DNA of 64,000 nt from Desulfatiglans anilini DSM 4660. Lineage in GTDB: Bacteria > Desulfobacterota > DSM-4660 > Desulfatiglandales > Desulfatiglandaceae. Shown here piece by piece: positions 1 to 64,000 of the stretch (the stretch's first letter is position 1; every line of letters begins with the position of its first letter). The stretch is taken from contig NZ_AULM01000019.1 of assembly GCF_000422285.1 (NCBI RefSeq), forward strand, positions 1-64,000, written 5' to 3'. The notes beneath the pieces were generated by a model, which was given only the letters and a program-made list of their open reading frames with translations, ran no database searches and was not told where the DNA came from. Both the position numbers and the translations under genes were made by a program.

Positions 1-1395
1 CAGACCCTGACCCAGAGCAAGAGCATCGAACTGCAAAAGACCGGAACCCTCCAGGACAACGACGGCACCCCGGGCGTGAGCGCCGGTGACACCATCTCCT
101 ACACCTTCTCCGTCAAAAACACCGGCAACGTCACCCTGACCAACGTCACGATCACCGACCCGAAGATCACCGTCTCCGGCGGACCCATCGCCTCCCTGGC
201 TCCGGGCGTAACCGACTCCACGACTTTTACGGGATCCTACACCCTGACCCAGACCGACATCAACGCCGGCACCTTCACCAACATCGCCACGGCTACGGGC
301 ACCCCGCCAAGCGGTGGAAACGTCATCGACACCGATGACGACACCCAGACCCTGACCCAGACCCCGGCCATCGAATTGCAGAAGTTGGGTGATTACATCG
401 ACAACAATCCGATCGGCGTGTACAACCCGGGCGACGAAATTTCTTATGCCTTCAGGGTGAAGAACACCGGGAATGTGACACTGACCAACATCACCATCAG
501 CGATGCCATCCCCGGAGTGACCGTCAACGGCGGCCCGATCAATTCCCTGGCTCCGGGTGAAACCGACACCATGACTTTTACGGGATCCTACACCCTGACC
601 CAGAATGACATCGACGCCGGGGAATTTAAAAACACCGCAACGGCATTTGGCACGCCGCCAAGCGGCCCAAATGTCAGCGACGATGACGATGACACGCAAC
701 CCATGACAACCAGCCCGGCGCTTGATCTCGTCAAGACGGCCGACCCCATGGAATATGGATCTATTGACCAAGTAATCACCTATACCTTTGAAGTCACCAA
801 CATCGGCAACGTCACCATCAAGGGACCCATCACCATCAACGACGACAAGGCCACCGACGAGTCCTGCCCCGCCGGCGACCTGCCTCCGGGCGGCTCCATC
901 ACCTGCTTGGCGACCTACACCATCACCCAGAATGATCTCGATTTCGGGTCCGTCACCAACACAGCGACCGCCTCAGGTCAGTACGACGAGCAAACCATCA
1001 TCTCCAACGAGGACACGGTGACCATCGTCGCCGCGATAGGAGTGTGCTGCCTGCCTGACGGACAGTGCGTCATTCTCACCGAACAGGAGTGCACTCAACA
1101 GGACGGGATTTTTGACGGCACGCTTCGGTCATGCGTAGGTGTAGACTGCTTCATTGCGCAGGGGCTGGGGGCCTGCTGCCTGCCTGACGGGACTTGCGTC
1201 GACAGACTTCACGAGGCCGAGTGCATCGATCGCGGCGGGGATTTCATGGGCGTTGGCGTCGAATGCACACCGGGGCTCTGCCACCGGCCCGCCTTGCCCG
1301 TGCCGACGATTTCGCCCTGGGGGCTCATGCTGTTGTCCATGCTGACGGGAGGACTCGCGGTTCTGGCCCTGCGCCGCAAATCGAGAAAGAGCTGA
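1..1395 (+). CDS. IPTL-CTERM surface protein with DUF11-like repeats (5' partial)
   Basis: The frame is open from base 1, so the N-terminus lies outside the window; 464 codons are visible. The visible part holds three beta-rich repeats of about 110 residues containing the pattern YTFxVKNTGNVTLTNVTI...DPITITQxDIDAGxxTNTATA, typical of DUF11/DUF7507 surface repeats. Two Cys-rich modules of the type GxCCLPDGxCV...EC...GV.C follow. The C-terminus reads VPTISPWGLMLLSML...ALRRKSRKS: a PxxSPWG motif, one hydrophobic helix and a basic end. This is the IPTL-CTERM sorting signal, which is known to pair with exosortase H; that enzyme is not in the window. The protein is probably exported, processed and held at the cell surface. 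Its ligand is unknown. A strong terminator follows the stop. Confidence 0.85.
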   Translation, partial: QTLTQSKSIELQKTGTLQDNDGTPGVSAGDTISYTFSVKNTGNVTLTNVTITDPKITVSGGPIASLAPGVTDSTTFTGSYTLTQTDINAGTFTNIATATGTPPSGGNVIDTDDDTQTLTQTPAIELQKLGDYIDNNPIGVYNPGDEISYAFRVKNTGNVTLTNITISDAIPGVTVNGGPINSLAPGETDTMTFTGSYTLTQNDIDAGEFKNTATAFGTPPSGPNVSDDDDDTQPMTTSPALDLVKTADPMEYGSIDQVITYTFEVTNIGNVTIKGPITINDDKATDESCPAGDLPPGGSITCLATYTITQNDLDFGSVTNTATASGQYDEQTIISNEDTVTIVAAIGVCCLPDGQCVILTEQECTQQDGIFDGTLRSCVGVDCFIAQGLGACCLPDGTCVDRLHEAECIDRGGDFMGVGVECTPGLCHRPALPVPTISPWGLMLLSMLTGGLAVLALRRKSRKS

Positions 1396-1419
1396 AGCAT
1401 TTCCTGCTGAATGTCGTTC

Positions 1420-1459
1420 AAGAGCCGATGAGGCCTTCGGGTCTCATCGGCTCTTTCCC
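1420..1459 (+). terminator. Intrinsic terminator after the IPTL-CTERM gene
   Basis: AAGAGCCGATGAG pairs perfectly with CTCATCGGCTCTT across a short loop containing TTCG; three further pairs extend the stem. It begins 24 bases after the stop codon and ends in TTTCCCC, so the U-tract is short. Confidence 0.75.
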
Positions 1460-1861
1460 CGCCCGCCCCGGCGGCTGCATGAATGATGCACCGGGACCAA
1501 ACCCTCTGTGTGCGGCGTCCTGCCTGACGCAAATGTCCTTTCATACAAAAAAGACAACGACTGCTGCTGCTCTTCGAGCAGCAGTTCCATCCACATTTAA
1601 ACCGTTTGAACCCTGAAAAAAGAGTCGTTCCCATTCAAGGCTTTTCTAAAGAAATCAAGTGTGAATGTTTTACGACAAACAATGCATGCTCGATTCATTC
1701 TATATTTTCCTTGACTTAAAATGAGGCGCCCCCGGCCGCATTTATCGCGGCTGCGGCCAGCAGAGGGGCCGAGCGGGAGGAAAACGCCGCCGAACCATCC
1801 GTTCGGAAAGGGTTTTCACACTGGCGGATTTACACGAAAAGGCAGGAAATATCCCCAAACA
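1460..1861. other. Intergenic region
   Basis: No supported gene. A small hairpin (CTGCTGCTC/GAGCAGCAG, 1564-1584) without a T-run is the only clear structure. The reverse-strand regulator gene ends at 1862. Confidence 0.5.
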
Positions 1862-3247
1862 TCAGTCGACGGCAGAAATGTCGAATTTGCGGAGCTTGCG
1901 ATAGAGCGTCGCCTCGCCGATCTGCAGCAGTTTGGCCGCTTTTCGGCGGTTGTACATGGTCTTTTCGAGGGCATTCTCGATCGCCGCCCTTTCATAGTCG
2001 CTGTACGTGTCCCCCATGACCTGCTCACGGTGATTCCCGTCGTTCGCATCCGATCCTGCGCCGGTCAAATCCAGATCTACAGACCGGATCTCCGCATGCC
2101 TGCCGAGGGCAACGGCGCGCCGGATGACATTCTCCAACTCCCGTACATTCCCGCGCCATTCCTCCCGCGCGAGAAGATCGAGGGCATCTTTCGAGATGGA
2201 CTTGACAGGAGAGCGGGCTGTCTTGAAGCGTTCCAGGAAGTAATCAGCCAGCAGCGGGATGTCGTCACGCCGCTCCCGGAGGGGCGGAACATGCATATTC
2301 ACAACATTGAGGCGGTAGAGGAGGTCATCACGGAAACGGCCGAGGGCCGCCTCTTCGCTCAAGTCCCGGTTCGTCGCGGCGATGATCCTGACATCCACTT
2401 GATAACTGCAGCTGCTCCCGATCGGACGGACCTGACGCTCCTGGATCGTGCGCAGGAGCTTCGACTGCAGATTCAAGGCGAGTTCCCCGATTTCGTCCAT
2501 GAAGAGCGACCCCCCTTCGGCGGATCGAATCAGCCCTTCGGAGCTCTTGTGGGCGCCCGTGAAGGCCCCTTTGACGTGGCCGAAGAGTTCGCTTTCGATG
2601 ACGGTCTGCCCGATGGCTGCGCAGTCGACGGGGACGAAGACCTCGCCGGCCCGTTGGCTGTGATGATGAATTGCCTTCGCCACGAGTTCCTTGCCCGTGC
2701 CGGTCTCGCCCTCGATGAGCACGGTGGCGTCGGTCGGCCCTACGCGGGCGATGAGGTCTTTCAACCTCAGCATGGGAACGGACCGGCCCACCAGGGGAGC
2801 GAAATCGAAGCGGGGAGAGGCCTCAGATTCCAGGCTGCGGCGCTCCTCTTCGGTGGCTGCACACTCGGCGATGTTCGCTATACGCTCGAGCAGCTGGTTC
2901 GGAGTGAAGGGCTTCTGCACAAAATCGACAGCGCCGGCCTGCACCGCCTCCACGGCCTCCTTGACGCCGCCTATCCCCGTTAAAATGATGACAGCAGTCT
3001 CCGGATGCAGCATCCGGATCTTCTTGAGAAGCGTGATCCCGTCCGTGTCCGGCAGGCCCAGGTCGACGAGCGCCGCATCGAACTTGTGGGAAGCCAGCAT
3101 CCTCAAGGCCTTCCGCCCCGTTTCGCAGGTCATTACGTCGTAAGGTTGGGAGCTGAAGATCTCCTTCAGAAGCATCAGCACAACCCGGTCGTCATCGACG
3201 ACCAGCAGGGAAAATCTGGAGGGTTTCTCGCTGGTTGAACTGTTCAT
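1862..3247 (-). CDS. Sigma-54-dependent response regulator (NtrC family)
   Basis: A two-component activator of sigma-54 promoters, about 461 aa. The N-terminal receiver has the acidic pair VVDDD, the phospho-acceptor Asp in DLGLPDTDG and the conserved Lys in VQKPF. The central AAA+ domain has Walker A GETGTGKE, the sigma-54 contact loop GAFTGA and Walker B GSLFMDEIG. The C-terminus is a Fis-type helix-turn-helix (NRRKAAKLLQIGEATLYRKL). The ATG at 3247 is preferred because AGGTG precedes it closely; an in-frame TTG at 3262 would add five residues. No histidine kinase is adjacent, so the partner is unknown. It sits between two clusters of IPTL-CTERM genes and might control them, but no convincing sigma-54 promoter was found there. 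Confidence 0.9.
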   Translation of the reverse strand: MNSSTSEKPSRFSLLVVDDDRVVLMLLKEIFSSQPYDVMTCETGRKALRMLASHKFDAALVDLGLPDTDGITLLKKIRMLHPETAVIILTGIGGVKEAVEAVQAGAVDFVQKPFTPNQLLERIANIAECAATEEERRSLESEASPRFDFAPLVGRSVPMLRLKDLIARVGPTDATVLIEGETGTGKELVAKAIHHHSQRAGEVFVPVDCAAIGQTVIESELFGHVKGAFTGAHKSSEGLIRSAEGGSLFMDEIGELALNLQSKLLRTIQERQVRPIGSSCSYQVDVRIIAATNRDLSEEAALGRFRDDLLYRLNVVNMHVPPLRERRDDIPLLADYFLERFKTARSPVKSISKDALDLLAREEWRGNVRELENVIRRAVALGRHAEIRSVDLDLTGAGSDANDGNHREQVMGDTYSDYERAAIENALEKTMYNRRKAAKLLQIGEATLYRKLRKFDISAVD

Positions 3248-4198
3248 ATCACCTGTCCCCAAACAGAGATTCGCTCCAAAGACCCTGAGGACCCACCCGG
3301 AGTCCGAGAACGAACGGGCAGGCGCAGGACACTGCCGGACCCTTCCCCTGAGGCAGGAGGGACGCCGAGCCTCGGAACGAGCAGCATTCTGAATTGAGTC
3401 GGATATCGGTACGTGGATGCACAGCGGCTCTTGACGGCATCAGCATCGGGGTCACCCCCTGCCGGGGGGGTAACCTGCCAAAAGCGCTGTTCAATATTTG
3501 AACCACTTATAATACAAAACGTTGATTTTGTCAAGAGAGTTGGGAAAGATTCGCTCGAAACAAGCCGCATCCGGCATCTGGGCAATGCCATCTTTCCGCA
3601 CATGTTCCTGGGTGCGCCTGCTCCCTGCGGGAAAAATCTCCAGCCCAACGAATCTCCGGTCCGGAATTGGCCGCAACCCCGTTCGGTCATTTTGAAAACG
3701 GTTGACAAGAAGCCGTTCAAAAGATAGGGTTTCCACTACTCATAATAATTTTCCAGAGATTGAGGCCGCTCCAACCGACGCGGCTCGGATCGATGTTGTG
3801 TGCTGTGGCTGCTGCACCCGCTCCGATGGACGATGGATAAGGAATCACTCCGAACCCTCGTGATCCTAGATCAGACTCCATCGCTCGATCCGCCCTCTCC
3901 CTTGCCGACACCAAAGCGGGGCCGGCCGTTTTCCTAGAGTCGCTTTTCAGCTTGAACCAAAACACCGTGCAAATTGAGGCAGTTCCGAGTGTAAAACGCT
4001 GTTCTCAGCGCTCGAACCGACGCAGGGGGTGATCCCGGAGCGGCACCGAACCCCACGGACCAGGCGGCCGGCTCCGCCTCCCGGAAGGCAGGCGGGTGTT
4101 TTTAACCCGGGAAGGCAGGATCTGCCTGCGGGCGGGACAGATAAGGCAGTCTGGCGGGTGGCAAAACGGTTTGAACCTTTTAGGACATGGAGGTGCAT
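3248..4198. other. Long intergenic region between divergent genes
   Basis: About 950 bases between the divergent regulator and surface-protein genes. No supported ORF. A TGGCAAAACGG-TTTGA stretch near 4160 resembles a sigma-54 site but lacks the GC of the -12 element, so it is not called. It presumably contains both promoters. Confidence 0.4.
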
Positions 4199-4738
4199 GT
4201 GAGAAAGCTGATTCTTTCGTTCCTGTGCGGGGCGGTTCTGCTGTTCAGCGGGTCCGCTTTCGCCGCCGTTCCGGTTCAAGACATCTATTTGACCGGTTCC
4301 AGAACCACCCCGGAAGCGTCTGGGGTGAATGCGACCGGAGGCTACATCGAAGAAAACGGAGGGTTCAAGATCGCCTGGGAGATCTGGTTCGACGGGTCCT
4401 ACTGGAACTATCAGTACACCCTGACCGACAAGGACGGGTCGACCATCCACCCGGACGTGAGCCACTGGATCGTGGAGATCAGCCCCGAGATCCCCCTCGA
4501 TGAAATCACCGATTTCATCTTCAACGCCAACGCCACCATACAAACCCCGGGAAAGGGTGTTTGGGGCGCCGATCCAAACTTCCCGAACACCACCCAAGCG
4601 GGCGAGAACTCAGGCAATCCGAACCTGGGGACCGACCTGATCGGCGTCAAGCTCGACACCGGTTCCCAGGCAGTCGGCGGGGTCTACTTCTTCCAGAGCG
4701 TCGAACCTCCGGTCTGGGGCGACTTCTACATAAAGTGA
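4199..4738 (+). CDS. IPTL-CTERM Ig-like surface protein, N-terminal part up to an in-frame TGA
   Basis: A secreted protein of 179 residues up to TGA at 4736-4738. The GTG at 4199 is chosen because GGAGGT precedes it by four bases; an ATG at 4187 has a weaker site. The signal peptide is KLILSFLCGAVLLFSGSAFA. The body (PVQDIYLTGSRTTPEA...VWGDFYIK) is a beta-rich domain. The same reading frame stays open after the TGA (GGNPVSTAWNTGIGTDPDTN...) and runs without break into the next entry, to 6484. The two parts are therefore one gene split by a single stop codon: a nonsense mutation, a sequencing error or recoding. As a free product this part would lack a surface anchor. Confidence 0.75.
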   Translation: MRKLILSFLCGAVLLFSGSAFAAVPVQDIYLTGSRTTPEASGVNATGGYIEENGGFKIAWEIWFDGSYWNYQYTLTDKDGSTIHPDVSHWIVEISPEIPLDEITDFIFNANATIQTPGKGVWGADPNFPNTTQAGENSGNPNLGTDLIGVKLDTGSQAVGGVYFFQSVEPPVWGDFYIK

Positions 4739-6484
4739 GGGGGGAACCCTGTTTCCACGGCGTGGAACACCGGCATCGGCACAGACCCCGACACGAACAC
4801 CGAGAATTTCATCGATTGGATCCCCACCCCCGACAGCGCCCTGATCATCGACCTCGAGCCGCCTACAGCCGTCAACACGGTGGGAGAAACGCACGAGGTC
4901 ATAGCCACCCTCACCGACAAGGACGGGATGGCTCAAAACGGGACCGTGATCTTCTTCACCGTCATTTCAGGGCCGAACGAGGGCCTGAACGGGACGAACT
5001 CGACCAATTCTACCGGGCAGGCGGTCTTTTCCTACACCGGTTCGACGAACGGAACGGACACGATCCAGGCCTGCTATGAAAACTCCGCCGAGCAGAGGAT
5101 CTGCTCCCAAACCGTGACCAAGGTATGGAATCCGTTGATTATCGACCCGCAGCCACCCCACATCGACCTTACCCCTCCCTATGATTTGAATCTTGTCGGC
5201 CAGGAGCACAACGCCACCGCAGCCATCACGAACGTCAGCGAGGACCTGCCCGTCACGATCACCGTCATCAGCGGCCCCAACCAGGGCATCTCGACAAACG
5301 CGACGATGAACACGAACGGAACCCTCTCGCTCGTTTACAACGGGACGGCGGGCATCGGCGTCGATCGCATTCAGGCGTGCCTGGTTTTTGAGGGGCAGGA
5401 GATCTGCTCCGACATCGTAGAAAAGGAATGGACCATCGAGGTCATCGAACTGGATCCGCTCCTGGATACCAACCCCGTTGAAACCGACCACACGGTCACA
5501 GCAACCATCAAAAATCTCAAGAATGGCGATCCCATTCCGGATGTTCTGGTCTCTTTCGAGGTCAAGGCCGGCCCGAACGCAGGCCAAACCGGGCAAAACG
5601 CGACGAACGGGACGGGCCAGGCGAGTTTTACCTACACAAGTAATGGCGACACGGGGACGGATGCCATCCGGGCCTGCTTCACCAACGCCGCCCAGCAGCA
5701 GGTCTGCACCGATTACGGCGACACCTTCGACAAAGACGCCATCAAGCATTGGGAGGACGATGGCCCGGTCTGCCCGGCTATCAAACCGAACCCCGCGTTC
5801 CTGCCTGACGGCCGCATCGGAGAACCCTACAGCCAGACCATCACCGGGTTCGGGGGCTCCGCGCCCTATACGTTCGAAGTCACGGCGGGCGAACTGCCCG
5901 AGGAACTGAGCCTCGATCCCGATACAGGCCTTCTTTCCGGCACCCCCATCGAATCAGGGGTCTTCACCTTCACCATCACAGCCACCGACGACAATGATTG
6001 CACGGGCGAAAGAGAATACACCCTGACCATCTGCCCGGGCATCGTTCTCTCCCCTGACACGAAGACGCTGCCCAACGGCCACGTCGGTGTCTTCTACTCG
6101 CAATGGATCACCGCCAGCGCCGGCAGCGGCGCTTCGCAAGGGCTCGGCTCCAACGGCGGGCAAGGCCCCTATCTTTACGCTCTGACCGCCGGGAGCCTGC
6201 CGGACGGCCTCTCTCCCGAGCAGGGACCGGGCGGGCTGCGGATTTCGGGATGGCCTACGACAACCGGGACATGGCATTTTACCATCACGGCCACCGACAG
6301 CGCCTTCCCGAGCTGTTCCGCATCGCAGGACTATGCCATCTCCATCGGAGAGGCCCCCGCGCAAGTCCCCGTGCCCGCCCTTTCGGACTGGGGGGTCCTC
6401 ATGGCTGTCCTCCTGCTGCCCCTGGCGGGATACCTGGCCTTGAAACGCCGCTCAAACCGGCAAAACAAAACGTCTTCACTGTAG
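4739..6484 (+). CDS. IPTL-CTERM Ig-like surface protein, C-terminal part after the in-frame TGA
   Basis: Continues the frame of the preceding fragment. In order it has three bacterial Ig-like (Big-type) repeats with the pattern NxTNxTGQAxFxYTGxxGTDxIxAC, rich in Asn-Gly-Thr. Two putative-Ig (He_PIG-type) domains follow, with PNPAFLPDGRIGEPYSQTI and GLLSGTPxxSGxFTFTITATD. The C-terminal tail is PVPALSDWGVLMAVLLLPLAG...LKRRSNRQ, an IPTL-CTERM-like sorting signal. If translated separately, the first in-frame start is GTG at 4880, without a good ribosome site and without a signal peptide. That supports the view that it belongs to the upstream fragment. Likely an exported adhesive or structural surface protein. 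Confidence 0.75.
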   Translation, partial: GGNPVSTAWNTGIGTDPDTNTENFIDWIPTPDSALIIDLEPPTAVNTVGETHEVIATLTDKDGMAQNGTVIFFTVISGPNEGLNGTNSTNSTGQAVFSYTGSTNGTDTIQACYENSAEQRICSQTVTKVWNPLIIDPQPPHIDLTPPYDLNLVGQEHNATAAITNVSEDLPVTITVISGPNQGISTNATMNTNGTLSLVYNGTAGIGVDRIQACLVFEGQEICSDIVEKEWTIEVIELDPLLDTNPVETDHTVTATIKNLKNGDPIPDVLVSFEVKAGPNAGQTGQNATNGTGQASFTYTSNGDTGTDAIRACFTNAAQQQVCTDYGDTFDKDAIKHWEDDGPVCPAIKPNPAFLPDGRIGEPYSQTITGFGGSAPYTFEVTAGELPEELSLDPDTGLLSGTPIESGVFTFTITATDDNDCTGEREYTLTICPGIVLSPDTKTLPNGHVGVFYSQWITASAGSGASQGLGSNGGQGPYLYALTAGSLPDGLSPEQGPGGLRISGWPTTTGTWHFTITATDSAFPSCSASQDYAISIGEAPAQVPVPALSDWGVLMAVLLLPLAGYLALKRRSNRQNKTSSL

Positions 6485-6913
6485 GGATTCGAAGCACAAT
6501 CCCCTTTGAACGATCCACCGAGAAGTCCGGGTTCGAACCCCCGCCCGGGCTTCCTCGCTCTATGAACGACGCCACATCCTGGAATGGCCTTGTTCGTCGA
6601 TCCCGGCGTCAAGCTGCGCATCTGCCTGCGAGGTGGCCTGCAGGTCGCCGCACGGGCAATCGCTTGATCTTCCTTCGATCTGAAAAAGCCGTGACCCGCC
6701 GCCGTGTGGTGGAACGGACCATCCGAAGCGTGCCGGGTTGCACCGGGAAATCATTTCCATATCATCTTGCCGTCCTTCGATTTGAAACGAATGATAATGT
6801 AACAGCCGGTCAAGCCCTTGCGGAGAGCTACTTCACATAATTTATCTTGACAAATATCTTTTGAGGTGTTAGCAGCAAACAAATTTCAGCTTAGCCTTGG
6901 AGGAGCTGTGCAA
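6485..6913. other. Intergenic region with a GC-rich hairpin
   Basis: A 10-bp stem (GAAGTCCGGG/CCCGGGCTTC, 6522-6553, one G-T pair) follows the surface-protein gene but has no T-run. TTGACA at 6847-6852 may be a -35 element for the next gene; its -10 is poor. Otherwise nothing recognisable. Confidence 0.4.
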
Positions 6914-7732
6914 ATGAAAGATGTGGTGTCTTGTTTTGTCGTTGCAGTGTTCTGTTTTTTGCTCCTCGACAGTATGGCCTGGGGGGCCTATCTTCAGGAA
7001 GTCAATAAGAATTTAGTTCAAATTCCTGATGAAACGAATGAAGAGATTAAAAAACAAGGTACTTGTGAAGCTGACGGATTTGCTCAGGCCAGATCAGAAG
7101 TTGAAGATGATTTTGCTGAGGTTAATGCCATAAGTTGGGCGACGGTCAGTGGTGATGAAACATGCACTGCCATTTCTTATTCTTCTTCCGTTGCGATAGC
7201 TGAACTCGAACTGATCGTACAACCGGATCAAAATGATGAAATCGGTGATTGCATACTAATATCTTATGCAAGTGCTTATAACTTAACAGCAGACACAAAC
7301 GGAACCGGATATGATGCCAAAGCCTTCGTTGGCGGTGGCGATGATTTTCGCACGCCTGTTCAGATCGTTCTGGATGAGGGCAACCGCTCCTGCGCAGTGC
7401 TTCAATATGGGCCCAAGACCGTTAAATACGGCCACGATGAAAACTTTTATTCAGGCAGCTTCATTGCAAGAATCGGGGACAAGATTGTTCTGAAAATTGC
7501 GACTCGATCCCTTGCCGAGGGGTCCGGTGTGGGCAGCGCCTTCTCAATGGCACTCGGAGCTTCGATTTCGATCAAAACCGAAGATTTAGGGCCGTGCGAC
7601 GCGCCCAGTCCTTGCGAACCGGCCGTTCCCAAGCCGGTTCCGGCTATGGGCTGGTATGGGTCCGGGATTCTCGTGATTCTGCTGAGCGCTGCTGCCGTAC
7701 TTTTCATGAGACGCAGAAGACTTCATCGGTAA
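6914..7732 (+). CDS. Small exported protein with IPTL-like C-terminal sorting tail
   Basis: 272 residues from the ATG at 6914, preceded by GGAGGAG at a good distance. The signal peptide is MKDVVSCFVVAVFCFLLLDSMAWG. The central region (YLQEVNKNLVQIPDET...) is beta-rich, with a few Cys and no family I recognise. The end, KPVPAMGWYGSGILVILLSAAAVLFMRRRRLHR, is a Pro/Trp/Gly motif, one membrane helix and an Arg cluster, like the other IPTL-type tails here but without the exact motif. It is A+T-richer than its neighbours. Probably a third substrate of the same sorting system. It converges with the archaemetzincin gene only 17 bases downstream. Confidence 0.75.
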   Translation: MKDVVSCFVVAVFCFLLLDSMAWGAYLQEVNKNLVQIPDETNEEIKKQGTCEADGFAQARSEVEDDFAEVNAISWATVSGDETCTAISYSSSVAIAELELIVQPDQNDEIGDCILISYASAYNLTADTNGTGYDAKAFVGGGDDFRTPVQIVLDEGNRSCAVLQYGPKTVKYGHDENFYSGSFIARIGDKIVLKIATRSLAEGSGVGSAFSMALGASISIKTEDLGPCDAPSPCEPAVPKPVPAMGWYGSGILVILLSAAAVLFMRRRRLHR

Positions 7733-7749
7733 CGGAGCGCGTTCAGGCC

Positions 7750-8274
7750 CTATTTTAGGAGGGCTTTGCAGGTCGGGCAGAAGGAGAGCGGCAGACGGTC
7801 GAGGGCTTCGAGGTCCATCGAAAAGTGCATCAGGCACTGGTCGTCAAAGCAGTGAACGAGGTCGAAGAGGTGCGCGGCCTCGTGGAGGGCGACCTTGAGG
7901 AGGCGGTCGAGGATCTGCGGACCGGGCGGCCTTTCCGGATGGAGGTCCTGGCCCAGCCGGTAGAGCGAAACGAGGGCGCAGGGGCCGCCTTCGCGCGCCT
8001 CCCCGAAGACGTGGGTGAAGACCGGGACGAAGAGATCCACGTTGAGGACGGCCACGATCTTGGTGCAGCCCGGCACAGGCATGGCCTCGAGGGTCCTGAG
8101 GATCGTGGCCGCGTTGTACTGCATGCGGTTGCGGTCGAAGGCGTAGTCCGGTTCGGCCAGGGGCGCGAGGACGGCCGCCTCGAGGCCGAGGACGCTCCTC
8201 ACATGCGCAGCGACGGCGCTGCACGCCGTCTCCGGCACCTTCCCGATCGGCAACACTCCAATCGATCCGTTCAC
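7750..8274 (-). CDS. amzA: Archaemetzincin (M54 zinc metallopeptidase)
   Basis: 174 residues, the usual size for bacterial archaemetzincins. The zinc site reads HEAAHLFDLVHC: His-Glu-x-x-His, then a third His, then Cys. It is followed by the family Cys pattern (DDQCLMHFS...LPLSFCPTCKALL) that binds a second zinc, and by the Met-turn region CLMHFS. The usual Gly after HExxHxx is replaced by Asp. It is expected to be a cytoplasmic aminopeptidase-like enzyme; the physiological substrate of the family is unknown. It stands alone on the minus strand, converging with the surface-protein gene. Confidence 0.88.
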   Translation of the reverse strand: MNGSIGVLPIGKVPETACSAVAAHVRSVLGLEAAVLAPLAEPDYAFDRNRMQYNAATILRTLEAMPVPGCTKIVAVLNVDLFVPVFTHVFGEAREGGPCALVSLYRLGQDLHPERPPGPQILDRLLKVALHEAAHLFDLVHCFDDQCLMHFSMDLEALDRLPLSFCPTCKALLK

Positions 8275-8406
8275 GGCCTTCGTTTCAGTCCCTGGAGTTC
8301 GATCATCTCGCCCGCAGTTCCCGCCGCTGTAAGATTGTCGAGATCATCACGATGAAAAGAAACCACAGAGATGCTCGAAAGGAACCTGGCGGGGCGGGCT
8401 CTCCCG

Positions 8407-8455
8407 TCATTCGGAGCGCTTCAGGCCGCGGCGCTTGATCATCCTGTGCGCACTT
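8407..8455 (-). repeat. Partial duplicate of the 3' end of the adjacent regulator gene
   Basis: About 47 bases closely resemble 8541-8589, the last codons of the downstream-operon regulator. The copy, offset by 134 bases, would encode MIKRRGLKRSE followed by TGA, against MIKRYGLKRPE-stop in the gene. No start or upstream homology is seen, so it is a remnant. Confidence 0.6.
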
Positions 8456-8540
8456 CCCACGGCGGCACCCCGTTTTCATCGACATTTTCAAGAGAAAGCC
8501 GAAACACGATCCAACGGCAACAGGGGGGCTCGACCCTCTG

Positions 8541-9887
8541 TCACTCGGGGCGTTTCAGGCCGTAGCGCTTGATCATCTTGTGCAGGGTGACGCGGTTGAT
8601 CCCGAGGGCCTGCGCGGCGTGGGAGATGTTCCAGTCCTCCTCTTGGAGGATCTCCTCGACATGCCGCTTTTCCATCTCGCGGAGGTCCCTGGGGCGGTCC
8701 GGGCGCAAGCGGGCTCCGCCGAGGAAGGCAAAATCCTGCGCGTCCAGGGTGCGCGATTTCGAGAGCACGACGGCCCGCTCGATGGCGTTTTCGAGCTCCC
8801 GGACGTTGCCGGGCCAGGGGTACTGCTTCAAACACTCGAGGGCCTCGTTCGTCACGTGGTCCACCTGCTTGGTGGTCTCGTGGCTGTACTTGCGCAGGAA
8901 GTGGCGGATGAGGAGGGGGATGTCGTCCCTGCGCTTGCGGAGCGGCGGGATCTCGAGGCGGATCACGTTGATGCGGTAGAAGAAATCCTCCCGGAAGCGA
9001 CCCTCGGCCACCTCCTTTTCGAGGTCGCGGAGGGTCGAGGAGATCAGGCGGAAATCGACGTCGATCGGGTGCCGCTCACCGATCCGGAGGATCTTCTTCT
9101 CCTCGAGGACCCGCAGCAGGTCCACCTGCATCTTGGCGCTGATCTCGCCGATCTCATCGAGGAAGAGGGTCCCGCCCGAGATGACTTCGAGGAAGCCCTT
9201 GCGGTTCTTGTCCGCGCCGGTGAAGGCGCCCTTCTGATGCCCGAAGAGCTCGCTTTCGAGGAGGCTTTCCGGCATCGCCCCGCAGTTGATGGCGATGAAG
9301 GGGCTGTTGGCCCGGTGGCTCTTGGCGTGGATGGCCTTGGCCACGAGTTCCTTCCCCGTGCCGGTCTCCCCCGTGATGAGGACGGAGGAATCGCTCTGGG
9401 CCACCTCGGGGATGAGATCGAAGATGACCTGCATGGCTTCGGACTGCCCGATGATGTTGTCGAAGCGGGTCTTCTCGGCCAGGAGTCCCTTGACGTAGCG
9501 GTACTTCCCGAGAAGCTCCCGCTGGCCGGCGATCTTCTCGAGGACAAGGGTCATCTGATCGGGGCGGAAGGGCTTGAGGAGGTAGTCGCTCGCCCCCATC
9601 TTCATGGCATCCACCGCCGAGGCGATCGAACCGTAGGCGGTGATGATCACGACCGAGGTGTCCGGATACTCCTGCTTGACACGCTCGAGCAGTTCGAGGC
9701 CGCTCATCTTGGGCATCTTGATGTCGACGAAGAGGACGTCGAAGGGGACCTTCTCGAGCTTTTCGAGGGCCTCGAAACCCGAGGCGGCGGTCTCGACCAC
9801 GTGGCTGAACTTCTTGAACCACTGGTAGAGGGACTCCCGGACGATCTGTTCGTCGTCGACCACCATGATCTTCAGCTTTTCCTGCAT
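8541..9887 (-). CDS. Sigma-54-dependent response regulator of the Hdr locus
   Basis: 448 residues, full-length NtrC type. The receiver has MVVDDEQ, phospho-acceptor Asp in FVDIKMPKMSG and the conserved Lys in LLKPF. The AAA+ domain has GETGTGKE, GAFTGADKNRKG and GGTLFLDEIG, with an arginine-rich sensor region (PPLRKRRDDIPLL). The C-terminal Fis-type HTH is NISHAAQALGINRVTLHKMI. It starts one base after the stop of the histidine kinase gene, so the two form a pair. The cluster begins with a sigma-54-type promoter near 21,170, so this protein probably activates its own operon, responding to the kinase. Confidence 0.93.
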   Translation of the reverse strand: MQEKLKIMVVDDEQIVRESLYQWFKKFSHVVETAASGFEALEKLEKVPFDVLFVDIKMPKMSGLELLERVKQEYPDTSVVIITAYGSIASAVDAMKMGASDYLLKPFRPDQMTLVLEKIAGQRELLGKYRYVKGLLAEKTRFDNIIGQSEAMQVIFDLIPEVAQSDSSVLITGETGTGKELVAKAIHAKSHRANSPFIAINCGAMPESLLESELFGHQKGAFTGADKNRKGFLEVISGGTLFLDEIGEISAKMQVDLLRVLEEKKILRIGERHPIDVDFRLISSTLRDLEKEVAEGRFREDFFYRINVIRLEIPPLRKRRDDIPLLIRHFLRKYSHETTKQVDHVTNEALECLKQYPWPGNVRELENAIERAVVLSKSRTLDAQDFAFLGGARLRPDRPRDLREMEKRHVEEILQEEDWNISHAAQALGINRVTLHKMIKRYGLKRPE

Positions 9888-9888
9888 G

Positions 9889-11451
9889 TCACTCCCCCTC
9901 TTCCGGGTTCAGGACGGGAAAGCTCAATGTGACGCGGGTCCCGCGGCCCTCATCGCTCTCGACCCCGATCCGCCCGTCATGCCCCTTGACGACGCCAAAG
10001 ACGATCGACAGCCCGAGACCGGTCCCTTTCCCCTCCGGCTTGGTGGTGAAAAACGGGTCGAAGATCTTGGAGAGGGTCTCCTTCGCGATGCCGCAGCCGG
10101 TGTCCTCCACGCTCACCTCGGCCCAGTCGCGGCCCTCCTCGGCGGCCGCCCGCGACCGGATGGCGACCGTCCCTCCTTCGGGGGTCGCCTCGATGGCGTT
10201 GAAGATCACGTTCAGAAAGCACTGCTGAAGCTGGTTCGGATCGCCGCGGATGAAGAGCGGCCGGCCGGACAGGGAGAGGTCGAGCGTCAGGTCCTGGAGC
10301 TGCATGTGGTGCCTCGTCAACGTGATGACGGACTGGAGGGTCTCGTTGATGTCCACCTCCTTCCGCTCCATCGAGGACTCCCGGGCGAACGACAGGAGCC
10401 CGGATACGATCCGTCCGCAGCGCTCGAGTTCGCTGCACATGAGCTCGAGGTACTGCTTGAACTGCTCCAGATCGCCCTGTTCGGGGAGGGCCTTCTCCTC
10501 GAGGATGGTGCGCATCAGGTGCCCGAAGGTGAGCATTCCCTGGATGGGGTTGTTGATCTCGTGGGCGCAGCTCGCCGAAAGCTTGCCGAGGCTCAGGATC
10601 CGATCCTCCTGGACGAGCTTGCCGAGGTTCGTCTTCAACTCCTCGAGGCGCATCTCCCAGCGCGACGGGAGTTCCTGGGTGATGTCGCGGCGGATCTCGA
10701 TCACCCGCACGACCTTCCCCGCCTCGTCCTTGACCGGGTAGGTCTCGAGGGTGGCGTAGGCGCTGCGCCCGTCCGCGTCGATCCGTTCGTGGATCACGTG
10801 CGCGCGCTCGCCGGTGCGCATCGTCTCGAGCATCGGGCAGGGCATCTCCGGCTGCCACTCCGAGCAAGGCGAGTTGAACCCGTAGATCGTCTCGTAGCAG
10901 CGCTTCCCGACCGCCTCCTTCAAGGACCGGCCGACCGCCTGCAGATAGGCCTGATTGGCGTCGAGGATCGTGAAATCCGGGTCGAGCAGGATGATCGCCT
11001 CGTGGGTCTGGTGGAAGAGGAGGTCGGCCATGCTTTTTTCGAGGAGCACCTGCCGGTCGGCGTCCTGGCAAAGGGTTTCGCCGGAAAGGAACCGCTCCTG
11101 CAGGAAGCGGAAGAGGTCGCGGTCGACCACCCACACGCCCTGCGGACGCCGCCGCACAAGGTCCACAAAGACCTGCGGGTCGCGCGTGAGGTCGAGGATC
11201 CCGTCGAGGTCCGGCGCAGCGAGGACGGAGGCGTAGTCCTCGGCCGTCGGGATGCCCATCTCGGCGGCCAGCCGCATGCCCTCGGCGGAGGGGTCGGGGT
11301 CGCAGACGGCGCGGATCTCCACCTTCACCCGCGAGATGGCCGGCTCCCGCACGGCTTCGAGAAGGGAGCGACAGGTCCGTCCGCCGCCCACAACGGCGAG
11401 GCGGAGGACGGATCGGGATGGACCGGTGGATCGTGCGGCGGGCGCTTTCAT
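9889..11451 (-). CDS. Sensor histidine kinase with N-terminal Rossmann-like and PAS domains
   Basis: 520 residues from the ATG at 11451; an in-frame start at 11556 would add 35 unlikely residues. The N-terminal ~115 residues form a Rossmann-like unit: LRLAVVGGGRTCRSLLEAV, then VKVEIRAVCDPDP and DGILDLTRDPQVFVDLV, as in NAD-dependent dehydrogenases. A PAS domain follows (HEAIILLDPDFTILDANQAYL) with Cys residues in CSEWQPEMPCPM. The catalytic core has the H-box SCAHEINNPIQG, N-box QQCFLNVIFNAIEAT, and G-boxes VEDTGCGIA and GKGTGLGLSI. There is no membrane segment, so it is a cytoplasmic sensor. The combination suggests sensing of a dinucleotide or redox state. It is directly upstream of its regulator. 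Confidence 0.9.
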   Translation of the reverse strand: MKAPAARSTGPSRSVLRLAVVGGGRTCRSLLEAVREPAISRVKVEIRAVCDPDPSAEGMRLAAEMGIPTAEDYASVLAAPDLDGILDLTRDPQVFVDLVRRRPQGVWVVDRDLFRFLQERFLSGETLCQDADRQVLLEKSMADLLFHQTHEAIILLDPDFTILDANQAYLQAVGRSLKEAVGKRCYETIYGFNSPCSEWQPEMPCPMLETMRTGERAHVIHERIDADGRSAYATLETYPVKDEAGKVVRVIEIRRDITQELPSRWEMRLEELKTNLGKLVQEDRILSLGKLSASCAHEINNPIQGMLTFGHLMRTILEEKALPEQGDLEQFKQYLELMCSELERCGRIVSGLLSFARESSMERKEVDINETLQSVITLTRHHMQLQDLTLDLSLSGRPLFIRGDPNQLQQCFLNVIFNAIEATPEGGTVAIRSRAAAEEGRDWAEVSVEDTGCGIAKETLSKIFDPFFTTKPEGKGTGLGLSIVFGVVKGHDGRIGVESDEGRGTRVTLSFPVLNPEEGE

Positions 11452-11719
11452 AGGCAGGCAGGTCCCCGATTCAAAACGTTTTTTTGTCTCATCGAAGCAG
11501 CATAGACTATTTCGAGGCCGTGCACAACCAGGGCCCCGAAATATCGGGGTGCGCACCTACGAATATCGGCACGACCTTCGGGTCATTCTACAAGGCACAA
11601 CCAGGACGGCGAAATTTCCTGGCGCGCACCCCCGGGGCGGAGCCGAATCTCGGGGCAGGCTTGACGGCTCCGGGTACCCCTGGGGCCCGCGCCCTTGGGC
11701 GGATGGCCGGAAGCAGAAT

Positions 11720-14700
11720 TCAGATCTGGTCGATCATCGCCATGATCTGGGCGTCATCGAACCCTTTCAGGCGGATGGCGCCGCTCCGGCAGGAGGAGAC
11801 GCAGAGCCCGCAGCCCTTGCAAAGGGCCGGGTTCACCTCCGCCGGACCCTTTTCGGAGAAATGGGGCGCATTGAACGGGCAGACCGTCACGCACACCCCG
11901 CACTGGCTGCACAGGCCGGTTGCCACCTCGGCGACGGTGCCGCTCACCGAGACCTTGGCCGCCGCGAGGTAGCCGGTCGCGCGCGATGCGGCCGCCAGGG
12001 CCTGCGAGATGCTCTCGTCGAGCGTTTTGGGGTAGTGGGCCAGGCCGCAGAGGAAGACCCCCTCCGTCGAGAAGTCGACGGGCCGCAGCTTCGCGTGGGC
12101 CTCGATGAAGAAGCCGTCGCTGCTCGTCGGGATCTTGAAGAACTGCGCCAGGGCCGTGCCGTCCGGCGGGACGATCGCCGTCGCGAGGACGAGGAGGTCC
12201 GAGCGCAGCTGCAGCGGGCGCTGCAGGACCGGGTCCGTCACCGTGATGTCCACCCCCTCGGGCGTGGTGCCCACCCGGGGCTTGTCGTCCGGCTCGTAGC
12301 GGATGAAGACCACGCCCGCCTCCCGCGCCTGGTGGTAGAGCTCCTCCCGCTCCCCGTAGGTCCGCAGATCGCGGTACAGGACCGTGACGGCCATGCCGGG
12401 GTTCAGCCGCTTCAGCTCGAGCGCGCTCACCATCGAGTGGGTGCAGCAGACGCGGCTGCAGTAGGGCCGCTCGGGCTCGCGCGAGCCGACGCACTGGATG
12501 AAGACCGCCGAGCCGATCTGCGCGAGGGACGGGTCGCGGTCGAGGAAGCGCCGGTCGAGCTCGAGGTGGGTCAGGATCCGCGGGTCCGTGCCGTAGGCGT
12601 ATTCCTGCGGGCGGTGCTCGACCCCGCCGGTGGCGATGACCGCGACCCCATGGCGGATCTCCACCGGGCCGGCGCCGTTGCCGTCGATCCGGGAGACGAA
12701 GTTCCCGACGAAGCCGTCCACCCCGGTCAGCTCCGCCCCGAGGTGGAGATGGATGTGCGGGTGCCCTTCCACTTCCACGACCAGGCCCTTCAGGTAGGAC
12801 TGGATGTCCTCCCCCTTCCAGGTGCGCGAGAGGCCGAGTGCCTGGCCGCCGAGGCGCGGTGAGCGTTCGACGAGGTGGACCTCGTAGCCCTGGTCCGCCA
12901 TGTTCTTCGCGGCGACCATGCCCGCCACCCCGCCCCCGACAACGAGGGCCGACGGTTCGACGCCGAGCTGCTCCTCGCGGAGGGATTCGAGGAGGCCGGC
13001 CTTCGCCACCGCCATGCGGACGAGGTCCTTGGCCTTTTCGGTCGCGGCGCGCGGGTCGTTGCTGTGGACCCAGCTGTCCTGGTTCCGGATGTTGGCCATC
13101 TCGAAGAGGTACTTGTTGAGGCCCGCGTTCTGGAGCGTCTCCTGGAAGAGCGGCTCGTGGGTCTTGGGCGTGCAGGCGGCCACCACCACGCGGTTGATCC
13201 CCTGCTCCCGGATCACCTCGGCCATCTTGACCTGGGTGTCCTGCGAACAGGTGTAGAGGTTGTCCTCCGCGTAGACCACGTAGGGGAGCGTTTTGGCGTA
13301 CTCCCGGACGGAGGGGACGTCCACCACGCCGCCGATGTTGATCCCGCACTGGCAGACGAAAACGCCGATGCGCGGAGGCTCGCCGACGACCGGGCGCTCG
13401 GCCGGGAGGACCTTCTCCTGCGTGCAGCTCCAGCGGGCGCCGCACAGGGAGCTGCCGGCGGCCGCAGCGGCGGCCGAGGCCTCGGTGACCGACTGCGGGA
13501 TGTCCTTGGGGCCCTGGAGCGCACCGCAGACGTAGACGCCGGGGACGGAGGTCGCCACGGGGGCGAAGCTCGTCGTGGCGGCGAAGCGGTTGGGGCCGAG
13601 CTCGACGCCGAGGCGCTCGGCGAGCTGCACCGCCGCCTCGGGGACCTGGAACCCGGTCGAGAGGACCACCAGGTCGAAGACCTCGCTTTCGAGGTTTCCG
13701 GCCTCGTCCGCATAGCGGATCACGAGGTCGCCGTTGCCCGCCGGCTCGACGCTGTGGACGCGGGAGCGGATGAAGCGGACGCCGTGCTCATCGCGCGCGC
13801 GGTCGAAGTACTCCTCGAACTCCTTCCCATGCGTGCGCATGTCCATGTAGAAGATCGCCGTGTCGAGCGTGCCGTGGGCGTGCTGCTTGGCGATGACCGC
13901 CTCCTTGATGGCATACATGCAGCAGACCGAGGAGCAGTAAGGCTTCCCGCCGTTGTGGCTGCGGGACCCCACGCACTGGAGCCAGGCGATCTTGCGCGGC
14001 TCCTCGCGGTCGTAGGGGCGCATCAGGTGCCCGCTGAAAGGCCCCGAGGCGCTCAGGATGCGCTCGAACTCGATGCTCGTGATGATGTTGGGGGACTCCC
14101 CGTAGCTGTAAGGCTTCAGGTCCGAGGGGTCCATGACCTCGCTGCCCGTCGCGAGGACGACGGCGCCGATCGTGACCTCGCTGTGGCGCGGCTGGTCGTC
14201 GTACTGGACGGCGTCGGCGAGGCAGACCTTCTGGCACATCCCGCAGCCGATGCAGAGCTCGCGGTCGATGATGTAGGCCAGGGGGACCGCCTGCGCGTAC
14301 TGGATGTAGGTGGCCGTCCGGCGGCCGAGGCCGCAGTCGAACTCGTTTACGGCCGTCACAGGGCAGACGGCGGCGCACTGCCCGCAGCCCGTGCACTTCG
14401 CGGGGTCGATGAAACGGGGGTTGATCTTCAGAGTGGCCCGGAAACGACCCGGTTCCCCTTCCAGGCTCTCGACTTCCGTGTTCGTCACCAGATGGATATT
14501 CAGATGCCGGCCGACCTCGACCAGTTTGGGTGAGATGATTCACATCGCACAGTCGTTGGTCGGGAAGGTCTTGTCCAGCTGGGCCATCATCCCGCCGATG
14601 CTCGGCGCGCGATCGACCAGGTGGACATAGTACCCGGCGTTCGCGAGATCCAGGGCCGCCTGCATGCCGGCAATACCGGCGCCGACGACCATCACCGAAC

Positions 14701-14731
14701 CTTCAACTCCGCCTTGATTCCCTGGAAGCAT
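11720..14731 (-). CDS. hdrA: Selenocysteine-containing HdrA-like protein (second copy of the locus)
   Basis: A 1003-residue HdrA-type flavin/iron-sulfur protein if TGA at 14540-14542 is read as selenocysteine (residue 64). The ATG at 14731 has GAGGAA upstream. Order: FAD-binding [45 protein letters not shown], where relatives have Cys or Sec; two ferredoxin motifs (CTGCGQCAAVC, CIGCGMCQKVC, about 112-165). An HdrA core follows with CQCGINIGGVVDV and a second FAD site, [20 protein letters not shown] (about 595). It ends with two [4Fe-4S] motifs, CSQCGVCVTVC and CKGCGLCVSSC (about 937-980). HdrA bifurcates electrons in heterodisulfide reductases; here no HdrB or HdrC is adjacent. A SECIS-like hairpin follows the TGA. 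Confidence 0.88.
14507..14524 (-). promoter_or_regulatory. SECIS-like hairpin of hdrA (second copy)
   Basis: Begins 16 bases after the TGA. CUGGUC pairs with GGCCGG (two G-U pairs) around the loop GAGGUC. Bacterial SECIS elements place such a stem just after the UGA with a G near the start of the loop. The same 18 bases occur at the same offset in the other hdrA of this locus. Confidence 0.7.
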
Positions 14732-14767
14732 GGCATTCCTCACTTGTCTTGTGCTGCGGTTTATGCT

Positions 14768-15000
14768 GTCGCCGCGAACCTGAGGGGTGTTTTCGTCGCA
14801 CCCCGCCAGATGGGCGGCGTGGGTTCTTTGCTTCATCCTGCGCTTCAGGCAGTCGCCGCGAAACTTGGGACTCGTTTCGTCGCACCCCACTGGGTAGGCG
14901 GCGTGGGTCCTCTGTCGATTCCCGCGCTTCAGGCAGTCGCCGCGAACCGGGGGGTCGTTCCGTCGTACCCCGCAAGGTGAGCGGCGTGGGTCCTTTCGAG
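14768..15000. repeat. 84-bp tandem repeat derived from the mvhD 3' end (about 2.8 units)
   Basis: Units starting GTCGCCGCG at 14768, 14852 and 14936 share a period of 84 bases and the block GGCGGCGTGGGTCC. The rightmost unit is the 3' end of mvhD, encoding THAAHLAGYDGTTPRFAATA before its TGA. The other two lie between mvhD and the next hdrA and would encode similar THAAHLAGCDENTPQVRG and THAAYPVGCDETSPKFRG peptides. They are downstream copies of a gene end. Confidence 0.8.
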
Positions 15001-15684
15001 ATCATTCAGCCTGACGGAAGCCGCGTGGATCGGCAGCCCGGTTTCGAAGGCGATGTCGCGGAGGCTCATGGGGCCTTCGGCGAGCGCCACCAGGATGAGC
15101 GCCTTCTGGAACTCCTCCTCGATGGTCTGCCGGAGCATCCGTTCGTAGGCGGCCTCGTCGTAGTGCTCGCCGTAGACATTGCCCCGCTCCGTGATCTGGA
15201 TCTCCATCCCCGTGAGCCAGCGCAGGCGCGGGGTCGAAAGCGCGCGGAGCGCCGCGTCGAGCGTGCCGGCTGCCGCCTCCGTGTCGAGGGGGCCGATGGC
15301 GCCGAGCGTCTCGGTATACTCCCGGACGTACTGGGCGAAGACCTGCCCCTCCGCCGCACTCACCCAGCGGAGGCGGACCCGGTCCTTTCCGAGCCCCGCC
15401 GTCTCGAGGAGGGTCTCGACCGTCTTCATCTCGCATGCCGCGTAGACATTACCAGACTGGTAATGGCATTCCCCGATGTGTCAGCCGGAGACGAAGACGC
15501 CGTCGAAGCCGCTCCTGAGCCCCTTGATGACGTGGATGGGGTCCACCCGGCCGGAGCACATCACGCGGACGGTCCGGAGGGAGGACGGGTACTGGATCCG
15601 CGAGACCCCGGCGAGGTCCGCCCCGGCATAGGCGCACCAGTTGCAGAGAAACGCGAGGATTTTCGGTTCGAAGGTCTGTGGCAT
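14929..15684 (-). CDS. mvhD: Selenocysteine-containing MvhD-type iron-sulfur subunit
   Basis: 251 residues if TGA at 15481-15483 is selenocysteine (residue 68). The ATG at 15684 is chosen because AGGAGGAG precedes it. The N-terminus EPKILAFLCNWCAYAGADLAGVSR...VRVMCSGRVDPIHVIKGLRSGFDGVFVSG-U-HIGECHYQSGN matches the MvhD [2Fe-2S] protein that links HdrA to an electron donor. Sec replaces the Cys of the usual GCHPGDCHY motif. The C-terminal part has a winged-helix-like segment (ALAEGPMSLRDIAFETGLP). Reading only the standard code gives two fragments, 15481-15684 and 14929-15429. A strong SECIS-like hairpin follows the TGA. The gene starts 20 bases after the hdrA stop. Confidence 0.88.
15447..15465 (-). 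promoter_or_regulatory. SECIS-like hairpin of mvhD
   Basis: CATTACC-AGUCU-GGTAATG: a perfect 7-bp stem with a five-base loop containing GU, starting 16 bases after the TGA at 15481-15483. This offset is the same as in both hdrA genes, although the sequence is unrelated. Confidence 0.78.
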
Positions 15685-15703
15685 GGCTTCTCCTCCTGAA
15701 AGG

Positions 15704-18700
15704 TCAGGCATCCGTCCTGAGGAAGGTCTTGACGAGCCGGTCCCAGCCGAGCTCGGGGAAGTGGCCGAAGAGGTCCTTCACCGGCTCGCCGCCGGTCGCG
15801 GCCAGTCGTTCGTATTCCGGGCCCAAGAGTTCGAGCAGTTTCTTCACCTCGCCGTCCAGCCATCGGCGGCTCTCCTGCCCTTTGCGGACCCGCGTCGGGT
15901 CGATGTAAGGGGTCAACGGGTCGAGGACCAGGAGCCAGCCCTTGTCGTACGGGTCCTCCGCGACGAGTTCAGGGTGTTCGAGGGCCTCGCGGTTCACCAT
16001 GAAGACCTTGCCGGTCGCCGGCCCCAGGAAGTCCGCGCGGTTCCCGTTGCGCCGGATACGCCAAGCGCGGCGGTCCAGGCGGAGCGTGGATCCTTCGGGC
16101 GGCAGTTCGATCCGTTGGGCCGGACCGAGGACCTTGCCGGCGAAGTCGTCGATCCCGACCCGCAGACGTCCGCCCTTTTCGATGCGCATCCAGGTGTGGC
16201 CCACGTGGTAATAGTAGTCGTCGGCGACCCGGTAGCCGGAGACGGCGTAGACGGGGCGGGTGGCGGCCTTCAGGCGGCGCTTGGCCTCGAGGGCGCTGTC
16301 GCCCCCGGCCTCGACCGCGGCGATGATCTGCCGGTCGCGGAAATGGACCATGTCGATGGCCTTCTGGGGGCAGCCGGCCGCGCAGACGCCGCAGCCCTTG
16401 CAGAGGGCCGACAGGTTCCGCGCCCGGTAGCCCTTGCCGGTGACCTTTTCGAGTTCGATGGCGCCGAAGGGGCAGGCCGAGGCGCAGTAGCCGCAGCCGA
16501 CGCACTTGTCGCGGTCGACGGCGGAAACGAGCGGCTCGACCTCGACCTCCCGTTTGACCAGGAGGGTGGCCGCCCGAGAGGCGGCGGCGCGGGCCTGTGC
16601 GATGCTCTCTTCGATGGGCTTCGGATAGTGGGCGACGCCGCAGGCGAAGAGGCCGTCGGAGGAAAACTCGACCGGGCGGAGCTTCGCATGGGCCTCGAGG
16701 AAGAACCCGTCGTCGTTCAGGGGGACCTTGTAGAGCTGGGAGAGCCGGTCCTGCCCGGACGGGATGATGGCCGTGAAAAGATTGAGGTAGTCGACCGTGA
16801 GCGACAGGGGCGCGCCGAGGACGTGGTCGCGGACGCGGATCCGGAGCCGGTCGCCGTCCACGGCGACCTCGGGTTTTGCGTCGAGGTCGTAGCGGATGAA
16901 GACGACGCCCGCCTCGCGGGCCTTCCGGTAGAGTTCCTCACGCTGGCCGTAGGTCCGCATGTCGCGGTAGAGGATGTAGACGTCGAGCTCGGGGCGCCGC
17001 TCCTTCAGTTCGATCGCCTGCTGGACGGAGGCCGTGCAGCAGACCTTGGAGCAGTAGGGCCGGCCGCCCTCGCGCGACCCGACGCACTGGATGAAGGCCA
17101 CCGCTTCGGCCTCGGCCAGGGCGGCGGGCTCCGCGTCGAAGCGCGCCATCAAGTCGTGCCAGCAGGTGACCCGGTCGCTCTGCCCGTAGGCGTATTCATC
17201 GGGCCGGAGGTAGTCCCCGCCGGTGGCGAAGACGGCCGCGCCGTGCTGGATTTCCTGCGGGAGGCCGCCGGCGGCCGCGACCGTCGTGACGAAGTTTCCG
17301 ACAAAGCCCGAGGCGGACTGGATCTCCGTGTCGAGGAGGACCTCGATCCGCGGGTGGGATTCGACGCGCTCGATCAGCCGGGCGGTGTAGGCGGGGATGT
17401 CCTCGCCCTTCCATGTCCGGCCGAGCCGGAGGCCGTAGCCGCCGAGGCGGGGGGCCCGCTCGACGAGATGGACCATGAAGCCCTGGTCGGCCAGATCGAG
17501 GGCGGCATTCATGCCCGCCACCCCGCCGCCGACGACGAGCGCCGACTGCTGCATGGCGAGCCGGATCCGTTCGATCGGCTCGAGGAGCGCGACCTTCGAG
17601 ACCGCCATCCGGACGAGGTCCCTCGCCTTGTCGGTCGCCGCCTCGGGCTCCTTCTGGTGCACCCAGGCGTCCTGGTCGCGGATGTTGGCGAACTCGAAGA
17701 GGTACGGGTTCAGGCCGGCCTCCCGGATGGTCTCCCGGAAGAGCGGCTCGTGCGTCCGCGGGGTGCAGGCGGCCACCACGACCCGGTTGAGCCGGTGTTC
17801 GGCGATGGTTTCGCGGATGATCTTCTGGGTGTCCTCGCTGCAGGTGAAGAGGTTTTCGCCCGCGTAGACGACGTTCGGCAGGCCGGCGGCGTAGTCGCGG
17901 ACCGCTGGGACATCGACGACGCTGCCGATGTTGATCCCGCAGTGGCAGACGAAGACGCCGATCCGCGGGGCTTCGCCGGCGACGGGGGTCTCGGGCGGAT
18001 AGGTCTTTTCGTGGATGAGGGTGTTCCGCGAGGCGGCCAGGAGGGCGGCGGCTGCGGAGGCGGCGGCCGAGGCGCTGACGACGGACTGCGGGATGTCGGC
18101 CGGGCCGCCGAGTGCGCCGCACGCGAAGACCCCGGGCCGGCTCGTCTCCACAGGGCCAAGGCAACCGGTCTGGACGAAGCCGTCCGCGTCGAGGGCCACG
18201 CCGAGCCGCTCGGCCATGGCGCGGGACTCGGCGCCGATCTCGAGGCCGACCGAGAGGACGACGAGGTCGAAGCGCTCGCTCAGGCGGGCGCCGTTCTCAT
18301 CGACATAGGTCAGGACGAGGTCGTCGGAGCCGGGTCCGGCCGTTTCGACCGTGTGGATCCGGGAGCGGATGAAGCGGACGCCGGCCTCGCTGCGCGCCCG
18401 TTCGTAATAGCGGTCGAAGTCCTTGCCGTGGGTGCGCATGTCCATGAAGAAGATCGCGGTGTCGAGGGCGCCGCCCGCATGCTCCTGGGCGATGACGGCC
18501 TCCTTGACGGCGTACATGCAGCAAACGCCCGAACAGTAGGGATGCGCCCCTTTGGTCGTCTCGCGGGAGCCGACGCACTGCAGCCAGGCGATCTTCTCCG
18601 GGGTCTTCCCGTCGGAGGGACGGGTGAGGTGCCCGCGGAAGGGCCCGGTGGCGCTCAGGATCCGTTCGAAGGCCATGCTGGTGATGACGTTCGGGAAGCG

Positions 18701-19342
18701 GCCGTAGCCGTAATCCTTGTAGAGGACGGGGTCCAGGGCCTGGGAGCCGGCCGCGAGGAGCACCGCGCCGACATCGACCCGGTGGGTCTTGGGCGTCTGC
18801 TCGAAGTCGATCGCCCCGGCGGGGCAGAACTTCTCGCAGGCGCGGCAGGTCCCCTTCTCGAAATAGATGCAGTGGTCCCTGTCGATCGCATACTTGAGGG
18901 GGACCGCCTGGGGGTATTGGACATAGATCGCCTTGCGTTTGGCGAGGCCCTCGTTGTAAGGGTCATCCACCTTGCGGGGGCACTTCTCGGCGCAGACGCC
19001 GCAGGCGATGCACTTCTCGGTGTCGACGTAGCGGGGGGCTTCCTGGAGAACCGCCGTAAAATGTCCCGGTTCCCCTTCGAGCGCCTCGACTTCCGTCAGG
19101 GTATGCAACGCGATGTTCAGATGCCGGCCGACCTCGACCAGTTTGGGTGAGAGAATTCACATCGCGCAGTCGTTGGTCGGGAAGGTCTTGTCGAGGGCGC
19201 TCATGAGCCCCCCGATCGCAGGCCCCTTCTCGACCAGGTGAACGAAGTATCCGGAGTCTGCCAGGTCGAGGGAGGCCTGGATACCGGCGATCCCCCCGCC
19301 CACCACCATCACGGATCCTATAGAAACGGGATTTTCACTCAT
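15704..19342 (-). CDS. hdrA: Selenocysteine-containing HdrA-like protein fused to a GcvH-like domain
   Basis: 1212 residues if TGA at 19157-19159 is selenocysteine (residue 62). The ATG at 19342 has AAGGAG upstream. Order: FAD site [45 protein letters not shown]; ferredoxin motifs [11 protein letters not shown] and [16 protein letters not shown] (about 111-172). Next come [13 protein letters not shown] and a second FAD site, [19 protein letters not shown] (about 600), then [11 protein letters not shown] and [11 protein letters not shown] (about 945-990). The C-terminal ~180 residues resemble glycine-cleavage H protein ([13 protein letters not shown]...[13 protein letters not shown]...[11 protein letters not shown]), but the lipoyl-lysine position appears to be Gly/Asn. 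The tail [18 protein letters not shown] is shared with the upstream Cys-repeat protein. Predicted cytoplasmic flavin-based electron transfer. Confidence 0.88.
19124..19141 (-). promoter_or_regulatory. SECIS-like hairpin of hdrA (first copy)
   Basis: Begins 16 bases after the TGA at 19157-19159. CUGGUC/GGCCGG stem with the loop GAGGUC, identical to the hairpin of the second hdrA. The nucleotide identity around it exceeds what the protein sequence requires. Confidence 0.7.
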
Positions 19343-19703
19343 TGAAGACTCCTTGCTTTTTTCAATTCAAGGCTTTCTGCGAAAGCCCCCGGCCGGTTGG
19401 CCTGCCGAGGCTCTCATTCTTTTAGAGACTCATTCGGAGACTCATGGTTTTCGTGGTTTTTTTACCCAACGCCTCCTGCACCCACCTCCCCGGGAGGCCG
19501 GCCCTCGACGGAGCCGTTCTCCCGCCGCTCAGACGCCGGTCGCGCAGTGAACCGAGGTTGTTCCCGCACTCGGCTAAGGCTGCCTACGGCTGACGCCGCC
19601 TGCTTGAAAGAGGCGCCCGCGTCCACCACCCCGCGCGCCGCCTTGCCCCGCCAAGTCGCGGAGCGCGCACGCCGGGCACGGTGAAACACCAGCGGCAGGT
19701 GCC
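19343..19703. other. Intergenic region inside the Hdr locus
   Basis: 361 bases between the Cys-repeat gene and hdrA, with no supported ORF. A short palindrome GGCTTTC-TGC-GAAAGCC lies near 19370-19387. No clear promoter or terminator is seen, so co-transcription remains possible. Confidence 0.4.
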
Positions 19704-21032
19704 TCACCCGGCGTGCGCGTCCGGACCGGCGGTCCGCAGAAAGGTGCGCACCAGGGGATCCCAGCCAAGCTCGGGGAAATGGCCGTAGATGTCGGAAACG
19801 ACCTCGCCGCCGGTGGCCGAGAGTTTTTCGTAGCCCGGACCCAGCATCGACACCAGTTCACGGGCGTCGTGCTCTATCCAGAGCGCGGCCTCCGCACCCG
19901 AGTAGAGGCTCTGGGCCTCATGCTTCAGATCGTAGGGCTCCATCTGGAAGAGCCAGCCATCGCCGTAGGGGTCGTCGGAGACGGTCGCAGGCGCTTCGAC
20001 CACCTTCGGATTCACCGCCAGGATCCTGCCCGTCAACGGGCAGAGGACCGGGGCGCGGTGGCCGCCGTGGGACAGCACCCAGCCGGCGCGGGTCCGTTCG
20101 AGATCGGAGCCCGGTGCCGGGATCTCCACGCCGTCGATCGGCCCGAGGAGCTTGCCGACGAAGCCGTCCACGCCGACCCGCACGCAGCCGCCGTGGATGA
20201 CATGCACCCAGGTATGGCCGAAGTGGTAGTAGTAGCCGTCGGCGACCGGGTAGCCGGTGACATTCCGGCTGGCCGGGCGCTCGATGGGGCGCGGCTTGCA
20301 GGTTTTTTCACCGGCGATGGCGCGGTGCGTCGGGCACTCGTGGCAGGCGTAGTTGGAGGCGCACAGCGGCGGGGCGTCCGTGCGGCCGATCAGGGCATAG
20401 ATGCAGGGCCGGATGACCGGCTCGACGGCGGCGCCGATGGCGGTCAGGACGGCGTCCCCGGCCTTCGGCGGACCTTCGAGCATGGCCGCGCGCATGCTCC
20501 GGTCGAACTCGCAGTGGTAGCAGTCGTAGTCGTTGTCGCAGAGGTGCATGCCGATGATGCCGGCCTTCATCCAGACGCATTCGTGGTTGGGAAAGGGAAA
20601 GCCGAGCGGCCGCTCTTCCGCCTGGGCCGCACCGGACTGCTGTTCATCGCGGCGAGCGGCGATGGACTGCCGGAGCGGTTCGTAGCCGAGCGCGAGTTCG
20701 ACCGGGCAGCTGTCACAGTCATAGTCGCGCAGACAGGCCTCGGGTGCGCCGCTCCGTTGATCGAGGAAATACACGCAGGGTTTTTGCCGTCCGAGATACC
20801 GGCTGCGCATGGCGGCCGGCCAGCCAAGCGGCCGTGCGCCGGCGCTGCGCGGTTTCTGGGCGTCCATGGCGGCCCGCATGGCCCTGTCGAAAGGACAGTT
20901 GAAGCAATCGTAGCCGCGGTCGCAGGTGCGGAAGTTGACCACCCCGGCCTTCATCCAGACGCATTGGTCCGCCAGCACCTTGAACCCTGGAAGATCTCCG
21001 CCTTCTCTGTGGTTTGTCATATTCTCGTTCAT
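19704..21032 (-). CDS. Four-fold Cys-repeat protein with C-terminal GcvH-like domain
   Basis: 442 residues; the ATG at 21032 has AAGGAGG at ideal spacing. The N-terminal ~250 residues carry four repeats of C-x12/13-C-x5-C-x2-C. Repeats 1 and 3 read CVWMKAG...YDCxxC; repeats 2 and 4 read CVYFL/CIYAL...YxCxxC. The total of 16 spaced Cys suggests iron-sulfur or zinc sites. The C-terminal half is GcvH-like (YYYHFGHTWVHVIHGGCVRVGVDGFVGKLLGP...DDPYGDGWLF) without an evident lipoyl lysine. It ends [20 protein letters not shown], like the HdrA-GcvH fusion downstream. It is the first gene after a sigma-54-type promoter. It is probably an electron-transfer partner of the Hdr proteins; I know no named function. 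Confidence 0.8.
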   Translation of the reverse strand: MNENMTNHREGGDLPGFKVLADQCVWMKAGVVNFRTCDRGYDCFNCPFDRAMRAAMDAQKPRSAGARPLGWPAAMRSRYLGRQKPCVYFLDQRSGAPEACLRDYDCDSCPVELALGYEPLRQSIAARRDEQQSGAAQAEERPLGFPFPNHECVWMKAGIIGMHLCDNDYDCYHCEFDRSMRAAMLEGPPKAGDAVLTAIGAAVEPVIRPCIYALIGRTDAPPLCASNYACHECPTHRAIAGEKTCKPRPIERPASRNVTGYPVADGYYYHFGHTWVHVIHGGCVRVGVDGFVGKLLGPIDGVEIPAPGSDLERTRAGWVLSHGGHRAPVLCPLTGRILAVNPKVVEAPATVSDDPYGDGWLFQMEPYDLKHEAQSLYSGAEAALWIEHDARELVSMLGPGYEKLSATGGEVVSDIYGHFPELGWDPLVRTFLRTAGPDAHAG

Positions 21033-21164
21033 CGATCAGCCTCCTTCGGGAAGGTTTTCTTCCGGGCAGGAGCGTTTCTGACCGCTGACAGACCAACGCA
21101 TGGACGCTCCACTCCCGTCTTCGAGCACCGATTTCACAAGGTGCTCCACGTGCGCTCTTGATAT

Positions 21165-21180
21165 TGCAAGGATGGGGCCA
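21165..21180 (-). promoter_or_regulatory. Sigma-54-type promoter of the Hdr locus
   Basis: On the minus strand TGGCCCCATCCTTGCA has the invariant GG and GC exactly ten bases apart and a perfect TTGCA -12 element. It is about 120 bases upstream of the Cys-repeat gene. The locus encodes an NtrC-type activator, which such promoters need. Confidence 0.7.
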
Positions 21181-21267
21181 GAAAATGTAAAATTGGCAAC
21201 AGTTTGATATGTTTCATATTTTATATGATGATCGCCCTCCTGAGACAATGGCGGACAACCGCTGAGA

Positions 21268-21282
21268 GTAGCTTTTAGCTAC
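21268..21282. promoter_or_regulatory. Palindrome, possible activator site 1
   Basis: GTAGCT-TTT-AGCTAC, a perfect inverted repeat about 90 bases upstream of the sigma-54-type promoter. That is a usual distance for an NtrC-type enhancer site. Confidence 0.45.
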
Positions 21283-21357
21283 ACTGCTTCACATCTTTGG
21301 AGGGAAAATCAGGGCAGAGGCCGGAAATTTAAGGGAAACAGAGGAGTGATTATATTC

Positions 21358-21374
21358 GCTACACCCGGTGTAGC
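21358..21374. promoter_or_regulatory. Palindrome, possible activator site 2
   Basis: GCTACACC-C-GGTGTAGC, a perfect 8-bp inverted repeat sharing GCTACAC with site 1, about 180 bases upstream of the sigma-54-type promoter. On the plus strand it is followed by a run of seven T, so a terminator role is an alternative; no plus-strand gene precedes it. Confidence 0.45.
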
Positions 21375-21408
21375 TTTTTTTCGGAAAGGACGGCCGCCTT
21401 ATTCCGCC

Positions 21409-22998
21409 TCATCCCTTCCTGCGGTAGAGATAAGCACCGCGTGACAGGTGCTCTATCCAATAGGGATATGGGAATTCCGCTATGATCTCGTAGCGTTCAG
21501 AGATCCACTCCCTGCTGGTCGGCGAAAAAATGCCATCCCAGGAAGCCACCAGATATTCAGGATTCCATCGCGTGTAAGGAAAATCCATGTCGCCGGAAAG
21601 GATCCTTTGAGCAACCTGCGGGCTCGTAAGGCCGAGGAGATCGATGACGTGGTAAGCGGGCCCCAGATTGAACCCAACTACACCGGGCTCGGCCATCGCC
21701 AAAGATGTGCCGTGGGGAGCGTTTGCTCTCACGTACTCGACGACAGGATCATAAGCATGAATATGCGCATTCGCGGCACTGCCGGCCGCCCACAGATGGA
21801 AACTCGACAGTGAGGCAACCGCTGGAGCAACGGCTGCGAGCGATGCTGTAATCAGGAGAGGCTTGAAGAAACGGGCGGATTGACCTTTTCTCACCGGCTG
21901 CAGGAGGATGAAAACGGAGACAGGGGCGGACAAAAACAGCAGGAGCAGCACAGGGGTGTAGTACCACCACCAGGCGGTGATGCGGATAAGGTGGTAAAAG
22001 ACGGCCTGTCCTGAGGCGAAAGCCCCGAAAGAAAGCAGAAAAAGCATCCCGGACGTCTCGAAAAAGCGGCGGAACGACGCCTTTTTCGCAAAAACGACGA
22101 GTATGCTCAAGAGCGGCAGTAAAAACAAGAGCGAGGCTGCGATCGGCCCAAACACCCCGAGCGACTGTTCAACAAGGAGGGAAAGGGAGTAGGTATCCCA
22201 ATGTCCGAGCAGCACCTGGACCTGTTTAGCCTCCAGCGTCACGGGGAGCCATGTGCCAAAATACGACCTGCAAAAGAGCATCCAGCCCGATATCGGCGCC
22301 AGATAGGCAGCGAGAAAGATCAAAACCCGCCTGGCCGCTGCGGATCCAAGGCAAGACCGAATGAAGAGGAAACACGCTGCGATGAGGAACGCCAGGAAGC
22401 AATCGGGCCTGACGGTGGTGGCGAGCACGAGGATGAACGCCGGGGCCGCAGTCTTCTCGAGAAAATAGATCAGGTAAAATGCAGTGAAGATCAGCGAAAG
22501 ATAAAAAAGAGTTTCATGGCCAGAGACGGAATTGAGGTAATGTGCCGGATAAAGCATCAGGGCTGAGGCCAGGGCAAGAATGGCGGCGGCGGCCTTGCCT
22601 GCTGTCCTCTCCCCTATCTTGAATAGAATCCAGACGATCATTCCGAGGGAGAGCGCTGAAAGCGCGTGCGCCAGAAACGGGATGGTCGTCCCGCAGGTCG
22701 CGAGATGTCCTTCAAATCGAATCGATCCGCGGGTCGGAAAGTCGATGAGAAAAGAGGCCACCCCCAGGATCAGGGCGAGACCCATGGCGGTCGAACCGAA
22801 ATGCCTCTCCCCGGGGTTGAAGCAGAGACCCTCCCCGGCGGCGAGATTCTGTGCATACCGGAAGGTGATATAGGAATCGTCCAGACCGTAGTTGAAGTTA
22901 TGCCTGAACCACAGGAGGGACAGCCCGGCAAGCACCAGGAAAACGACAAGGTCGGTGACTCTCGAGTAACGGAACGGTGCGGCCGGTGGCAGGGTCAT
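21409..22998 (-). CDS. Polytopic membrane protein, GT-C glycosyltransferase-like
   Basis: 529 residues with about ten hydrophobic helices; the ATG follows GAGGA. The first extracytoplasmic loop contains LDDSYITFRYAQNLAAGEGLCFNPGE, an acidic motif typical of GT-C enzymes that use polyprenyl-phosphate sugars (ArnT/PMT-like or arabinosyltransferase-like). The C-terminal soluble part (YVRANAPHGTSLAMAEPGVVGFNLGPAYHVIDLLGLTSPQVA) matches the usual tail of these proteins. The role is probably glycosylation of a surface polymer or protein at the membrane. Donor and acceptor are unknown. It stands alone. Confidence 0.75.
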   Translation of the reverse strand: MTLPPAAPFRYSRVTDLVVFLVLAGLSLLWFRHNFNYGLDDSYITFRYAQNLAAGEGLCFNPGERHFGSTAMGLALILGVASFLIDFPTRGSIRFEGHLATCGTTIPFLAHALSALSLGMIVWILFKIGERTAGKAAAAILALASALMLYPAHYLNSVSGHETLFYLSLIFTAFYLIYFLEKTAAPAFILVLATTVRPDCFLAFLIAACFLFIRSCLGSAAARRVLIFLAAYLAPISGWMLFCRSYFGTWLPVTLEAKQVQVLLGHWDTYSLSLLVEQSLGVFGPIAASLLFLLPLLSILVVFAKKASFRRFFETSGMLFLLSFGAFASGQAVFYHLIRITAWWWYYTPVLLLLFLSAPVSVFILLQPVRKGQSARFFKPLLITASLAAVAPAVASLSSFHLWAAGSAANAHIHAYDPVVEYVRANAPHGTSLAMAEPGVVGFNLGPAYHVIDLLGLTSPQVAQRILSGDMDFPYTRWNPEYLVASWDGIFSPTSREWISERYEIIAEFPYPYWIEHLSRGAYLYRRKG

Positions 22999-23443
22999 GC
23001 TGAATCCTCAGCCGGTTTCCGTCCAGAAATGAGCTTTCTGCCCAATCTCTGCGTCAATCTGCGCGCTTGCCTGTGCGGCGACCAACAGGTCGCCTATGCG
23101 CAATCGCCTGATTTCCTTGATCCTGGCCAAACCGGGATCCGCCGCGAAGGGGGGGGGTCCGAGCACCCGAAGGGTGGCGGAAAATGCTCATTTTCGGATT
23201 GGAAACCGGGTTCTACTGCAAAATCGTGTCCGGATGGATGACAGCTAAACTGAAAGGGTTTTAACTAATATATCCTTGTGATGCCTGTCAAGAGCAAGTC
23301 TCGGGACAGGTTCTTCGCCAGGGTCTTCCCGGCCTCGAGTCGTTTCGGACCTCTTATTCCCTGACCAGCACCGACGTAAGCACGAATCGCCAACGAATTC
23401 CGCTCATTCGATCACGATCCAGCCACGATTCTTCTGAAACGGC
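22999..23443. other. Intergenic region upstream of the GT-C-like gene
   Basis: No supported ORF. On the minus strand TTGACA (23286-23291) followed 17 bases later by TTAGTT is a possible promoter for the GT-C-like gene with a leader of about 260 bases. Confidence 0.35.
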
Positions 23444-23482
23444 AAAAGCGCCCCGCTCCCAGTGAAGGAGCGGGGCGCTTTT
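23444..23482. terminator. Bidirectional intrinsic terminator
   Basis: AAAAGCGCCCCGCTCC pairs perfectly with GGAGCGGGGCGCTTTT around a seven-base loop. It ends the minus-strand DUF5320-type gene. Confidence 0.9.
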
Positions 23483-23567
23483 CATGCGGTCGACCATCCT
23501 GCCGCGAATCCCCGGTCGGTGAGACATTCCGCCGGCAGCGGGGATGCCCGGGAGGCAGGCTTGCAGA

Positions 23568-23957
23568 TCAAGATTGGGTTTCTTCCTGATGCAATTCCTC
23601 CATGCGTTTCGTGATCGCGTCCAGTTCGGCCTTGACCATGCGCGCCTGCTCCTTGAGCATGGCGACCTCATCCTGGCTGCTCATCGGGTAAGAGGCGCCG
23701 TACGGAGGAGCATAGCGTCCGTAAGGCGCCGGGCCATAGGCCCCGCCGTAGACCCCGGCCCGGCCGAAGCCGCGGCCGTAGCCCCGGCCCCAGCCGGCGC
23801 CGCCGCCCGCGCGATAGCCCCGCCCACGCCCGTAGCCGTAACCGGCACCATAGCCCGGACCATAACCGTAGCCGGCCCCGGCCGGGTTGCAGTAGCCGTG
23901 TCCACCGCCCGTCATGGGGCCTTCGCCCCAGGGCCCTGTTCCGTCGAATCCTGGCAT
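23568..23957 (-). CDS. Gly/Tyr-rich DUF5320-type protein
   Basis: 129 residues; AGGAGG precedes the ATG. It starts MPGFDGTGPWGEGPMTGGGHGYCNP, the hallmark of DUF5320 proteins. A long low-complexity Gly-Tyr-Arg tract follows, and then a C-terminal coiled coil (SSQDEVAMLKEQARMVKAELDAITKRMEELHQEE). The function is unknown. In anaerobes the family often lies near proteins for iron-molybdenum cofactor or metal handling. It is the second gene of a two-gene unit with the similar protein at 24042. Confidence 0.8.
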   Translation of the reverse strand: MPGFDGTGPWGEGPMTGGGHGYCNPAGAGYGYGPGYGAGYGYGRGRGYRAGGGAGWGRGYGRGFGRAGVYGGAYGPAPYGRYAPPYGASYPMSSQDEVAMLKEQARMVKAELDAITKRMEELHQEETQS

Positions 23958-24041
23958 AATTTATGCCTCCTTTCTGAATCGTCGAACATCTCAGGTTCGG
24001 GATGAGTCTTCACCGAAGTTCCTGCAGCGCGCAGCCTGCGC

Positions 24042-24305
24042 TCACCATCCCAGGCAGCGAAAGCCACGGCGTCCGCCGAAGCCGCGTCCGCGGCCGCGGG
24101 CAAAGCCGAAGGCGCGGCCGAACCAGCCGCCCCGGGCAGCGGGGACAAAGGCTGGGGCGGCTCCGTAGCCATAGCCACGGGCGCCGTACGTCGCCGGCAA
24201 GCCACCGTAAGGCCTGTTCGCCAAAGCAGAAGGGTTGCAGTTTCCGCGACCCCATCCCGTCATGGGCCCCATTCCTGCGGGACCCGTTCCATCGAAAGCC
24301 GGCAT
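24042..24305 (-). CDS. Small DUF5320-type protein
   Basis: 87 residues. The ATG at 24305 is chosen because AAGGAGG lies nine bases upstream; one at 24314 would be too close. It starts MPAFDGTGPAGMGPMTGWGRGNCNP, like its neighbour, then runs in Gly/Arg/Phe-rich low complexity to GFRCLGW. It lacks the coiled-coil end. Probably a paralogue transcribed from the sigma-70-type promoter just upstream. Confidence 0.78.
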   Translation of the reverse strand: MPAFDGTGPAGMGPMTGWGRGNCNPSALANRPYGGLPATYGARGYGYGAAPAFVPAARGGWFGRAFGFARGRGRGFGGRRGFRCLGW

Positions 24306-24395
24306 GCCATCCACCTCCTTTCATGCTGCGTCCGAATGCGGGGAAATGCCTTGCAGACCATTCCCCGTGCGAACGATTTATGAGCTTACGCCCAT

Positions 24396-24423
24396 AACAT
24401 ATACCCTGGAGTTCTTTTGTCAA
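24396..24423 (-). promoter_or_regulatory. Sigma-70-type promoter of the DUF5320 pair
   Basis: TTGACA (24418-24423) and TATGTT (24396-24401) on the minus strand, spacer 16 bases, about 90 bases before the first start codon. Confidence 0.6.
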
Positions 24424-24936
24424 GGATTTTTTTGGGCATGTGCTCATAATTGCTTGGCGGGGCCAGATGCTGCGGCTGGTTTACCCTTGCATCGCGGGTT
24501 CTACTGCACCGTCGAACCAAGGCGCAGCAAGATCTTTTACATGTTCGAGCCAAGAGAGAGTCTTTGCCCTGTCAAGACAAGGCGCGAGCGGCATGGCAGG
24601 CCGGATGGCGTTCGGCCGGCCCCAACGGATCAGATTGTCCGGGGTTTTTTGGCGCCGGGGGATTTCACCGGCGGAGCGCAGCGATTTTGCGTAACGGGGC
24701 GGCGTGCGCAGCGTGAGAAAACCGCCGGCACGAGGTCGTTTGGGAGGCCTTCAGCAGGCAGGGCGTCGCCGCAGCGCGGGACGCGGCACCGCGGCGGCGT
24801 GCGCCTGTCGCTTATCTGAAGTTGAAGCTGCGGGACCCAGCCTGCGGTCAACGAGCGTTTTATCGGAAATCCCCCTTGCAGGGCGCGGCCTGCAGTCAAC
24901 AGGCGCCAGGCACGACGCAGGCCTCGCCGAGTAGTT
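24424..24936. other. Intergenic region
   Basis: About 510 GC-rich bases. The possible ORFs have no ribosome site or recognisable protein features. Nothing supported. Confidence 0.4.
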
Positions 24937-25347
24937 CTAAGCGATCTTTTTACCGGCGTCCGGTCCGGGAGAAACCGAAAAGATATCTGTGATCTTGATC
25001 ACCACCGCGCCCTTGGATTTGAGCGGAAGGCCCAGCTTTTTGCCCTCTTCCTCCGTCCAGGCGGCGGTGTCGTTGAAGATCGGTCCCTCGGTATGGATGG
25101 TGGCCGAACCTTTGAACTGGTAGCCGGCGAAGCCTTCCCAGACGGAGATGGCACAGACCGGATTTTCCTTGATGTTGCTGAACGTCTTCGTCATGAAGAC
25201 AGCCGAGGCGAGGATCGTCTCGTCATCCAGAAGCTTCATGAAATTGATGGGAACCACGTTGGGAACCCCCTTCTTGTCGGCGGTCGCCAACTGTTTGAGC
25301 CCCGCGCGGTTGAACATCTCCTGCATTTCCTTCGTCATCTTTGCCAT
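24937..25347 (-). CDS. PNPOx-like flavin-binding protein
   Basis: 136 residues. The ATG at 25347 has GGAG eight bases upstream; an earlier ATG is less well placed. It is a split-barrel protein of the pyridoxamine-phosphate-oxidase-like family: LATADKKGVPNVVPINFMKLLDDETILASAVFMTKTFSNIKENPVCAISVWEG...GYQFKGSATI. Family members bind FMN or heme and are often redox or stress proteins. The substrate is not predictable. Probably cytoplasmic. Confidence 0.82.
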   Translation of the reverse strand: MAKMTKEMQEMFNRAGLKQLATADKKGVPNVVPINFMKLLDDETILASAVFMTKTFSNIKENPVCAISVWEGFAGYQFKGSATIHTEGPIFNDTAAWTEEEGKKLGLPLKSKGAVVIKITDIFSVSPGPDAGKKIA

Positions 25348-25521
25348 GGTCATTTCTCCTTTCTGTTGCATTTTTTCTGGTTTCAGATCCCGCTTCCGCG
25401 CGGAGACAGCCGCGGCAAGGCTGCAAGCTGTCGAACCGGCCGGGAAGCTTGCTCTGAAAGTTGTGCAGGGCAGTGGAGGCCGTCCCCCCAGGCCCTCAGA
25501 AATAGGATTGCGGCGCCCTGC

Positions 25522-26538
25522 TCACGTCGTGCTGCGCTTTTTGGCGAGCGTGCGCTTGTCGGGCACCTGATCCGATTCATCGACAATCTCGCTTCCGAGG
25601 ATCTCTTCGAGGATATCTTCGAGGCTCACGACCCCGGAAATCCCTCCGTATTCGTCCAGTACGACGAACAGATGCTGCCGCAGCTGGAGAAACTCGGTCA
25701 ACAGTTTATTCAAAGGTGCTGTTTCGACAACAAAATGCACCGGGTGCATCAGATCCTCCAGACGCGACTCCTTCCGGTCGGCGGCGAAGGCCATGAAAAG
25801 TTCCTTGGTGAGGACAATCCCCACGATATCTTCGGAACCCTGGTCATAGACCGGAAAGCGGCTGTGCTCCCAGCGTTTCTCTTGACTGCAGACCTCTTCC
25901 ACCGTCAGGTGCGCGCACAGCGAAAACACGACGGTGCGGGGCGTCATGACATGCCTCACCTGCTTTTCGTGCAGGGTCAGGATGCGCTCGATCGTCGCCT
26001 CCTGGTATCCTTTGATGCCTCCGCACTGACGGCTCAGCCGAGCCAGGGTGCGGATCTCGTCGGCGGTCACGACGTCGGCGGTCTTCCCCTTCGAAACCCA
26101 ATGGGTCAGTAGGGAGCTCACCCAGATGAACGGCGCCATGACGACCACCATCGACCGGATGATATACCCGCAAAAGCCGCCGATCGACCTTCCGTACACG
26201 ACGCCGATCGTTTTGGGAAGGATCTCCGAAAGGGTCAGGACGAGGATGGTGAAGACCGCGGAAAACCACCCGAGATATGCCTGCCCGAAGACGGCTGCAG
26301 CGGCCGAGCCCGCGAAGGCCGCGCCCGCGGTGTGCGCAATCGTGTTGACCGAAAGGATGGCCGCAATGGGCGCATCCGGTTCAGCGCGAAGAGCCCGGAA
26401 CACCCGCCAGTGGCGGTTGCCGGACTGGACTTTGGCCTCGATGAAGCGGCGGGGGACTGAAAGGAGGACCGCTTCGAAAACGGAGCAGCCCCCTGAAACA
26501 ATCAGCACGAACAGGACGATCAATACAAGCTCGAGCAT
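25522..26538 (-). CDS. CNNM-domain membrane protein with CBS pair (hemolysin-C/CorC-like)
   Basis: 338 residues from the ATG at 26538 (AGAGGA upstream; an in-frame ATG at 26556 lacks a site). The N-terminus has about four membrane helices of the DUF21/CNNM type (LELVLIVLFVLIVSGGCSVFEAVLLSVPRR). A tandem CBS module follows (VRHVMTPRTVVFSLCAHLTVEEV; FVVLDEYGGISGVVSLEDILEEILGSEIVDE). CNNM proteins are linked to magnesium/cobalt export. The C-terminal CorC/HlyC domain is missing; the protein ends soon after the CBS pair. Confidence 0.85.
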   Translation of the reverse strand: MLELVLIVLFVLIVSGGCSVFEAVLLSVPRRFIEAKVQSGNRHWRVFRALRAEPDAPIAAILSVNTIAHTAGAAFAGSAAAAVFGQAYLGWFSAVFTILVLTLSEILPKTIGVVYGRSIGGFCGYIIRSMVVVMAPFIWVSSLLTHWVSKGKTADVVTADEIRTLARLSRQCGGIKGYQEATIERILTLHEKQVRHVMTPRTVVFSLCAHLTVEEVCSQEKRWEHSRFPVYDQGSEDIVGIVLTKELFMAFAADRKESRLEDLMHPVHFVVETAPLNKLLTEFLQLRQHLFVVLDEYGGISGVVSLEDILEEILGSEIVDESDQVPDKRTLAKKRSTT

Positions 26539-26617
26539 GTGATTCCTCTTTGTCATTCATCCAATCGCGCCCGTGGTCACCCCCGCTCCGCGATAAGACG
26601 GTGATTGCCGATGGTGT

Positions 26618-28912
26618 TCATGGAGTCAGGGGCAAGGTGGAACCTCGATCCCGTAGAGCGAAGAAAAGGCGCTCGGGGGTGATAGGCAGCGTGTCGATCT
26701 TGATCCCGGTCGCATGAAGAATCGCGTTTCGGACGGCAGGTGCGACGGAGACGATCGGAGGCTCCCCGAGGGCCTTGTTTCCACAAGGCGCCGTGGACTC
26801 GTCCGTTTGAAGGAAAAATGCGCTTACAGCCGGGTAATCGATGGCGGTCATGATCTTGTAATCCGCCAAATTCGGGTTCAAGGTGCGCCCGGTTTTCCGG
26901 TCGAACAACAACTGCTCCCACAAGGCGTAGCCCAGGCCCATCTGAACGCCTCCCTGGACCTGCCCTTCGGCCGCCACCGGGTTGACGATCCGTCCGGAGT
27001 CATGGACGTTGTAAAGCTCGAGTATAGCCACCCTGCCGGTCTCCGTATCCACTTCGACCTCGACAAAGGTGCAGCCGAACGCGAGCGCGTTGGTCTTCAC
27101 GTTGCAGCTCACATCGGCGGCGATGCGGGAGGCCGTGTCCGGATTGTAGTAGCTGTCGAGGGCAACGTCCACGACGGGCACGAGCCGGGCGCCCGCGCGG
27201 CGCTCGACCACCCATCCGTCGGCGATGTCCAACGTGGAGGCGGCGGACCCGGTCATGGTCTGCGCACGGTCCAGCACCGCGGCCTTCACGGCCTCCGCCG
27301 CCTGTTTCACCGCCGTCCCCGAAACGGAGGTCTGGCGCGATGCATAGGCCCCCGGGTCGTAGGGCGACCTGTCCGTGTCCTGTTCCCATGGGATGTGCAC
27401 CATGTCGATGGGGATGCCGAGGGCGTCGGCGGCAATCTGGGAAAGGGCCGTATCGCTCCCCTGCCCGATCTCAGCAGCGCCGACCTGGAGTTGGACCGAG
27501 CCGTCCTGGTTCAGGACGATACGCGCGGCGCCCACCTCCAATCCGGCGGGATAGATGCCCGTCGGGTAGCAGAAGCAGGCCATCCCGACGCCACGCCGCT
27601 TGAGGCCGGTTGTGCGGCCGGCGCTTCGCTTCGCCTCCCATCCGATCAACTCCCTTCCTTTGCGGAGGCATTCGGCCAGGGCGGCCGTGTGCTCCATGAC
27701 TTTGTCGGACGGATCGACGGCGCCTTCCGGGTGCAGGTTGATTTCGCGAAGCCGCACCGGGTCCATGCCCAGCGCGAGGGCGATGTCGTCCATGTGGGAT
27801 TCGGTCGCGAAAATGACCTGCGGCGCGCCATAGCCGCGCATGGCCCCGGCGGTGGGCGTGTTCGTGTAAACCGTGGCGCTTTCGAAGCGAATGGCATCGG
27901 ACGCATACATCTGCCGAAAAAGGGTCCCGCTCTTGGAGACGATGGCATGGCCATGGGAGGCGTAGGCCCCGTTCATCGAATGGGCATCGAGGACACGGAA
28001 CGTCAGGGTTCCGTCGGCCCTCACGCCGCTCTTGAGGGCGAGTTCCATGGCATGCCGGACGCGGGTGCCGACGAAGGTGTCCTCGCGCGGCAGCACGAGT
28101 TTGACAGGCCGCCCGCCGACGATCGTCGTCAGAAAGGCTGCCAGTGGTTCCACAACGGCATCCTGTTTGCCGCCGAAGCCACCGCCGACCGAAGGCCTGA
28201 TCACCCGCACCTTCCCCCAGGGGATGCCCAGCGCCTGGCCTATGATCCGGCGGCAGATGTGGGGAATCTGGGTCGATGTGTAGACGACGACGCACCCCTG
28301 CGGGTCCAGGGCGGCCACCGCGCCGTGATTTTCCAGTGCGCAGGGATGGACCACCTGGGTCACGTATCTCCCCTTGACGGTGACATCGGCCGCCTTTAGC
28401 GCCGCATCCACATCGCCGAATGAATAATCGCTCCTCTGCAGGAGGTTGCCGGTGCCCTCGTGGATCTCAGGAGTTCCGGACTCCCGGGCGGCCGTCATAT
28501 CCAGGAGCGGCGGCCGCTCCTCGTATTCCACAGTGATCTCATCGAGGGCGCGTTCCGCCGTCGCTTCGTCGACCGCTACGACGGCCGCGATCTCATCCCC
28601 GTAAAAGCGGATGCGCTGCGTCAAAAGGTGCCTGTCGGCGATGTCTCGACGTGACGGGTCCAGGCTGAACGGATGGCCCGCCGTCGGAAAAGTGTGCGAT
28701 GGAACATCCCGATACGTGACGACCGCCCGCACGCCCGGGATCGCTTCCGCCCGGGCGGTATCGATCCACTTCACCCACCCGCTGGCGATGCGGCTCCGCA
28801 GGAGCCTCGCATGCAGCATCCCCGGCAGTGCAATATCATCGACATACCTGGCCCGTCCGGTCGCCTTCGCTCGGGCGTCCACCCTCGAGACACTCGTCCC
28901 CACAAAAGCCAT
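26618..28912 (-). CDS. xdhA: Xanthine dehydrogenase-type molybdenum subunit, XdhA-like
   Basis: 764 residues. This is the full molybdopterin-binding subunit of the xanthine oxidase family, closest by recollection to E. coli XdhA: RVDARAKATGRARYVDD, TQIPHICRRIIGQALGIPWGKVRVIRPSVGGGFGGKQD, TAGAMRGYGAPQV, LQVGAAEIGQGSDTALSQI and ALGEPPIVSVAPAVRNA. The final Glu in GEPP is the catalytic base position. It probably hydroxylates a purine or another heterocycle. No FAD or [2Fe-2S] subunit is adjacent, which is unusual; it may use subunits encoded elsewhere. Confidence 0.85.
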   Translation of the reverse strand: MAFVGTSVSRVDARAKATGRARYVDDIALPGMLHARLLRSRIASGWVKWIDTARAEAIPGVRAVVTYRDVPSHTFPTAGHPFSLDPSRRDIADRHLLTQRIRFYGDEIAAVVAVDEATAERALDEITVEYEERPPLLDMTAARESGTPEIHEGTGNLLQRSDYSFGDVDAALKAADVTVKGRYVTQVVHPCALENHGAVAALDPQGCVVVYTSTQIPHICRRIIGQALGIPWGKVRVIRPSVGGGFGGKQDAVVEPLAAFLTTIVGGRPVKLVLPREDTFVGTRVRHAMELALKSGVRADGTLTFRVLDAHSMNGAYASHGHAIVSKSGTLFRQMYASDAIRFESATVYTNTPTAGAMRGYGAPQVIFATESHMDDIALALGMDPVRLREINLHPEGAVDPSDKVMEHTAALAECLRKGRELIGWEAKRSAGRTTGLKRRGVGMACFCYPTGIYPAGLEVGAARIVLNQDGSVQLQVGAAEIGQGSDTALSQIAADALGIPIDMVHIPWEQDTDRSPYDPGAYASRQTSVSGTAVKQAAEAVKAAVLDRAQTMTGSAASTLDIADGWVVERRAGARLVPVVDVALDSYYNPDTASRIAADVSCNVKTNALAFGCTFVEVEVDTETGRVAILELYNVHDSGRIVNPVAAEGQVQGGVQMGLGYALWEQLLFDRKTGRTLNPNLADYKIMTAIDYPAVSAFFLQTDESTAPCGNKALGEPPIVSVAPAVRNAILHATGIKIDTLPITPERLFFALRDRGSTLPLTP

Positions 28913-29047
28913 TCACAGACCTCCGTTACCGTCCTCATCTCAGCAACAGCGATGGTACCACCCCACGATTTGAAAAAAAAGACCAGCCACAACCTTTCCC
29001 AAACATATTCATATCTTCTACACAATCCCCCTCTAAAATGAACTAAA

Positions 29048-29160
29048 GGGGTCGGACCAAGCTACCACATTGATTTTCCATCAAAATAGATTATTTGAGA
29101 ACCATATTGTGACCTTAGAACCGACTTTTCAGCCCCAAAAAGGACCGTCTAAGCTTTGCC
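29048..29160 (+). repeat. Dispersed 110-bp element, copy 1
   Basis: Begins GGGGTCGGACCAAGCTA and contains CCTTAGAACC, CCCCAAAAAGG and TCTAAG, the family pattern. Not at a gene end. Confidence 0.7.
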
Positions 29161-29230
29161 GTTCGCAAATGATACTCCGGGTCTGCCAGCATTATATGAA
29201 ATCATAATTTTTATGTAATTTGTAAATTAA

Positions 29231-29342
29231 GGGGTCGGACCAACATATCATGTTGATTTCACGTGAGAACAGCATGTTCGAGAGCCATATTTCGACCTTA
29301 AACCCAGCTTTTTAGCCCCAAAAAGAACTGTTTAAACTTTGG
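29231..29342 (+). repeat. Dispersed 110-bp element, copy 2
   Basis: Begins GGGGTCGGACCAACATA and contains CCTTAAACCC, TTTTTAGCCCCAAAAAG and TTTAAAC. It is in tandem orientation with copy 1. Confidence 0.7.
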
Positions 29343-29749
29343 GGGTCGTGGAGGATCCGTCCAACCCGATTCCATAGGGGGGACACTCCATATTTTTGTA
29401 AATCCAATCTTTTGATCCAAATTATTAAAATGCCCTGAGGATTCCAATCCCAGCGAAGTAATCTTTTTTGCTGGAGTGGGATTTTTCCTGTGCAAAAGGG
29501 TTTGGAGCGGGAGTCGTGTCTAGGATCCCAAATAAATCCCAGAAAAATCACTTGATAGACATCAAGCTAACCCACACATCAGCAATCTCGCAACTGAAAT
29601 CAGTTTCTTGTGCGCACTGTAAAATTTAGCTGGCCTTTTTTGAAATCAAAATAAGCGTTCTAAGCCAAAAAGAGAGCATCTATTTAATTTTCTTTTATAA
29701 CATTTTAAAGTATTTATCTTTTTAGAGCTCTTTAAAAAAAGGAGGACAT

Positions 29750-30388
29750 ATGAAAAAAATTATCTTAATGATCTTAATCCTGCCTCTGTGCTGTATTTCA
29801 TGTGCCGCTACAATTGGAGCGCACGGTACTCATGTGGACGTAGTTCCTCCGCTTCCTGTCACGGTTGTATTAGCTGGTCCATACTATTTCTCCGATGCAT
29901 ATTATCCTTATTACTATTGCTACTACGATAACTATTATTATTACTATTACAGCAACCGTTGGTATTATTCAAGATATAGACACTCAAAGCACACTTATTG
30001 TAAGCCGCTCCCTAGCCATCATTATCCACAAAATTTCAGTTATAAATCTCATCGCCAAGAGTATAATCATAAGAAATATAAAGATCACCACAATAATCAT
30101 AAAAAAGAACATAGAAATTATCACAGTGATGATCATAAAAATAAAAAGCGACAAGATCATGAAAAAAAATATGGCAATATTAATAAATGTATAAATCATC
30201 GTTACATTCGTAAAAATTCAGAACACAGACGCACAAATTATCAAGCAGATCACGGGGTGAAAAAAAGCCATGTCCAACAGGAAAGAAGCCGCGGATATAA
30301 TAAGAGATATAACAAACAAAATGACAACAAGTCCTTCAGCCCTCTAAAAATTAAAGATAGCACCCAGCAGAACAGCAGAAGGCGTTAA
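29750..30388 (+). CDS. Tyr/His/Lys-rich lipoprotein-like protein of unknown function
   Basis: 212 residues; AAGGAGGACAT directly precedes the ATG. The N-terminus MKKIILMILILPLCCISCAA looks like a lipoprotein signal with several candidate Cys. A Tyr-rich stretch follows (PYYFSDAYYPYYYCYYDNYYYY). The rest is extremely hydrophilic, with His, Lys, Asn and Arg dominating (HKKYKDHHNNHKKEHRNYHSDDHKN). It is strongly A+T-rich, unlike its neighbours, and is enclosed by outward copies of the dispersed repeat. No family recognised. The His density suggests metal or polyanion binding at the cell envelope, but this is inference. Confidence 0.65.
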   Translation: MKKIILMILILPLCCISCAATIGAHGTHVDVVPPLPVTVVLAGPYYFSDAYYPYYYCYYDNYYYYYYSNRWYYSRYRHSKHTYCKPLPSHHYPQNFSYKSHRQEYNHKKYKDHHNNHKKEHRNYHSDDHKNKKRQDHEKKYGNINKCINHRYIRKNSEHRRTNYQADHGVKKSHVQQERSRGYNKRYNKQNDNKSFSPLKIKDSTQQNSRRR

Positions 30389-30474
30389 AGCATTTCGGTA
30401 GCCTAAATTAATTTAAGAGCTTGATATTAATAGAAAATATCATCCATAACTCCGACAGGGGGAGTAAATAGCCT

Positions 30475-30583
30475 TCGATTAGGAGCCTATTTTCTCCCTC
30501 AAAATGGGCCTTTTAAGCTCCAAAATAGGCTTTGATATCGAATAATTCTATGTAATATTCATGTATTACCTTGGTCCGACCCC
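30475..30583 (-). repeat. Dispersed 110-bp element, copy 3 (inverted)
   Basis: TTGGTCCGACCCC at 30571-30583 is the inverted start; the body contains AGCTTAAAAGG and A/T-tract hairpins. With copies 1 and 2 it brackets the A+T-rich island. The left boundary is approximate. Confidence 0.6.
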
Positions 30584-30590
30584 TTAATGC

Positions 30591-30619
30591 TTGACAAAGT
30601 GGGGGGACATCGGTTATTA
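30591..30619 (+). promoter_or_regulatory. Sigma-70-type promoter of the DtxR-family gene
   Basis: TTGACA (30591-30596), 17-base spacer, TTATTA (30614-30619), 44 bases before the start codon. The context ATGCTTGACAAA recurs at the feoAB promoter. Confidence 0.55.
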
Positions 30620-30662
30620 GGGGGGTAAACTTAAGTTATAAATCTCTAACAATGAGGGTATT

Positions 30663-31217
30663 ATGGGAAACGCCCGTACCAGAGAAAATTCCACAGAGAG
30701 GCCTTTGACATCCGTCATGGAAGATTATCTGGAGGCGATCTTCGATCTCAGCCAGGACAAGAGGATTATCCGGGTCAAGGATATCGCCAGACGGATGGAT
30801 GTCAAGATGCCCACTGTTACGAGCATGCTGAAGACGCTAAATGAGCGCTGCATGGTTCATTACGAGAAATATGAATATGTGGAACTGACCGAGGAGGGGG
30901 TCAGTGTCGGAAGAGAAATGCGGCGGCGGCACGAAATCCTGCGGGAGTTTTTGACCGAAATCCTCCGAGTCGACTTCGCCACAGCGGACGAAGACGCCTG
31001 CAAAATGGAGCACGCACTGAGCCCCGCCGCACTGGACAGCTTGACCGACTTCATCGAGTTTATCCGCACATGTCCGCGAACGGGAGAAAGCTGGCTGAAC
31101 TACTTCGAGGAATACCGCCTGCACGGGCGTCGACCTGAAAAATGTCAGTCACGCAGCACTTCCTTTTCTTGTGAATTCAAGCACCAGCTCGACTCCGAAG
31201 AGGGTGACCGGCAATGA
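30663..31217 (+). CDS. DtxR/MntR-family metal-dependent regulator
   Basis: 184 residues. The N-terminal winged helix (VMEDYLEAIFDLSQDKRIIRVKDIARRMDVKMPTVTSMLKTLNERCMVHYEKYEYVELTEEG) is followed by the metal-binding and dimerisation domain (RRHEILREFLTEILRVDFATADEDACKMEHALSPAALDSLTDFIEFIRTCP). The His, Glu and Cys/Met positions expected for a metal site are present. There is no C-terminal SH3-like domain. It lies upstream of feoA-feoB, and TCTAA-type palindromes occur before the next genes. It is likely an iron- or manganese-responsive repressor of this cluster. Confidence 0.88.
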   Translation: MGNARTRENSTERPLTSVMEDYLEAIFDLSQDKRIIRVKDIARRMDVKMPTVTSMLKTLNERCMVHYEKYEYVELTEEGVSVGREMRRRHEILREFLTEILRVDFATADEDACKMEHALSPAALDSLTDFIEFIRTCPRTGESWLNYFEEYRLHGRRPEKCQSRSTSFSCEFKHQLDSEEGDRQ

Positions 31218-31322
31218 GGCTGGGGTCGCGATTTGATGCCGCGCCGCAAATGAAGGACGTTTTTGGTTGTGGGCGGATTTGCGGTGGAAGGTCTCTTTGA
31301 GAATATTTTTTTGGAAATATTG

Positions 31323-31336
31323 TTAGGCCAGTCTAA
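31323..31336. promoter_or_regulatory. Possible metal-regulator operator 1
   Basis: TTAGGCCAGTCTAA, an imperfect palindrome with TTAG/CTAA ends like DtxR-family boxes, 26 bases before the start at 31363. It is followed by A+T-rich DNA with a second TCTAATATAA. Confidence 0.45.
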
Positions 31337-31362
31337 TATTATAAATAAAATCTAATATAATC

Positions 31363-31656
31363 ATGGGAAATAATCACAAGGATCTACTGGCCGCACTCAG
31401 CACAAGCGTCAGAGAACTGCAACAGGGCCTCGACCTGCACTGTTGCCTTATCACATCCCTGATGGAGGGAAGGCTCACCGAGCCGCATCTACAAACCCTC
31501 ATGGACCGGTGCCCCAAACGGGCGCGGGAGCGTCGGCTCGAGAAGGCCGTCCGGGAGGCGATCGACGTCCTGGATGAGAGCCGGAAGGCGTTCAAATCCA
31601 AGGCCCTTGAACGTCTGCGCAAACAGCTGACTGAGGCGCTGATCGACCCGGATTGA
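31363..31656 (+). CDS. Small hypothetical protein between the regulator and feoA
   Basis: 97 residues, predicted all-helical (LLAALSTSVRELQQGLDLHCCLITSLMEG...RERRLEKAVREAIDVLDESRKAF). No family recognised. There is no clear ribosome site, because the ATG follows TATAATC directly. It may be leaderless or start later. An operator-like palindrome lies just upstream, so it is probably regulated with the iron cluster. Confidence 0.6.
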   Translation: MGNNHKDLLAALSTSVRELQQGLDLHCCLITSLMEGRLTEPHLQTLMDRCPKRARERRLEKAVREAIDVLDESRKAFKSKALERLRKQLTEALIDPD

Positions 31657-31672
31657 CCGTTTAAAAAAATGC

Positions 31673-31700
31673 TTGACAAAAAGAAATAGATAAGTATTTT
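31673..31700 (+). promoter_or_regulatory. Sigma-70-type promoter of feoAB
   Basis: TTGACA (31673-31678), 16-base spacer, TATTTT (31695-31700). It gives a leader of roughly 160 bases before feoA. Confidence 0.6.
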
Positions 31701-31726
31701 AGAGCTTCATTTTTTAGTTTTACAGG

Positions 31727-31737
31727 TCTAATTTAGA
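31727..31737. promoter_or_regulatory. Possible metal-regulator operator 2
   Basis: TCTAA-T-TTAGA, a perfect palindrome just downstream of the feoAB promoter, sharing GTCTAAT with operator 1. A bound DtxR-type regulator here would block transcription. Confidence 0.45.
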
Positions 31738-31787
31738 AAGGGATGTCTTACGGCCTTCGGTCCAATTGCTTGGGCGCGGAGGAAGTG

Positions 31788-31834
31788 AAGGCGCCGCTCT
31801 GAACGCACCACGCGTATCGGGCAGCGCCTTTTTT
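31788..31834 (+). terminator. Intrinsic terminator in the feoA leader
   Basis: AAGGCGC pairs with GCGCCTT, followed by TTTT. The stem is extended inward with one mismatch. It lies between the feoAB promoter and the feoA start, so it would act as an attenuator or insulator. Confidence 0.55.
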
Positions 31835-31865
31835 GTTTTCAGAACCCTGCCAAGGAAGGCGCGAC

Positions 31866-32090
31866 ATGACACTGAATGAAATGAAGCCCGGGGGTGCATG
31901 CCGGATCAGGCGATTGCTGGCCGGAAACAAATTGGGACAGAGGCTTTTGGATATGGGGATTTATCCGGGGCTGCAGGTGCGTGTAATTCGCAACGCCCCT
32001 CTTGAAGACCCCATGGAACTCGAACTGGGCGGTTATTTCATCAGCCTCCGCCACGAAGAAGCCCGTTTCGTCGAAGTGGAACCGCGATGA
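31866..32090 (+). CDS. feoA: Ferrous iron transport protein A
   Basis: 74 residues; the ATG at 31866 is preceded by AAGGAAGG. It is an SH3-like FeoA fold: MTLNEMKPGGACRIRRLLAGNKLGQRLLDMGIYPGLQVRVIRNAPLEDPMELELGGYFISLRHEEARFVEV. FeoA is a small cytoplasmic partner of FeoB. The stop overlaps the feoB start by four bases (ATGA), which indicates translational coupling. Confidence 0.93.
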   Translation: MTLNEMKPGGACRIRRLLAGNKLGQRLLDMGIYPGLQVRVIRNAPLEDPMELELGGYFISLRHEEARFVEVEPR

Positions 32091-34561
32091 GGACCTCCAG
32101 AAAACGACTCGTAGCGCTCGTTGGGCAGCCCAATTGCGGTAAGTCCACACTCTTCAACGCGCTGACGGGCGCAAGCCAGCATGTCGCGAATTACCCCGGT
32201 GTCACCGTCGACAAGATGACCGGGTGGTACAAGCACGACGGCGCAAGAGTGAAAGTGGTGGACCTGCCCGGCACCTACAGCCTTACGTCCTTTTCTCCGG
32301 AGGAAAGGGTATCGCGGGATTTTATCCTGCATGAACGACCTTCGGCGGTGGTCAATGTGGCGGATGCCTCGAACCTGATACGCTGCCTCTATCTCACCTT
32401 CCAACTGATAGAGATGAATATCCCGCTCATCCTGAATCTGAACATGATGGACGTAGCAGAAAAGCGCGGGATCAAGATCGATGCCGGACGGCTTGCCGAC
32501 AGGCTCGGAATCCGTGTCTTTCCCACCTCGATGAAATCCGGCCGTGGAAAGGCCGCACTGGTCGAAGCGATAGCTGCCCTTTCCGGGGAGGTCGAACCCG
32601 CAAAAGGAGCGCGCATCGACTATGGGAAGATGGAGCCGTTTCTGCGCAAGATACGGGAAAAGCTCACATCCGAGACCACTCTCGGGGAAAACTACCCCGT
32701 TCGATGGCTGGCTATCAAACTGATGGAAGGGGACGCAGAAGCCCAGCGGCTGGTCGAGGAAAACCACCCTGCCCCGGCGGTCTTCTTGGAATCCGTGGCA
32801 CAGAACTGGGCGGTTTTTACCGCACACTCCGATGAAATGCCCGAGATTCATATCGCCAACCGCCGCTATCAGACAGCCGGCGAAATCGCGGCATCATCCA
32901 TCGAACCTCCGTCAATGGCCGCCCGCCCCCTGTCCGACACCATTGACCGGTTCGTGTGCCACAGGGTGCTGGGGCCGGCGATCCTCATCGGGGTTATCTG
33001 GCTCCTCTACTACCTTTCGATCGTCCAGGGATATCGTCTCACCGGGCTTACCTGGCCGCTTCTGGCAGGGTTGCGCGATCTGGTGGAGGGCGCCGCACCT
33101 GCGCCGGGTTTCATCGACATTCCCTTGATGCGGTCTTTCGCGCTCTGGTTCGTGGACAGCATCAATGCGCTTTTGAACTACATTCCCATATTTTTCATCC
33201 TTTTCAGCTGCATCGCCATCCTCGAGGACAGCGGATACATGCCGCGCATGGCCTTTATCATGGACCGGGTGTTCAACCGCTTCGGCCTGCATGGACAATC
33301 CACCCTGCCGATGGTCCTGGGGGGCATTTATGTTGGGGGCTGCGCCGTGCCGGGTGTCATGGCTTGCAAGGGGATTCCCGACGAACGTTCACGCCTGGCG
33401 ACCATCCTCGTCATTCCGCTCCTCAACTGCCTCGCCAAGGTGCCGCTTTACGTACTTCTGATCAACCTGTACTTCGCCGCCCACGCCGCCTGGGCCATGT
33501 TTTTCATCTCCACGATCAGCCTCCTGCTGGTGCTGCCCATTGCCAAAATATTGACCCTAACCGTCCTGAAGGACAAGGAAACGGCGCCGTTCGTCATGGA
33601 AATGCCGCCCTATCATCTGCCTACGCTGCGAGGCGTTCTGGGACCGGCGGTGGAGCGGGTATGGCTCTTTCTGCGCAAGATCAGCACCATCGTGGCAGCC
33701 GTCGCCGTGGTCCTTTTCGCGCTGCTGCAGTTTCCAGGGCTAAGCAGCGAAAGGACGGACCACTATCGCAACCAGAAAGAGGCTGCCCTGGAGTCCTTCT
33801 TCAAGGGGATCAGAGGCACCCCGTACGCCCAAGACCTACAAGACGAGGAGCGCATCATGGATCTCATCCTGTATGGGGATGCGTACAGAAATGCCCGGAT
33901 GAAGGCTTCCGGCCAGGGGGCGATGGAATCCCTCGCGGAGGAATTCAAGCGCCGTGATCCCCTGTATTTCCAAATTGTTCAGCCGGGAGGAGACAGGGAT
34001 GCCCGGCAGGTGAACCGGGCTTTCAAGGAGCTCCACCAAACGCGTAGAGAGCTCTTGCAGACGATGCGCAAGGAGCGGATCGACAACAGCCTTCTGGGAT
34101 GGCTCGGAAAGCGGCTGGAGCCCTTCACGCGCGCGGCCGGTTTCAACTGGCGTATCAATGTCGCGCTCCTCAGCGCACTTGCGGCCAAAGAAAGCAGCGT
34201 GGCCACCCTGGGGGCGCTGTACGAGCAAGAAGAGAGCGGTGAGACCCTCGAGCAGCGAATGGCAAGGGAGGAAGGCGAACTGACCTCGCTCCACGCCCTG
34301 GCATTGATGCTGTTCATGGTGCTCTATCCGCCGTGCCTTGCCGCCGGCATCGCGGTGAAGATCCAGGCGGGCGCCTTGAAGTGGATGCTCTTTTCGATGA
34401 TCTACCCGATGGCGCTCGGACTGGGGGTCGCGAGCCTGGTCTATTCAGGAGGAAAGACCTTGAGGCTTTCCGGCCTTGAAGCCATGTTCGCATTCTATGG
34501 GCTGGCCCTGGCTTTTACTGTCCTTATGGGCCTTTTCAAAAACAAAACACACTACGAATGA
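32087..34561 (+). CDS. feoB: Ferrous iron transport protein B
   Basis: 824 residues. The N-terminal G domain has P-loop GQPNCGKST, DLPGTYS and the base-recognition NMMD. The membrane core shows the two Feo GATE repeats (PMVLGGIYVGGCAVPGVMACKGIPDERSR...LVIPLLNCLAKVPLY; INVALLSALAAKESSVATLGALY). A long soluble insertion of about 150 residues (SSERTDHYRNQKEAALESFF...RKERIDNSL) sits in the C-terminal half, larger than in E. coli FeoB. It imports Fe(II) across the inner membrane. It is coupled to feoA; no feoC is seen. Confidence 0.95.
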   Translation: MRTSRKRLVALVGQPNCGKSTLFNALTGASQHVANYPGVTVDKMTGWYKHDGARVKVVDLPGTYSLTSFSPEERVSRDFILHERPSAVVNVADASNLIRCLYLTFQLIEMNIPLILNLNMMDVAEKRGIKIDAGRLADRLGIRVFPTSMKSGRGKAALVEAIAALSGEVEPAKGARIDYGKMEPFLRKIREKLTSETTLGENYPVRWLAIKLMEGDAEAQRLVEENHPAPAVFLESVAQNWAVFTAHSDEMPEIHIANRRYQTAGEIAASSIEPPSMAARPLSDTIDRFVCHRVLGPAILIGVIWLLYYLSIVQGYRLTGLTWPLLAGLRDLVEGAAPAPGFIDIPLMRSFALWFVDSINALLNYIPIFFILFSCIAILEDSGYMPRMAFIMDRVFNRFGLHGQSTLPMVLGGIYVGGCAVPGVMACKGIPDERSRLATILVIPLLNCLAKVPLYVLLINLYFAAHAAWAMFFISTISLLLVLPIAKILTLTVLKDKETAPFVMEMPPYHLPTLRGVLGPAVERVWLFLRKISTIVAAVAVVLFALLQFPGLSSERTDHYRNQKEAALESFFKGIRGTPYAQDLQDEERIMDLILYGDAYRNARMKASGQGAMESLAEEFKRRDPLYFQIVQPGGDRDARQVNRAFKELHQTRRELLQTMRKERIDNSLLGWLGKRLEPFTRAAGFNWRINVALLSALAAKESSVATLGALYEQEESGETLEQRMAREEGELTSLHALALMLFMVLYPPCLAAGIAVKIQAGALKWMLFSMIYPMALGLGVASLVYSGGKTLRLSGLEAMFAFYGLALAFTVLMGLFKNKTHYE

Positions 34562-34585
34562 GGGAATGAAAGGAGGACCGTTTGC

Positions 34586-34903
34586 ATGTTCAAACGAAGA
34601 ATCATCATCACGGGAATTTTCGCGCTAGGAATCTTTTTGGCGGGCGCGGCGTCCGCTCACACTCCGCTTTGCTCCTGCTACGACAATGGCGATGGGTCCA
34701 TTACGTGCGAGGGCGGCTTTTCGGACGGCTCGTCGGCGCGCGGTGTGCAGATCCGGGTAATCGGAAAAGACGGCAAATTGCTGTTTGAAGGCAAGATGGA
34801 CGAATTCAGCGAGTTTAGATTCGACAAGCCGGCCGTCCCCTTCAGCATCGAATTCGATGCGGGGCCAGGGCACCAGGTGACCATCGAAGGGGAAAAGCTC
34901 TGA
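34586..34903 (+). CDS. Small exported protein downstream of feoB
   Basis: 105 residues. The signal peptide is MFKRRIIITGIFALGIFLAGAASA. The mature part begins HTPLCSCYDNGDGSITCEGGFSDGSSARGVQIRVIGKDGKLLFEGKMDEFSEFRF, with three Cys and a beta-sandwich-like pattern resembling carboxypeptidase-regulatory or DUF4198-type domains. It follows feoB by 24 bases with GGAGG before the start. It is probably a periplasmic accessory protein of metal uptake; exact function unknown. Confidence 0.75.
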   Translation: MFKRRIIITGIFALGIFLAGAASAHTPLCSCYDNGDGSITCEGGFSDGSSARGVQIRVIGKDGKLLFEGKMDEFSEFRFDKPAVPFSIEFDAGPGHQVTIEGEKL

Positions 34904-35125
34904 TGCATGCGCCGAGGAAGGGTTGTGCCCCCGCCGGCCCCGGTCCCGGTGGCAAGGCGACGAGTCGAAACCGCCCCGGGAGAGTCGACAAGTGGACATC
35001 ATCGTCAGAGCGCCGACGGATCAAAGGCGCGTTTGGCGCGCCCATGAACTGAAAGCATCGAAAATCACACGGAAACGGGACAGTCTTTTAAAGGGAAAAA
35101 CCTGTACGAGGAAGGAGCTAATCAA

Positions 35126-35965
35126 ATGAAAAAAACCACCAAGAAAACATCGATCATGTTTGCCTTATGGATAAACACTGTTTTCGCGGCCTTTGCGGTC
35201 TCTGCGGTCTTCGCCGCCCCTGCTGCAGCTCATTTCCAAATGATCTACACCCCGGAATCGGCCCTTGATAAGGCGGGCGCCATCGATCTCAAGCTCATCT
35301 TCACACACCCCTTCGAGGCCGGGCACACCATGGACATGGGGGAACCGGGGGAGTTTTTCCTGGTCCGCAAGGGGAAAAAGCAGGACCTGCGCGGGCAGTT
35401 GAAACCGATCGTCTGGAAGAGCCTGACCAACAGTGGCAAGGCGTATGAAGCCGCCATCGAACTGCGGGGCATGGGCGACCACGTCTTCTGTCTGCTCCCG
35501 TCGCCCTACTTGGAGGAGAAGGAAGACTGCTACATCCAGCAGATCACCAAGCTCATCGTCAACACGAGCGGATTCCCGACCGACTGGGACGCAGACATCG
35601 GACTGCAGGCCGAGATCGTTCCGCTCGATAAGCCCTACGTGCTCTGGACCGGCAATGTATTCAGAGGGGTGGTCAAAGGAGGCGGAAAACCGGTGCCGCA
35701 CGCTGAGATCGAAGTGGAGTATCTGAACCATGAACCTCAAATGGACACCAACTCCTTTGCAGAGCGGGCTGATGTCAGCGCCCCGCAGGACGCCTTCGTC
35801 ACCATGACGATCAAGGCCGATGCGAACGGCCTATTTACCTTCGGAATCCCGAAGGCTGGATGGTGGGGGTTTTGCGCACTGGGCGTCGGCCCGGAAAAGA
35901 CTTGGGACGGCAAAGAACTTTCGCAGGACGCGGTCATCTGGGTGCAGGCAAGAGACATAAAGTGA
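35126..35965 (+). CDS. DUF4198-family periplasmic protein
   Basis: 279 residues; AAGGAG lies upstream. After a signal peptide ending FAAPAAA, the mature chain starts HFQMIYTPESALDKAGAIDLKLIFTHPFEAGHTMDMGEPGEFFLV, with the early His and the HPF motif of DUF4198. It ends KAGWWGFCALGVGPEKTWDGKELSQDAVIWVQA. DUF4198 proteins accompany nickel, cobalt and iron transporters and are thought to handle metal in the periplasm. In this position, iron delivery to FeoB or passage from the porin next door is plausible. Confidence 0.85.
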   Translation: MKKTTKKTSIMFALWINTVFAAFAVSAVFAAPAAAHFQMIYTPESALDKAGAIDLKLIFTHPFEAGHTMDMGEPGEFFLVRKGKKQDLRGQLKPIVWKSLTNSGKAYEAAIELRGMGDHVFCLLPSPYLEEKEDCYIQQITKLIVNTSGFPTDWDADIGLQAEIVPLDKPYVLWTGNVFRGVVKGGGKPVPHAEIEVEYLNHEPQMDTNSFAERADVSAPQDAFVTMTIKADANGLFTFGIPKAGWWGFCALGVGPEKTWDGKELSQDAVIWVQARDIK

Positions 35966-36066
35966 CAATTCTTTGTTACCTTTGACCACGACAATAACCG
36001 ACACTGAATCGGGCAACCCTTTGAATCGTCGAATTGTCCTATAACTGGATCAACAGGAGAGAGGAA

Positions 36067-37305
36067 TTGAAAAGAATTGTGAATACGATCGTTTTCTCAC
36101 TTATGCTGTTGTTTTGCGCCATGAGTGCGGGGCCGTCATCAGCGGCCGATGTATCCACCGCTCAACTGATGGAGGAGTTGGAAGCCATGCAAAGGCGGGT
36201 CCAACAACTCGAAGAACAGCTGCAACGAACCGCAGCGGCGGATGAAGTTCAGAAGGACAGCGGGCGGGCGGCCTCCGTCAAAGAGGAAGGTCTGCCGGAA
36301 AGAATCCGAAAAATCGAGGAACAGCTGAAAGAAAAAACGCTTCCAGACACCTTGACAAAAAGGGTGACCCTGAGCGGATTGATCGAGGCCGAAGCCGGCT
36401 ATGAGAAGATTCGTTATGCCGACCCCGCCCAGGCCGATGAGGATTCGAGTGACATCATCCTGTCGACGGTGGAATTGGGCGTCGATGTCGACATCGCCAA
36501 ACATGTCAGCGGGCACGTCCTGTTTCTCTGGGAAGAAGACGACACGGAACCGGTTGATATGGACGAGGGTTTCATCACTCTCGATGGTGAAGATGTCGTG
36601 CCTTTATATCTCACGGCAGGGAAAATGTACGTCCCCTTCGGCACATATGGAACCTTCTTCATCAGCGACCCTTTGACACTCGAGATCGGGGAGACAAGGG
36701 AAAGCGCCGTCAGGGCCGGGTTCTACAACGAGCTGTTGGATGTATCCGCGGCTGTCTTCAATGGCGATGTGGGCAAGATAGGGGATGACGATTATATTGA
36801 CTCATTTGTCGGAAGCATCGCCTTCTCCCTTCCCGAAGAACTGGTCCCCGACCTTGGGTTGACTGCCGGCGCCGCCTACCTCAGCAACATCGCCGACAGC
36901 GACGGCCTGGAGGGCGAAACGAGCGGTGAAATCCAGGATGAAATCGGCGGGCTCGGAGCCTTCCTGAGCCTGGCTTATAGAGAAAGGGCCTTCCTGCAAT
37001 GCGAATACGTGGGCGCGTTGGACCATTTTGAGGCGGGGGAGCTGAGCTTCGACGAGGGCCGTGCGGCCAAACCGCGGGCGTGGAACCTCGAATTGGCGCT
37101 CGTCCCGGTCGCCGACCTAACCGTGGCCGTCAAGTATGAAGCCAGCCGGGATCTGGGGGCGTTTCAGCCCGAAGAACAATACGGCGCGGCCGTCACCTAC
37201 GGCCTATTCGCCAACACCGCGATCTCTTTCGAATACCTTCGCGGCGAACACGAAAACGGTGACCGAAGGGATCTCCTCACCACTCAGCTCGCCATCGAAT
37301 TCTAG
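36067..37305 (+). CDS. LbtU-like outer-membrane porin
   Basis: 412 residues from TTG at 36067, chosen because AGGAGAGAGGAA precedes it and a clean signal peptide follows (MKRIVNTIVFSLMLLFCAMSAGPSSAA). A coiled-coil segment comes next (LMEELEAMQRRVQQLEEQL; RIRKIEEQLKEK). A beta-barrel then begins RVTLSGLIEAEAGYEK and ends in Phe (TTQLAIEF), as usual for outer-membrane proteins. The layout matches the LbtU siderophore-porin family of Legionella. It probably lets iron complexes through the outer membrane. The stop codon TAG is followed immediately by a dispersed-repeat copy. Confidence 0.8.
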   Translation: MKRIVNTIVFSLMLLFCAMSAGPSSAADVSTAQLMEELEAMQRRVQQLEEQLQRTAAADEVQKDSGRAASVKEEGLPERIRKIEEQLKEKTLPDTLTKRVTLSGLIEAEAGYEKIRYADPAQADEDSSDIILSTVELGVDVDIAKHVSGHVLFLWEEDDTEPVDMDEGFITLDGEDVVPLYLTAGKMYVPFGTYGTFFISDPLTLEIGETRESAVRAGFYNELLDVSAAVFNGDVGKIGDDDYIDSFVGSIAFSLPEELVPDLGLTAGAAYLSNIADSDGLEGETSGEIQDEIGGLGAFLSLAYRERAFLQCEYVGALDHFEAGELSFDEGRAAKPRAWNLELALVPVADLTVAVKYEASRDLGAFQPEEQYGAAVTYGLFANTAISFEYLRGEHENGDRRDLLTTQLAIEF

Positions 37306-37415
37306 GGGGTCGGACCAAGATAACATTCTGAAATTACATTTTAATAACATCAAAAAATGCCCTTTTCCAGCCTTAGAACCATCATTTCAAGCCTAAAAAG
37401 GGGCATCAAGGTTTT
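37306..37415 (+). repeat. Dispersed 110-bp element, copy 4
   Basis: Starts directly after the porin stop codon with GGGGTCGGACCAAGATAAC and contains CCTTAGAACC and CCTAAAAAGGGGC. Sense orientation relative to the porin gene. Confidence 0.75.
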
Positions 37416-37736
37416 CGCGTAGGCTGAATAAACGTCCCCAACCGAATCAGTGCGGTGCAATACAGTGCAGGAATGGCATGTTTCACTGGCTTCGTCCGCG
37501 TACTCCATTTCTTAAAGAAAGGGGGTGCGCAGGCTCAGCCAGCCAGAAAACTCGATTATCCCGAATAAGAACACCACCTCCCCCAAAAAGCGATTATCCG
37601 CGAGGAACATGCCCTATCTCGAACTCCGCGATTTTTTTCCACATCCGAGCTACCCAATAACAAAGGCATCCGCTCCGCCGAAACGATTAGAATCATTCCA
37701 AATAGAGATGGCACAGCTTGACTTGTCTCGGTCAGC
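37416..37736. other. Intergenic region between repeat copies 4 and 5
   Basis: About 320 bases between the convergent porin and amine-oxidase genes. Short ORFs here lack ribosome sites and protein features. Nothing supported. Confidence 0.4.
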
Positions 37737-37848
37737 CAAAGATCTTAAACCCGGCTTTTTGCGTGGAAAATGATCCACCTAAGGTCAAAAAATGGCATTC
37801 GTATGAATAAATATAATTTCATATCAGTGGCTTGGCTTGGTCCGACCC
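37737..37848 (-). repeat. Dispersed 110-bp element, copy 5 (overlaps a gene end)
   Basis: TTGGTCCGACCC at 37837-37848 is the inverted start. It lies inside the amine-oxidase gene, whose stop is at 37819. The body contains CCTAAGGTCAAAAAATGG and CTTAAAC. Confidence 0.65.
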
Positions 37849-38934
37849 TTCCATGCTGCATACTTCATAGACAGCACGTTCGGCGGCTGCCAGGGCCCCT
37901 TCGAGGTATCCCCCGTGTTCGTCGGCGGTTTCGGTGCCGGCAAAATGAACGGTGCCGTTCCAAATAGAGGTCCGACCGGCCGGGGGATGATAAAGAGGAT
38001 GCTCGACCATCGGAGGCTGATCGTACGGCGTGGCAGTAAATCGCTCGCGGGCCCAGTCCCGGTAGAAAAAGGCGGTCGGGTTCAGAGCTTCTTTCCCATA
38101 GAGGGATGCGAGTTGGCAAAGAATCTCCTCCAGCAGCAGGTCCGGCCTGCTGCGCTGCACAGCCGGGATGCCGACAAACCCGGTCAGACCGTAGGGGCCG
38201 CCGGCATCGTTCGATCCGTCGTGAATCTCCCCCAAAGGCCCACGCTCGCTGAATCCTTCCCCGGAAAGACCGGCTGTGCGCCAGAAAGGTGCATCATAGA
38301 GTGCACAGAATTTCGCCTGCCCGGCCATCCACGTACCGATCCTCAGCATCGCCTGGGCAAGATCATGCGGAAGTTCCGGTTCGAAAAGCATGGTGGCAGC
38401 TGCGAGACGCGGCGGGAGAGCGAGGATCAACTGGCGGGCCCTGAACTGCGCCCACGGTTCCCGATCCAGTTCGCCGACGCTCACCAGGGCACCCTCTTCT
38501 GTTTTCTCAATTCGACAAACCGGATTATTGATGTGAATAGCACGTTCAGGAATCCGCTCACAGAGCCTCCGCACCAAAGCCATCATCCCGCCTGCCAATC
38601 GAAAGGAAGGCGGCTCCATGACGTATCCTCTGACAGTTTGAACCGAACCGTTGAAGCGCTCGAAGCGGCCACAGCCGCTGTCAAACTGCGGATAGCCCTC
38701 GAGGCCTAACGCCTGGATGAGATGAGCCATTTTCGGATGGATCGCCGGCCAATACCATGAGGGACCCAAATCACAGAAAAAACCTTGATATTCGGGGCTG
38801 AGAATCCGACCGCCAAGTCTTTCTCGGGCTTCCAGGATCAAAAAAGAGCCTTTCGTTCCCGCGAGGAGACTCGCGGCATAAACACCGCTCAACCCCCCAC
38901 CGACAATGATCGTATCGAACGTTTCCGCGTGCAT
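37819..38934 (-). CDS. FAD-dependent amine oxidase-type oxidoreductase
   Basis: 371 residues. The N-terminal FAD site is DTIIVGGGLSGVYAASLLAGTKGSFLILEARERLGGRI (GxGxxG, then E, then the RxGGR motif). The C-terminal FAD contact is FAGTETADEHGGYLEGALAAAERA. This is the flavin monoamine oxidase family, slightly short. The substrate is unknown and there is no strong ribosome site. The last nine residues (GSDQAKPLI) are encoded by a dispersed-repeat copy, so the native end may have been replaced. Confidence 0.85.
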   Translation of the reverse strand: MHAETFDTIIVGGGLSGVYAASLLAGTKGSFLILEARERLGGRILSPEYQGFFCDLGPSWYWPAIHPKMAHLIQALGLEGYPQFDSGCGRFERFNGSVQTVRGYVMEPPSFRLAGGMMALVRRLCERIPERAIHINNPVCRIEKTEEGALVSVGELDREPWAQFRARQLILALPPRLAAATMLFEPELPHDLAQAMLRIGTWMAGQAKFCALYDAPFWRTAGLSGEGFSERGPLGEIHDGSNDAGGPYGLTGFVGIPAVQRSRPDLLLEEILCQLASLYGKEALNPTAFFYRDWARERFTATPYDQPPMVEHPLYHPPAGRTSIWNGTVHFAGTETADEHGGYLEGALAAAERAVYEVCSMEGSDQAKPLI

Positions 38935-39094
38935 GGTTAATCGATCTTGTGCATCGTTATTTTGTCGAGAAAGTTGGCGCCATTTCGAACCGTCTCCAGC
39001 CGCTGCAGCCGCAGAAAAACAGCATGGCGGGCAGCATCCTCAGCCTCTGCGCCCTCACCTGCCTCACTCAGACAGTATCGCCGCGGTGTCGTCG

Positions 39095-39763
39095 TTAGGC
39101 CGATGGTCTGTTCAACCACGAACGTTTATCTTTTCCAACCAGCTGCGACGTTTTTTCTACGATCCAGTCAAAAGGGAGATCGGCGTAAAACGGGAATTTT
39201 TCGAGGTATTCGATCCAGGGCTCCCCTTTGCGATTTAGACTTGGAAGCACCGCATGATTTTCACCGTCAAATTCAACCAACGGCAGATCGTTTTTCTCTG
39301 ACAACGCTTTGTCGAAAGTCGGGGCGAGATTGATCCAACGCCCGTTCAACAAAAATTGCGTGTACCCATGGCGAGGCAGGATGTTGCTTTTCGTGAGGTC
39401 CAAGACATGCTGAGGCATCAGGTGATTCTTGATCTTCGCAAACACCAACCGCGAGGGAATGCCGGCGGCTCTTCCCATAGCTGCAAGCAGCACAGCCTTT
39501 TGTACACAATAACCCTTCTTCCATTCGAGAACGCGGGAAGCCGTGAAATCCTCCAAGAACACCGAAATCATATAGGGGCTGTAGCGGATTTCATCCCTCA
39601 CAAAATAGAAAAGTTGAACGGCCTTTTCGGTGTCGTCTTTACATTTGAGAATCAGATCCTTGGTCGCGCGCTCGACATCCGGGTGGCCACAATCAAGGGT
39701 GGACGTAGGTCTCAAGAATGCCTGAATCTCATCGCCGTGGCCGGTTGTTCGATCGTTATGCAT
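39095..39763 (-). CDS. Transglutaminase-like cysteine peptidase-fold protein
   Basis: 222 residues. The ATG at 39763 has GGAGAT upstream; a TTG at 39784 is less likely. The Cys-His-Asp triad positions are visible: Cys in EWKKGYCVQKAVLLAAMGRAAGIPSRLVFA, His in HGYTQFLLNGRWINLAP and the Asp of TFDKAL. It is cytoplasmic by lack of a signal. Transglutaminase-core proteins in bacteria are usually peptidases or amide-modifying enzymes; the substrate is unknown. The amine oxidase lies 160 bases downstream on the same strand. Confidence 0.82.
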   Translation of the reverse strand: MHNDRTTGHGDEIQAFLRPTSTLDCGHPDVERATKDLILKCKDDTEKAVQLFYFVRDEIRYSPYMISVFLEDFTASRVLEWKKGYCVQKAVLLAAMGRAAGIPSRLVFAKIKNHLMPQHVLDLTKSNILPRHGYTQFLLNGRWINLAPTFDKALSEKNDLPLVEFDGENHAVLPSLNRKGEPWIEYLEKFPFYADLPFDWIVEKTSQLVGKDKRSWLNRPSA

Positions 39764-39780
39764 AAAATCATCTCCGGAAT

Positions 39781-39876
39781 TCAAAAAGGCCTTAAAATGG
39801 CCGCTCTAAGCCTCAAATTGAGCCTTTTTTCGACACATATTCGTTTATTATCAAAATGTTATCTTGGTCCGACCCC
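39781..39876 (-). repeat. Dispersed 110-bp element, copy 6
   Basis: TTGGTCCGACCCC at 39864-39876 begins 22 bases beyond the stop of the DUF2284 gene, in the sense of that gene. The body contains AAGCCTCAA-ATTGAGCCTT and ends next to the transglutaminase gene start. Confidence 0.7.
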
Positions 39877-39898
39877 AGTTACACAGTTATACCCGATA

Positions 39899-40447
39899 CT
39901 AGTCGACCAGCATCAGGCAGTAAAGATTCTGCGTTTCGGTCTTGTCCCTTAAGGGCTGGATGGGAAACCCGTTGTTGCGTGCAGTTTGGTAGACGTCGAT
40001 CCCGCACGCCTCCATAGCCGGTCTTGCGCGATCGCGGAAGCGGCAGGGAGCCCCTTTCAACTTCTCACATGCCTCGCATAGATGGCAAGGCCCCTCGAGC
40101 AATATAAGAGCCTTGTAATAACCATCTTTGAACATCTCGCCTTCCAGCGTCACGAGTTCGTCCAGGAACCTCCGCGTGGCCTTTATTCTGCTTTGTCCGG
40201 CTTCATGCGCAGCCACTCTATGAAACAAGATCGCCCGCGTGTATTGATCCAGTACCTCACGCATCTGGTCGTGGGTCGGAGAATCAGGAGGGCATGAATA
40301 GCGCATTCCATAGCCAGGGCATCCGAACTGGCATTTGATCCTCACCCAGGGGGCGGTCACAACGCTGCTCGGATGGATCACCTTTGCATGGCTCGCTCCG
40401 GCGTTTATGGCTCTGCTGCAATATGAGACAAGGTCGTCCTGCTGCAT
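39899..40447 (-). CDS. DUF2284-family metal-binding protein
   Basis: 182 residues with the Cys pattern of DUF2284: RIKCQFGCPGYGMRYSCPPDSPT near residue 40 and GPCHLCEACEKLKGAPCRF near 125. Family members are predicted to bind metals or iron-sulfur clusters and occur widely in anaerobes. No enzyme activity is assigned. AAGGAG lies upstream. A dispersed repeat follows the stop. Confidence 0.85.
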   Translation of the reverse strand: MQQDDLVSYCSRAINAGASHAKVIHPSSVVTAPWVRIKCQFGCPGYGMRYSCPPDSPTHDQMREVLDQYTRAILFHRVAAHEAGQSRIKATRRFLDELVTLEGEMFKDGYYKALILLEGPCHLCEACEKLKGAPCRFRDRARPAMEACGIDVYQTARNNGFPIQPLRDKTETQNLYCLMLVD

Positions 40448-40669
40448 GGCTTTGCCCTCCTTCTCCTGAAAAAAATCGTCCGTTCTGGACCAAACTCACC
40501 ACAAGCGACTCTAGCCCCTTATCCTGAAAATCGCAAGTCCGCACCTGCTCGGCCCGGCGGAATTAGTTCTTTAGCGCCCAGGCATTTTCTGGTAGAAGTC
40601 ACTGAGATAAGGCTTCACTCCAATCTCTTGTCCGGTCGCCCAAGCCATTGGCCGAGAAAGGATCTGCAA

Positions 40670-41551
40670 ATGGATGCATACGATATCGCATTCGTCGGAC
40701 ACGTCTCATACGATGAAATCGTGCCGTTCGAAGGTCAAACAACCTTTGCCACCGGAGGTTCGGCTTTTTTCAGTGCCATGGCGGCGGCGCCGGCCGGAAA
40801 ACGCATCGCCCTGATCACGAAAATGCACGAGACCGATCAACATCTTCTCGATCCCGTAAGAGCGGCTGGAATCGACATTATCCGGATCCCTGCGCCAGTA
40901 ACGACGGCGATGCGGGTGGACCACCCCACGCAAAACGTCGATGAAAGGGAGATGCTCGAACCCCGGACGGCCGGCTTCATCACGGTCGATGAAATGCCCG
41001 ACATCAAAGCGGAACAAATGCATTTCGCCGGGTTGACGGACCAGGACTTCCGCTTCGAACTGATGCAGTACGCTCGCGAGCGCGGCTGCCGCGTTTCCGT
41101 CGACATGCAGAGTTTCGTTCGACAGGTCGATCCGGTGACAAGGAGGATTTCATTCAGGGATGTACCCCGAAAGACGGACATCCTGAAACTCGCCGAATGG
41201 GTCAAGGCGGATATGGTTGAAGCGGAACTCCTGACTGGGACGGCCGACCCGGAAGAGGCCGCCGGCCGTTTCGAGGATTGGGGATGCGGCGAAACCATGA
41301 TTACCCGGTCCGACGGTGTCCTGGTGCGCCACCAGGGCAGAAACTATTTCGAAAGGTTTTCCAACCGCAATTCGTCCGGCCGCACCGGACGCGGAGACAC
41401 TGTCTTCGGAGCCTACCTTTCCCGCCGACTGGAACACGACGTCCCCGAATCCCTCAAGTACGCTGCAGCCCTGGCATCCATCAAAATGGAACGCCCCGGC
41501 CCCTTCACCGGCACTCTTCAAGAAGTGATGAAGCGGGTCGGACCAAGGTAA
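40670..41551 (+). CDS. PfkB-family carbohydrate kinase-like protein
   Basis: 293 residues from the ATG at 40670 (AAAGGA upstream; the earlier in-frame start at 40628 has none). N-terminal DIAFVGHVSYDEIVP and TGGSAFFSAMAAAPAGKRIALITKM match the PfkB ribokinase fold. The C-terminal GRTGRGDTVFGAYLSRRLEHDVPESLKYAAALASIKMERPGPF holds the anion hole and catalytic Asp (GxGD). The substrate could be a sugar or nucleoside and is not predictable. The last four residues (VGPR) and the stop are encoded by a dispersed-repeat copy. Confidence 0.82.
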   Translation: MDAYDIAFVGHVSYDEIVPFEGQTTFATGGSAFFSAMAAAPAGKRIALITKMHETDQHLLDPVRAAGIDIIRIPAPVTTAMRVDHPTQNVDEREMLEPRTAGFITVDEMPDIKAEQMHFAGLTDQDFRFELMQYARERGCRVSVDMQSFVRQVDPVTRRISFRDVPRKTDILKLAEWVKADMVEAELLTGTADPEEAAGRFEDWGCGETMITRSDGVLVRHQGRNYFERFSNRNSSGRTGRGDTVFGAYLSRRLEHDVPESLKYAAALASIKMERPGPFTGTLQEVMKRVGPR

Positions 41552-41645
41552 CCATCTGAATGGAAAAGAAAAACGACATAAATTTGACCATTTTACACCC
41601 TTAAAAGCAGCATTTGGATCAGAAAAAACGCGTTCTAAGCACCGG
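41535..41645 (+). repeat. Dispersed 110-bp element, copy 7 (overlaps a gene end)
   Basis: GGGTCGGACCAAGGTAACC begins inside the PfkB gene and supplies its last codons, GTC GGA CCA AGG TAA. The body contains CCCTTAAAAGC and TTCTAAGC. Confidence 0.7.
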
Positions 41646-41865
41646 GTAGTCTTTAATGAGAACTCCCCGGTCAAGCGAAAAATTCAAAATCCTTCGTTCT
41701 GGGAGGCAAGACCGTACGTTACGAAATGAAGGCGCAAATCAAGCCATGGGACGACTTTCACATGAACAACCGTCTCGTGCAGGCAAGATAGCCTGTAAGA
41801 CTTCCCCATCAGCGGCGGGACCTTTTATGGCAGGTGGAGGTAAAACCCGAGAGCTTTGATCTGCT
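41646..41865. other. Intergenic region between repeat copies 7 and 8
   Basis: About 220 bases between convergent genes; no supported ORF. Confidence 0.4.
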
Positions 41866-41969
41866 CAAAGTAGCTTTTTTGCCCCCAAAAAGAACCCTCT
41901 AAGACAGAAAAATGCGCGTTTTTAGGGTGATAACATCGTAATTTCAAAGATATAGCTTGGTCCGACCCC
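41866..41969 (-). repeat. Dispersed 110-bp element, copy 8
   Basis: TTGGTCCGACCCC at 41957-41969 begins two bases beyond the stop of the receiver-only regulator, in its sense. The body contains CCTAAAAACGCGCATTTTT and CTTAGAGGG when read on the minus strand. Confidence 0.72.
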
Positions 41970-41971
41970 AA

Positions 41972-42457
41972 TTATATCCAGTATTTGAATTTTTCCCAGA
42001 ATTCTTTGTCGTTGCGCCGCCATTCAGGGCCGAATCTCTTGTCGTAATAATCTCCCCACTTTTCCAGCCAGCCGGACCAGAAATGTCTGCCCTCTTTCTT
42101 GGCCTGGAGTACTTCCTCCAGATAGGAGGCGATTTCCGAGATCTTTTCTTTCGGCAGATAGGAAGCGGCACCCCCTTTGAAAGATTTCTTGATATCCTCG
42201 GGACTGAGCGCGTGAGCGGTCAGCATCACCGCGATAATCTTTTTACCATTAGCGATCTTCAACAGTTCGTAACCGTCGACACCCATGATATCCAGCACAA
42301 CGATATCGAAGCGTTCGTTCTCCAACAGATCTTTCGCCGACTGAAACGAACCCGCCTTCGCTATGGTGCACATGGTCAGAAGCTCTTCCAACGCCTCCAA
42401 AACATCCGGCTCATCGTCGACAATGAGAATTCGTTTTCCTGGAAGCAACTTCTCCAT
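41972..42457 (-). CDS. Receiver-only response regulator
   Basis: 161 residues; GGAGG precedes the ATG. One receiver domain: ILIVDDEPDVLEALEELL, phospho-acceptor Asp in VVLDIMGVDGYELL, Thr in MLTAHA and Lys in YLPKEK. The C-terminal ~45 residues (FWSGWLEKWGDYYDKRFGPEWRRNDKEFWEKFKYW) are Trp-rich and hold no known output domain. It is the last gene of the leftward catabolic block, after the acyl-CoA ligase. Partner kinase not present. Confidence 0.88.
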   Translation of the reverse strand: MEKLLPGKRILIVDDEPDVLEALEELLTMCTIAKAGSFQSAKDLLENERFDIVVLDIMGVDGYELLKIANGKKIIAVMLTAHALSPEDIKKSFKGGAASYLPKEKISEIASYLEEVLQAKKEGRHFWSGWLEKWGDYYDKRFGPEWRRNDKEFWEKFKYWI

Positions 42458-42552
42458 TCACTTTCCTCCACCCCTCGTATGGCGCCGGATCGTGCGATCC
42501 TGCGACAGGGTCCAAAAGACATGCAGGATAAATGCTCTACCTCTTCAACAAT

Positions 42553-44160
42553 CTAGATTTTTCGATCACGATCCGTCCAATACTTGTGTCTGATCTCCTT
42601 CTTGAGAATTTTTCCAGCCGGATTCTTGGGCAGATCGGGCACGATCTCCACCGACTTGGGGGCCTTGTATCCAGCCAACCGCTCCTTGCAGAACGCGATG
42701 AGATCCGCACCGGTCGCCCGTGCTCCGGCCTTCAGAACCACCACCGCGTGAACCTTTTCGACCCAGTAGGGGTCAGGGATCCCAATCACCGCCGCCTCCA
42801 GGACATCGTCGTGCTGGTGGAGCACTTCCTCCACCTCACGCGGGAAAACATTTTCCCCGCCGGAAACGATCATGTCCTTTTTCCGGTCGACGATGTAGAC
42901 GTAGCCGTTTTCGTCGTAGCATCCCAGATCCCCTGCAGACACCCAGCCATCCACCACTGTCTGCTGCGTATCCTCGGGCTTGCGCCAGTATTCTACCATG
43001 GTGGCCTTGCTCTTGACAACGATCTCCCCGACCTCCCCAGGCCCGCAATCCTCCCTTTCGCTGTTGACGATCCGCACATGCACTCCGATGTGCGGGAAAC
43101 CCGCCGAGGCAAGGATCTTCTGCTCTGCGACCGATTTATGCAGGACATCATGCTGGCGCTTCGAGAGGACCAGGACATTCGGGCCGTTCTCCGTCGCCCC
43201 ATAGAACTGCATAAAGACGGGGCCCCATTTTTCCATCCCCTTTTTCAGCAGTTCCACCGGCATCGGCGAGGCGGCGTAAAACATCCTCTTGAGGTGGCTG
43301 AGGTCGTAGTGGTCTACGTCTGGAAGAGCCAGGAATGCGGCGAGATGAGTAGGAACAATATGGATGTCGGTTGCCTTTTCGTCCTGCAGCACCTGCATGG
43401 TGGCAGCCGGATCGAACGATATTTGCGGCATGAGGACGTTGCTGCCTGCCACAAAAAAGTAACCCCACAGATTCTTCGTCCCGCCAACGTGGAAAAGGGG
43501 CATGATCTGCACGTGCCTGTCACCGGTTTCGAGGCTCAGGGCCGTGGCGAACCGCCTGGTGTCGTCCATGCTCCGGACCTGCGTGTAAAGGGCGCCGCGC
43601 GGCACTCCGGTGGTCCCGCTGGTGTAGAAAAGGAACAGAGGATCGTTCTCTTCGGCATAGACATCGGGTTCCCGGTCTTCCCGGCCGGCAGCCCATGCCC
43701 TGTATCCCAAAACGCCCTCCGGCGCATCGCCGAAGGCGACGACGTGCTCTACCCCAGGGAGCCGCTGCTTCAATGAAAGCGCGGTTTCGAGCAGTTGTGG
43801 GCCGACAAAGAGCACCTTGCACTCGGAGTAATTGATGACATAATCCAGCTCATCCTTTTTCAGCCTCGGATTGAAGGGCGAAATAACAAACCCGCCTTTC
43901 ATGGCAGCTCCGTAGACATCCAAGTATTCGAGGCAATTCCAGCTGAGAACCCCCAACACATCTCCCTTTTCGATGCCGATGGATCGCAAGGCCTCAATGA
44001 GCCGGTTTACCGAAGCATTGAACTGCGAGAAGGTCACCCTCTCCTCACCGTACTTGAATGCCTCCTCATCCGCATAAAGCAGCGCATTGCGATAAATGAT
44101 GTCGGCATAGGTGCCGATGTCATACCGTGACAATTCTTTCAGTAGAAGCTTTTTCGACAT
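42553..44160 (-). CDS. AMP-forming acyl-CoA ligase
   Basis: 535 residues; AAAGGAG precedes the ATG. Adenylate-forming superfamily: P-loop FLFYTSGTTGVPRGALYT, FYGATENGP (A5), GWVSAGDLGCYDENGYVYIVDRKKDMIVSGGENVFPREVEEVL (A7-A8), and the catalytic Lys in NPAGKILKKEI (A10). It activates a carboxylic acid to its CoA ester with ATP. The substrate could be fatty or aromatic. Next to a TRAP carboxylate transporter, acyl-CoA dehydrogenase and molybdenum hydroxylase it probably primes the transported acid for oxidation. Confidence 0.9.
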   Translation of the reverse strand: MSKKLLLKELSRYDIGTYADIIYRNALLYADEEAFKYGEERVTFSQFNASVNRLIEALRSIGIEKGDVLGVLSWNCLEYLDVYGAAMKGGFVISPFNPRLKKDELDYVINYSECKVLFVGPQLLETALSLKQRLPGVEHVVAFGDAPEGVLGYRAWAAGREDREPDVYAEENDPLFLFYTSGTTGVPRGALYTQVRSMDDTRRFATALSLETGDRHVQIMPLFHVGGTKNLWGYFFVAGSNVLMPQISFDPAATMQVLQDEKATDIHIVPTHLAAFLALPDVDHYDLSHLKRMFYAASPMPVELLKKGMEKWGPVFMQFYGATENGPNVLVLSKRQHDVLHKSVAEQKILASAGFPHIGVHVRIVNSEREDCGPGEVGEIVVKSKATMVEYWRKPEDTQQTVVDGWVSAGDLGCYDENGYVYIVDRKKDMIVSGGENVFPREVEEVLHQHDDVLEAAVIGIPDPYWVEKVHAVVVLKAGARATGADLIAFCKERLAGYKAPKSVEIVPDLPKNPAGKILKKEIRHKYWTDRDRKI

Positions 44161-44252
44161 GATTCTCCTTTACATTTCACGATCCCACTATTTTTTCACT
44201 CATGCCTGCAAGAGAGATCGGGGCGCTGATTTGAATGTGCGCAGCAACACCC

Positions 44253-45569
44253 TCAATGCTTCATAAAGTGCGGTAAAACGGTTGCTATGCTCGGGAAAAA
44301 CAGGATCATAACCATGACTGTCAGGTCGATCAAGACGAAGGGGATTACAGATCGATAAATGTCCAGCATGGTCGTCTTTTCCGGTACGACACCTTTCATC
44401 ACGAAGAGACAAAGCCCGAGCGGCGGTGTTTTCATGCCGATCTCCATGTTGATGAGCGTCAACAACCCGAACCAGATGGGATCGAAGCCCAGCGTCTTGA
44501 CGATCGGTGTGAATATCGGGAAGGTCACCATCATGATCGAGACCGGCTCCATGAAGGTCCCGAGAATGATCATGAGCATCTGCATGACGGCGATGATCGC
44601 CAGGTGGGGAAAAGGAAAGCTGACCACCAGTTCCACGAGCCCCCGGCTCGCACCCGTAAACGCGAGGATCTGGCTGAAGGCCGTCGAGCCGGTCAGGATC
44701 ATGAGCATCATGACCGTGATCCTGAGCGTGGAATCCAGCGAACTGCGCATCACCTTCCATTTGAGTTTCCCATAGACCGCCACCACGGCGGCGGTCGTCA
44801 TGACCCCCATCGCAGCCGATTCCGTCGGAGTGGCCAAGCCAGCGAAGATCAGGCCGGTGACCACGAAGATGATGACCCCGAAAGGCAGGACATGGGTTGC
44901 AAGGGATTTGAACTTTTCGGACCAGGAAACGGCTTCCGGGGCATAGTCAGGAGCAAGACTCGGCTGCAGCTTGCAGCGCAAAACGATATAGGCGACGTAC
45001 ATACTCGCCAGCAAAAGACCCGGCACAACACCCGAGAGCAGCATCTTCCCGATGGAGATCTGCATGAGCGATCCCAGCACCACAGCAAGTGCGCTCGGAG
45101 GGATGATCATTGCCAGGGCCCCGCTCATGCAAGACCCAATCGCGATGGTTTTGTGGTAGCCTCTCTTCTCCATCTCGGGGAGCAGCAGAGAGCCGAGCAT
45201 GGCCGACGTGCCCATGCTGGAGCCGCTCAGGGTCGAGAAAAGGGTCCCGCCCCCGACACTCAGCAGGCACAACCGGCCCGGGATCCGCCCCATCCACTTG
45301 TCCAGGCTGTCCAGTGCGCGTATGAAGACCCCGGAGTGAAACAGCAGTTCACCCATCAACACGAAGAGAGGCACAGGCAAAAGAACGAAGCTGCTGATCG
45401 ATGAAAAAATCGACCGTATGAACTGCTCCAGTCCATGGCCACCCCCCCAGAGGAAATAGATCCCTACCACATCCACAATCGTGAAGGCGAGAAACACAGG
45501 CAGACCGGCGGCCAGAAGGACCAGAAAAGATCCGACGATGAGCACCAGAACCACGTACCATTCCGCCAT
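44253..45569 (-). CDS. dctM: TRAP transporter large permease (DctM)
   Basis: 438 residues with about twelve hydrophobic segments. DctM signatures: GLPVFLAFTIVDVVGIYFL, LFVLMGELLFHSGVFIRALDSLDKWMGRIPGRLCLLSVGGGTLFSTLSGSSMGTSAMLGSLLLPEM, and PPLGLCLFVMKGVVPEKTT. It is the substrate-translocating membrane subunit, driven by a sodium or proton gradient. The start overlaps the dctQ stop by one base (TGATG). Confidence 0.93.
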   Translation of the reverse strand: MAEWYVVLVLIVGSFLVLLAAGLPVFLAFTIVDVVGIYFLWGGGHGLEQFIRSIFSSISSFVLLPVPLFVLMGELLFHSGVFIRALDSLDKWMGRIPGRLCLLSVGGGTLFSTLSGSSMGTSAMLGSLLLPEMEKRGYHKTIAIGSCMSGALAMIIPPSALAVVLGSLMQISIGKMLLSGVVPGLLLASMYVAYIVLRCKLQPSLAPDYAPEAVSWSEKFKSLATHVLPFGVIIFVVTGLIFAGLATPTESAAMGVMTTAAVVAVYGKLKWKVMRSSLDSTLRITVMMLMILTGSTAFSQILAFTGASRGLVELVVSFPFPHLAIIAVMQMLMIILGTFMEPVSIMMVTFPIFTPIVKTLGFDPIWFGLLTLINMEIGMKTPPLGLCLFVMKGVVPEKTTMLDIYRSVIPFVLIDLTVMVMILFFPSIATVLPHFMKH

Positions 45570-46060
45570 CAGTTGACCTCCTTCAGCCGCCTTAGGTGCT
45601 GCAGGCCTTGTCTGGCAAACTGTCCCATGAGGAGAAAATAGCCAATGCTGATAAGGGCCAGGAAAAAGAATTCATACATGGTCATGGTTTTGGTGATCAA
45701 AACCCTGTTAACGTAAGAATTCCACGCTGCAGCGGCACTGAACCAGACGACGACCCCCGAAACGAAGACACCGGTGGCCGACGAAAATACCCCCAACCAC
45801 CCCTGCAGCTTCGGGTTCAGGCGTTCGACAAGGATGTCCACGCCGACGTGCCCCCCCTTCTTCAGGAGCCAGGGCGCGGCCAGAAAGGTCATGGTAAAGA
45901 GGATGTATTCACATACTTCCACCGTCCAGATCAGTGGTTTAGCGAAAAAATATCGCATGAAAATTTCAACAGACATGATCAGGACGGCACCCACGAGGAG
46001 CACCCCTCCCAGCAGCGCCAGGAAATCGATGATCGAATCAAAAAGTCCTCTCTTCTGCAT
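45569..46060 (-). CDS. dctQ: TRAP transporter small permease (DctQ)
   Basis: 163 residues from the ATG at 46060; the open frame extends upstream without a plausible start. Four hydrophobic helices. The pattern LLGGVLLVGAVLIMSVEIFMRYFFAKPLIWTVEVCEYILFTMTFLAAPWLLKKGGHVGVDIL is the DctQ hallmark (RYFF...W..E...WLLKKGGHVGVD). It couples to DctM. Confidence 0.9.
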   Translation of the reverse strand: MQKRGLFDSIIDFLALLGGVLLVGAVLIMSVEIFMRYFFAKPLIWTVEVCEYILFTMTFLAAPWLLKKGGHVGVDILVERLNPKLQGWLGVFSSATGVFVSGVVVWFSAAAAWNSYVNRVLITKTMTMYEFFFLALISIGYFLLMGQFARQGLQHLRRLKEVN

Positions 46061-46336
46061 ATACAAGACCCCTGTGCAGGAATGGTGGGGTGTCCACCGT
46101 ACACAACAGTACGTTGACACCCCTGTCACCGGTTCCTTCAGCGTCTAAGCCGCTGAAATCTGGGACGGCACGCAGTCCCCGGCAGACAAGCACCTCCCGG
46201 CATTCACCTTCCAACGGTCAGCGTTGCTCCGCGAGATAGGGTGATCGCCAGCAGCGTGAATCGATCATCGGCGACCACCCGATGCTTTGCGCGTTGAGGG
46301 CGAGTCTGCCCAGGCGGCAGAGCGATACTGCAGCCT

Positions 46337-47347
46337 CTAATCCCACGGGAACACGTCTTTGGGAATCGCCTTTCTCGAGGTCAATTCCCTCAGTTTGGGG
46401 CCGTATTCGGGGGCTGCCTCGATGACATATTCCCAGGTCTTGTCATAGGCGATGGCACGGAATTTCTGCGCCTCCTCCGGCGGCAGGGTCAACGTCTCCA
46501 TGCCGGCCGCCTTCCGGACCTTCTCTTCCGTCTGTTCGATCATCGTGTTGCGCATCGTACCGATGTACTCCATATCCTGCATCACATCCATAATCAGATC
46601 CTGAACATCCGGGGGGATCTTCTTCCACTTGTCGAGGTTGATCATGGTGGCAGGCTCCATCTGAAAGACCCCCGGCTCGATCGCGTATTTGGTCACCTCC
46701 TGCAGGCCCCAACTGATAACCCCTACGTTCGGCCACATGAAGCCATCGACGACACCGCGTTCCATGCCCGTGTAGATCTCGGTCGGCGGGATGCTGACCG
46801 GCGTGGCGCCCAATGCCTTGATAAAAGGGATGTAGAGGGGCTGGACCCTGATTTTCAAGCCCTTGATGTCCTCCACCTTTTCGATCTTCTTGTTGACAAA
46901 CAGCTTGAACGGGAGAAAGCTTTGCAGCCGGCCCAGGTACTTGGCATTCGCACGCTTTTCGAAAATCTCGCACCAGAGGTCGTAGGCCCCGGTCTTGCGC
47001 TCTTCCCATTCAGCCAACTCCGTCAACCCCTTTGCCCAGGCCTCCGGCATGATCGGCTTAAGGTATCCGAACGGATAATAGAGAATCATATCGATGGTGC
47101 CCGCCTTCAAGGCGTGGATCTGATCGAAGCTCTGGATGACCTCCGGCCCACCCACCCATTCAATGCGCAGTTTGCCCTCGGCCCTCTTGTTGATCTTGTC
47201 CACCAGGATGGGAACGGGGTCGTTATTGAGGTGATTTTTGGGAAAACCTGTTACGGCCTTGAGTACGATCATCTCGCTTTTCGATTCGATGGCGGTTAGC
47301 CCCAGGAACAGGGTAATACAGGCGATGAGCAAAAAGGCTTTCTTCAT
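46337..47347 (-). CDS. dctP: TRAP transporter solute-binding protein (DctP family)
   Basis: 336 residues. The ATG at 47347 is chosen for GGAGGG upstream and the signal peptide KKAFLLIACITLFLGLTAIESKS. The mature chain starts VLKAVTGFPKNHLNNDPVPILVDKINKRAEGKLRIEWVGGPEVIQSFDQIHALKAGTIDM. The substrate-gating region is LKIRVQPLYIPFIKALGATPVSIPPTEIYTGMERGVVDGFMWP; the Arg in KIRV normally binds the carboxylate. It is therefore a periplasmic receptor for an organic acid, fitting the CoA-dependent degradation genes around it. Confidence 0.92.
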   Translation of the reverse strand: MKKAFLLIACITLFLGLTAIESKSEMIVLKAVTGFPKNHLNNDPVPILVDKINKRAEGKLRIEWVGGPEVIQSFDQIHALKAGTIDMILYYPFGYLKPIMPEAWAKGLTELAEWEERKTGAYDLWCEIFEKRANAKYLGRLQSFLPFKLFVNKKIEKVEDIKGLKIRVQPLYIPFIKALGATPVSIPPTEIYTGMERGVVDGFMWPNVGVISWGLQEVTKYAIEPGVFQMEPATMINLDKWKKIPPDVQDLIMDVMQDMEYIGTMRNTMIEQTEEKVRKAAGMETLTLPPEEAQKFRAIAYDKTWEYVIEAAPEYGPKLRELTSRKAIPKDVFPWD

Positions 47348-47596
47348 GTTTCCCTCCATTCTTTCCGTCATGCTGTCACAATGTTCATAGAAAACAAATC
47401 TTCCCATCCAATGATTCAGGCAGTCCGACAACCGGATTCTGTATCCTCGCTTCTCCGCGCTTTGCATCCCCCCCTTCAAAGCTTCGGCAAGCAACCTTTC
47501 GCAGGGCGTCCTGCCATCCCGCAACTGGTTTACCGCTTGTCACAGCTAAGGCCGCCGCCCGGGACCCATTGCAGAAAACATCGGTGCGACGCATCG

Positions 47597-49123
47597 CTAA
47601 AAAACCCTACCTTCGTCGATCCAGGAGGGAAACCATTTGTAATAGTCCAGGGGAAAGGCCTTGCCAAGGCCTTCATAGCTGGCCTTCGCCAGCGCGATGC
47701 CTTTCTTGTCGCGGACCAGCCGTACGTGGCCTTTCGCCTCGAGATCGACGAGCACCCGGTCGAGATCCTTGTCTTCCACATCGAAATAGGCCTTGATGTC
47801 CTCCCGGCTCATGTGGAGCCCTGGATTCGCACGGTAATCCTCGGCCAGGATCTGGAGAAGGCCCTCCTCATCGATCGAACGCGCCTTTTCGGGTTCGGTC
47901 GCGGCCGGGACCGGCACGCCGAGCTCTTCATGAATCACCCTTCGGCACATCTTCAGATCCTCGGCCATCTGCTTCATGGCGGCCCGCTGGATCACCATCC
48001 TGCAGGCCTCCATGGTCCCGCCCGCGATGTTTTCCACCTTCGAGACGCCGTAGATGGCCGAGACCGGGTAGAATGGCGTCAGCCCGTCCCCTCCCATGAC
48101 CTGGATGGCGTCCAGGCTTGCGGCAACCGCCCCTTCGCAGTTGTAGACCTTGGCCACATTGGACTCGAGGGTGATATCCCAGCCGAGGTCCCACAGGTAG
48201 GCCGTGTAATAGGTGAGCAGCCGGGAGATCTTCACCCGGCTCACCATGTCGGCTATCTTGAACTGGTTGTTGACGAAGCTGATGGTGGGCCGGCCGAACT
48301 GGACCCGCCGCTCGGCATAGGGGACCGCATTACGGAGAAGTTCGCCCATCCAGGCCGCGGTCTGCGCGCAAATCAGCGTACGTTCGAAATTGAGGCCGGC
48401 CGTCATGATGGACCAGCCCTGCCCCTCCTCGCCAAGGACCTGGTCCATGGGGACGGGAACGTCCTTGAAATCGAGCGCCCCGTTCTGGATGTTTTCGAAG
48501 CCTATAATCTCGTTGATTTTTTCGACCGAAAAGCCGGGGGAACCCTTCTCGACGACGAAGGCCGTCAAGTGCCGGTACCTTTTTCTGTCTTCGGGATTGT
48601 CGCTTGTCCGTGCATAGACCATGTAGCGTTGGGCCACGCCCGCGGAGACGATGTAGCGCTTTTTCCCGTTGAGGAGATAGACATCTCCCTCGCGCCGGGC
48701 CGTCATTTCAATGGCTGCCGCATCGGTGCCCGCGACGGGCTCCGTAATCACGATCGCCCCCATCTCTCCCCGTGCGATGCGGGGGAGGAAGCGCTTTTTC
48801 TGCTCTTCCGAGCCAAACTCGATGATCTGGCGCAGTCCGCCGAGCATGTTTCCAATGAAGACACGGCCCGGTCCGGGCATGCGGCTGAAGGCCTCGGCGG
48901 CGATGCAGGCCCCCGTCGCACCCAGCCCCAGGCCGCCGTACTCCTTGGGCACACCGGCGCCGGTGTAGCCCCTTTCACCGATCTTTTCGAAGATGTCCCA
49001 CGGGAACTCCCGTTTCCACCGGGATTCCGCATCCCGCGGCATGAGCTCACGCACAAAGGCGTGGACATCTTCTGCAAACGCCTTCTGCTCATCCGTCCAC
49101 CATGGATAAATGTCCATCATCAT
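47597..49123 (-). CDS. Acyl-CoA dehydrogenase with a C-terminal extension
   Basis: 508 residues; AGGAGGAGG directly precedes three in-frame ATGs (49123, 49120, 49117), so the exact start is uncertain. The acyl-CoA dehydrogenase core has ITEPVAGTDAAAIEMTA, ERRVQFGRPTISFVNNQFKIADM and QVMGGDGLTPFYPVSAIYGVSKVENIAGGTMEACRMVI. The usual catalytic Glu near the end (YEGT) is replaced (IAGGT). A Glu in GLNFERT could act instead, as in isovaleryl-CoA dehydrogenase. The last ~110 residues resemble a small winged-helix-like add-on (ILAEDYRANPGLHMSREDIKAYFDVEDKDLDRVLVDLEAKGHVRLVRDKKGIALA). It oxidises an acyl-CoA and passes electrons to ETF. Confidence 0.9.
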   Translation of the reverse strand: MMMDIYPWWTDEQKAFAEDVHAFVRELMPRDAESRWKREFPWDIFEKIGERGYTGAGVPKEYGGLGLGATGACIAAEAFSRMPGPGRVFIGNMLGGLRQIIEFGSEEQKKRFLPRIARGEMGAIVITEPVAGTDAAAIEMTARREGDVYLLNGKKRYIVSAGVAQRYMVYARTSDNPEDRKRYRHLTAFVVEKGSPGFSVEKINEIIGFENIQNGALDFKDVPVPMDQVLGEEGQGWSIMTAGLNFERTLICAQTAAWMGELLRNAVPYAERRVQFGRPTISFVNNQFKIADMVSRVKISRLLTYYTAYLWDLGWDITLESNVAKVYNCEGAVAASLDAIQVMGGDGLTPFYPVSAIYGVSKVENIAGGTMEACRMVIQRAAMKQMAEDLKMCRRVIHEELGVPVPAATEPEKARSIDEEGLLQILAEDYRANPGLHMSREDIKAYFDVEDKDLDRVLVDLEAKGHVRLVRDKKGIALAKASYEGLGKAFPLDYYKWFPSWIDEGRVF

Positions 49124-49130
49124 CCTCCTC

Positions 49131-51413
49131 CTATTGTTTCCGGTTCCGCAGGGCCATCACCACCTTCTCAGGGGTCAGCGGCTGCTCCTTGAACCAGATG
49201 CCGGTTGCATGGCGCACCGCCGTAAAGACAGACGGCGGGGTGCTTACGATGGCCCCTTCGGAGGCCTCCTTGGCGCCGAACGGACCCGATGGGTCGTCCG
49301 TCAGGATGTCGATGACCTCGATCCTGGGGATGTCCGGGGCGAGCGGCATCTTGTAGTCCGCCAGGTTCGGGTTGAGCGTCCTGCCTTGGTCCATCCGGAA
49401 CTCCTCATAGAGCGCCTGCCCCATGCCCTGGATCGCCGCCCCCTGGTTCTGCGCCTCCACGTTGACGGGGTTCAACGGTCTGCCGCAGTCGTGTGCGATC
49501 ACCATGTCCGTGCAGCGGATGAAGCCGGTTTCGAGATCCACATCCACCTCGGTCAACTGGGACGTGAAACTGTACGAAGTGCCGCAGTTGCCGATCCCCT
49601 TCTCGAAGTCGAGCACGTCGATGCCGTAATCGGAATACCCTTTCCCGATGATGACCGCCCCGGAGCCTGAATAGCAGGCGATCTTAGCAAGTTGTTCGAA
49701 GGGCATGGTCTTTTCGGGGGATCCGGCTACGCTGACCATGCGATTCTTGAAGACGATGTCCTCCGGGTTCGCCTCCCACTCCCGCGCGGCGAAGCGGGCC
49801 AATTGATCCTTGATGTCGACCGCCGCGCGGCGGGCCGCCTCGCCGGCGAGCACCGTGACGCGGCTCCCGTAGCTTCCCGCATCGCAGGGTGTCACGGCCG
49901 TGTCGACGCGTTTGATGTCCACGTCCTCCATGCCGACACCGAGTTCCTCGGCCACGATCTGGCAGAGGACCGTGTCGGAGCCCTGTCCGCAGTCAGTGGC
50001 ACCGGTGAGGTAATCGATCGTCCCGTCCTCGCAAAGCCGGAGGACAGCCGCGCACGATTGGTGGCCGCGCTGCCGGGCGCCGCCGAGATAGGACGTGGCG
50101 GACATACCGGTGCCATGAACCACGGGTCCGCTCCCTTTCCGCTGGTCCCTGTTTTTCCAGGAATCGCTTGCGGCCAGGGTCTGGATCCCTTCCACCAAGC
50201 CGCAGGACTTGACGGTGACCTTGTTGACCGTCTCGTGGGGCGCCGTGATGGCGTTCTTGAGCCGCACGGCCACAGGGTCGATGCCGAGCTGCTCGGCCAT
50301 CATCTCCATCTGGAGCTCCGCGGCGAATCGCGTGTGCGTGACGCCATGGCCGCGCATGGCGGCGCCGATCGGGTTGTTCGTGTAGATGCGGTAGGCGTCG
50401 TGTTTGAAGTTGGGCAGTTTGTAAGGAAGGGTGCTCATGGACCCGCTCAGGTACATGGTGAGCGGGCCGATAGCGGTGTGGGCCCCGCCGTCGGCGATGA
50501 CCCGGCTGTGCATGGCGGTAATGGTGCCGTCCTTCTTCATCCCCATCTTGTTGTAAACGATCATGTTGTGGCGCCGGCGGCAGGTCATGAGGACCTCTTC
50601 CATCGTGTAGACGAACTTCACCGGCTTGCCGGTCCGCTTCGAGAAAAGGACCGAGCAGAAATCGCCTGCGAGGGAGTCATTCTTCGTTCCGCCGAAGCCC
50701 CCGCCGATGAAAGGCTGGATCACCCTGACCTTGTTGAGCGGGAGGTTGAAGCAGGCCGCCAGGTGCCGATAGACGAAATAAGGACTCTGTTTGGCCGCCC
50801 AGATGGTGATGCCGGATGAGTCGTACATCGCCACTGCGGCGGGCGGCTCCAGGTAGCCGGTAATGACCCGGCCCGTCACGAAGCGGTCTTCGTGGACGAG
50901 GTCGGCTTCGCGGAAGCCCTTTTCGATGTCGCCGAAATCCATGTGGAAGTCCCAGCTGACATTGTTTTTCACATGGTCATAGAGCTGCGGAGCCCCTTCC
51001 TCCATGGCTTTTTCCGGGTCGAACACGCCGGGAAGCGGTTCATACTCCACCTGAATCAGCTGAGCCGCTTGCTCCGCGGTGTCCTCGTCAACGGCAGCGA
51101 CCGCCGCGACGGCTTCGCCGAGATAGCGCACCCGCTCGGCTGCCAGAGGCTCCTCCTCGCGGGTCTTGGGCATCCAGCCCCATTTCCACCCTTTGAAATC
51201 CTTCCCTGTCAGAACGTCCTTGACCCCCGGAAGCCGCTCGGCACGGCTCGTATCGATGTTCAGGATCTTGGCATGGGCGTGCGGGCTTCTGACGATCTTG
51301 CACCAGAGCATGCCTGGCATCTCATAGTCCGCGGCGTATTTGGCCTCCCCGGTGACCTTGGCGAGGGCATCCACCCTGGGCATGCGTTTCCCGATTACAG
51401 AAAAGTCCTGCAT
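49131..51413 (-). CDS. Molybdenum hydroxylase large subunit (xanthine oxidase family)
   Basis: 760 residues from the ATG at 51413 (GGGGGGGAG upstream; the open frame before it is non-coding overlap). Motifs: RVDALAKVTGEAKYAADYEMPGMLWCKIVRSPHAHAKIL, KVRVIQPFIGGGFGGTKND, PIGAAMRGHGVTHTRFAAEL, YLTGATDCGQGSDTVLCQIVAEELGV, SYGSRVTVLAGEAARRA, and FGAKEASEGAIVSTPPSVFTAVRHATG. The terminal GEPP/GE-type motif appears as AKEASEGA, with Glu as base candidate. It binds the molybdopterin cofactor. Substrate unknown; the 4-hydroxybenzoyl-CoA reductase and nicotinate hydroxylase groups are possible relatives. Confidence 0.9.
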   Translation of the reverse strand: MQDFSVIGKRMPRVDALAKVTGEAKYAADYEMPGMLWCKIVRSPHAHAKILNIDTSRAERLPGVKDVLTGKDFKGWKWGWMPKTREEEPLAAERVRYLGEAVAAVAAVDEDTAEQAAQLIQVEYEPLPGVFDPEKAMEEGAPQLYDHVKNNVSWDFHMDFGDIEKGFREADLVHEDRFVTGRVITGYLEPPAAVAMYDSSGITIWAAKQSPYFVYRHLAACFNLPLNKVRVIQPFIGGGFGGTKNDSLAGDFCSVLFSKRTGKPVKFVYTMEEVLMTCRRRHNMIVYNKMGMKKDGTITAMHSRVIADGGAHTAIGPLTMYLSGSMSTLPYKLPNFKHDAYRIYTNNPIGAAMRGHGVTHTRFAAELQMEMMAEQLGIDPVAVRLKNAITAPHETVNKVTVKSCGLVEGIQTLAASDSWKNRDQRKGSGPVVHGTGMSATSYLGGARQRGHQSCAAVLRLCEDGTIDYLTGATDCGQGSDTVLCQIVAEELGVGMEDVDIKRVDTAVTPCDAGSYGSRVTVLAGEAARRAAVDIKDQLARFAAREWEANPEDIVFKNRMVSVAGSPEKTMPFEQLAKIACYSGSGAVIIGKGYSDYGIDVLDFEKGIGNCGTSYSFTSQLTEVDVDLETGFIRCTDMVIAHDCGRPLNPVNVEAQNQGAAIQGMGQALYEEFRMDQGRTLNPNLADYKMPLAPDIPRIEVIDILTDDPSGPFGAKEASEGAIVSTPPSVFTAVRHATGIWFKEQPLTPEKVVMALRNRKQ

Positions 51414-51415
51414 GT

Positions 51416-51895
51416 TTACTCCCCCCCTTTCATGAGCTCGGCGGCGGCCTGGATGGATTCGATGACCTTGGTATAGCCGGTGCATCGGCAAAAATTCCCG
51501 GCGATGCCTTCTCTGATATCCCCGGAAGACGGTGTCCCATTGCGATCCAGAAGGGATTTGGCGGACATGATCATCCCGGAGGTGCAAAACCCGCACTGCA
51601 TTCCGGAGTGCTCCACGAACGCCTCCTGGAGCGGGTGCAGCTTGTCCCCTTCTTTCAAACCCTCGATGGTCGTAATCTCCTGACCGTCCGCCTCCACCGC
51701 CGGCACGAGGCAGCTGTTGACGGCCCGGCCGCCCATAATGACCGTGCAGGCGCCGCATTCCCCCAGCCCGCAGCCCTCCTTGGCGCCGGTCAACTTGAGC
51801 TCCTCACGAATGAGCTCGAGGAGGGTGCGATGAGGCGCAACCCTCAACGTGTGTGATTCGCCGTTGATGACGAGTTGGATTTCCTTCAGTTCCAT
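51416..51895 (-). CDS. Molybdenum hydroxylase [2Fe-2S] subunit
   Basis: 159 residues from the ATG at 51895. The plant-type [2Fe-2S] site is GCGLGECGACTVIMGGRAVNSCLVPA; the second, helical cluster site is GMQCGFCTSGMIMSA...GNFCRCTGYTKVIESI. The length and order are standard for the small subunit. It carries electrons from the molybdenum site to the FAD subunit. It ends two bases before the large-subunit start. Confidence 0.95.
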   Translation of the reverse strand: MELKEIQLVINGESHTLRVAPHRTLLELIREELKLTGAKEGCGLGECGACTVIMGGRAVNSCLVPAVEADGQEITTIEGLKEGDKLHPLQEAFVEHSGMQCGFCTSGMIMSAKSLLDRNGTPSSGDIREGIAGNFCRCTGYTKVIESIQAAAELMKGGE

Positions 51896-52141
51896 CGTTC
51901 GCTCTCCCTTTGTCGGTTTGGTTTTCATATGGAAACGGCGTGGCGGATGAACCCCGATTCAAACCTGCAGTCTTAGGCTGCGAGGGTGCCGGAGCCCGAC
52001 AACCGCCTTCGGGCAAGGGACAGGCTCCACTGGCCGCGGCGAAAAATTCTTTCTGGCCCCCTCTGGAAAGGCAGGAAGGCACGACGTCCGATTCAAAGAA
52101 TTCGGTTTTTCTATATGCGGCGAAGAAGTCAATACGCTGCT

Positions 52142-53026
52142 TCATCCCTGACTCGAGGACACCTGTCTTAGGGCCCGCTTGACCAGGACCTCCACCATCA
52201 AGCGGCGGTACTCAGCCGATGCACGGTGGTCGTCGATCGGTCTCGATTCATCGGCGGCGATTTTCGCCGCCTCCGCAATCACCTCATCACTCACGGGCCG
52301 GCCCTCGAGGAACGTCTCACATCGGCCGGCCCGGATCGGTGCAGGAGCGACAGCGCCCAGTCCCACGCGGACTTTCGAGAACGCTGCATCGCGCGTCTCC
52401 GCCAAAGCGGCTACGCCTACAACGGCTAGATCCATGCGGCTGCGGGGTGAGAGCTTGATGTAGACGCCTCGCCCTTCAGCCGGGGGGACATGAATCTCCT
52501 TGACGAGTTCATCCGGTTCGAGAACTGTCTTACCCGGACCGGTAAAAAATCGATTCAGTTCGACGACCCGTTCACCACGCGGGCCGGCGCACAGGACCCG
52601 CGCCTCCAGGCAAAGCAGCGCCGGAGCAGAGTCAGCGGAAGGAACGGCATTGCAGAGGTTCCCGACGATGGTTCCGCGGTTGCGGATCTGATGGGAAGCG
52701 ATGCTGAATGCGGCTTGGTGTAGCATAGGAAAACGACTTTTCACTGCTTCGGACTCTGCAACGGCATTGATCGAGGCAAGGGCGCCGATCCGCAAACCTC
52801 CGTCCTTTTCAGCGGTGACATAGTCGAGTCCCATCACGCCCTTCAGATCGATCAGGGTTTGAGGCACCGGGTCGGTTCTCCGTTTGATTTTCGGTAACAC
52901 GTCCGTGCCGCCTGCATAGACACGGAACGTTCCGACAGGATTCCCCTGCATAAAAGCCAATGCTTCTTCGATTCCCTCGGGTTTGAGGTAGTCGAATGGC
53001 GGCAGCCGTCTGAAAAAAAGTGTCAT
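52142..53026 (-). CDS. Molybdenum hydroxylase FAD-binding subunit
   Basis: 294 residues. CoxM/XdhB-type FAD subunit: FRVYAGGTDVLPKIKRR (FAD loop) and IASHQIRNRGTIVGNLCNAVPSADSAPALLCLEARV (second FAD contact). The extra four-Cys loop of 4-hydroxybenzoyl-CoA reductase beta subunit is not seen, which argues for an ordinary dehydrogenase electron path. It is the first enzyme gene of the trimer, with the order FAD, [2Fe-2S], Mo. Confidence 0.92.
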   Translation of the reverse strand: MTLFFRRLPPFDYLKPEGIEEALAFMQGNPVGTFRVYAGGTDVLPKIKRRTDPVPQTLIDLKGVMGLDYVTAEKDGGLRIGALASINAVAESEAVKSRFPMLHQAAFSIASHQIRNRGTIVGNLCNAVPSADSAPALLCLEARVLCAGPRGERVVELNRFFTGPGKTVLEPDELVKEIHVPPAEGRGVYIKLSPRSRMDLAVVGVAALAETRDAAFSKVRVGLGAVAPAPIRAGRCETFLEGRPVSDEVIAEAAKIAADESRPIDDHRASAEYRRLMVEVLVKRALRQVSSSQG

Positions 53027-53123
53027 AATCCTGCTCCTCCATTATCAATGTGAAATGATTCAAATTTCCGTAGTCTGCTCCAGAGATATAGAAAGCAATC
53101 CCGGAACATTTCTCTACCCTGGT

Positions 53124-53405
53124 TCAGCCTCCGCCAAGCGGCGTCAAACAGATATCGAGCCAATCACCATCCTCGATGACCGATCGCAGTCCCTTCGGAT
53201 AGAAAGCGATGTCCTTTCCACGGAGCGTCAGTTCGATGTCGGGTCTGAGTTTCTCCCCTTCGGCATCGATCAGAATAAACCCGGTCTCTCTTTCAACGCG
53301 GTGCAGGAGATCAGCCACGGTATCCGCCGCATCCGCAATCTCCAGATCCCCGAACCCAGCCTCCCGGCGAAGAAAATTGGTTGAAAGTTTTATCTTTTTA
53401 GGCAT
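53124..53405 (-). CDS. MoaD/ThiS-like ubiquitin-fold sulfur carrier
   Basis: 93 residues; GAGGAAC upstream. A beta-grasp protein with the essential Gly-Gly end: LRRE...DTVADLLHRVERETG...ELTLRGKDIAFYPKGLRSVIEDGDWLDICLTPLGGG. Such proteins donate sulfur to molybdopterin or other cofactors, or serve in tungsten/molybdenum enzyme operons. Lying just upstream of a molybdenum hydroxylase it probably supports cofactor maturation for it. A role in protein tagging is less likely. Confidence 0.85.
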   Translation of the reverse strand: MPKKIKLSTNFLRREAGFGDLEIADAADTVADLLHRVERETGFILIDAEGEKLRPDIELTLRGKDIAFYPKGLRSVIEDGDWLDICLTPLGGG

Positions 53406-53590
53406 ATCGATCGTTCCTCTGGGCCTGCATTTTTCTGGAGGTCTCAGACAACATGTTACAAGAGGAATGCGACCGGCCGCCCGGTCGGTCCACGGCCAAA
53501 AAATAATGTGGTTGTATTTTTCCGTTTAAATCGGACCACATGAGAAATTTTCTATTCGCCTTCAAAAGCCCTTTCACATTTAGAAATGAT

Positions 53591-54154
53591 CTATTTCGAC
53601 AACCCCCGCAGAAAGATTTCAACATAGGTATCGGCTAGTTCACGTGCTGATTCCTGCCGGGAGTAATCGAACCAGTAAAAGATCCAACTACACATTCCCA
53701 GGGCGCCGAAGGTGGCAAAAGTCATGTTCACATCTTTGGCTTTTCCCGCGGCCTTCATTTCGAGAAGGGCATTTCGGATCAAATCGAAGCCCCTTCTCCA
53801 AACGCGGTCGATCCTGGCGCGGTGCGTCCTTGCAAGATTTTGGGTTTCATGAACAACCACGCGTACGGAGGGGTCTTGAGTCATAGCATGCAGGATATAC
53901 TCCCGCATGAAAAACGCTACTCGTTCCGTCGGGTCCGCGATTTTCTCCGCCTTTTCCAGGACAGGAATGAACGTCCGCTCCATCTGCCTTTCATGAATCT
54001 GGAAGAGGAGTTCTTCCTTGCTGCTGAAATAATGGTACAGCCCGGCCTTGCTCAAACCCAATGCCTTGGCGACACGCGACAAAGGGGTCTGTTCATAGCC
54101 ATCCCTCAGAAACAGCTCAAGCGCCTTGTCACAGATTCTGTCCCGTTTATCCAA
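53591..54154 (-). CDS. TetR/AcrR-family regulator
   Basis: 187 residues from TTG at 54154, preceded by AGGATG. The N-terminal HTH is RDRICDKALELFLRDGYEQTPLSRVAKALGLSKAGLYHYFSSKEELLFQIHERQ. The C-terminal ligand domain resembles FadR/AcrR-type regulators of acyl-CoA metabolism. It heads the leftward catabolic block and probably represses it until an acyl-CoA or aromatic inducer binds. Confidence 0.9.
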   Translation of the reverse strand: MDKRDRICDKALELFLRDGYEQTPLSRVAKALGLSKAGLYHYFSSKEELLFQIHERQMERTFIPVLEKAEKIADPTERVAFFMREYILHAMTQDPSVRVVVHETQNLARTHRARIDRVWRRGFDLIRNALLEMKAAGKAKDVNMTFATFGALGMCSWIFYWFDYSRQESARELADTYVEIFLRGLSK

Positions 54155-54356
54155 TTCAACATCCTGTCACTTGTTCTATCAGGTAGCCCCGAGAAGCCCT
54201 TTTAACGCCGTCCCAGGTCTAATTGCACCCTCATCGTCACACGTCAGGCGGACAAGCCCCAAGAAAGCGTCCATCATCTCTCGTCAAATTACCTACCGGC
54301 CGCACGGTCGATATCATCCCTTTTATCTCTTCCGGTGTCAAGCAAAAAACACCCAA
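54155..54356. other. Intergenic region upstream of the TetR gene
   Basis: About 200 bases left of repeat copy 9; presumably the TetR promoter region. No ORF or operator palindrome is convincing. Confidence 0.35.
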
Positions 54357-54470
54357 GGGGTCGGACCAGGCGAACACGCTAATTACAATACAAAAAGAAT
54401 GATTTTTGGGTCCTTTTACCTGCTTAAATGCCCCATTTTCATTCTAAAAAGTCTATTTTAAGCGTTGGGC
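54357..54470 (+). repeat. Dispersed 110-bp element, copy 9
   Basis: Begins GGGGTCGGACCAGG; contains CTGCTTAAATGCCCC, TTCTAAAAAG and TTTTAAGCG. Not at a gene end; convergent with copy 10. Confidence 0.65.
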
Positions 54471-54603
54471 TATAGGGCATCACACTTCCGCTCCAAGAAG
54501 GATAAAATTTTGGGTTCATCCGATTAATGCGTACTTTGCCTCGTGCAGGGCCATGATCTTGAGCTTGAAAAACTCCATCTCCATGAATCCGTATGTCTGT
54601 TTC

Positions 54604-54711
54604 TGAAATGTTATAATTTGTTATCAATATGCAAAGATGCGCATAAATCAATAGCAGATTTTAATCTGATATATATAAATGGCCAATTTTTAAATAATTT
54701 ATAACATTTCA
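54604..54711. repeat. A+T-rich segment with 13-bp terminal inverted repeats
   Basis: TGAAATGTTATAA at 54604-54616 and TTATAACATTTCA at 54699-54711 are perfect inverted repeats around an A+T-rich core with smaller palindromes (AGATTTTAATCT). The size and structure suggest a small non-autonomous element or a cruciform site. It lies between repeat copies 9 and 10. No ORF. Confidence 0.5.
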
Positions 54712-54787
54712 ATCAATTTTCACCTTATTATAAGCAGCGTGGAATTCTATCTATGGCATGACGAAGTCTGTCAGGGATGGAACCTTC

Positions 54788-54897
54788 AGACTGTTAAATC
54801 AGCTTTTTGGCCCCTAAAAACTAGCATCTAACACAGAAAACGATTTTTTTTAGCGCTATTAAATTGTAATTTCAAACACATAGTTTGGTCCGACCCC
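54788..54897 (-). repeat. Dispersed 110-bp element, copy 10 (overlaps a gene end)
   Basis: TTGGTCCGACCCC at 54885-54897 lies inside the MBL gene and supplies its last codons and TGA. Minus-strand body: CGCTAAAAAAAATCG, GTTAGATGC, TTTTTAGGGGCC. Confidence 0.72.
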
Positions 54898-56209
54898 CAT
54901 CGAGCCCATCGAGCAGTTCGCGAAGGGCGCGCTGGGGGCCGGGTTCGCCGTGCACCAGTTTCACGGCGCCTGGTTGGACGGCTTTTACCCATTCGAGCAA
55001 TTCCTGCTGATCTGCGTGGCCGGAGTACCCGCCGAGCTGATGGACGGCAGCCAGCACGGGAACGGGCTTGCCATCCAGCACAACCTCGCGCTTGCCCCCT
55101 TCCAGGGTCTGGAGGATGACTCTGCCAGGGGTTCCCGCGGCCTGATACCCGACAAAAAGGACATCGGTCGCGGGGTTGGGCAGTTGAGCCTTGAGATGGT
55201 CGATGATGCGGCCGCCCGTGCACATGCCGCTGCCGGCGATTACAATGGCCGGCCCCTTGAACTCAAGCAGCCTTTGATGCTCTTCATAGGTCTCCACCCC
55301 GTAGAGTCGATCGAAGCTGAGGGGATGATCACCCTGTTTTAGGCGGCCCTGGGCCTCATCGCTCCAATACTCCGAAAGCTCGGCATGGATTCGGGTGATC
55401 TTGAGGCCGAGCGGGGTATCGATGCATACCGGAACACGGCTGCCTCTTTCAGAAAAGATGCCTGCAGGATCCGAAAACAGGCGGTCCATTTCATAGATCA
55501 GTTCCTGGGTACGCCCCAATGCGAAGGCGGGAATGAGGACTTTGCCGTTGTCGGACAAGGCCCGCTGGAGAATATTCTGCAATTGCTGGAGGCGGTTGGT
55601 GCGATCCTCGTGGCGGCGGTCGCCGTAAGTCGATTCGAGCACCAGCAGATCACAGGGCGCCGGTATATCCGGATCAGGCAGGATGGGCGTGCCGCGCGCG
55701 CCGAGATCCCCTGAAAAAACGATGCTTTCACCACCTGGCAGGTCGAAACGGATCCAGCACGAGCCAAGGATGTGTCCGGCACGCCCAAGAGTAAAACGGA
55801 TGCCCTTGCGTAAATCGAAGGTCTCCTGGTACTCAAACCCCCAGCAAAGCTCATCCAGTTCCTCGAGCAGATGCTCCATCTGCCGGCGTGAGAGATGGGT
55901 GAAGCTCAAGGCGTCTTCCAGCATTGGCACCAACAATGCCTTGGTGGCATGGGTGCAGAGGATTTCCCCCCGGAAACCTCGCTGGATCAGCCCAAGCACC
56001 CGCCCGATGTGATCGATATGGGCGTGCGTAAGAAATAAAAATGGAATATCGGCTGGATGCACAGGCCATTGATCCATAGGTACGACCGTATCAGTCCCTT
56101 GTGTCGATCCACAGTCGATGAGGATGGCGATTCCGCTGGCCTGTAGCAGATGGCAAGATCCGGTGACCGTCTTTTCGCCGCCAAGATGGGTGATTCGTGC
56201 ATTTTGCAT
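54872..56209 (-). CDS. Beta-CASP metallo-beta-lactamase-fold nuclease-like protein
   Basis: 445 residues. MBL motifs: LIDCGSTQG, FLFLTHAHIDHIGRV (HxHxDH), GHILGSCWI and FSGDLGARGTPIL. The beta-CASP region has STYGDRRHEDRTNRLQQL and AIVIAGSGMCTGGRIIDHLK. The RNA-specificity end is VHQLGGYSGHADQQELLEWV...KLVHGEPGPQRALRELL. This is the CPSF73/YSH1-like bacterial group, probably an RNA-processing nuclease. The C-terminal GGRTKLCV is encoded by a dispersed repeat, just after the conserved part. Confidence 0.9.
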   Translation of the reverse strand: MQNARITHLGGEKTVTGSCHLLQASGIAILIDCGSTQGTDTVVPMDQWPVHPADIPFLFLTHAHIDHIGRVLGLIQRGFRGEILCTHATKALLVPMLEDALSFTHLSRRQMEHLLEELDELCWGFEYQETFDLRKGIRFTLGRAGHILGSCWIRFDLPGGESIVFSGDLGARGTPILPDPDIPAPCDLLVLESTYGDRRHEDRTNRLQQLQNILQRALSDNGKVLIPAFALGRTQELIYEMDRLFSDPAGIFSERGSRVPVCIDTPLGLKITRIHAELSEYWSDEAQGRLKQGDHPLSFDRLYGVETYEEHQRLLEFKGPAIVIAGSGMCTGGRIIDHLKAQLPNPATDVLFVGYQAAGTPGRVILQTLEGGKREVVLDGKPVPVLAAVHQLGGYSGHADQQELLEWVKAVQPGAVKLVHGEPGPQRALRELLDGLDGGRTKLCV

Positions 56210-56381
56210 CGATCTTTTTTTATCTCCATTTATTGAACAATCAGTTAAAATGCACTGCAGCGATTGAAGAAAACCTTTCAGAAGGCGCCATCACCTCCAC
56301 CGGGGGACTCCGGGCGGGGTGACAAGTGGGTCGATTTCATTCAACTATGGATTGCCTGTCACCTGACTTGGAGGAAAATCC

Positions 56382-57308
56382 TTGAAAATCGCTCCTTCCG
56401 AAGCGCCCCGGCTTCCACTTCGATCCGCCGGAAAACTCCCTCCCGACTCCTGGAAATCAAGTGGGACACCGATTGCGATCCTTTTCGTACTCCTATGGAG
56501 CACCGGTTTTATCGGCGCTAAATTCGGACTGCCCTATGCCGAACCTTTTACCTTCCTCCTGATAAGATTCTGGCTGGTGGCCGCCATTTTATTGGTGCTA
56601 TCCCTCGTCACCCATTCCACCTGGCCTCGAAGCCCCCGCGAAATCATTCATCTCGTCGTAACCGGCCTCCTCATTCATGCCGTTTTCTTGAGCGGCGTCT
56701 TTTCATGCATCTACAGCGGCGTCCCAGCCGGCATCACTGCTCTCATTGTAGGAATGCAGCCTGTGCTGACCGCCATCGCAGCCGGACCCCTGCTGGGCGA
56801 AACGGTGCGCCGCCGCCAATGGCTGGGGCTGGTGCTCGGAATGATCGGGGTAGCCCTGGTCGTACAAAACAAGCTGCTTCTCGGCCCTGAATACGTCAAG
56901 GGCTTCGTCTGGAGCTGCGCTGCGCTCCTGGGGATCACCGCCGGGACCCTTTATCAGAAAAAATTCTGCAGCATGACCGATCTTCGAACCGGCACCCTGG
57001 TTCAATACACCGCAGCCGGCATTGCACTGGCGGTGGCAGCTCCCTTCTCCGAATCCATGGCGGTCGCCTGGACCGGAGAATTCCTATTTGCGCTGCTTTG
57101 GCTCAGCCTCGTCCTTTCCGTTGGGGCGATCTTCCTCCTGTACACGCTTATCCGCAAGGGGAAGGCATCCTCGGTGGCAGGGCTTTTCTACCTGGTTCCA
57201 CCGTGCACCTCTCTGATCGCCTATTTTCTTTTCGGAGAAACCCTTACCCTCTATTCCATCTGCGGCATGATTATCGCCGTAGTCGGGGTGGCGCTTGTCA
57301 TCCGATGA
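56382..57308 (+). CDS. EamA/DMT-family transporter
   Basis: 308 residues from TTG at 56382, with GGAGG seven bases upstream. Two five-helix EamA repeats: FVLLWSTGFIGAKFGLPYAEPFTFLLIRFWLVAAILL and VGAIFLLYTLIRKGKASSVAGLFYLVPPCTSLIAYFLFGETLTLYSICGMIIAVVGVALVIR. It is an inner-membrane exporter of metabolites such as amino acids; the substrate is unknown. Confidence 0.9.
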   Translation: MKIAPSEAPRLPLRSAGKLPPDSWKSSGTPIAILFVLLWSTGFIGAKFGLPYAEPFTFLLIRFWLVAAILLVLSLVTHSTWPRSPREIIHLVVTGLLIHAVFLSGVFSCIYSGVPAGITALIVGMQPVLTAIAAGPLLGETVRRRQWLGLVLGMIGVALVVQNKLLLGPEYVKGFVWSCAALLGITAGTLYQKKFCSMTDLRTGTLVQYTAAGIALAVAAPFSESMAVAWTGEFLFALLWLSLVLSVGAIFLLYTLIRKGKASSVAGLFYLVPPCTSLIAYFLFGETLTLYSICGMIIAVVGVALVIR

Positions 57309-57339
57309 CTAAGAATCACAAAAAAGGCGGGCGCCGATC

Positions 57340-57458
57340 GCTTTCCCCTGGTTTTAAAGCCTACAAAAGACCCTCAAAAACCCTGTTCTAAAGCCGGAAA
57401 AAGCCCTTTTTTGGAGGAAAGACACTTCGTTTTCAAATAGATAGCTTGGTCCGACCCC
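57340..57458 (-). repeat. Dispersed 110-bp element, copy 11
   Basis: TTGGTCCGACCCC at 57446-57458 starts one base beyond the TAA of the ABC ATPase gene, in its sense. Minus-strand body: CCAAAAAAGGGC, GGCTTTAGAACAGGG, GGCTTTAAAACC. Confidence 0.72.
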
Positions 57459-57459
57459 A

Positions 57460-58272
57460 TTAAGAGTATTGGGTGGCGAGGATGTCGGCGACGGAATCAT
57501 CGAAGAGTTCGCGCTTCTGGATGCGGTCGAAGGTGGCGATGAGGTCGGGGGCGCGGACGCGGTGCTTGCGCTCCCGCTGATAGTCCTCGACGATCCGGCC
57601 GCGGTGCATCATCACGATCCGGTCGGGAAGGTCGACGGCCTGCTGCATGGAGTGCGTCACCATGAGGGCGGTCAGGTTCTGCTCGTCGATGATCCCTTTG
57701 GTCAGCTCCGCCACCTTCGCGGCGCTCTTCGGGTCGAGGGCGGCTGTGTGTTCATCCAGGAGCAGGAGCTTCGGGCGCGTCCAGGTGGCCATGAGGAGGG
57801 TCAAGGCCTGCCGCTGCCCGCCCGAGAGGGTCCCGATCGGATTGTCCAGCCGGTCTTCGAGGCCCATCTTCAGTGTGCGGACCCGGTCGGCAACTCCATC
57901 GCGGAAGGCGTGGGTGACGGCCCGGCGCAGGGGCCTGTGTCCCCCCCGCTTGAGGGCGATGGCGATATTCTCCGCGATGGTCATGTCCGCCGCCGTCCCG
58001 GCGAAGGGATTCTGGAAGACGCGCCCGATGAAGGCCGCCCGCCGGTACTCCGGCCAGCGGGTCACGTCGCGGCCGTCCAGCAGGATTCGACCGGCATCGA
58101 GTTCGAAGGTGCCCGCGACCGCATTGAGGAGGGTGCTCTTCCCGGAGCCGTTCGTGCCGATGATGGCGGTGAAGCACCCCGCTTCGATATGGACGCTCAC
58201 GTCCTGGAGCGCCTTCACCTCATTGGCCGTATTGGGAAAGAAGGTTTTCGACACGCCCCTGATCTCAAGCAT
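57460..58272 (-). CDS. ABC transporter ATP-binding protein
   Basis: 270 residues. Walker A GTNGSGKSTLLN, signature LSGGQRQALTLL, Walker B KLLLLDEHTAALDP, and H-loop VTHSMQQA. It is the ATPase of an importer of the TrpXYZ / tryptophan-tyrosine type. It overlaps the permease gene end by eight bases. A dispersed repeat follows the stop. Confidence 0.92.
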   Translation of the reverse strand: MLEIRGVSKTFFPNTANEVKALQDVSVHIEAGCFTAIIGTNGSGKSTLLNAVAGTFELDAGRILLDGRDVTRWPEYRRAAFIGRVFQNPFAGTAADMTIAENIAIALKRGGHRPLRRAVTHAFRDGVADRVRTLKMGLEDRLDNPIGTLSGGQRQALTLLMATWTRPKLLLLDEHTAALDPKSAAKVAELTKGIIDEQNLTALMVTHSMQQAVDLPDRIVMMHRGRIVEDYQRERKHRVRAPDLIATFDRIQKRELFDDSVADILATQYS

Positions 58273-59206
58273 GGCGAAGCCCTCCCGTGACCTTCCGGCC
58301 GAGAGACCGGAACCATCCCGGGGCCACCAGCGCCGCGAAGACGAAAAAGGCCGTGACGAGCTTGAGGTCGTTCGGGTTGAGGCCCCAGCGAAGGGCGATC
58401 GCGATGAGGAGCCTGAAGAGGATCGTGCCGAGGACCACGCCGGTGATGGTCAAGCCGATCCCGGCCCGCCCCACGAGCGCCTCCCCGATGATGATGCTCG
58501 CCAGCCCCCAGACCATCATCCCGATGCCCATCTGGACGTCGGCAAAACCCTGGTACTGGGCCAGCAGCGAACCGGACAGCGCCACCAGACCGTTGGCCAA
58601 CGCCAGGCTGACCACCACCATCGTCTGGTTGTTGACCCCCTGCGCCCGGACCATCTGCGGATTGCCGCCCGCGGCCCGCAGGGCGGTGCCGTAATGGGTG
58701 AGGAGGAAGCGGTAGAGCAGCAACCCGATCAACAGACAAATGGCCGCGCTGCTCCCAAAGACGGCCAGATCACCGAGGGGTACAGGCCATCCAAAGAGAT
58801 TCACCCGGGAGGCGCCGCTGCCCAGGCCGCCCAGGATGCGCTCGGCCCCGCTCGACACGGTCTCCACGTCCAGGAGCGGGATGTTGCTCCGCCCCATGAT
58901 GCGCAGGTTGACGGAATAAAGCGCCGTCATCACGAGGATGCCCGAGAGGATCTCCTGGATCTTGAACCGGGCGTGCAGGAGCCCCGTGACCGCCCCCGCC
59001 GCAGATCCGGCGAGGAGGGATGCCAGGGCCGCCAGCCATGGAGACCAGCCCTGAACGATGAGGACCGCCGAGAGGGAGGCCCCCAGGGTGATGGAGCCGT
59101 CCACCGTGATGTCGGTGAATCGGATCATCCGGAAACTGATCAGCATCCCGAGCGAGAGCAGCGCGAGGATGAGCCCCATCGTAAAGGCGCCGATCACCAG
59201 GCTCAT
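58265..59206 (-). CDS. ABC transporter permease (BPD_transp_2 type)
   Basis: 313 residues, about nine membrane helices. Typical of the branched-chain/ribose/Trp-type permease family: RFTDITVDGSITLGASLSAVLIVQG, SGILVMTALYSVNLRIMGRSNIPLL, and LRAAGGNPQMVRAQGVNNQTMVVVSLALANGLVALSGSLLAQYQGFADVQMGIGMMVWGLASIIIGEAL. It works with the downstream ATPase. Its start overlaps the STAS gene stop (ATGA). Confidence 0.92.
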   Translation of the reverse strand: MSLVIGAFTMGLILALLSLGMLISFRMIRFTDITVDGSITLGASLSAVLIVQGWSPWLAALASLLAGSAAGAVTGLLHARFKIQEILSGILVMTALYSVNLRIMGRSNIPLLDVETVSSGAERILGGLGSGASRVNLFGWPVPLGDLAVFGSSAAICLLIGLLLYRFLLTHYGTALRAAGGNPQMVRAQGVNNQTMVVVSLALANGLVALSGSLLAQYQGFADVQMGIGMMVWGLASIIIGEALVGRAGIGLTITGVVLGTILFRLLIAIALRWGLNPNDLKLVTAFFVFAALVAPGWFRSLGRKVTGGLRHA

Positions 59207-60432
59207 GACAACACCTCCGGGTTTTCGAGAGGTCCGAACCAGCAGGCCCCGCGGACCAGGGCGCTTTCCCCCAGGCCGACCGCCGGGCGGGCGTCATCGA
59301 CGAGATGCATCACCGCGAGGGGAGGCGGACCGCTGAAGCATTTCCGGATCGTCGGCTCGAGGGCGATCCGGCCGTTCTGCAACGGCTGATAGGGGAAGAC
59401 CGCCGCGTGGACGTGGACAGCGGCATCCGGATGCGAGGGCAGAGGCGCCAGCAGACCCCCGCCGCGAGCGCCCTCCCTCTTGCAGACGACACCCGCCAGG
59501 AGAGCCAGTTGGTGCGCGTGCGACCGCTCGCCGCAGAAGGAAATCCACTCGCGGATCTCGGGGAAAACGATCTCGCGCTCCGCGTCGAGCTCTCCGGGAG
59601 ATCGGATGAGGGCGGCGCCCACCAGGCCTTCGATCTCCCCGATGGCGACGAAACCCGCCGCCTTCCCGCCCGTGCGGGCCAGGATATGCCCCATCAGAGC
59701 TGAAACCGTGCAGAAGGGCGCCTTATCAGCGGGGGCAAAACGGATGAGCCGCCCCATCGCGCCGCTGAAACCAAGGCAGTGGATGCAGCACATCTCGGGG
59801 ACGTAATCCCCTTCCGAGATGAGATAATCCGGGTGCCCCTGTTCGTCCGGAGGCTGGTACACGACGTTTCCGGCGGCCGCCACGAACTCCCCGAACTGGC
59901 TTCGGGCGGACTCGAAATCCGCGGCCGAACTGCCGATCCCCAGCGCACAGACATCCTCCGAGAAAATGAAGCTTTTGCAGCCGGCCGCCTCCACCCGCCG
60001 CCAGGGGCGCCAGCCCGCCGCATGGAAGAGCGTCAGGGAGGCGCCCTCCTCCAGCGTGAACTCCTGGATACCGGCATCTTCCGCCGCTTCGACGGCGCCC
60101 GCCGTTTCCGAAGACGGCATGTCCTCCGGTGGGCCGTCCGCGAGCAGAACCTGAAACCCGGCCGTTCGCAGGACCTGCTCGACGAAAGCGGCAGGGTGGA
60201 TGATCCGGAAGCTGCCGTGGACCGTGTTCAACGCCTTGTAGATCTGAAGCAGGGACCGGATGCCGGCGGAGCTCAGGAACGCGAGCCCCGAGGCATCGAC
60301 AACCAGGTGGTGGCAGCCGTTCCGGATATGCCCGAGGAGGGTGTCGGTGAAATAGTCCGCCCAGGATGCGTCGAGCTTTCCTTCGACCGTGATGAGCATG
60401 TATTCACCCCGTGTTTCATGCCGCAGATTCAT
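59203..60432 (-). CDS. STAS-domain protein with a large C-terminal domain of unknown function
   Basis: 409 residues. Residues 1-95 are a STAS (anti-sigma-antagonist) domain: YMLITVEGKLDASWADYFTDTLLGHIRNGCHHLVVDASGLAFLSSAGIRSLLQIYKAL, with the Ser of LSSAGI at the phosphorylation position. The remaining ~300 residues (LEEGASLTLFHAAGWRPWRRVEAAGCKSFIFSEDVCALGIGSSAADFESARSQFGEF...) belong to no family I recognise and contain Cys pairs (EMCCIHCLG). It sits inside the ABC operon between binding protein and permease, overlapping the permease start. It may regulate transport or signalling with this system. Confidence 0.8.
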   Translation of the reverse strand: MNLRHETRGEYMLITVEGKLDASWADYFTDTLLGHIRNGCHHLVVDASGLAFLSSAGIRSLLQIYKALNTVHGSFRIIHPAAFVEQVLRTAGFQVLLADGPPEDMPSSETAGAVEAAEDAGIQEFTLEEGASLTLFHAAGWRPWRRVEAAGCKSFIFSEDVCALGIGSSAADFESARSQFGEFVAAAGNVVYQPPDEQGHPDYLISEGDYVPEMCCIHCLGFSGAMGRLIRFAPADKAPFCTVSALMGHILARTGGKAAGFVAIGEIEGLVGAALIRSPGELDAEREIVFPEIREWISFCGERSHAHQLALLAGVVCKREGARGGGLLAPLPSHPDAAVHVHAAVFPYQPLQNGRIALEPTIRKCFSGPPPLAVMHLVDDARPAVGLGESALVRGACWFGPLENPEVLS

Positions 60433-60447
60433 TGGACCTCCCCTCGA

Positions 60448-63400
60448 TCAATCGGAATCGCCCGCTGGGTAAAGCGTGGCTTTGCGCATCGTTTCCTCGC
60501 TGAGATGGAGCCCGAACCGGCGGACCAGGCCGGAGTTGACGATCAGCTTCTCCGAACGGGTATTGCTGAAAGCAATGTCTTTCGGGTCTGCGCCGCGCAG
60601 GATGCGGACGGCGATTTCGGCCGCCTCCAGCCCGGCGTCGTAATAATCCCGGGCAAGAGCCAGCACACCCCCCTCCTTCATCTGGTCGGTGTCGAACACA
60701 TAGACGGGCAGATCCCTTTCGCCGGCCTTGCGGGCGATCAGAGCGAAACCGGGCCGGGTCAGGTTGTCCGGGATCTGCACCAGGGCCTGGATATCCTTGC
60801 CGCATAGATCGACGGCCCCCTGCGCCACCTCGGCGCTGCTCGTCACCGGGACGGAGACCAGTTCGATGCCCTCCTTTTCGAGGGCCTCCGCCAGCGCGTC
60901 CTTGTAAAACACGCTGTTGACCTCAGCGGGGGTGAAAAGCGTCCCCGCGCGCTGGATCCCCGGCAGACTCTCCCTGACGATCCGGGCCATCCCCTCGAAG
61001 GGGGAACGGGTAGTGATGCCGGTCACGTTCGGCAGGTGATCCGCCTCGCTCTTCCCCGCGCCGGCGGAGACGCCATCGCCCACCCCCGTAAAAACGATCT
61101 TCGTCTCAGGCCCTGCCTGGCGCAGCGCCGCCTGCAAGGTCGGCGTCGACACCGCCATGAGCAGGTCGACGCGGTCCGCCCTGACGGCCGTCATGATGCT
61201 CGAGAGGGTCGACATATCCCCCTGCGCGTTGAACTCGCGCAGCGCATAGTCCCGGTTTTCGACGAGGCCGGCCTTCTTGAGCCCATCGAGGAGCCCGTTG
61301 CGGCAGTGCTCCGATGAATACGTTTCACAGTAAAGGACGAGGCGGAGCTTGAAGGGCGTCTTGGCCCTGGATACCGCTTTTTCCGCCGGTTCGACGCGCG
61401 TGTGGGCCGCGGTGGGCCTGACGGGCAGACGGGATGGAGGCACACCGGCCAGGACCTTCGCAGCCAGCCGCCCGGACTGCCGCCCCCACTCGAAATAACT
61501 GTCCCCCACGCCTCCGCTCGCTCCCTCCGCGATCAGCGCCATATCCGTGACATAGATCGGGACGCCGGCGGCCTGGGCCACTTTGAGGATCGCCTTGAAC
61601 CCCGTGGTGACGAGGTTGTCCGCCGAAAGGACGATCGCCCGGGCGCCGCGGTCGATGACCGCCTGCGTGGCCACCGGGAGTTCGGAGACGGTGGACGCCG
61701 TGGCCTCGAGGATGCGGACGCGCTGCTCCTCGCAGGCCTTCCTGAGCCGCTTCACGGAGATCAGGGCGTTCATCTGGGACGGGTCGTAGATGATCGCCAC
61801 GGCGCCGAGGCCTGGATCGTGCCGTCTCACCATCTCGAGCACTTCGCCCAGCGGGGGATCGTCGTGGATGCCGCACACGTTGCCGGGACGGCCGTCCTTG
61901 AAGAGGCCGAGTTCGTTCGGGTCGCTCGCAGCGGTGAAAACGAGGGGGCACTCGAAATGTTTCTGAACGGCGGCGATGAGGACGGGGGAGGAAACCGTGA
62001 CGATCAGATCGGGCTTGTCCATCCGCACACTGTCCAGGATCTGCGGCAGCTGGGACATGTCGCCTTGCGCGCAGTAAGACCTCATCCGGAAGTCGACCCC
62101 GTCGAGCAGGCCCGTCTCGGACAAGGCGGCCTTCACACCCTGGATGGCCTGGTCGAGGGCGGGGTTCTCCACGAGGTTGACCAGCGCGACCGTCGCCGGG
62201 GCCTCTCCGCTCGAGCGGACATGGAAAAACCGGTCGGCCCGCTCGAGGAGTTCGACCGGGACGGTGACACCCGCCTCCCGCGCCGCCGCCAGGTCGAGGG
62301 CCAGTTCGTTCTTTTCGCAAGGGGCGAAGGGGATGCCGGCGGGGGACTCCCCGAGGAGGACGCGCGCGGTCAGGGCGGCGATCTCCCGGCCGTAGTCGTA
62401 GGGGCCGGGCGCACAGGACAGGACGGCCCCCGTCCCCATGAGGGAGACGTCCTCGGCGATGACCGGGGTGCCCTCCGCGCGGCAGGCCTTCGTGATGGCG
62501 GGCATCGCGTTCACGATCGTGTTGTCGCCCATGGCGAACACGAGATCGACCCCCTTCGCCAAGAGCCCGCGCATCCCCTCGGGGACTTCACTCGGGTGGT
62601 TGACCGCGACGGTCACGAGTTCGATCCGGCTGCCGTCCAGGATGCGCTTCAGGTTGTCCACCTCCTTGAGCGAGTTGGGCTCCGAGGGGTTGTAGAGCGC
62701 GCCGATGCGTCTGGCCTCCGGAAACAGCCTGCGCGCCCACACGAACAGTTCTTCGGCGGGCATCAGCTGAACGATCCCGGTCACGTTGGGCAGGTGGTCA
62801 TCGAAGCTTTTTCCCGCGCCGCCCTCGAGCGGCGCGGAGACGATGCCGAAAACGATGTTCGTATCCTCTGTCTGGGCGATCGCACTGCTGAGGCAGGCCG
62901 TGGTCATGACGACGAGCACGTCCGGCCGCTGCAGCAGGAGGTCGGCCGTCGTCTGATTCAGGAAGGACATATCGCCGTTGGCGTGCTGGACCGACAGGAT
63001 CAGGTTGTCTCCTTCCACGAAGCCCAGGTCACGCATGCCGTCCTTGAAACCTTTGATGGCCATGTCGAAAATGGGGGCGGGAACGAAATGACTCAGGCCG
63101 ATGTGGTACGATCTGCCGGGCTCCGGCGCGGCGGGCCTTGCGTCGGGGCCTCCGCCCTGCTCTTTCAGAAGCGCTTGAACGGAGGGCGTGAGGGACCACC
63201 GTCCGCCCAGTCTTGCCAGGACCTCCCGATTGAGGCGAAGCATATCCGGGATGACATTCTCGATGCGGAATGCCGACGGGCTTTTTCCTTCGAGGATGTC
63301 CGCCGCGATGTCGGCCGTGTAGCGGCCGACGGTGAAGTAGTCCGCGCCGAGCCCGAAGAGCGCCCCCTTTTCGGCGTCGGTCGGGTCGTTGGTGAAGACC

Positions 63401-64000
63401 GGGATGCCGGCCTCGCCGGCGAGGCTGATGATGAGCCGGATGGAGGCGTTGGCCACGGTGTCCCCCCCGACCCAGACGGCGTCCGGCTTCCTGGTCATCA
63501 ATGACCGGGCGGCCTCGGAGACCTCGGAGGTGTTGGCGGCAACCGCTTCGACGAGATCGATCCCCAGCTCGCGGCAGATATCGCGGGCCTGAACGAGACA
63601 GGCCTCCGAGCACTGCTCGCCCGGGTTCCAGACCACTCCGAGGCGTTCGAGGGCCGGGTTCATGTCCTGGGCGATCTGAATGGCCCGCCGAACGGGCTGG
63701 AACGTGCCGATGCCCGCCATGTAGGGGGGGTGCTGCTGCGGCTCCGGACCCTCGATGCCGACCCCGGCGCCGTATGGGTCGGTGACGGCGCCGAATACGT
63801 GGGTCTTCTTCCGCGTGAGGTTGGCTTTGGAAAAGGTCTGCAGGGCGACGGTGCTCGAGGTAATGACGAGTTCATAGGGTCCGTTGGCGATTTCCCGGGC
63901 GATGGCGTTGGCTGTGCTGACATCCCCCTGCGCATTGAAGAGACGGATGTTCCGGTTGCCGGGCGCGCAGGCGCCCCTCTCCTTCAGCCGGGAGAAAACT
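60448..64000 (-). CDS. Multi-domain ABC substrate-binding protein (5' partial)
   Basis: At least 1184 residues; the frame is open to the right edge, so the N-terminus is missing. Four tandem domains of the TrpX/ABC_sub_bind family are visible, each about 300 residues. Each carries the motif A/NxGDxS: NAQGDVSTANAIA, HANGDMSFLNQTT, CAQGDMSQLPQIL and NAQGDMSTLSSIM, followed by a PDL(I/L)V(T/A)VS-type strand. Usual members have one domain. It is probably periplasmic, binding amino-acid-like or aromatic ligands for the permease and ATPase that follow. Confidence 0.88.
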   Translation of the reverse strand, partial: VFSRLKERGACAPGNRNIRLFNAQGDVSTANAIAREIANGPYELVITSSTVALQTFSKANLTRKKTHVFGAVTDPYGAGVGIEGPEPQQHPPYMAGIGTFQPVRRAIQIAQDMNPALERLGVVWNPGEQCSEACLVQARDICRELGIDLVEAVAANTSEVSEAARSLMTRKPDAVWVGGDTVANASIRLIISLAGEAGIPVFTNDPTDAEKGALFGLGADYFTVGRYTADIAADILEGKSPSAFRIENVIPDMLRLNREVLARLGGRWSLTPSVQALLKEQGGGPDARPAAPEPGRSYHIGLSHFVPAPIFDMAIKGFKDGMRDLGFVEGDNLILSVQHANGDMSFLNQTTADLLLQRPDVLVVMTTACLSSAIAQTEDTNIVFGIVSAPLEGGAGKSFDDHLPNVTGIVQLMPAEELFVWARRLFPEARRIGALYNPSEPNSLKEVDNLKRILDGSRIELVTVAVNHPSEVPEGMRGLLAKGVDLVFAMGDNTIVNAMPAITKACRAEGTPVIAEDVSLMGTGAVLSCAPGPYDYGREIAALTARVLLGESPAGIPFAPCEKNELALDLAAAREAGVTVPVELLERADRFFHVRSSGEAPATVALVNLVENPALDQAIQGVKAALSETGLLDGVDFRMRSYCAQGDMSQLPQILDSVRMDKPDLIVTVSSPVLIAAVQKHFECPLVFTAASDPNELGLFKDGRPGNVCGIHDDPPLGEVLEMVRRHDPGLGAVAIIYDPSQMNALISVKRLRKACEEQRVRILEATASTVSELPVATQAVIDRGARAIVLSADNLVTTGFKAILKVAQAAGVPIYVTDMALIAEGASGGVGDSYFEWGRQSGRLAAKVLAGVPPSRLPVRPTAAHTRVEPAEKAVSRAKTPFKLRLVLYCETYSSEHCRNGLLDGLKKAGLVENRDYALREFNAQGDMSTLSSIMTAVRADRVDLLMAVSTPTLQAALRQAGPETKIVFTGVGDGVSAGAGKSEADHLPNVTGITTRSPFEGMARIVRESLPGIQRAGTLFTPAEVNSVFYKDALAEALEKEGIELVSVPVTSSAEVAQGAVDLCGKDIQALVQIPDNLTRPGFALIARKAGERDLPVYVFDTDQMKEGGVLALARDYYDAGLEAAEIAVRILRGADPKDIAFSNTRSEKLIVNSGLVRRFGLHLSEETMRKATLYPAGDSD

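Follow-up and report, generated by a model that had tools for sequence, protein, structure and literature searches.

A four-cysteine repeat domain joined to a lipoate-free H-protein-like domain, encoded beside HdrA and MvhD genes in Desulfatiglans anilini

Introduction

H-protein-like proteins and HdrA-type proteins are encoded together in the sulfur-oxidising Hdr-like system, in which LbpA carriers work alongside Hdr-like systems and have a strictly conserved lipoyl lysine (PMC6067878). In sulfate reducers, HdrA and MvhD occur as selenoproteins (PMC2702500, PMC5109826), and the passages searched in these papers make no mention of an H-like domain fused to HdrA or of a Cys-module protein encoded upstream. 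The biological role of archaemetzincin (M54), a frequent neighbour of the genes considered here, is still poorly known (PMC3427221).

Here we analyse a 64,000-nucleotide stretch of the Desulfatiglans anilini DSM 4660 genome (contig NZ_AULM01000019.1, positions 1 to 64,000; the window), which contains a minus-strand gene (19704..21032) for a 442-amino-acid protein with four-Cys repeats ahead of an H-like domain. Like LbpA, this H-protein-like protein is encoded together with HdrA-type proteins, but the adjoining HdrA is part of a putative HdrA/MvhD operon. In contrast to LbpA, its family does not keep the lipoyl lysine, and its partners are HdrA and MvhD of the sulfate-reducer type and a two-component system. 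Our literature search located no paper that describes the four-Cys domain or an HdrA with an H-like domain attached.

Results

Four-Cys repeats of the window protein

A first-pass annotation of the window had proposed a four-fold C-x12/13-C-x5-C-x2-C repeat at 20280-21032, a stretch that corresponds to codons 1-251 of the 442-codon minus-strand open reading frame. The protein contains exactly four matches to this pattern in the order A-B-A-B: repeat 1 (type A, CVWMKAGVVNFRTCDRGYDCFNC, starting at residue 24, 20895..20963), repeat 2 (type B, CVYFLDQRSGAPEACLRDYDCDSC, residue 86, 20706..20777), repeat 3 (type A, CVWMKAGIIGMHLCDNDYDCYHC, residue 152, 20511..20579) and repeat 4 (type B, CIYALIGRTDAPPLCASNYACHEC, residue 210, 20334..20405), all on the minus strand and together holding 16 Cys residues. 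Among 100,000 residue shuffles of the same protein, 211 gave any match and none gave more than two, which establishes the repeat as real. Repeats 1 and 3, of the WMKAG type, are identical at 21 of 37 positions and repeats 2 and 4 at 13 of 38, with 9-12 identities over about 40 positions between types A and B. Neither B repeat of the window protein retains the conserved FDQ motif, and their sites may therefore be shifting in function.

The annotation's remark that no named domain has this pattern is borne out by Pfam, where nothing valid covers the repeats (only zf-CHY, at 15.5 bits against a curated cut-off of 31.3) and no Fe-S family matches them. No NCBIfam model covers this region either, and a profile search of the PDB with the A-B module returned a best hit at chance level (E 0.55). 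Searches with a predicted model of the A-B module by Foldseek and VIA-align found no fold match, a result that says little because the model is too weak (pLDDT 67.5). Structure prediction with metal sites had been suggested as a check on the repeats; the full-length AlphaFold model is confident over the H-like part (pLDDT ~95-97) but weak over the repeats (~45-80), and it lends the putative metal sites no structural support.

Distribution and duplication of the A-B unit

The four-Cys sites A and B are themselves homologues by hhalign comparison (probability 97.8%, E 1.2e-12). An alignment of 81 A-B modules from many genera has nine invariant columns, namely all eight Cys and one Trp, and an Asp and a Tyr are nearly invariant; the invariance of the eight Cys marks the pattern as conserved, as opposed to an accidental string of Cys residues. 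By these comparisons and the database searches above, the four-Cys repeat is a domain without prior description, built of two homologous sites.

Matches were found in 36 of 61 related genomes, and a sample of Desulfobacterota contained the domain, which has no name, in 59 of 297 genomes. A scan of a genome collection matched 396 encoding stretches; the best 80 of these 396 have deltaproteobacterial or Desulfobacterota-type titles, with a few labelled only Proteobacteria. Among the matches listed from a plasmid collection, all were to the H-like part and none to the Cys module. The two-repeat form is carried by the cultured Desulfospira joergensenii, Desulfosarcina widdelii and Desulfonema magnum.

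Two repeats (A-B) are present in 110 of 116 parsed proteins and four in the remaining 6 entries, which represent three genomes (G000, G001 and G018), each entered twice; among the genomes searched, the four-repeat form was confined to these three. In a module tree built on few columns and moderately resolved, the first modules of two distinct four-repeat proteins pair with each other (SH-aLRT 99), as do their second modules (83), and all four modules form one clade (91). This pairing within a single clade indicates that one A-B unit was duplicated once, in agreement with the duplication proposed in the first-pass annotation. The usual unit is thus, on the module counts and the tree, a single A-B module, and the four-repeat form is its doubled version.

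The H-like domain and its tail

The predicted fusion to a GcvH-like domain was recovered by Pfam (PF01597, E 1.9e-17) at residues 268-383 (19884..20231, minus strand). This part of the protein shares both sequence and fold with GcvH, its best Foldseek matches being H-proteins with the barrel-sandwich fold (1onl, E 2.8e-11, TM 0.92 by target). It differs from GcvH in the missing lipoyl lysine, in the N-terminal Cys modules and in an additional conserved C-terminal tail (19737..19883, minus strand), which is common to the relatives and to the HdrA fusion described below. Scores fall far under the curated NCBIfam GcvH cut-offs (66.1 bits against 117 and 48.3 against 115.85).

The position of the lipoyl lysine, set by alignment with the E. 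coli reference sequence, is occupied by Gly in the window protein and likewise in the HdrA-fused domain. Across 68 relatives it is G in 21, D in 16, E in 13, N in 7, K in 4 and other residues in 7, so that Lys is absent from 64. A role as lipoyl carrier was therefore rejected for the window protein. Neither gcvT nor gcvP was among the neighbour genes read. Proteins combining A-B with an H-like domain (A-B-H) are liable to be annotated as glycine-cleavage components through the H-like part, though they appear unable to carry lipoate.

HdrA, MvhD and two-component genes in the window

The Cys-module gene heads a minus-strand run that continues with an HdrA carrying a C-terminal H-like domain and tail (HdrA-H, 15704..19342), an MvhD/FlpD-like subunit (14929..15684; PF02662, E 1.6e-48), a second HdrA (11720..14731), a histidine kinase (9889..11451) and a sigma-54-activating response regulator (8541..9887). 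We infer a single transcript from the shared strand and order of these genes, with intergenic gaps of up to ~360 bp. The H-like domain and tail of the HdrA encoded next to the Cys-module gene are 48% identical to those of the Cys-module protein.

As in the HdrA and MvhD genes of sulfate reducers (PMC2702500, PMC5109826), HdrA-H (19157-19159, following NDCAM), MvhD (15481-15483) and the second HdrA (14540-14542) each contain an in-frame UGA. These codons probably specify selenocysteine, since the frames stay open through them, homology continues on both sides and selenoprotein HdrA and MvhD are known in sulfate reducers. Under standard gene calling the three UGAs break the open reading frames. 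Two further features were noted in this region: 2.7 copies of an 84-bp unit in the stretch between MvhD and the second HdrA (14768-14994), and ~120 extra C-terminal residues in the MvhD-like protein (14929-15684, minus strand) with weak similarity to helix-turn-helix domains (MarR/ArsR-like).

HdrA-H fusions were found in four genomes (G000, G001, G018 and G017). The first three are exactly those with a four-repeat protein, whose gene precedes HdrA-H in each. The fusion in G017 (L209 1325-4732) belongs to a genome without a Cys-module match, and none lies beside it on its short contig.

The kinase has PAS, HisKA and HATPase domains and is of the soluble type, with no strong hydrophobic segment; its N-terminus is Rossmann-like by motif reading (GGGRxC), and its PAS domain has a conserved Cys. 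These features make a cytoplasmic redox or nucleotide signal plausible.

The usual neighbourhood and other architectures

The A-B-H gene of relatives typically lies opposite an archaemetzincin gene (PF07998; NF033823 above cut-off), with a sigma-54 regulator and a kinase nearby. Within 6.5 kb, the regulator was found in 72, archaemetzincin in 69 and the kinase in 69 of the 82 loci with more than 3 kb on both sides, counts slightly inflated by a few contigs entered twice. The same three genes also lie beside divergent forms with A only. The D. anilini genome has a second locus on another contig (C9; L112 11952-17992) with two tandem A-B-H genes, archaemetzincin, a sigma-54 regulator and a kinase, which by its gene content is a locus of standard form. 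No archaemetzincin gene lies within 6.5 kb of the A-B-A-B gene in the window. The regulator encoded in the window shares 70-73% identity with its counterparts at A-B-H loci of several other genomes and only 52% with that of the C9 locus, and it groups with the former. In our reading, the A-B-A-B locus is of the standard type, with HdrA/MvhD genes in the place that archaemetzincin usually takes.

The Cys module is, judging from its fusions, portable between protein architectures. Type A alone is joined to an H-like domain in L163-L169. A receiver domain is fused to A-B in two proteins (L174 5700-6500 and L175 9429-10205) whose genes adjoin those of a sigma-54 regulator and a kinase, with HdrA and MvhD genes just upstream in L174. 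In three further proteins a HoxU/NuoG-like 2Fe-2S/4Fe-4S part is combined with B and an H-like domain (L170 4809-6092, L171 5527-6807 and L172 4781-6088). The neighbours of these three genes are NuoE- and NuoF-like in L170, which also encodes a small A-B protein, and NuoF-like and indolepyruvate-oxidoreductase-like in L171 and L172; except where Pfam is cited, neighbours in L170-L172 and L174 were named by reading. Pfam and NCBIfam confirm the receiver, Fer2/Fer4/HoxU-like and GCV_H parts of the variant proteins.

Promoter and palindromes

Upstream of the Cys-module gene lies a sigma-54 promoter-like box, TGGCCCCATCCTTGCA (21165..21180, minus strand), the sole exact TGGCMC-N5-TTGCA in the 64-kb window, where 0.13 are expected. 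Such a box was found upstream of 41 of 68 A-B-H genes, compared with 0.0 in shuffled sequences. About 195 bp further upstream is the palindrome GCTACACCGGGTGTAGC (21358..21374, minus strand), a proposed response-regulator site and the genome's sole exact GCTACA-N5-TGTAGC; an identical copy precedes the A-B-H gene of Desulfospira joergensenii (L049). A second palindrome, GTAGCTAAAAGCTAC (21268..21282, minus strand), may be another site.

Judged against single-base shuffles, GCTACA-N5-TGTAGC with at most one mismatch occurs upstream of 9 of the 68 genes (0.05 expected) and with two mismatches upstream of 16 (0.8 expected). Where box and palindrome are both present, they are often ~194-196 or 215-219 bp apart. 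With up to two mismatches, the palindrome accompanies 11 of the 31 loci that encode a regulator with an NRVTLH recognition helix and 1 of the 20 loci without it; at this lone exception the helix appears to have been misread. The -24/-12 promoter and upstream palindrome fit a sigma-54 two-component regulon, and the window regulator may bind the window palindrome. Use of the palindrome as a regulon marker was rejected: in the genomes inspected, its further near matches sit in unrelated surroundings, and it was therefore treated as a single-target site.

Discussion

We tentatively favour a role of the window protein as a metal-thiolate adaptor or relay that its lipoate-free barrel docks onto Hdr-type complexes, under the control of a dedicated two-component system. 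Each A or B site could accommodate a single metal ion or a small Fe-S cluster, and duplication of the A-B unit would give the window protein four sites. The H-like barrel would act as a docking platform, as suggested by its fusion, together with the tail, to the HdrA of the adjoining gene and to a HoxU/NuoG-like Fe-S subunit of other bacteria. The protein would thus serve an HdrA/MvhD-type flavin electron-transfer complex in the cytoplasm, by electron transfer or by redox sensing, and the soluble PAS kinase and sigma-54 regulator would turn its gene on through the enhancer palindrome and the promoter. We prefer this reading on account of the covalent union of the barrel with the adjacent HdrA and, elsewhere, with the HoxU-like subunit. 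The invariant Cys residues, the A/B homology, the near-general loss of the lipoyl lysine from an H-protein fold, the position of the four-repeat gene ahead of HdrA-H in three genomes, the redox-type neighbours of the HoxU-like and receiver fusions and the association of box and palindrome with the NRVTLH helix are all consistent with it. On the other side, archaemetzincin is the commonest neighbour and HdrA adjacency a minority arrangement, the weak model leaves the metal sites without structural backing, G017 has an HdrA-H fusion but gave no Cys-module match, and the loss of FDQ may mean that the window B sites are changing function.

An alternative that we consider possible, though on balance doubtful, is a signalling adaptor in which A-B is a redox- or metal-responsive switch reporting to the kinase and regulator, with archaemetzincin as the effector or as a protease degrading the adaptor, and the electron-transfer fusions as later borrowings. 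It follows closely because the kinase, regulator and receiver fusions recur, and the neighbourhood counts, including those genes beside A-only forms, and the confirmed identity of archaemetzincin agree with it. However, it leaves the HdrA and HoxU fusions unexplained, the window locus has no nearby archaemetzincin, and the A-B-H gene is the regulator's apparent target, which suits an output at least equally well. The small, CxxC-rich repeats with their conserved Trp, Asp and Tyr and no Fe-S family match could also be structural, one Zn(II) per repeat supporting an interaction surface in a scaffold without redox chemistry; the repeated association with Fe-S and flavin redox proteins makes this improbable. 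Sixteen Cys residues might suggest a metallothionein-like store of metal or sulfur, or a thiol buffer, but this is very unlikely given that the strict spacing, the conservation of residues other than Cys and the location beside regulators point to defined sites, and that the repeat number is nearly always two. A conventional H-protein or LbpA-type carrier, lipoylated and with a zinc finger added at its N-terminus, would account for the fold, the PF01597 match and the work of LbpA carriers with Hdr-like systems (PMC6067878); it is scarcely credible, since the lipoyl lysine is missing from the window protein as well as from 64 of 68 relatives, and the scores fall far below the GcvH cut-offs.

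Taken further, the adaptor or relay for Hdr-type complexes would represent a novel kind of four-Cys cofactor site that can move among electron-transfer subunits, receivers and an H-like carrier devoid of lipoate, the metal site having taken over from lipoate as the working group. The form with four repeats would then be a four-cofactor relay for the H-fused selenoprotein HdrA, and the locus of A-B-H, archaemetzincin, kinase and regulator an unrecognised redox-homeostasis system of Desulfobacterota, an extension that we regard as speculative and rather unlikely as a whole. The domain is tied to H-like domains on HdrA- and HoxU-like electron carriers, to a dedicated sigma-54 two-component pair and to bacterial archaemetzincins, linkages that make the role of each directly testable.

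Elsewhere in the window, two adjacent small Gly/Tyr-rich open reading frames lie at 23568-24314 on the minus strand; the first matches DUF5320 (PF17253), and the second looks similar by eye.

Follow-up and report, generated by a model that had tools for sequence, protein, structure and literature searches.

What are the repeats of about 107 nt that recur across the middle of this window, a 64,000-nt stretch of the Desulfatiglans anilini DSM 4660 genome, and what brought them there? The first-pass annotation described eleven copies between 29 and 57.5 kb, and these are present where it placed them: exactly 11 sites match GGGGTCGGACCAA with at most two mismatches at 29048-57458, as compared to a mean of 3.35 in shuffled windows, which never reached 11. 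The eleven copies align nearly gap-free over ~107 nt. Their start had been called nearly invariant, and columns 2-12 (GGGTCGGACCA) are indeed identical in all aligned copies; the conserved blocks TAAc..TTGA, CTTA, TTTT, AAAA and TAAG follow, with TAAG as the end of the repeat. The TTTT and AAAA blocks correspond to the A/T tracts previously read as hairpins, but they form part of one interrupted palindrome of 40 nt in the distal portion, CTTA-n8-TTTT-n6-AAAA-n8-TAAG. A covariance model, as the annotation had proposed, was trained on 34 genome copies, the 11 window copies included. At E<=0.01 it gave 43 matches in the sister species (G001) and 41 in the window's genome (G000; 4.67 Mb, 107 contigs), a few of the latter being partial or same-place opposite-strand matches, and it added a 12th, degenerate window copy at 29618-29720(-). 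Confinement to the 29-57.5 kb range thus did not hold: the family is genome-wide, with about 40 copies in the window's genome, many more than the window's eleven lying on a few contigs.

Based on the evidence collected here, the repeats are very probably solo terminal inverted repeats (TIRs) of a compact element composed of GGGGTCGGACC as the start of a 107-nt end, a RAYT gene and an inverted 107-nt end, and this we consider the best explanation as a whole. The annotation had noted that no transposase is present, which is true of the window, and had suggested guardedly a REP/RAYT-like relation together with a search for a Y1 (RAYT) transposase. That search leads to another contig, C26, where the genome has one complete gene of a RAYT clade of Y1/HUH transposases (C26:846-1664, 272 aa), the last codons and stop of which lie inside an inverted repeat copy (C26:1568-1678). 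The encoded protein exceeds the cut-off of Pfam Y1_Tnp, scores 74.4 bits against the NCBIfam model of REP-associated transposases (NF047646, cut-off 80), and is in this respect a divergent relative of RAYTs; against NF033573, the IS200-type TnpA, it reaches 24 bits at a cut-off of 55. In an alignment of 41 proteins, the histidines of NH-I-H and Y125 are invariant, and the tyrosine motif has the consensus YIDLNM with a nearly invariant M. The predicted fold of a close relative (L084, pLDDT 84) is most similar to 4er8, the complex of TnpA-REP with a REP hairpin (Z 15), and compares with the IS608 and ISDra2 structures at a VIA-align Z of ~7-8. A separate profile search likewise matches 4er8 (E 0.0011). 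Judged by motifs and predicted fold, the product is a Y1 (HUH single-tyrosine) transposase for single-stranded DNA related to E. coli TnpA-REP.

Scanning of a genome collection with the RAYT alignment yielded 80 loci from Desulfobacterota, Gammaproteobacteria, Nitrospirota, Aminicenantes and others, and in most of these GGGGTCGG(A/G)CC is located ~100-145 nt upstream of the start codon and again, inverted, at or after the stop. Ends were extracted from these loci (66 left, 68 right; both in 57 loci), and the element was measurable in 56, with a length of 927-961 bp in 53 and 1008-1046 bp in 3, typically ~935 bp. In the measured elements GGGGTCGGACC is outermost, and no target-site duplication was found at them. 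The distal module CTTA-n8-TTTT-n6-AAAA-n8-TAAG is common to both ends, and nucleotides 12-14 of the two ends agree in 74% within an element compared to 41% between elements, the higher agreement within elements being expected if one protein reads both ends. Of 61 related genomes, 12 contain strong matches to the clade (120 bits or more); by hand count, exact 14-mer TIR starts are found in 7 of these 12 and in 8 of the 49 others. Because the same sequence constitutes the TIR of related RAYT loci in many phyla, sequence comparison identifies the window copies as solo TIRs of a TIR-flanked RAYT element ("TIRtron"), not canonical GTAG REPs. Three RAYT relatives stand in a row on contig G012:C721 (28076, 30010, 32458; loci L102 (NaphS2) and L062), which suggests tandem multiplication of whole elements.

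In the genus itself, the RAYT is intact in both species and under purifying selection (dN/dS 0.17), with a right end only; no left end is recognisable upstream in either species. The combination of purifying selection and missing left end makes the RAYT look domesticated, and in the window's lineage it looks like a resident, non-mobile gene alongside many solo ends. Some 4.9 kb beside its right end (L078:1690-6633, on C26) are missing at the orthologous junction of the sister species.

The annotation called the family new, which is right only in part: the core motif departs slightly from the published one, but RAYTs flanked by TIRs, with further TIR copies dispersed in the genome, have been known since 2013. 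According to Di Nocera et al. 2013 (PMC3733652), such TIRtrons (TIRYT) have GGGGWSAS motifs in some TIRs and form moderately abundant TIR families. Shared with them are a Y1 gene between long GGGG-starting TIRs that overlap the gene's 3' end, and dispersed families in some genomes, with dimers and clusters. Here, most of the 80 loci have the long repeat on either side of a Y1 gene in inverted orientation, the window's own genome has it at the right end only, and dispersed solo copies are there in two species (41 and 43 model matches). Compared to the 2013 account, the core here is GGGGTCGGACC (some relatives have GGGGACAG or GGGTCAG), not GGGGWSAS; the window copies read GGGGTCGG, with G as the seventh base in place of A in that motif, itself published for some TIRs only. 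The ends here also have a defined two-part architecture of ~107 nt with the distal CTTA...TAAG palindrome, and tandem duplications occur at their junction with flanking DNA, of which we found no published description in the sources accessible to us. Within the reach of those sources, the core motif, the defined 107-nt ends, the broad distribution and the junction duplications are what is new here.

GTAG REPs, REPINs and REPtrons of E. coli and Pseudomonas resemble the present family in being dispersed flanks of a Y1 transposase, in inverted pairs, in gene-end location and in tandem clusters that take in flanking DNA. They differ in that the repeat here starts with GGGGTCGGACC and has no GTAG, nor the GTAG/GTGG foot of a 20-40 nt palindrome, measures ~107 nt, amounts to only ~40 copies and carries a weak palindrome far from the conserved block. 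With IS200/IS605 (IS608, ISDra2) the elements have HUH Y1 chemistry and fold in common (Z ~7-8); distinct from that family, to which the NF033573 score of 24 against 55 bits likewise does not assign them, they have inverted-repeat ends in place of same-strand subterminal hairpins, a C-terminal extension, and Y-I-D-L-N-M in place of Y---Q. TnpAY1 subclasses 2.1 and 2.3 are similar in the long RAYT (268-272 aa), the C-terminal extension, NH-hydrophobic-H and W-E (PMC6006769). No TnpAY1 subclass is claimed, since the Y---NP signature of class 2 is absent (YIDLNM). Most published TIRYTs fall in subclass 2.1, and Quentin et al. 2018 reported no REP-like structures adjoining 2.1 or 2.3 genes (PMC6006769); here, by difference, there are 107-nt ends with dispersed copies, so that dispersed, structured RAYT ends are now extended to proteins resembling subclasses without earlier reports of them. 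How RAYTs help REP-like sequences to spread is not well understood. The present clade, whose ~935-bp elements are sharply delimited and which has dozens of solo ends and a sequence footprint at one precise border, supplies a defined substrate, a position at which to expect the nick, and a natural read-out.

The window copies are mainly singles, often in close contact with genes. Copies 1 (29048-29154(+), more right-end-like) and 2 (29231-29337(+)) form a tandem with a period of 183 bp at a place where the sister species has a single copy. The 12th, degenerate copy (29618-29720(-)) has lost the GGGG start that its sister-species counterpart (L075:3923) retains. Copy 3 (30477-30583(-)) has GCATTAA as outer flank, where the sister species shows GCATTAACACATTAA, an 8-bp duplication. 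Copy 4 (37306-37412(+)) abuts the stop codon of the ORF at 36034-37305(+); copies 8 (41863-41969(-)) and 11 (57352-57458(-)) immediately follow the ORFs at 41972-42457(-) and 57460-58272(-). Last codons and stop come from the copy itself in the case of copies 5 (37743-37849(-); ORF 37819-38934(-)), 7 (41534-41640(+), left-end-like; ORF 40628-41551(+)) and 10 (54791-54897(-); ORF 54872-56209(-)). Copy 6 (39784-39876(-)) has a shortened 3' part, and copy 9 (54357-54463(+)) is left-end-like; typing of solo copies as left or right by profile was often ambiguous. The inward inverted pairs 37306/37849, 41534/41969 and 54357/54897 were considered as internally deleted RAYT elements, and no RAYT remnant was found inside; insertion where convergent or neighbouring genes end accounts for them better. 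A link to tRNA genes was not found within the window.

Such proximity to genes raises the alternative that the copies act in 3'-untranslated RNA as terminators or mRNA stabilisers and are retained for gene expression, with the likeness to RAYT ends reflecting origin and not present role. In 14 of 25 G000 copies the GGGG end is no more than 30 nt away from a same-strand stop codon, which holds for 6% of intergenic positions drawn at random (genes were called with a simple hexamer script). The sister species is similar in this preference, and most copies compared are common to both species. Conservation of position alone would fit this reading; insertion tolerance at gene ends, or target preference, however, accounts equally for the position, and terminator-like sites show no excess around the five copies inspected. 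Rfam has no match for the repeat, and covariation among the genome's copies is absent (0.145 versus 0.137 shuffled). Readings as RNA element or terminator were rejected on these grounds, and a present 3'-untranslated function is unlikely. Of the annotation's suggestion of an element recognised by a protein or folded as RNA, the protein part fits the role as RAYT TIR and the RNA part is not supported. The arms of the distal palindrome pair better than reshuffled ones in RAYT left ends (z 2.5 ungapped, 4.0 gapped) and to some degree in right ends (z 2.8 and 1.4), with no such signal in the genome copies, and folding energies are only mildly below those of shuffles; a hairpin in single-stranded DNA is plausible from these sequences. 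Terminal inverted repeats and small non-coding pairs might also bring to mind MITEs of a DDE transposase, yet in most of the 80 loci the gene enclosed by the matching ends encodes a Y1/HUH transposase, target-site duplications are absent and no DDE transposase gene bounded by the same ends was seen, making this origin highly improbable. As solo TIRs, the window copies now appear to be mainly tolerated insertions at gene 3' ends, often giving the stop codon.

Most copies compared occupy orthologous positions in the sister species and are therefore old; recent movement of copies is rare. The two species differ by tandem duplications with periods of ~119-183 bp and by inverted pairs of 245 bp that are 80-90% alike, three of them in G001 (L168:2259-2503, 4349-4596 and 4613-4857) and one in G000 contig C50 (L176:68-315). 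At a few sites these pairs have multiplied. It is these pairs only that correspond to a REPIN, a mobile unit of two inverted repeats; the window copies, being mainly singles, are not filed as such. One pair is absent at the orthologous G000 site, where the flanks are unalignable; the comparison gave no precise empty site, and transposition of a single ~107-bp end is a candidate process only. In the window's assembly, contigs C38 and C50 have a terminus inside REPIN-like units, so copy number may be under-counted.

Unexpectedly, the border where the outer flank meets GGGG is a hotspot for tandem duplications. In 55 of 238 copies, the hexamer directly preceding this border is found again within the next 36 nt upstream; the corresponding counts are 5.0 for random positions, 5 for the 3' side and 5 for a point 200 bp upstream. 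Repeats scored through the border with at least 10 matched nucleotides occur in 39 of 228 copies (1.4 expected), and when the offset is varied the count is highest at 0 (37) and drops below ten within ~20 nt. At the ends of RAYT elements the numbers are 17/63 (left) and 11/63 (right), with 0.2-0.4 at random and 1 and 0 at the inner side. Comparison of 23 ortholog pairs between the two species showed 13 upstream indel events, 10 of them within the 10 nt adjoining GGGG and the other 3 in the 140 nt further upstream. Two window copies, those at 54897(-) and 30583(-), are cases in point: beside the former, 54898-54915(-) reads CTCGATGGG-CTCGATG next to GGGG, and the sister species has one unit only. 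The earlier unit always carries element nucleotides, the first 1-45, and the duplication hence came after insertion; pre-existing microsatellites as insertion targets are rejected for this reason. T is the commonest base right before the border, and TT, AT, TC and CT are over-represented.

These duplications look like a RAYT footprint of nicking followed by extension and rejoining. The RAYT would bind the end as single-stranded DNA through the GGGGTCGGACC block and the distal interrupted palindrome, nick at the GGGG border or a few nucleotides outside, and so move or amplify ends. For E. coli TnpA-REP, cleavage of REP substrates leaves a Tyr-5'-phosphate link and a free 3'-OH (PMC8266576). In an abortive cycle, the nick would be followed by polymerase extension through the flank and the element's first nucleotides and by rejoining to the held 5' end, leaving tandem duplications of the form (flank + element start)(flank + element). 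We put forward tentatively, at somewhat under an even chance, that the duplications are natural footprints of repeated nick-extend-rejoin by RAYT at resident ends, that the enzyme shows itself mainly through local duplication at the ends, in units ranging from 7 nt to an entire 107-nt end, and not through classical transposition, and that domesticated RAYTs are still active in this way in present-day genomes. The main rival is replication slippage of the ordinary kind, at a site that is structured or blocked by protein, without any RAYT nick. Tandem units with microhomology are a product of slippage as well, and the starts of the duplicated units show no clear sequence motif; the excess, however, is found at the outer GGGG border only and not at the inner side, beside the more hairpin-prone palindrome. 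Slippage is a serious possibility, if clearly a less than even one. Mentions of junction duplications were not found in a non-exhaustive search of the literature, and the repeat motif as plain text returned unrelated papers only. An extreme form of junction duplication occurs in the flanks at L121 and L112, RAYT elements with numerous truncated GGGGTCGG starts arrayed in series in the outer flank.

Lastly, the window holds at 22999-23239 a second dispersed repeat of ~225 bp, with three matching sites in the sister species (L071, L076, L077; 74-79% identity) and related pieces in L079 and L080. It may be another TIR-type family, because the L076 copy has a GGGGTGGGACTGAG start. Read by eye, the ORF at 29750-30388 encodes a Tyr/His/Lys-rich low-complexity protein, probably secreted, and is followed at 30663-31217 by a DtxR/MntR-like regulator gene.
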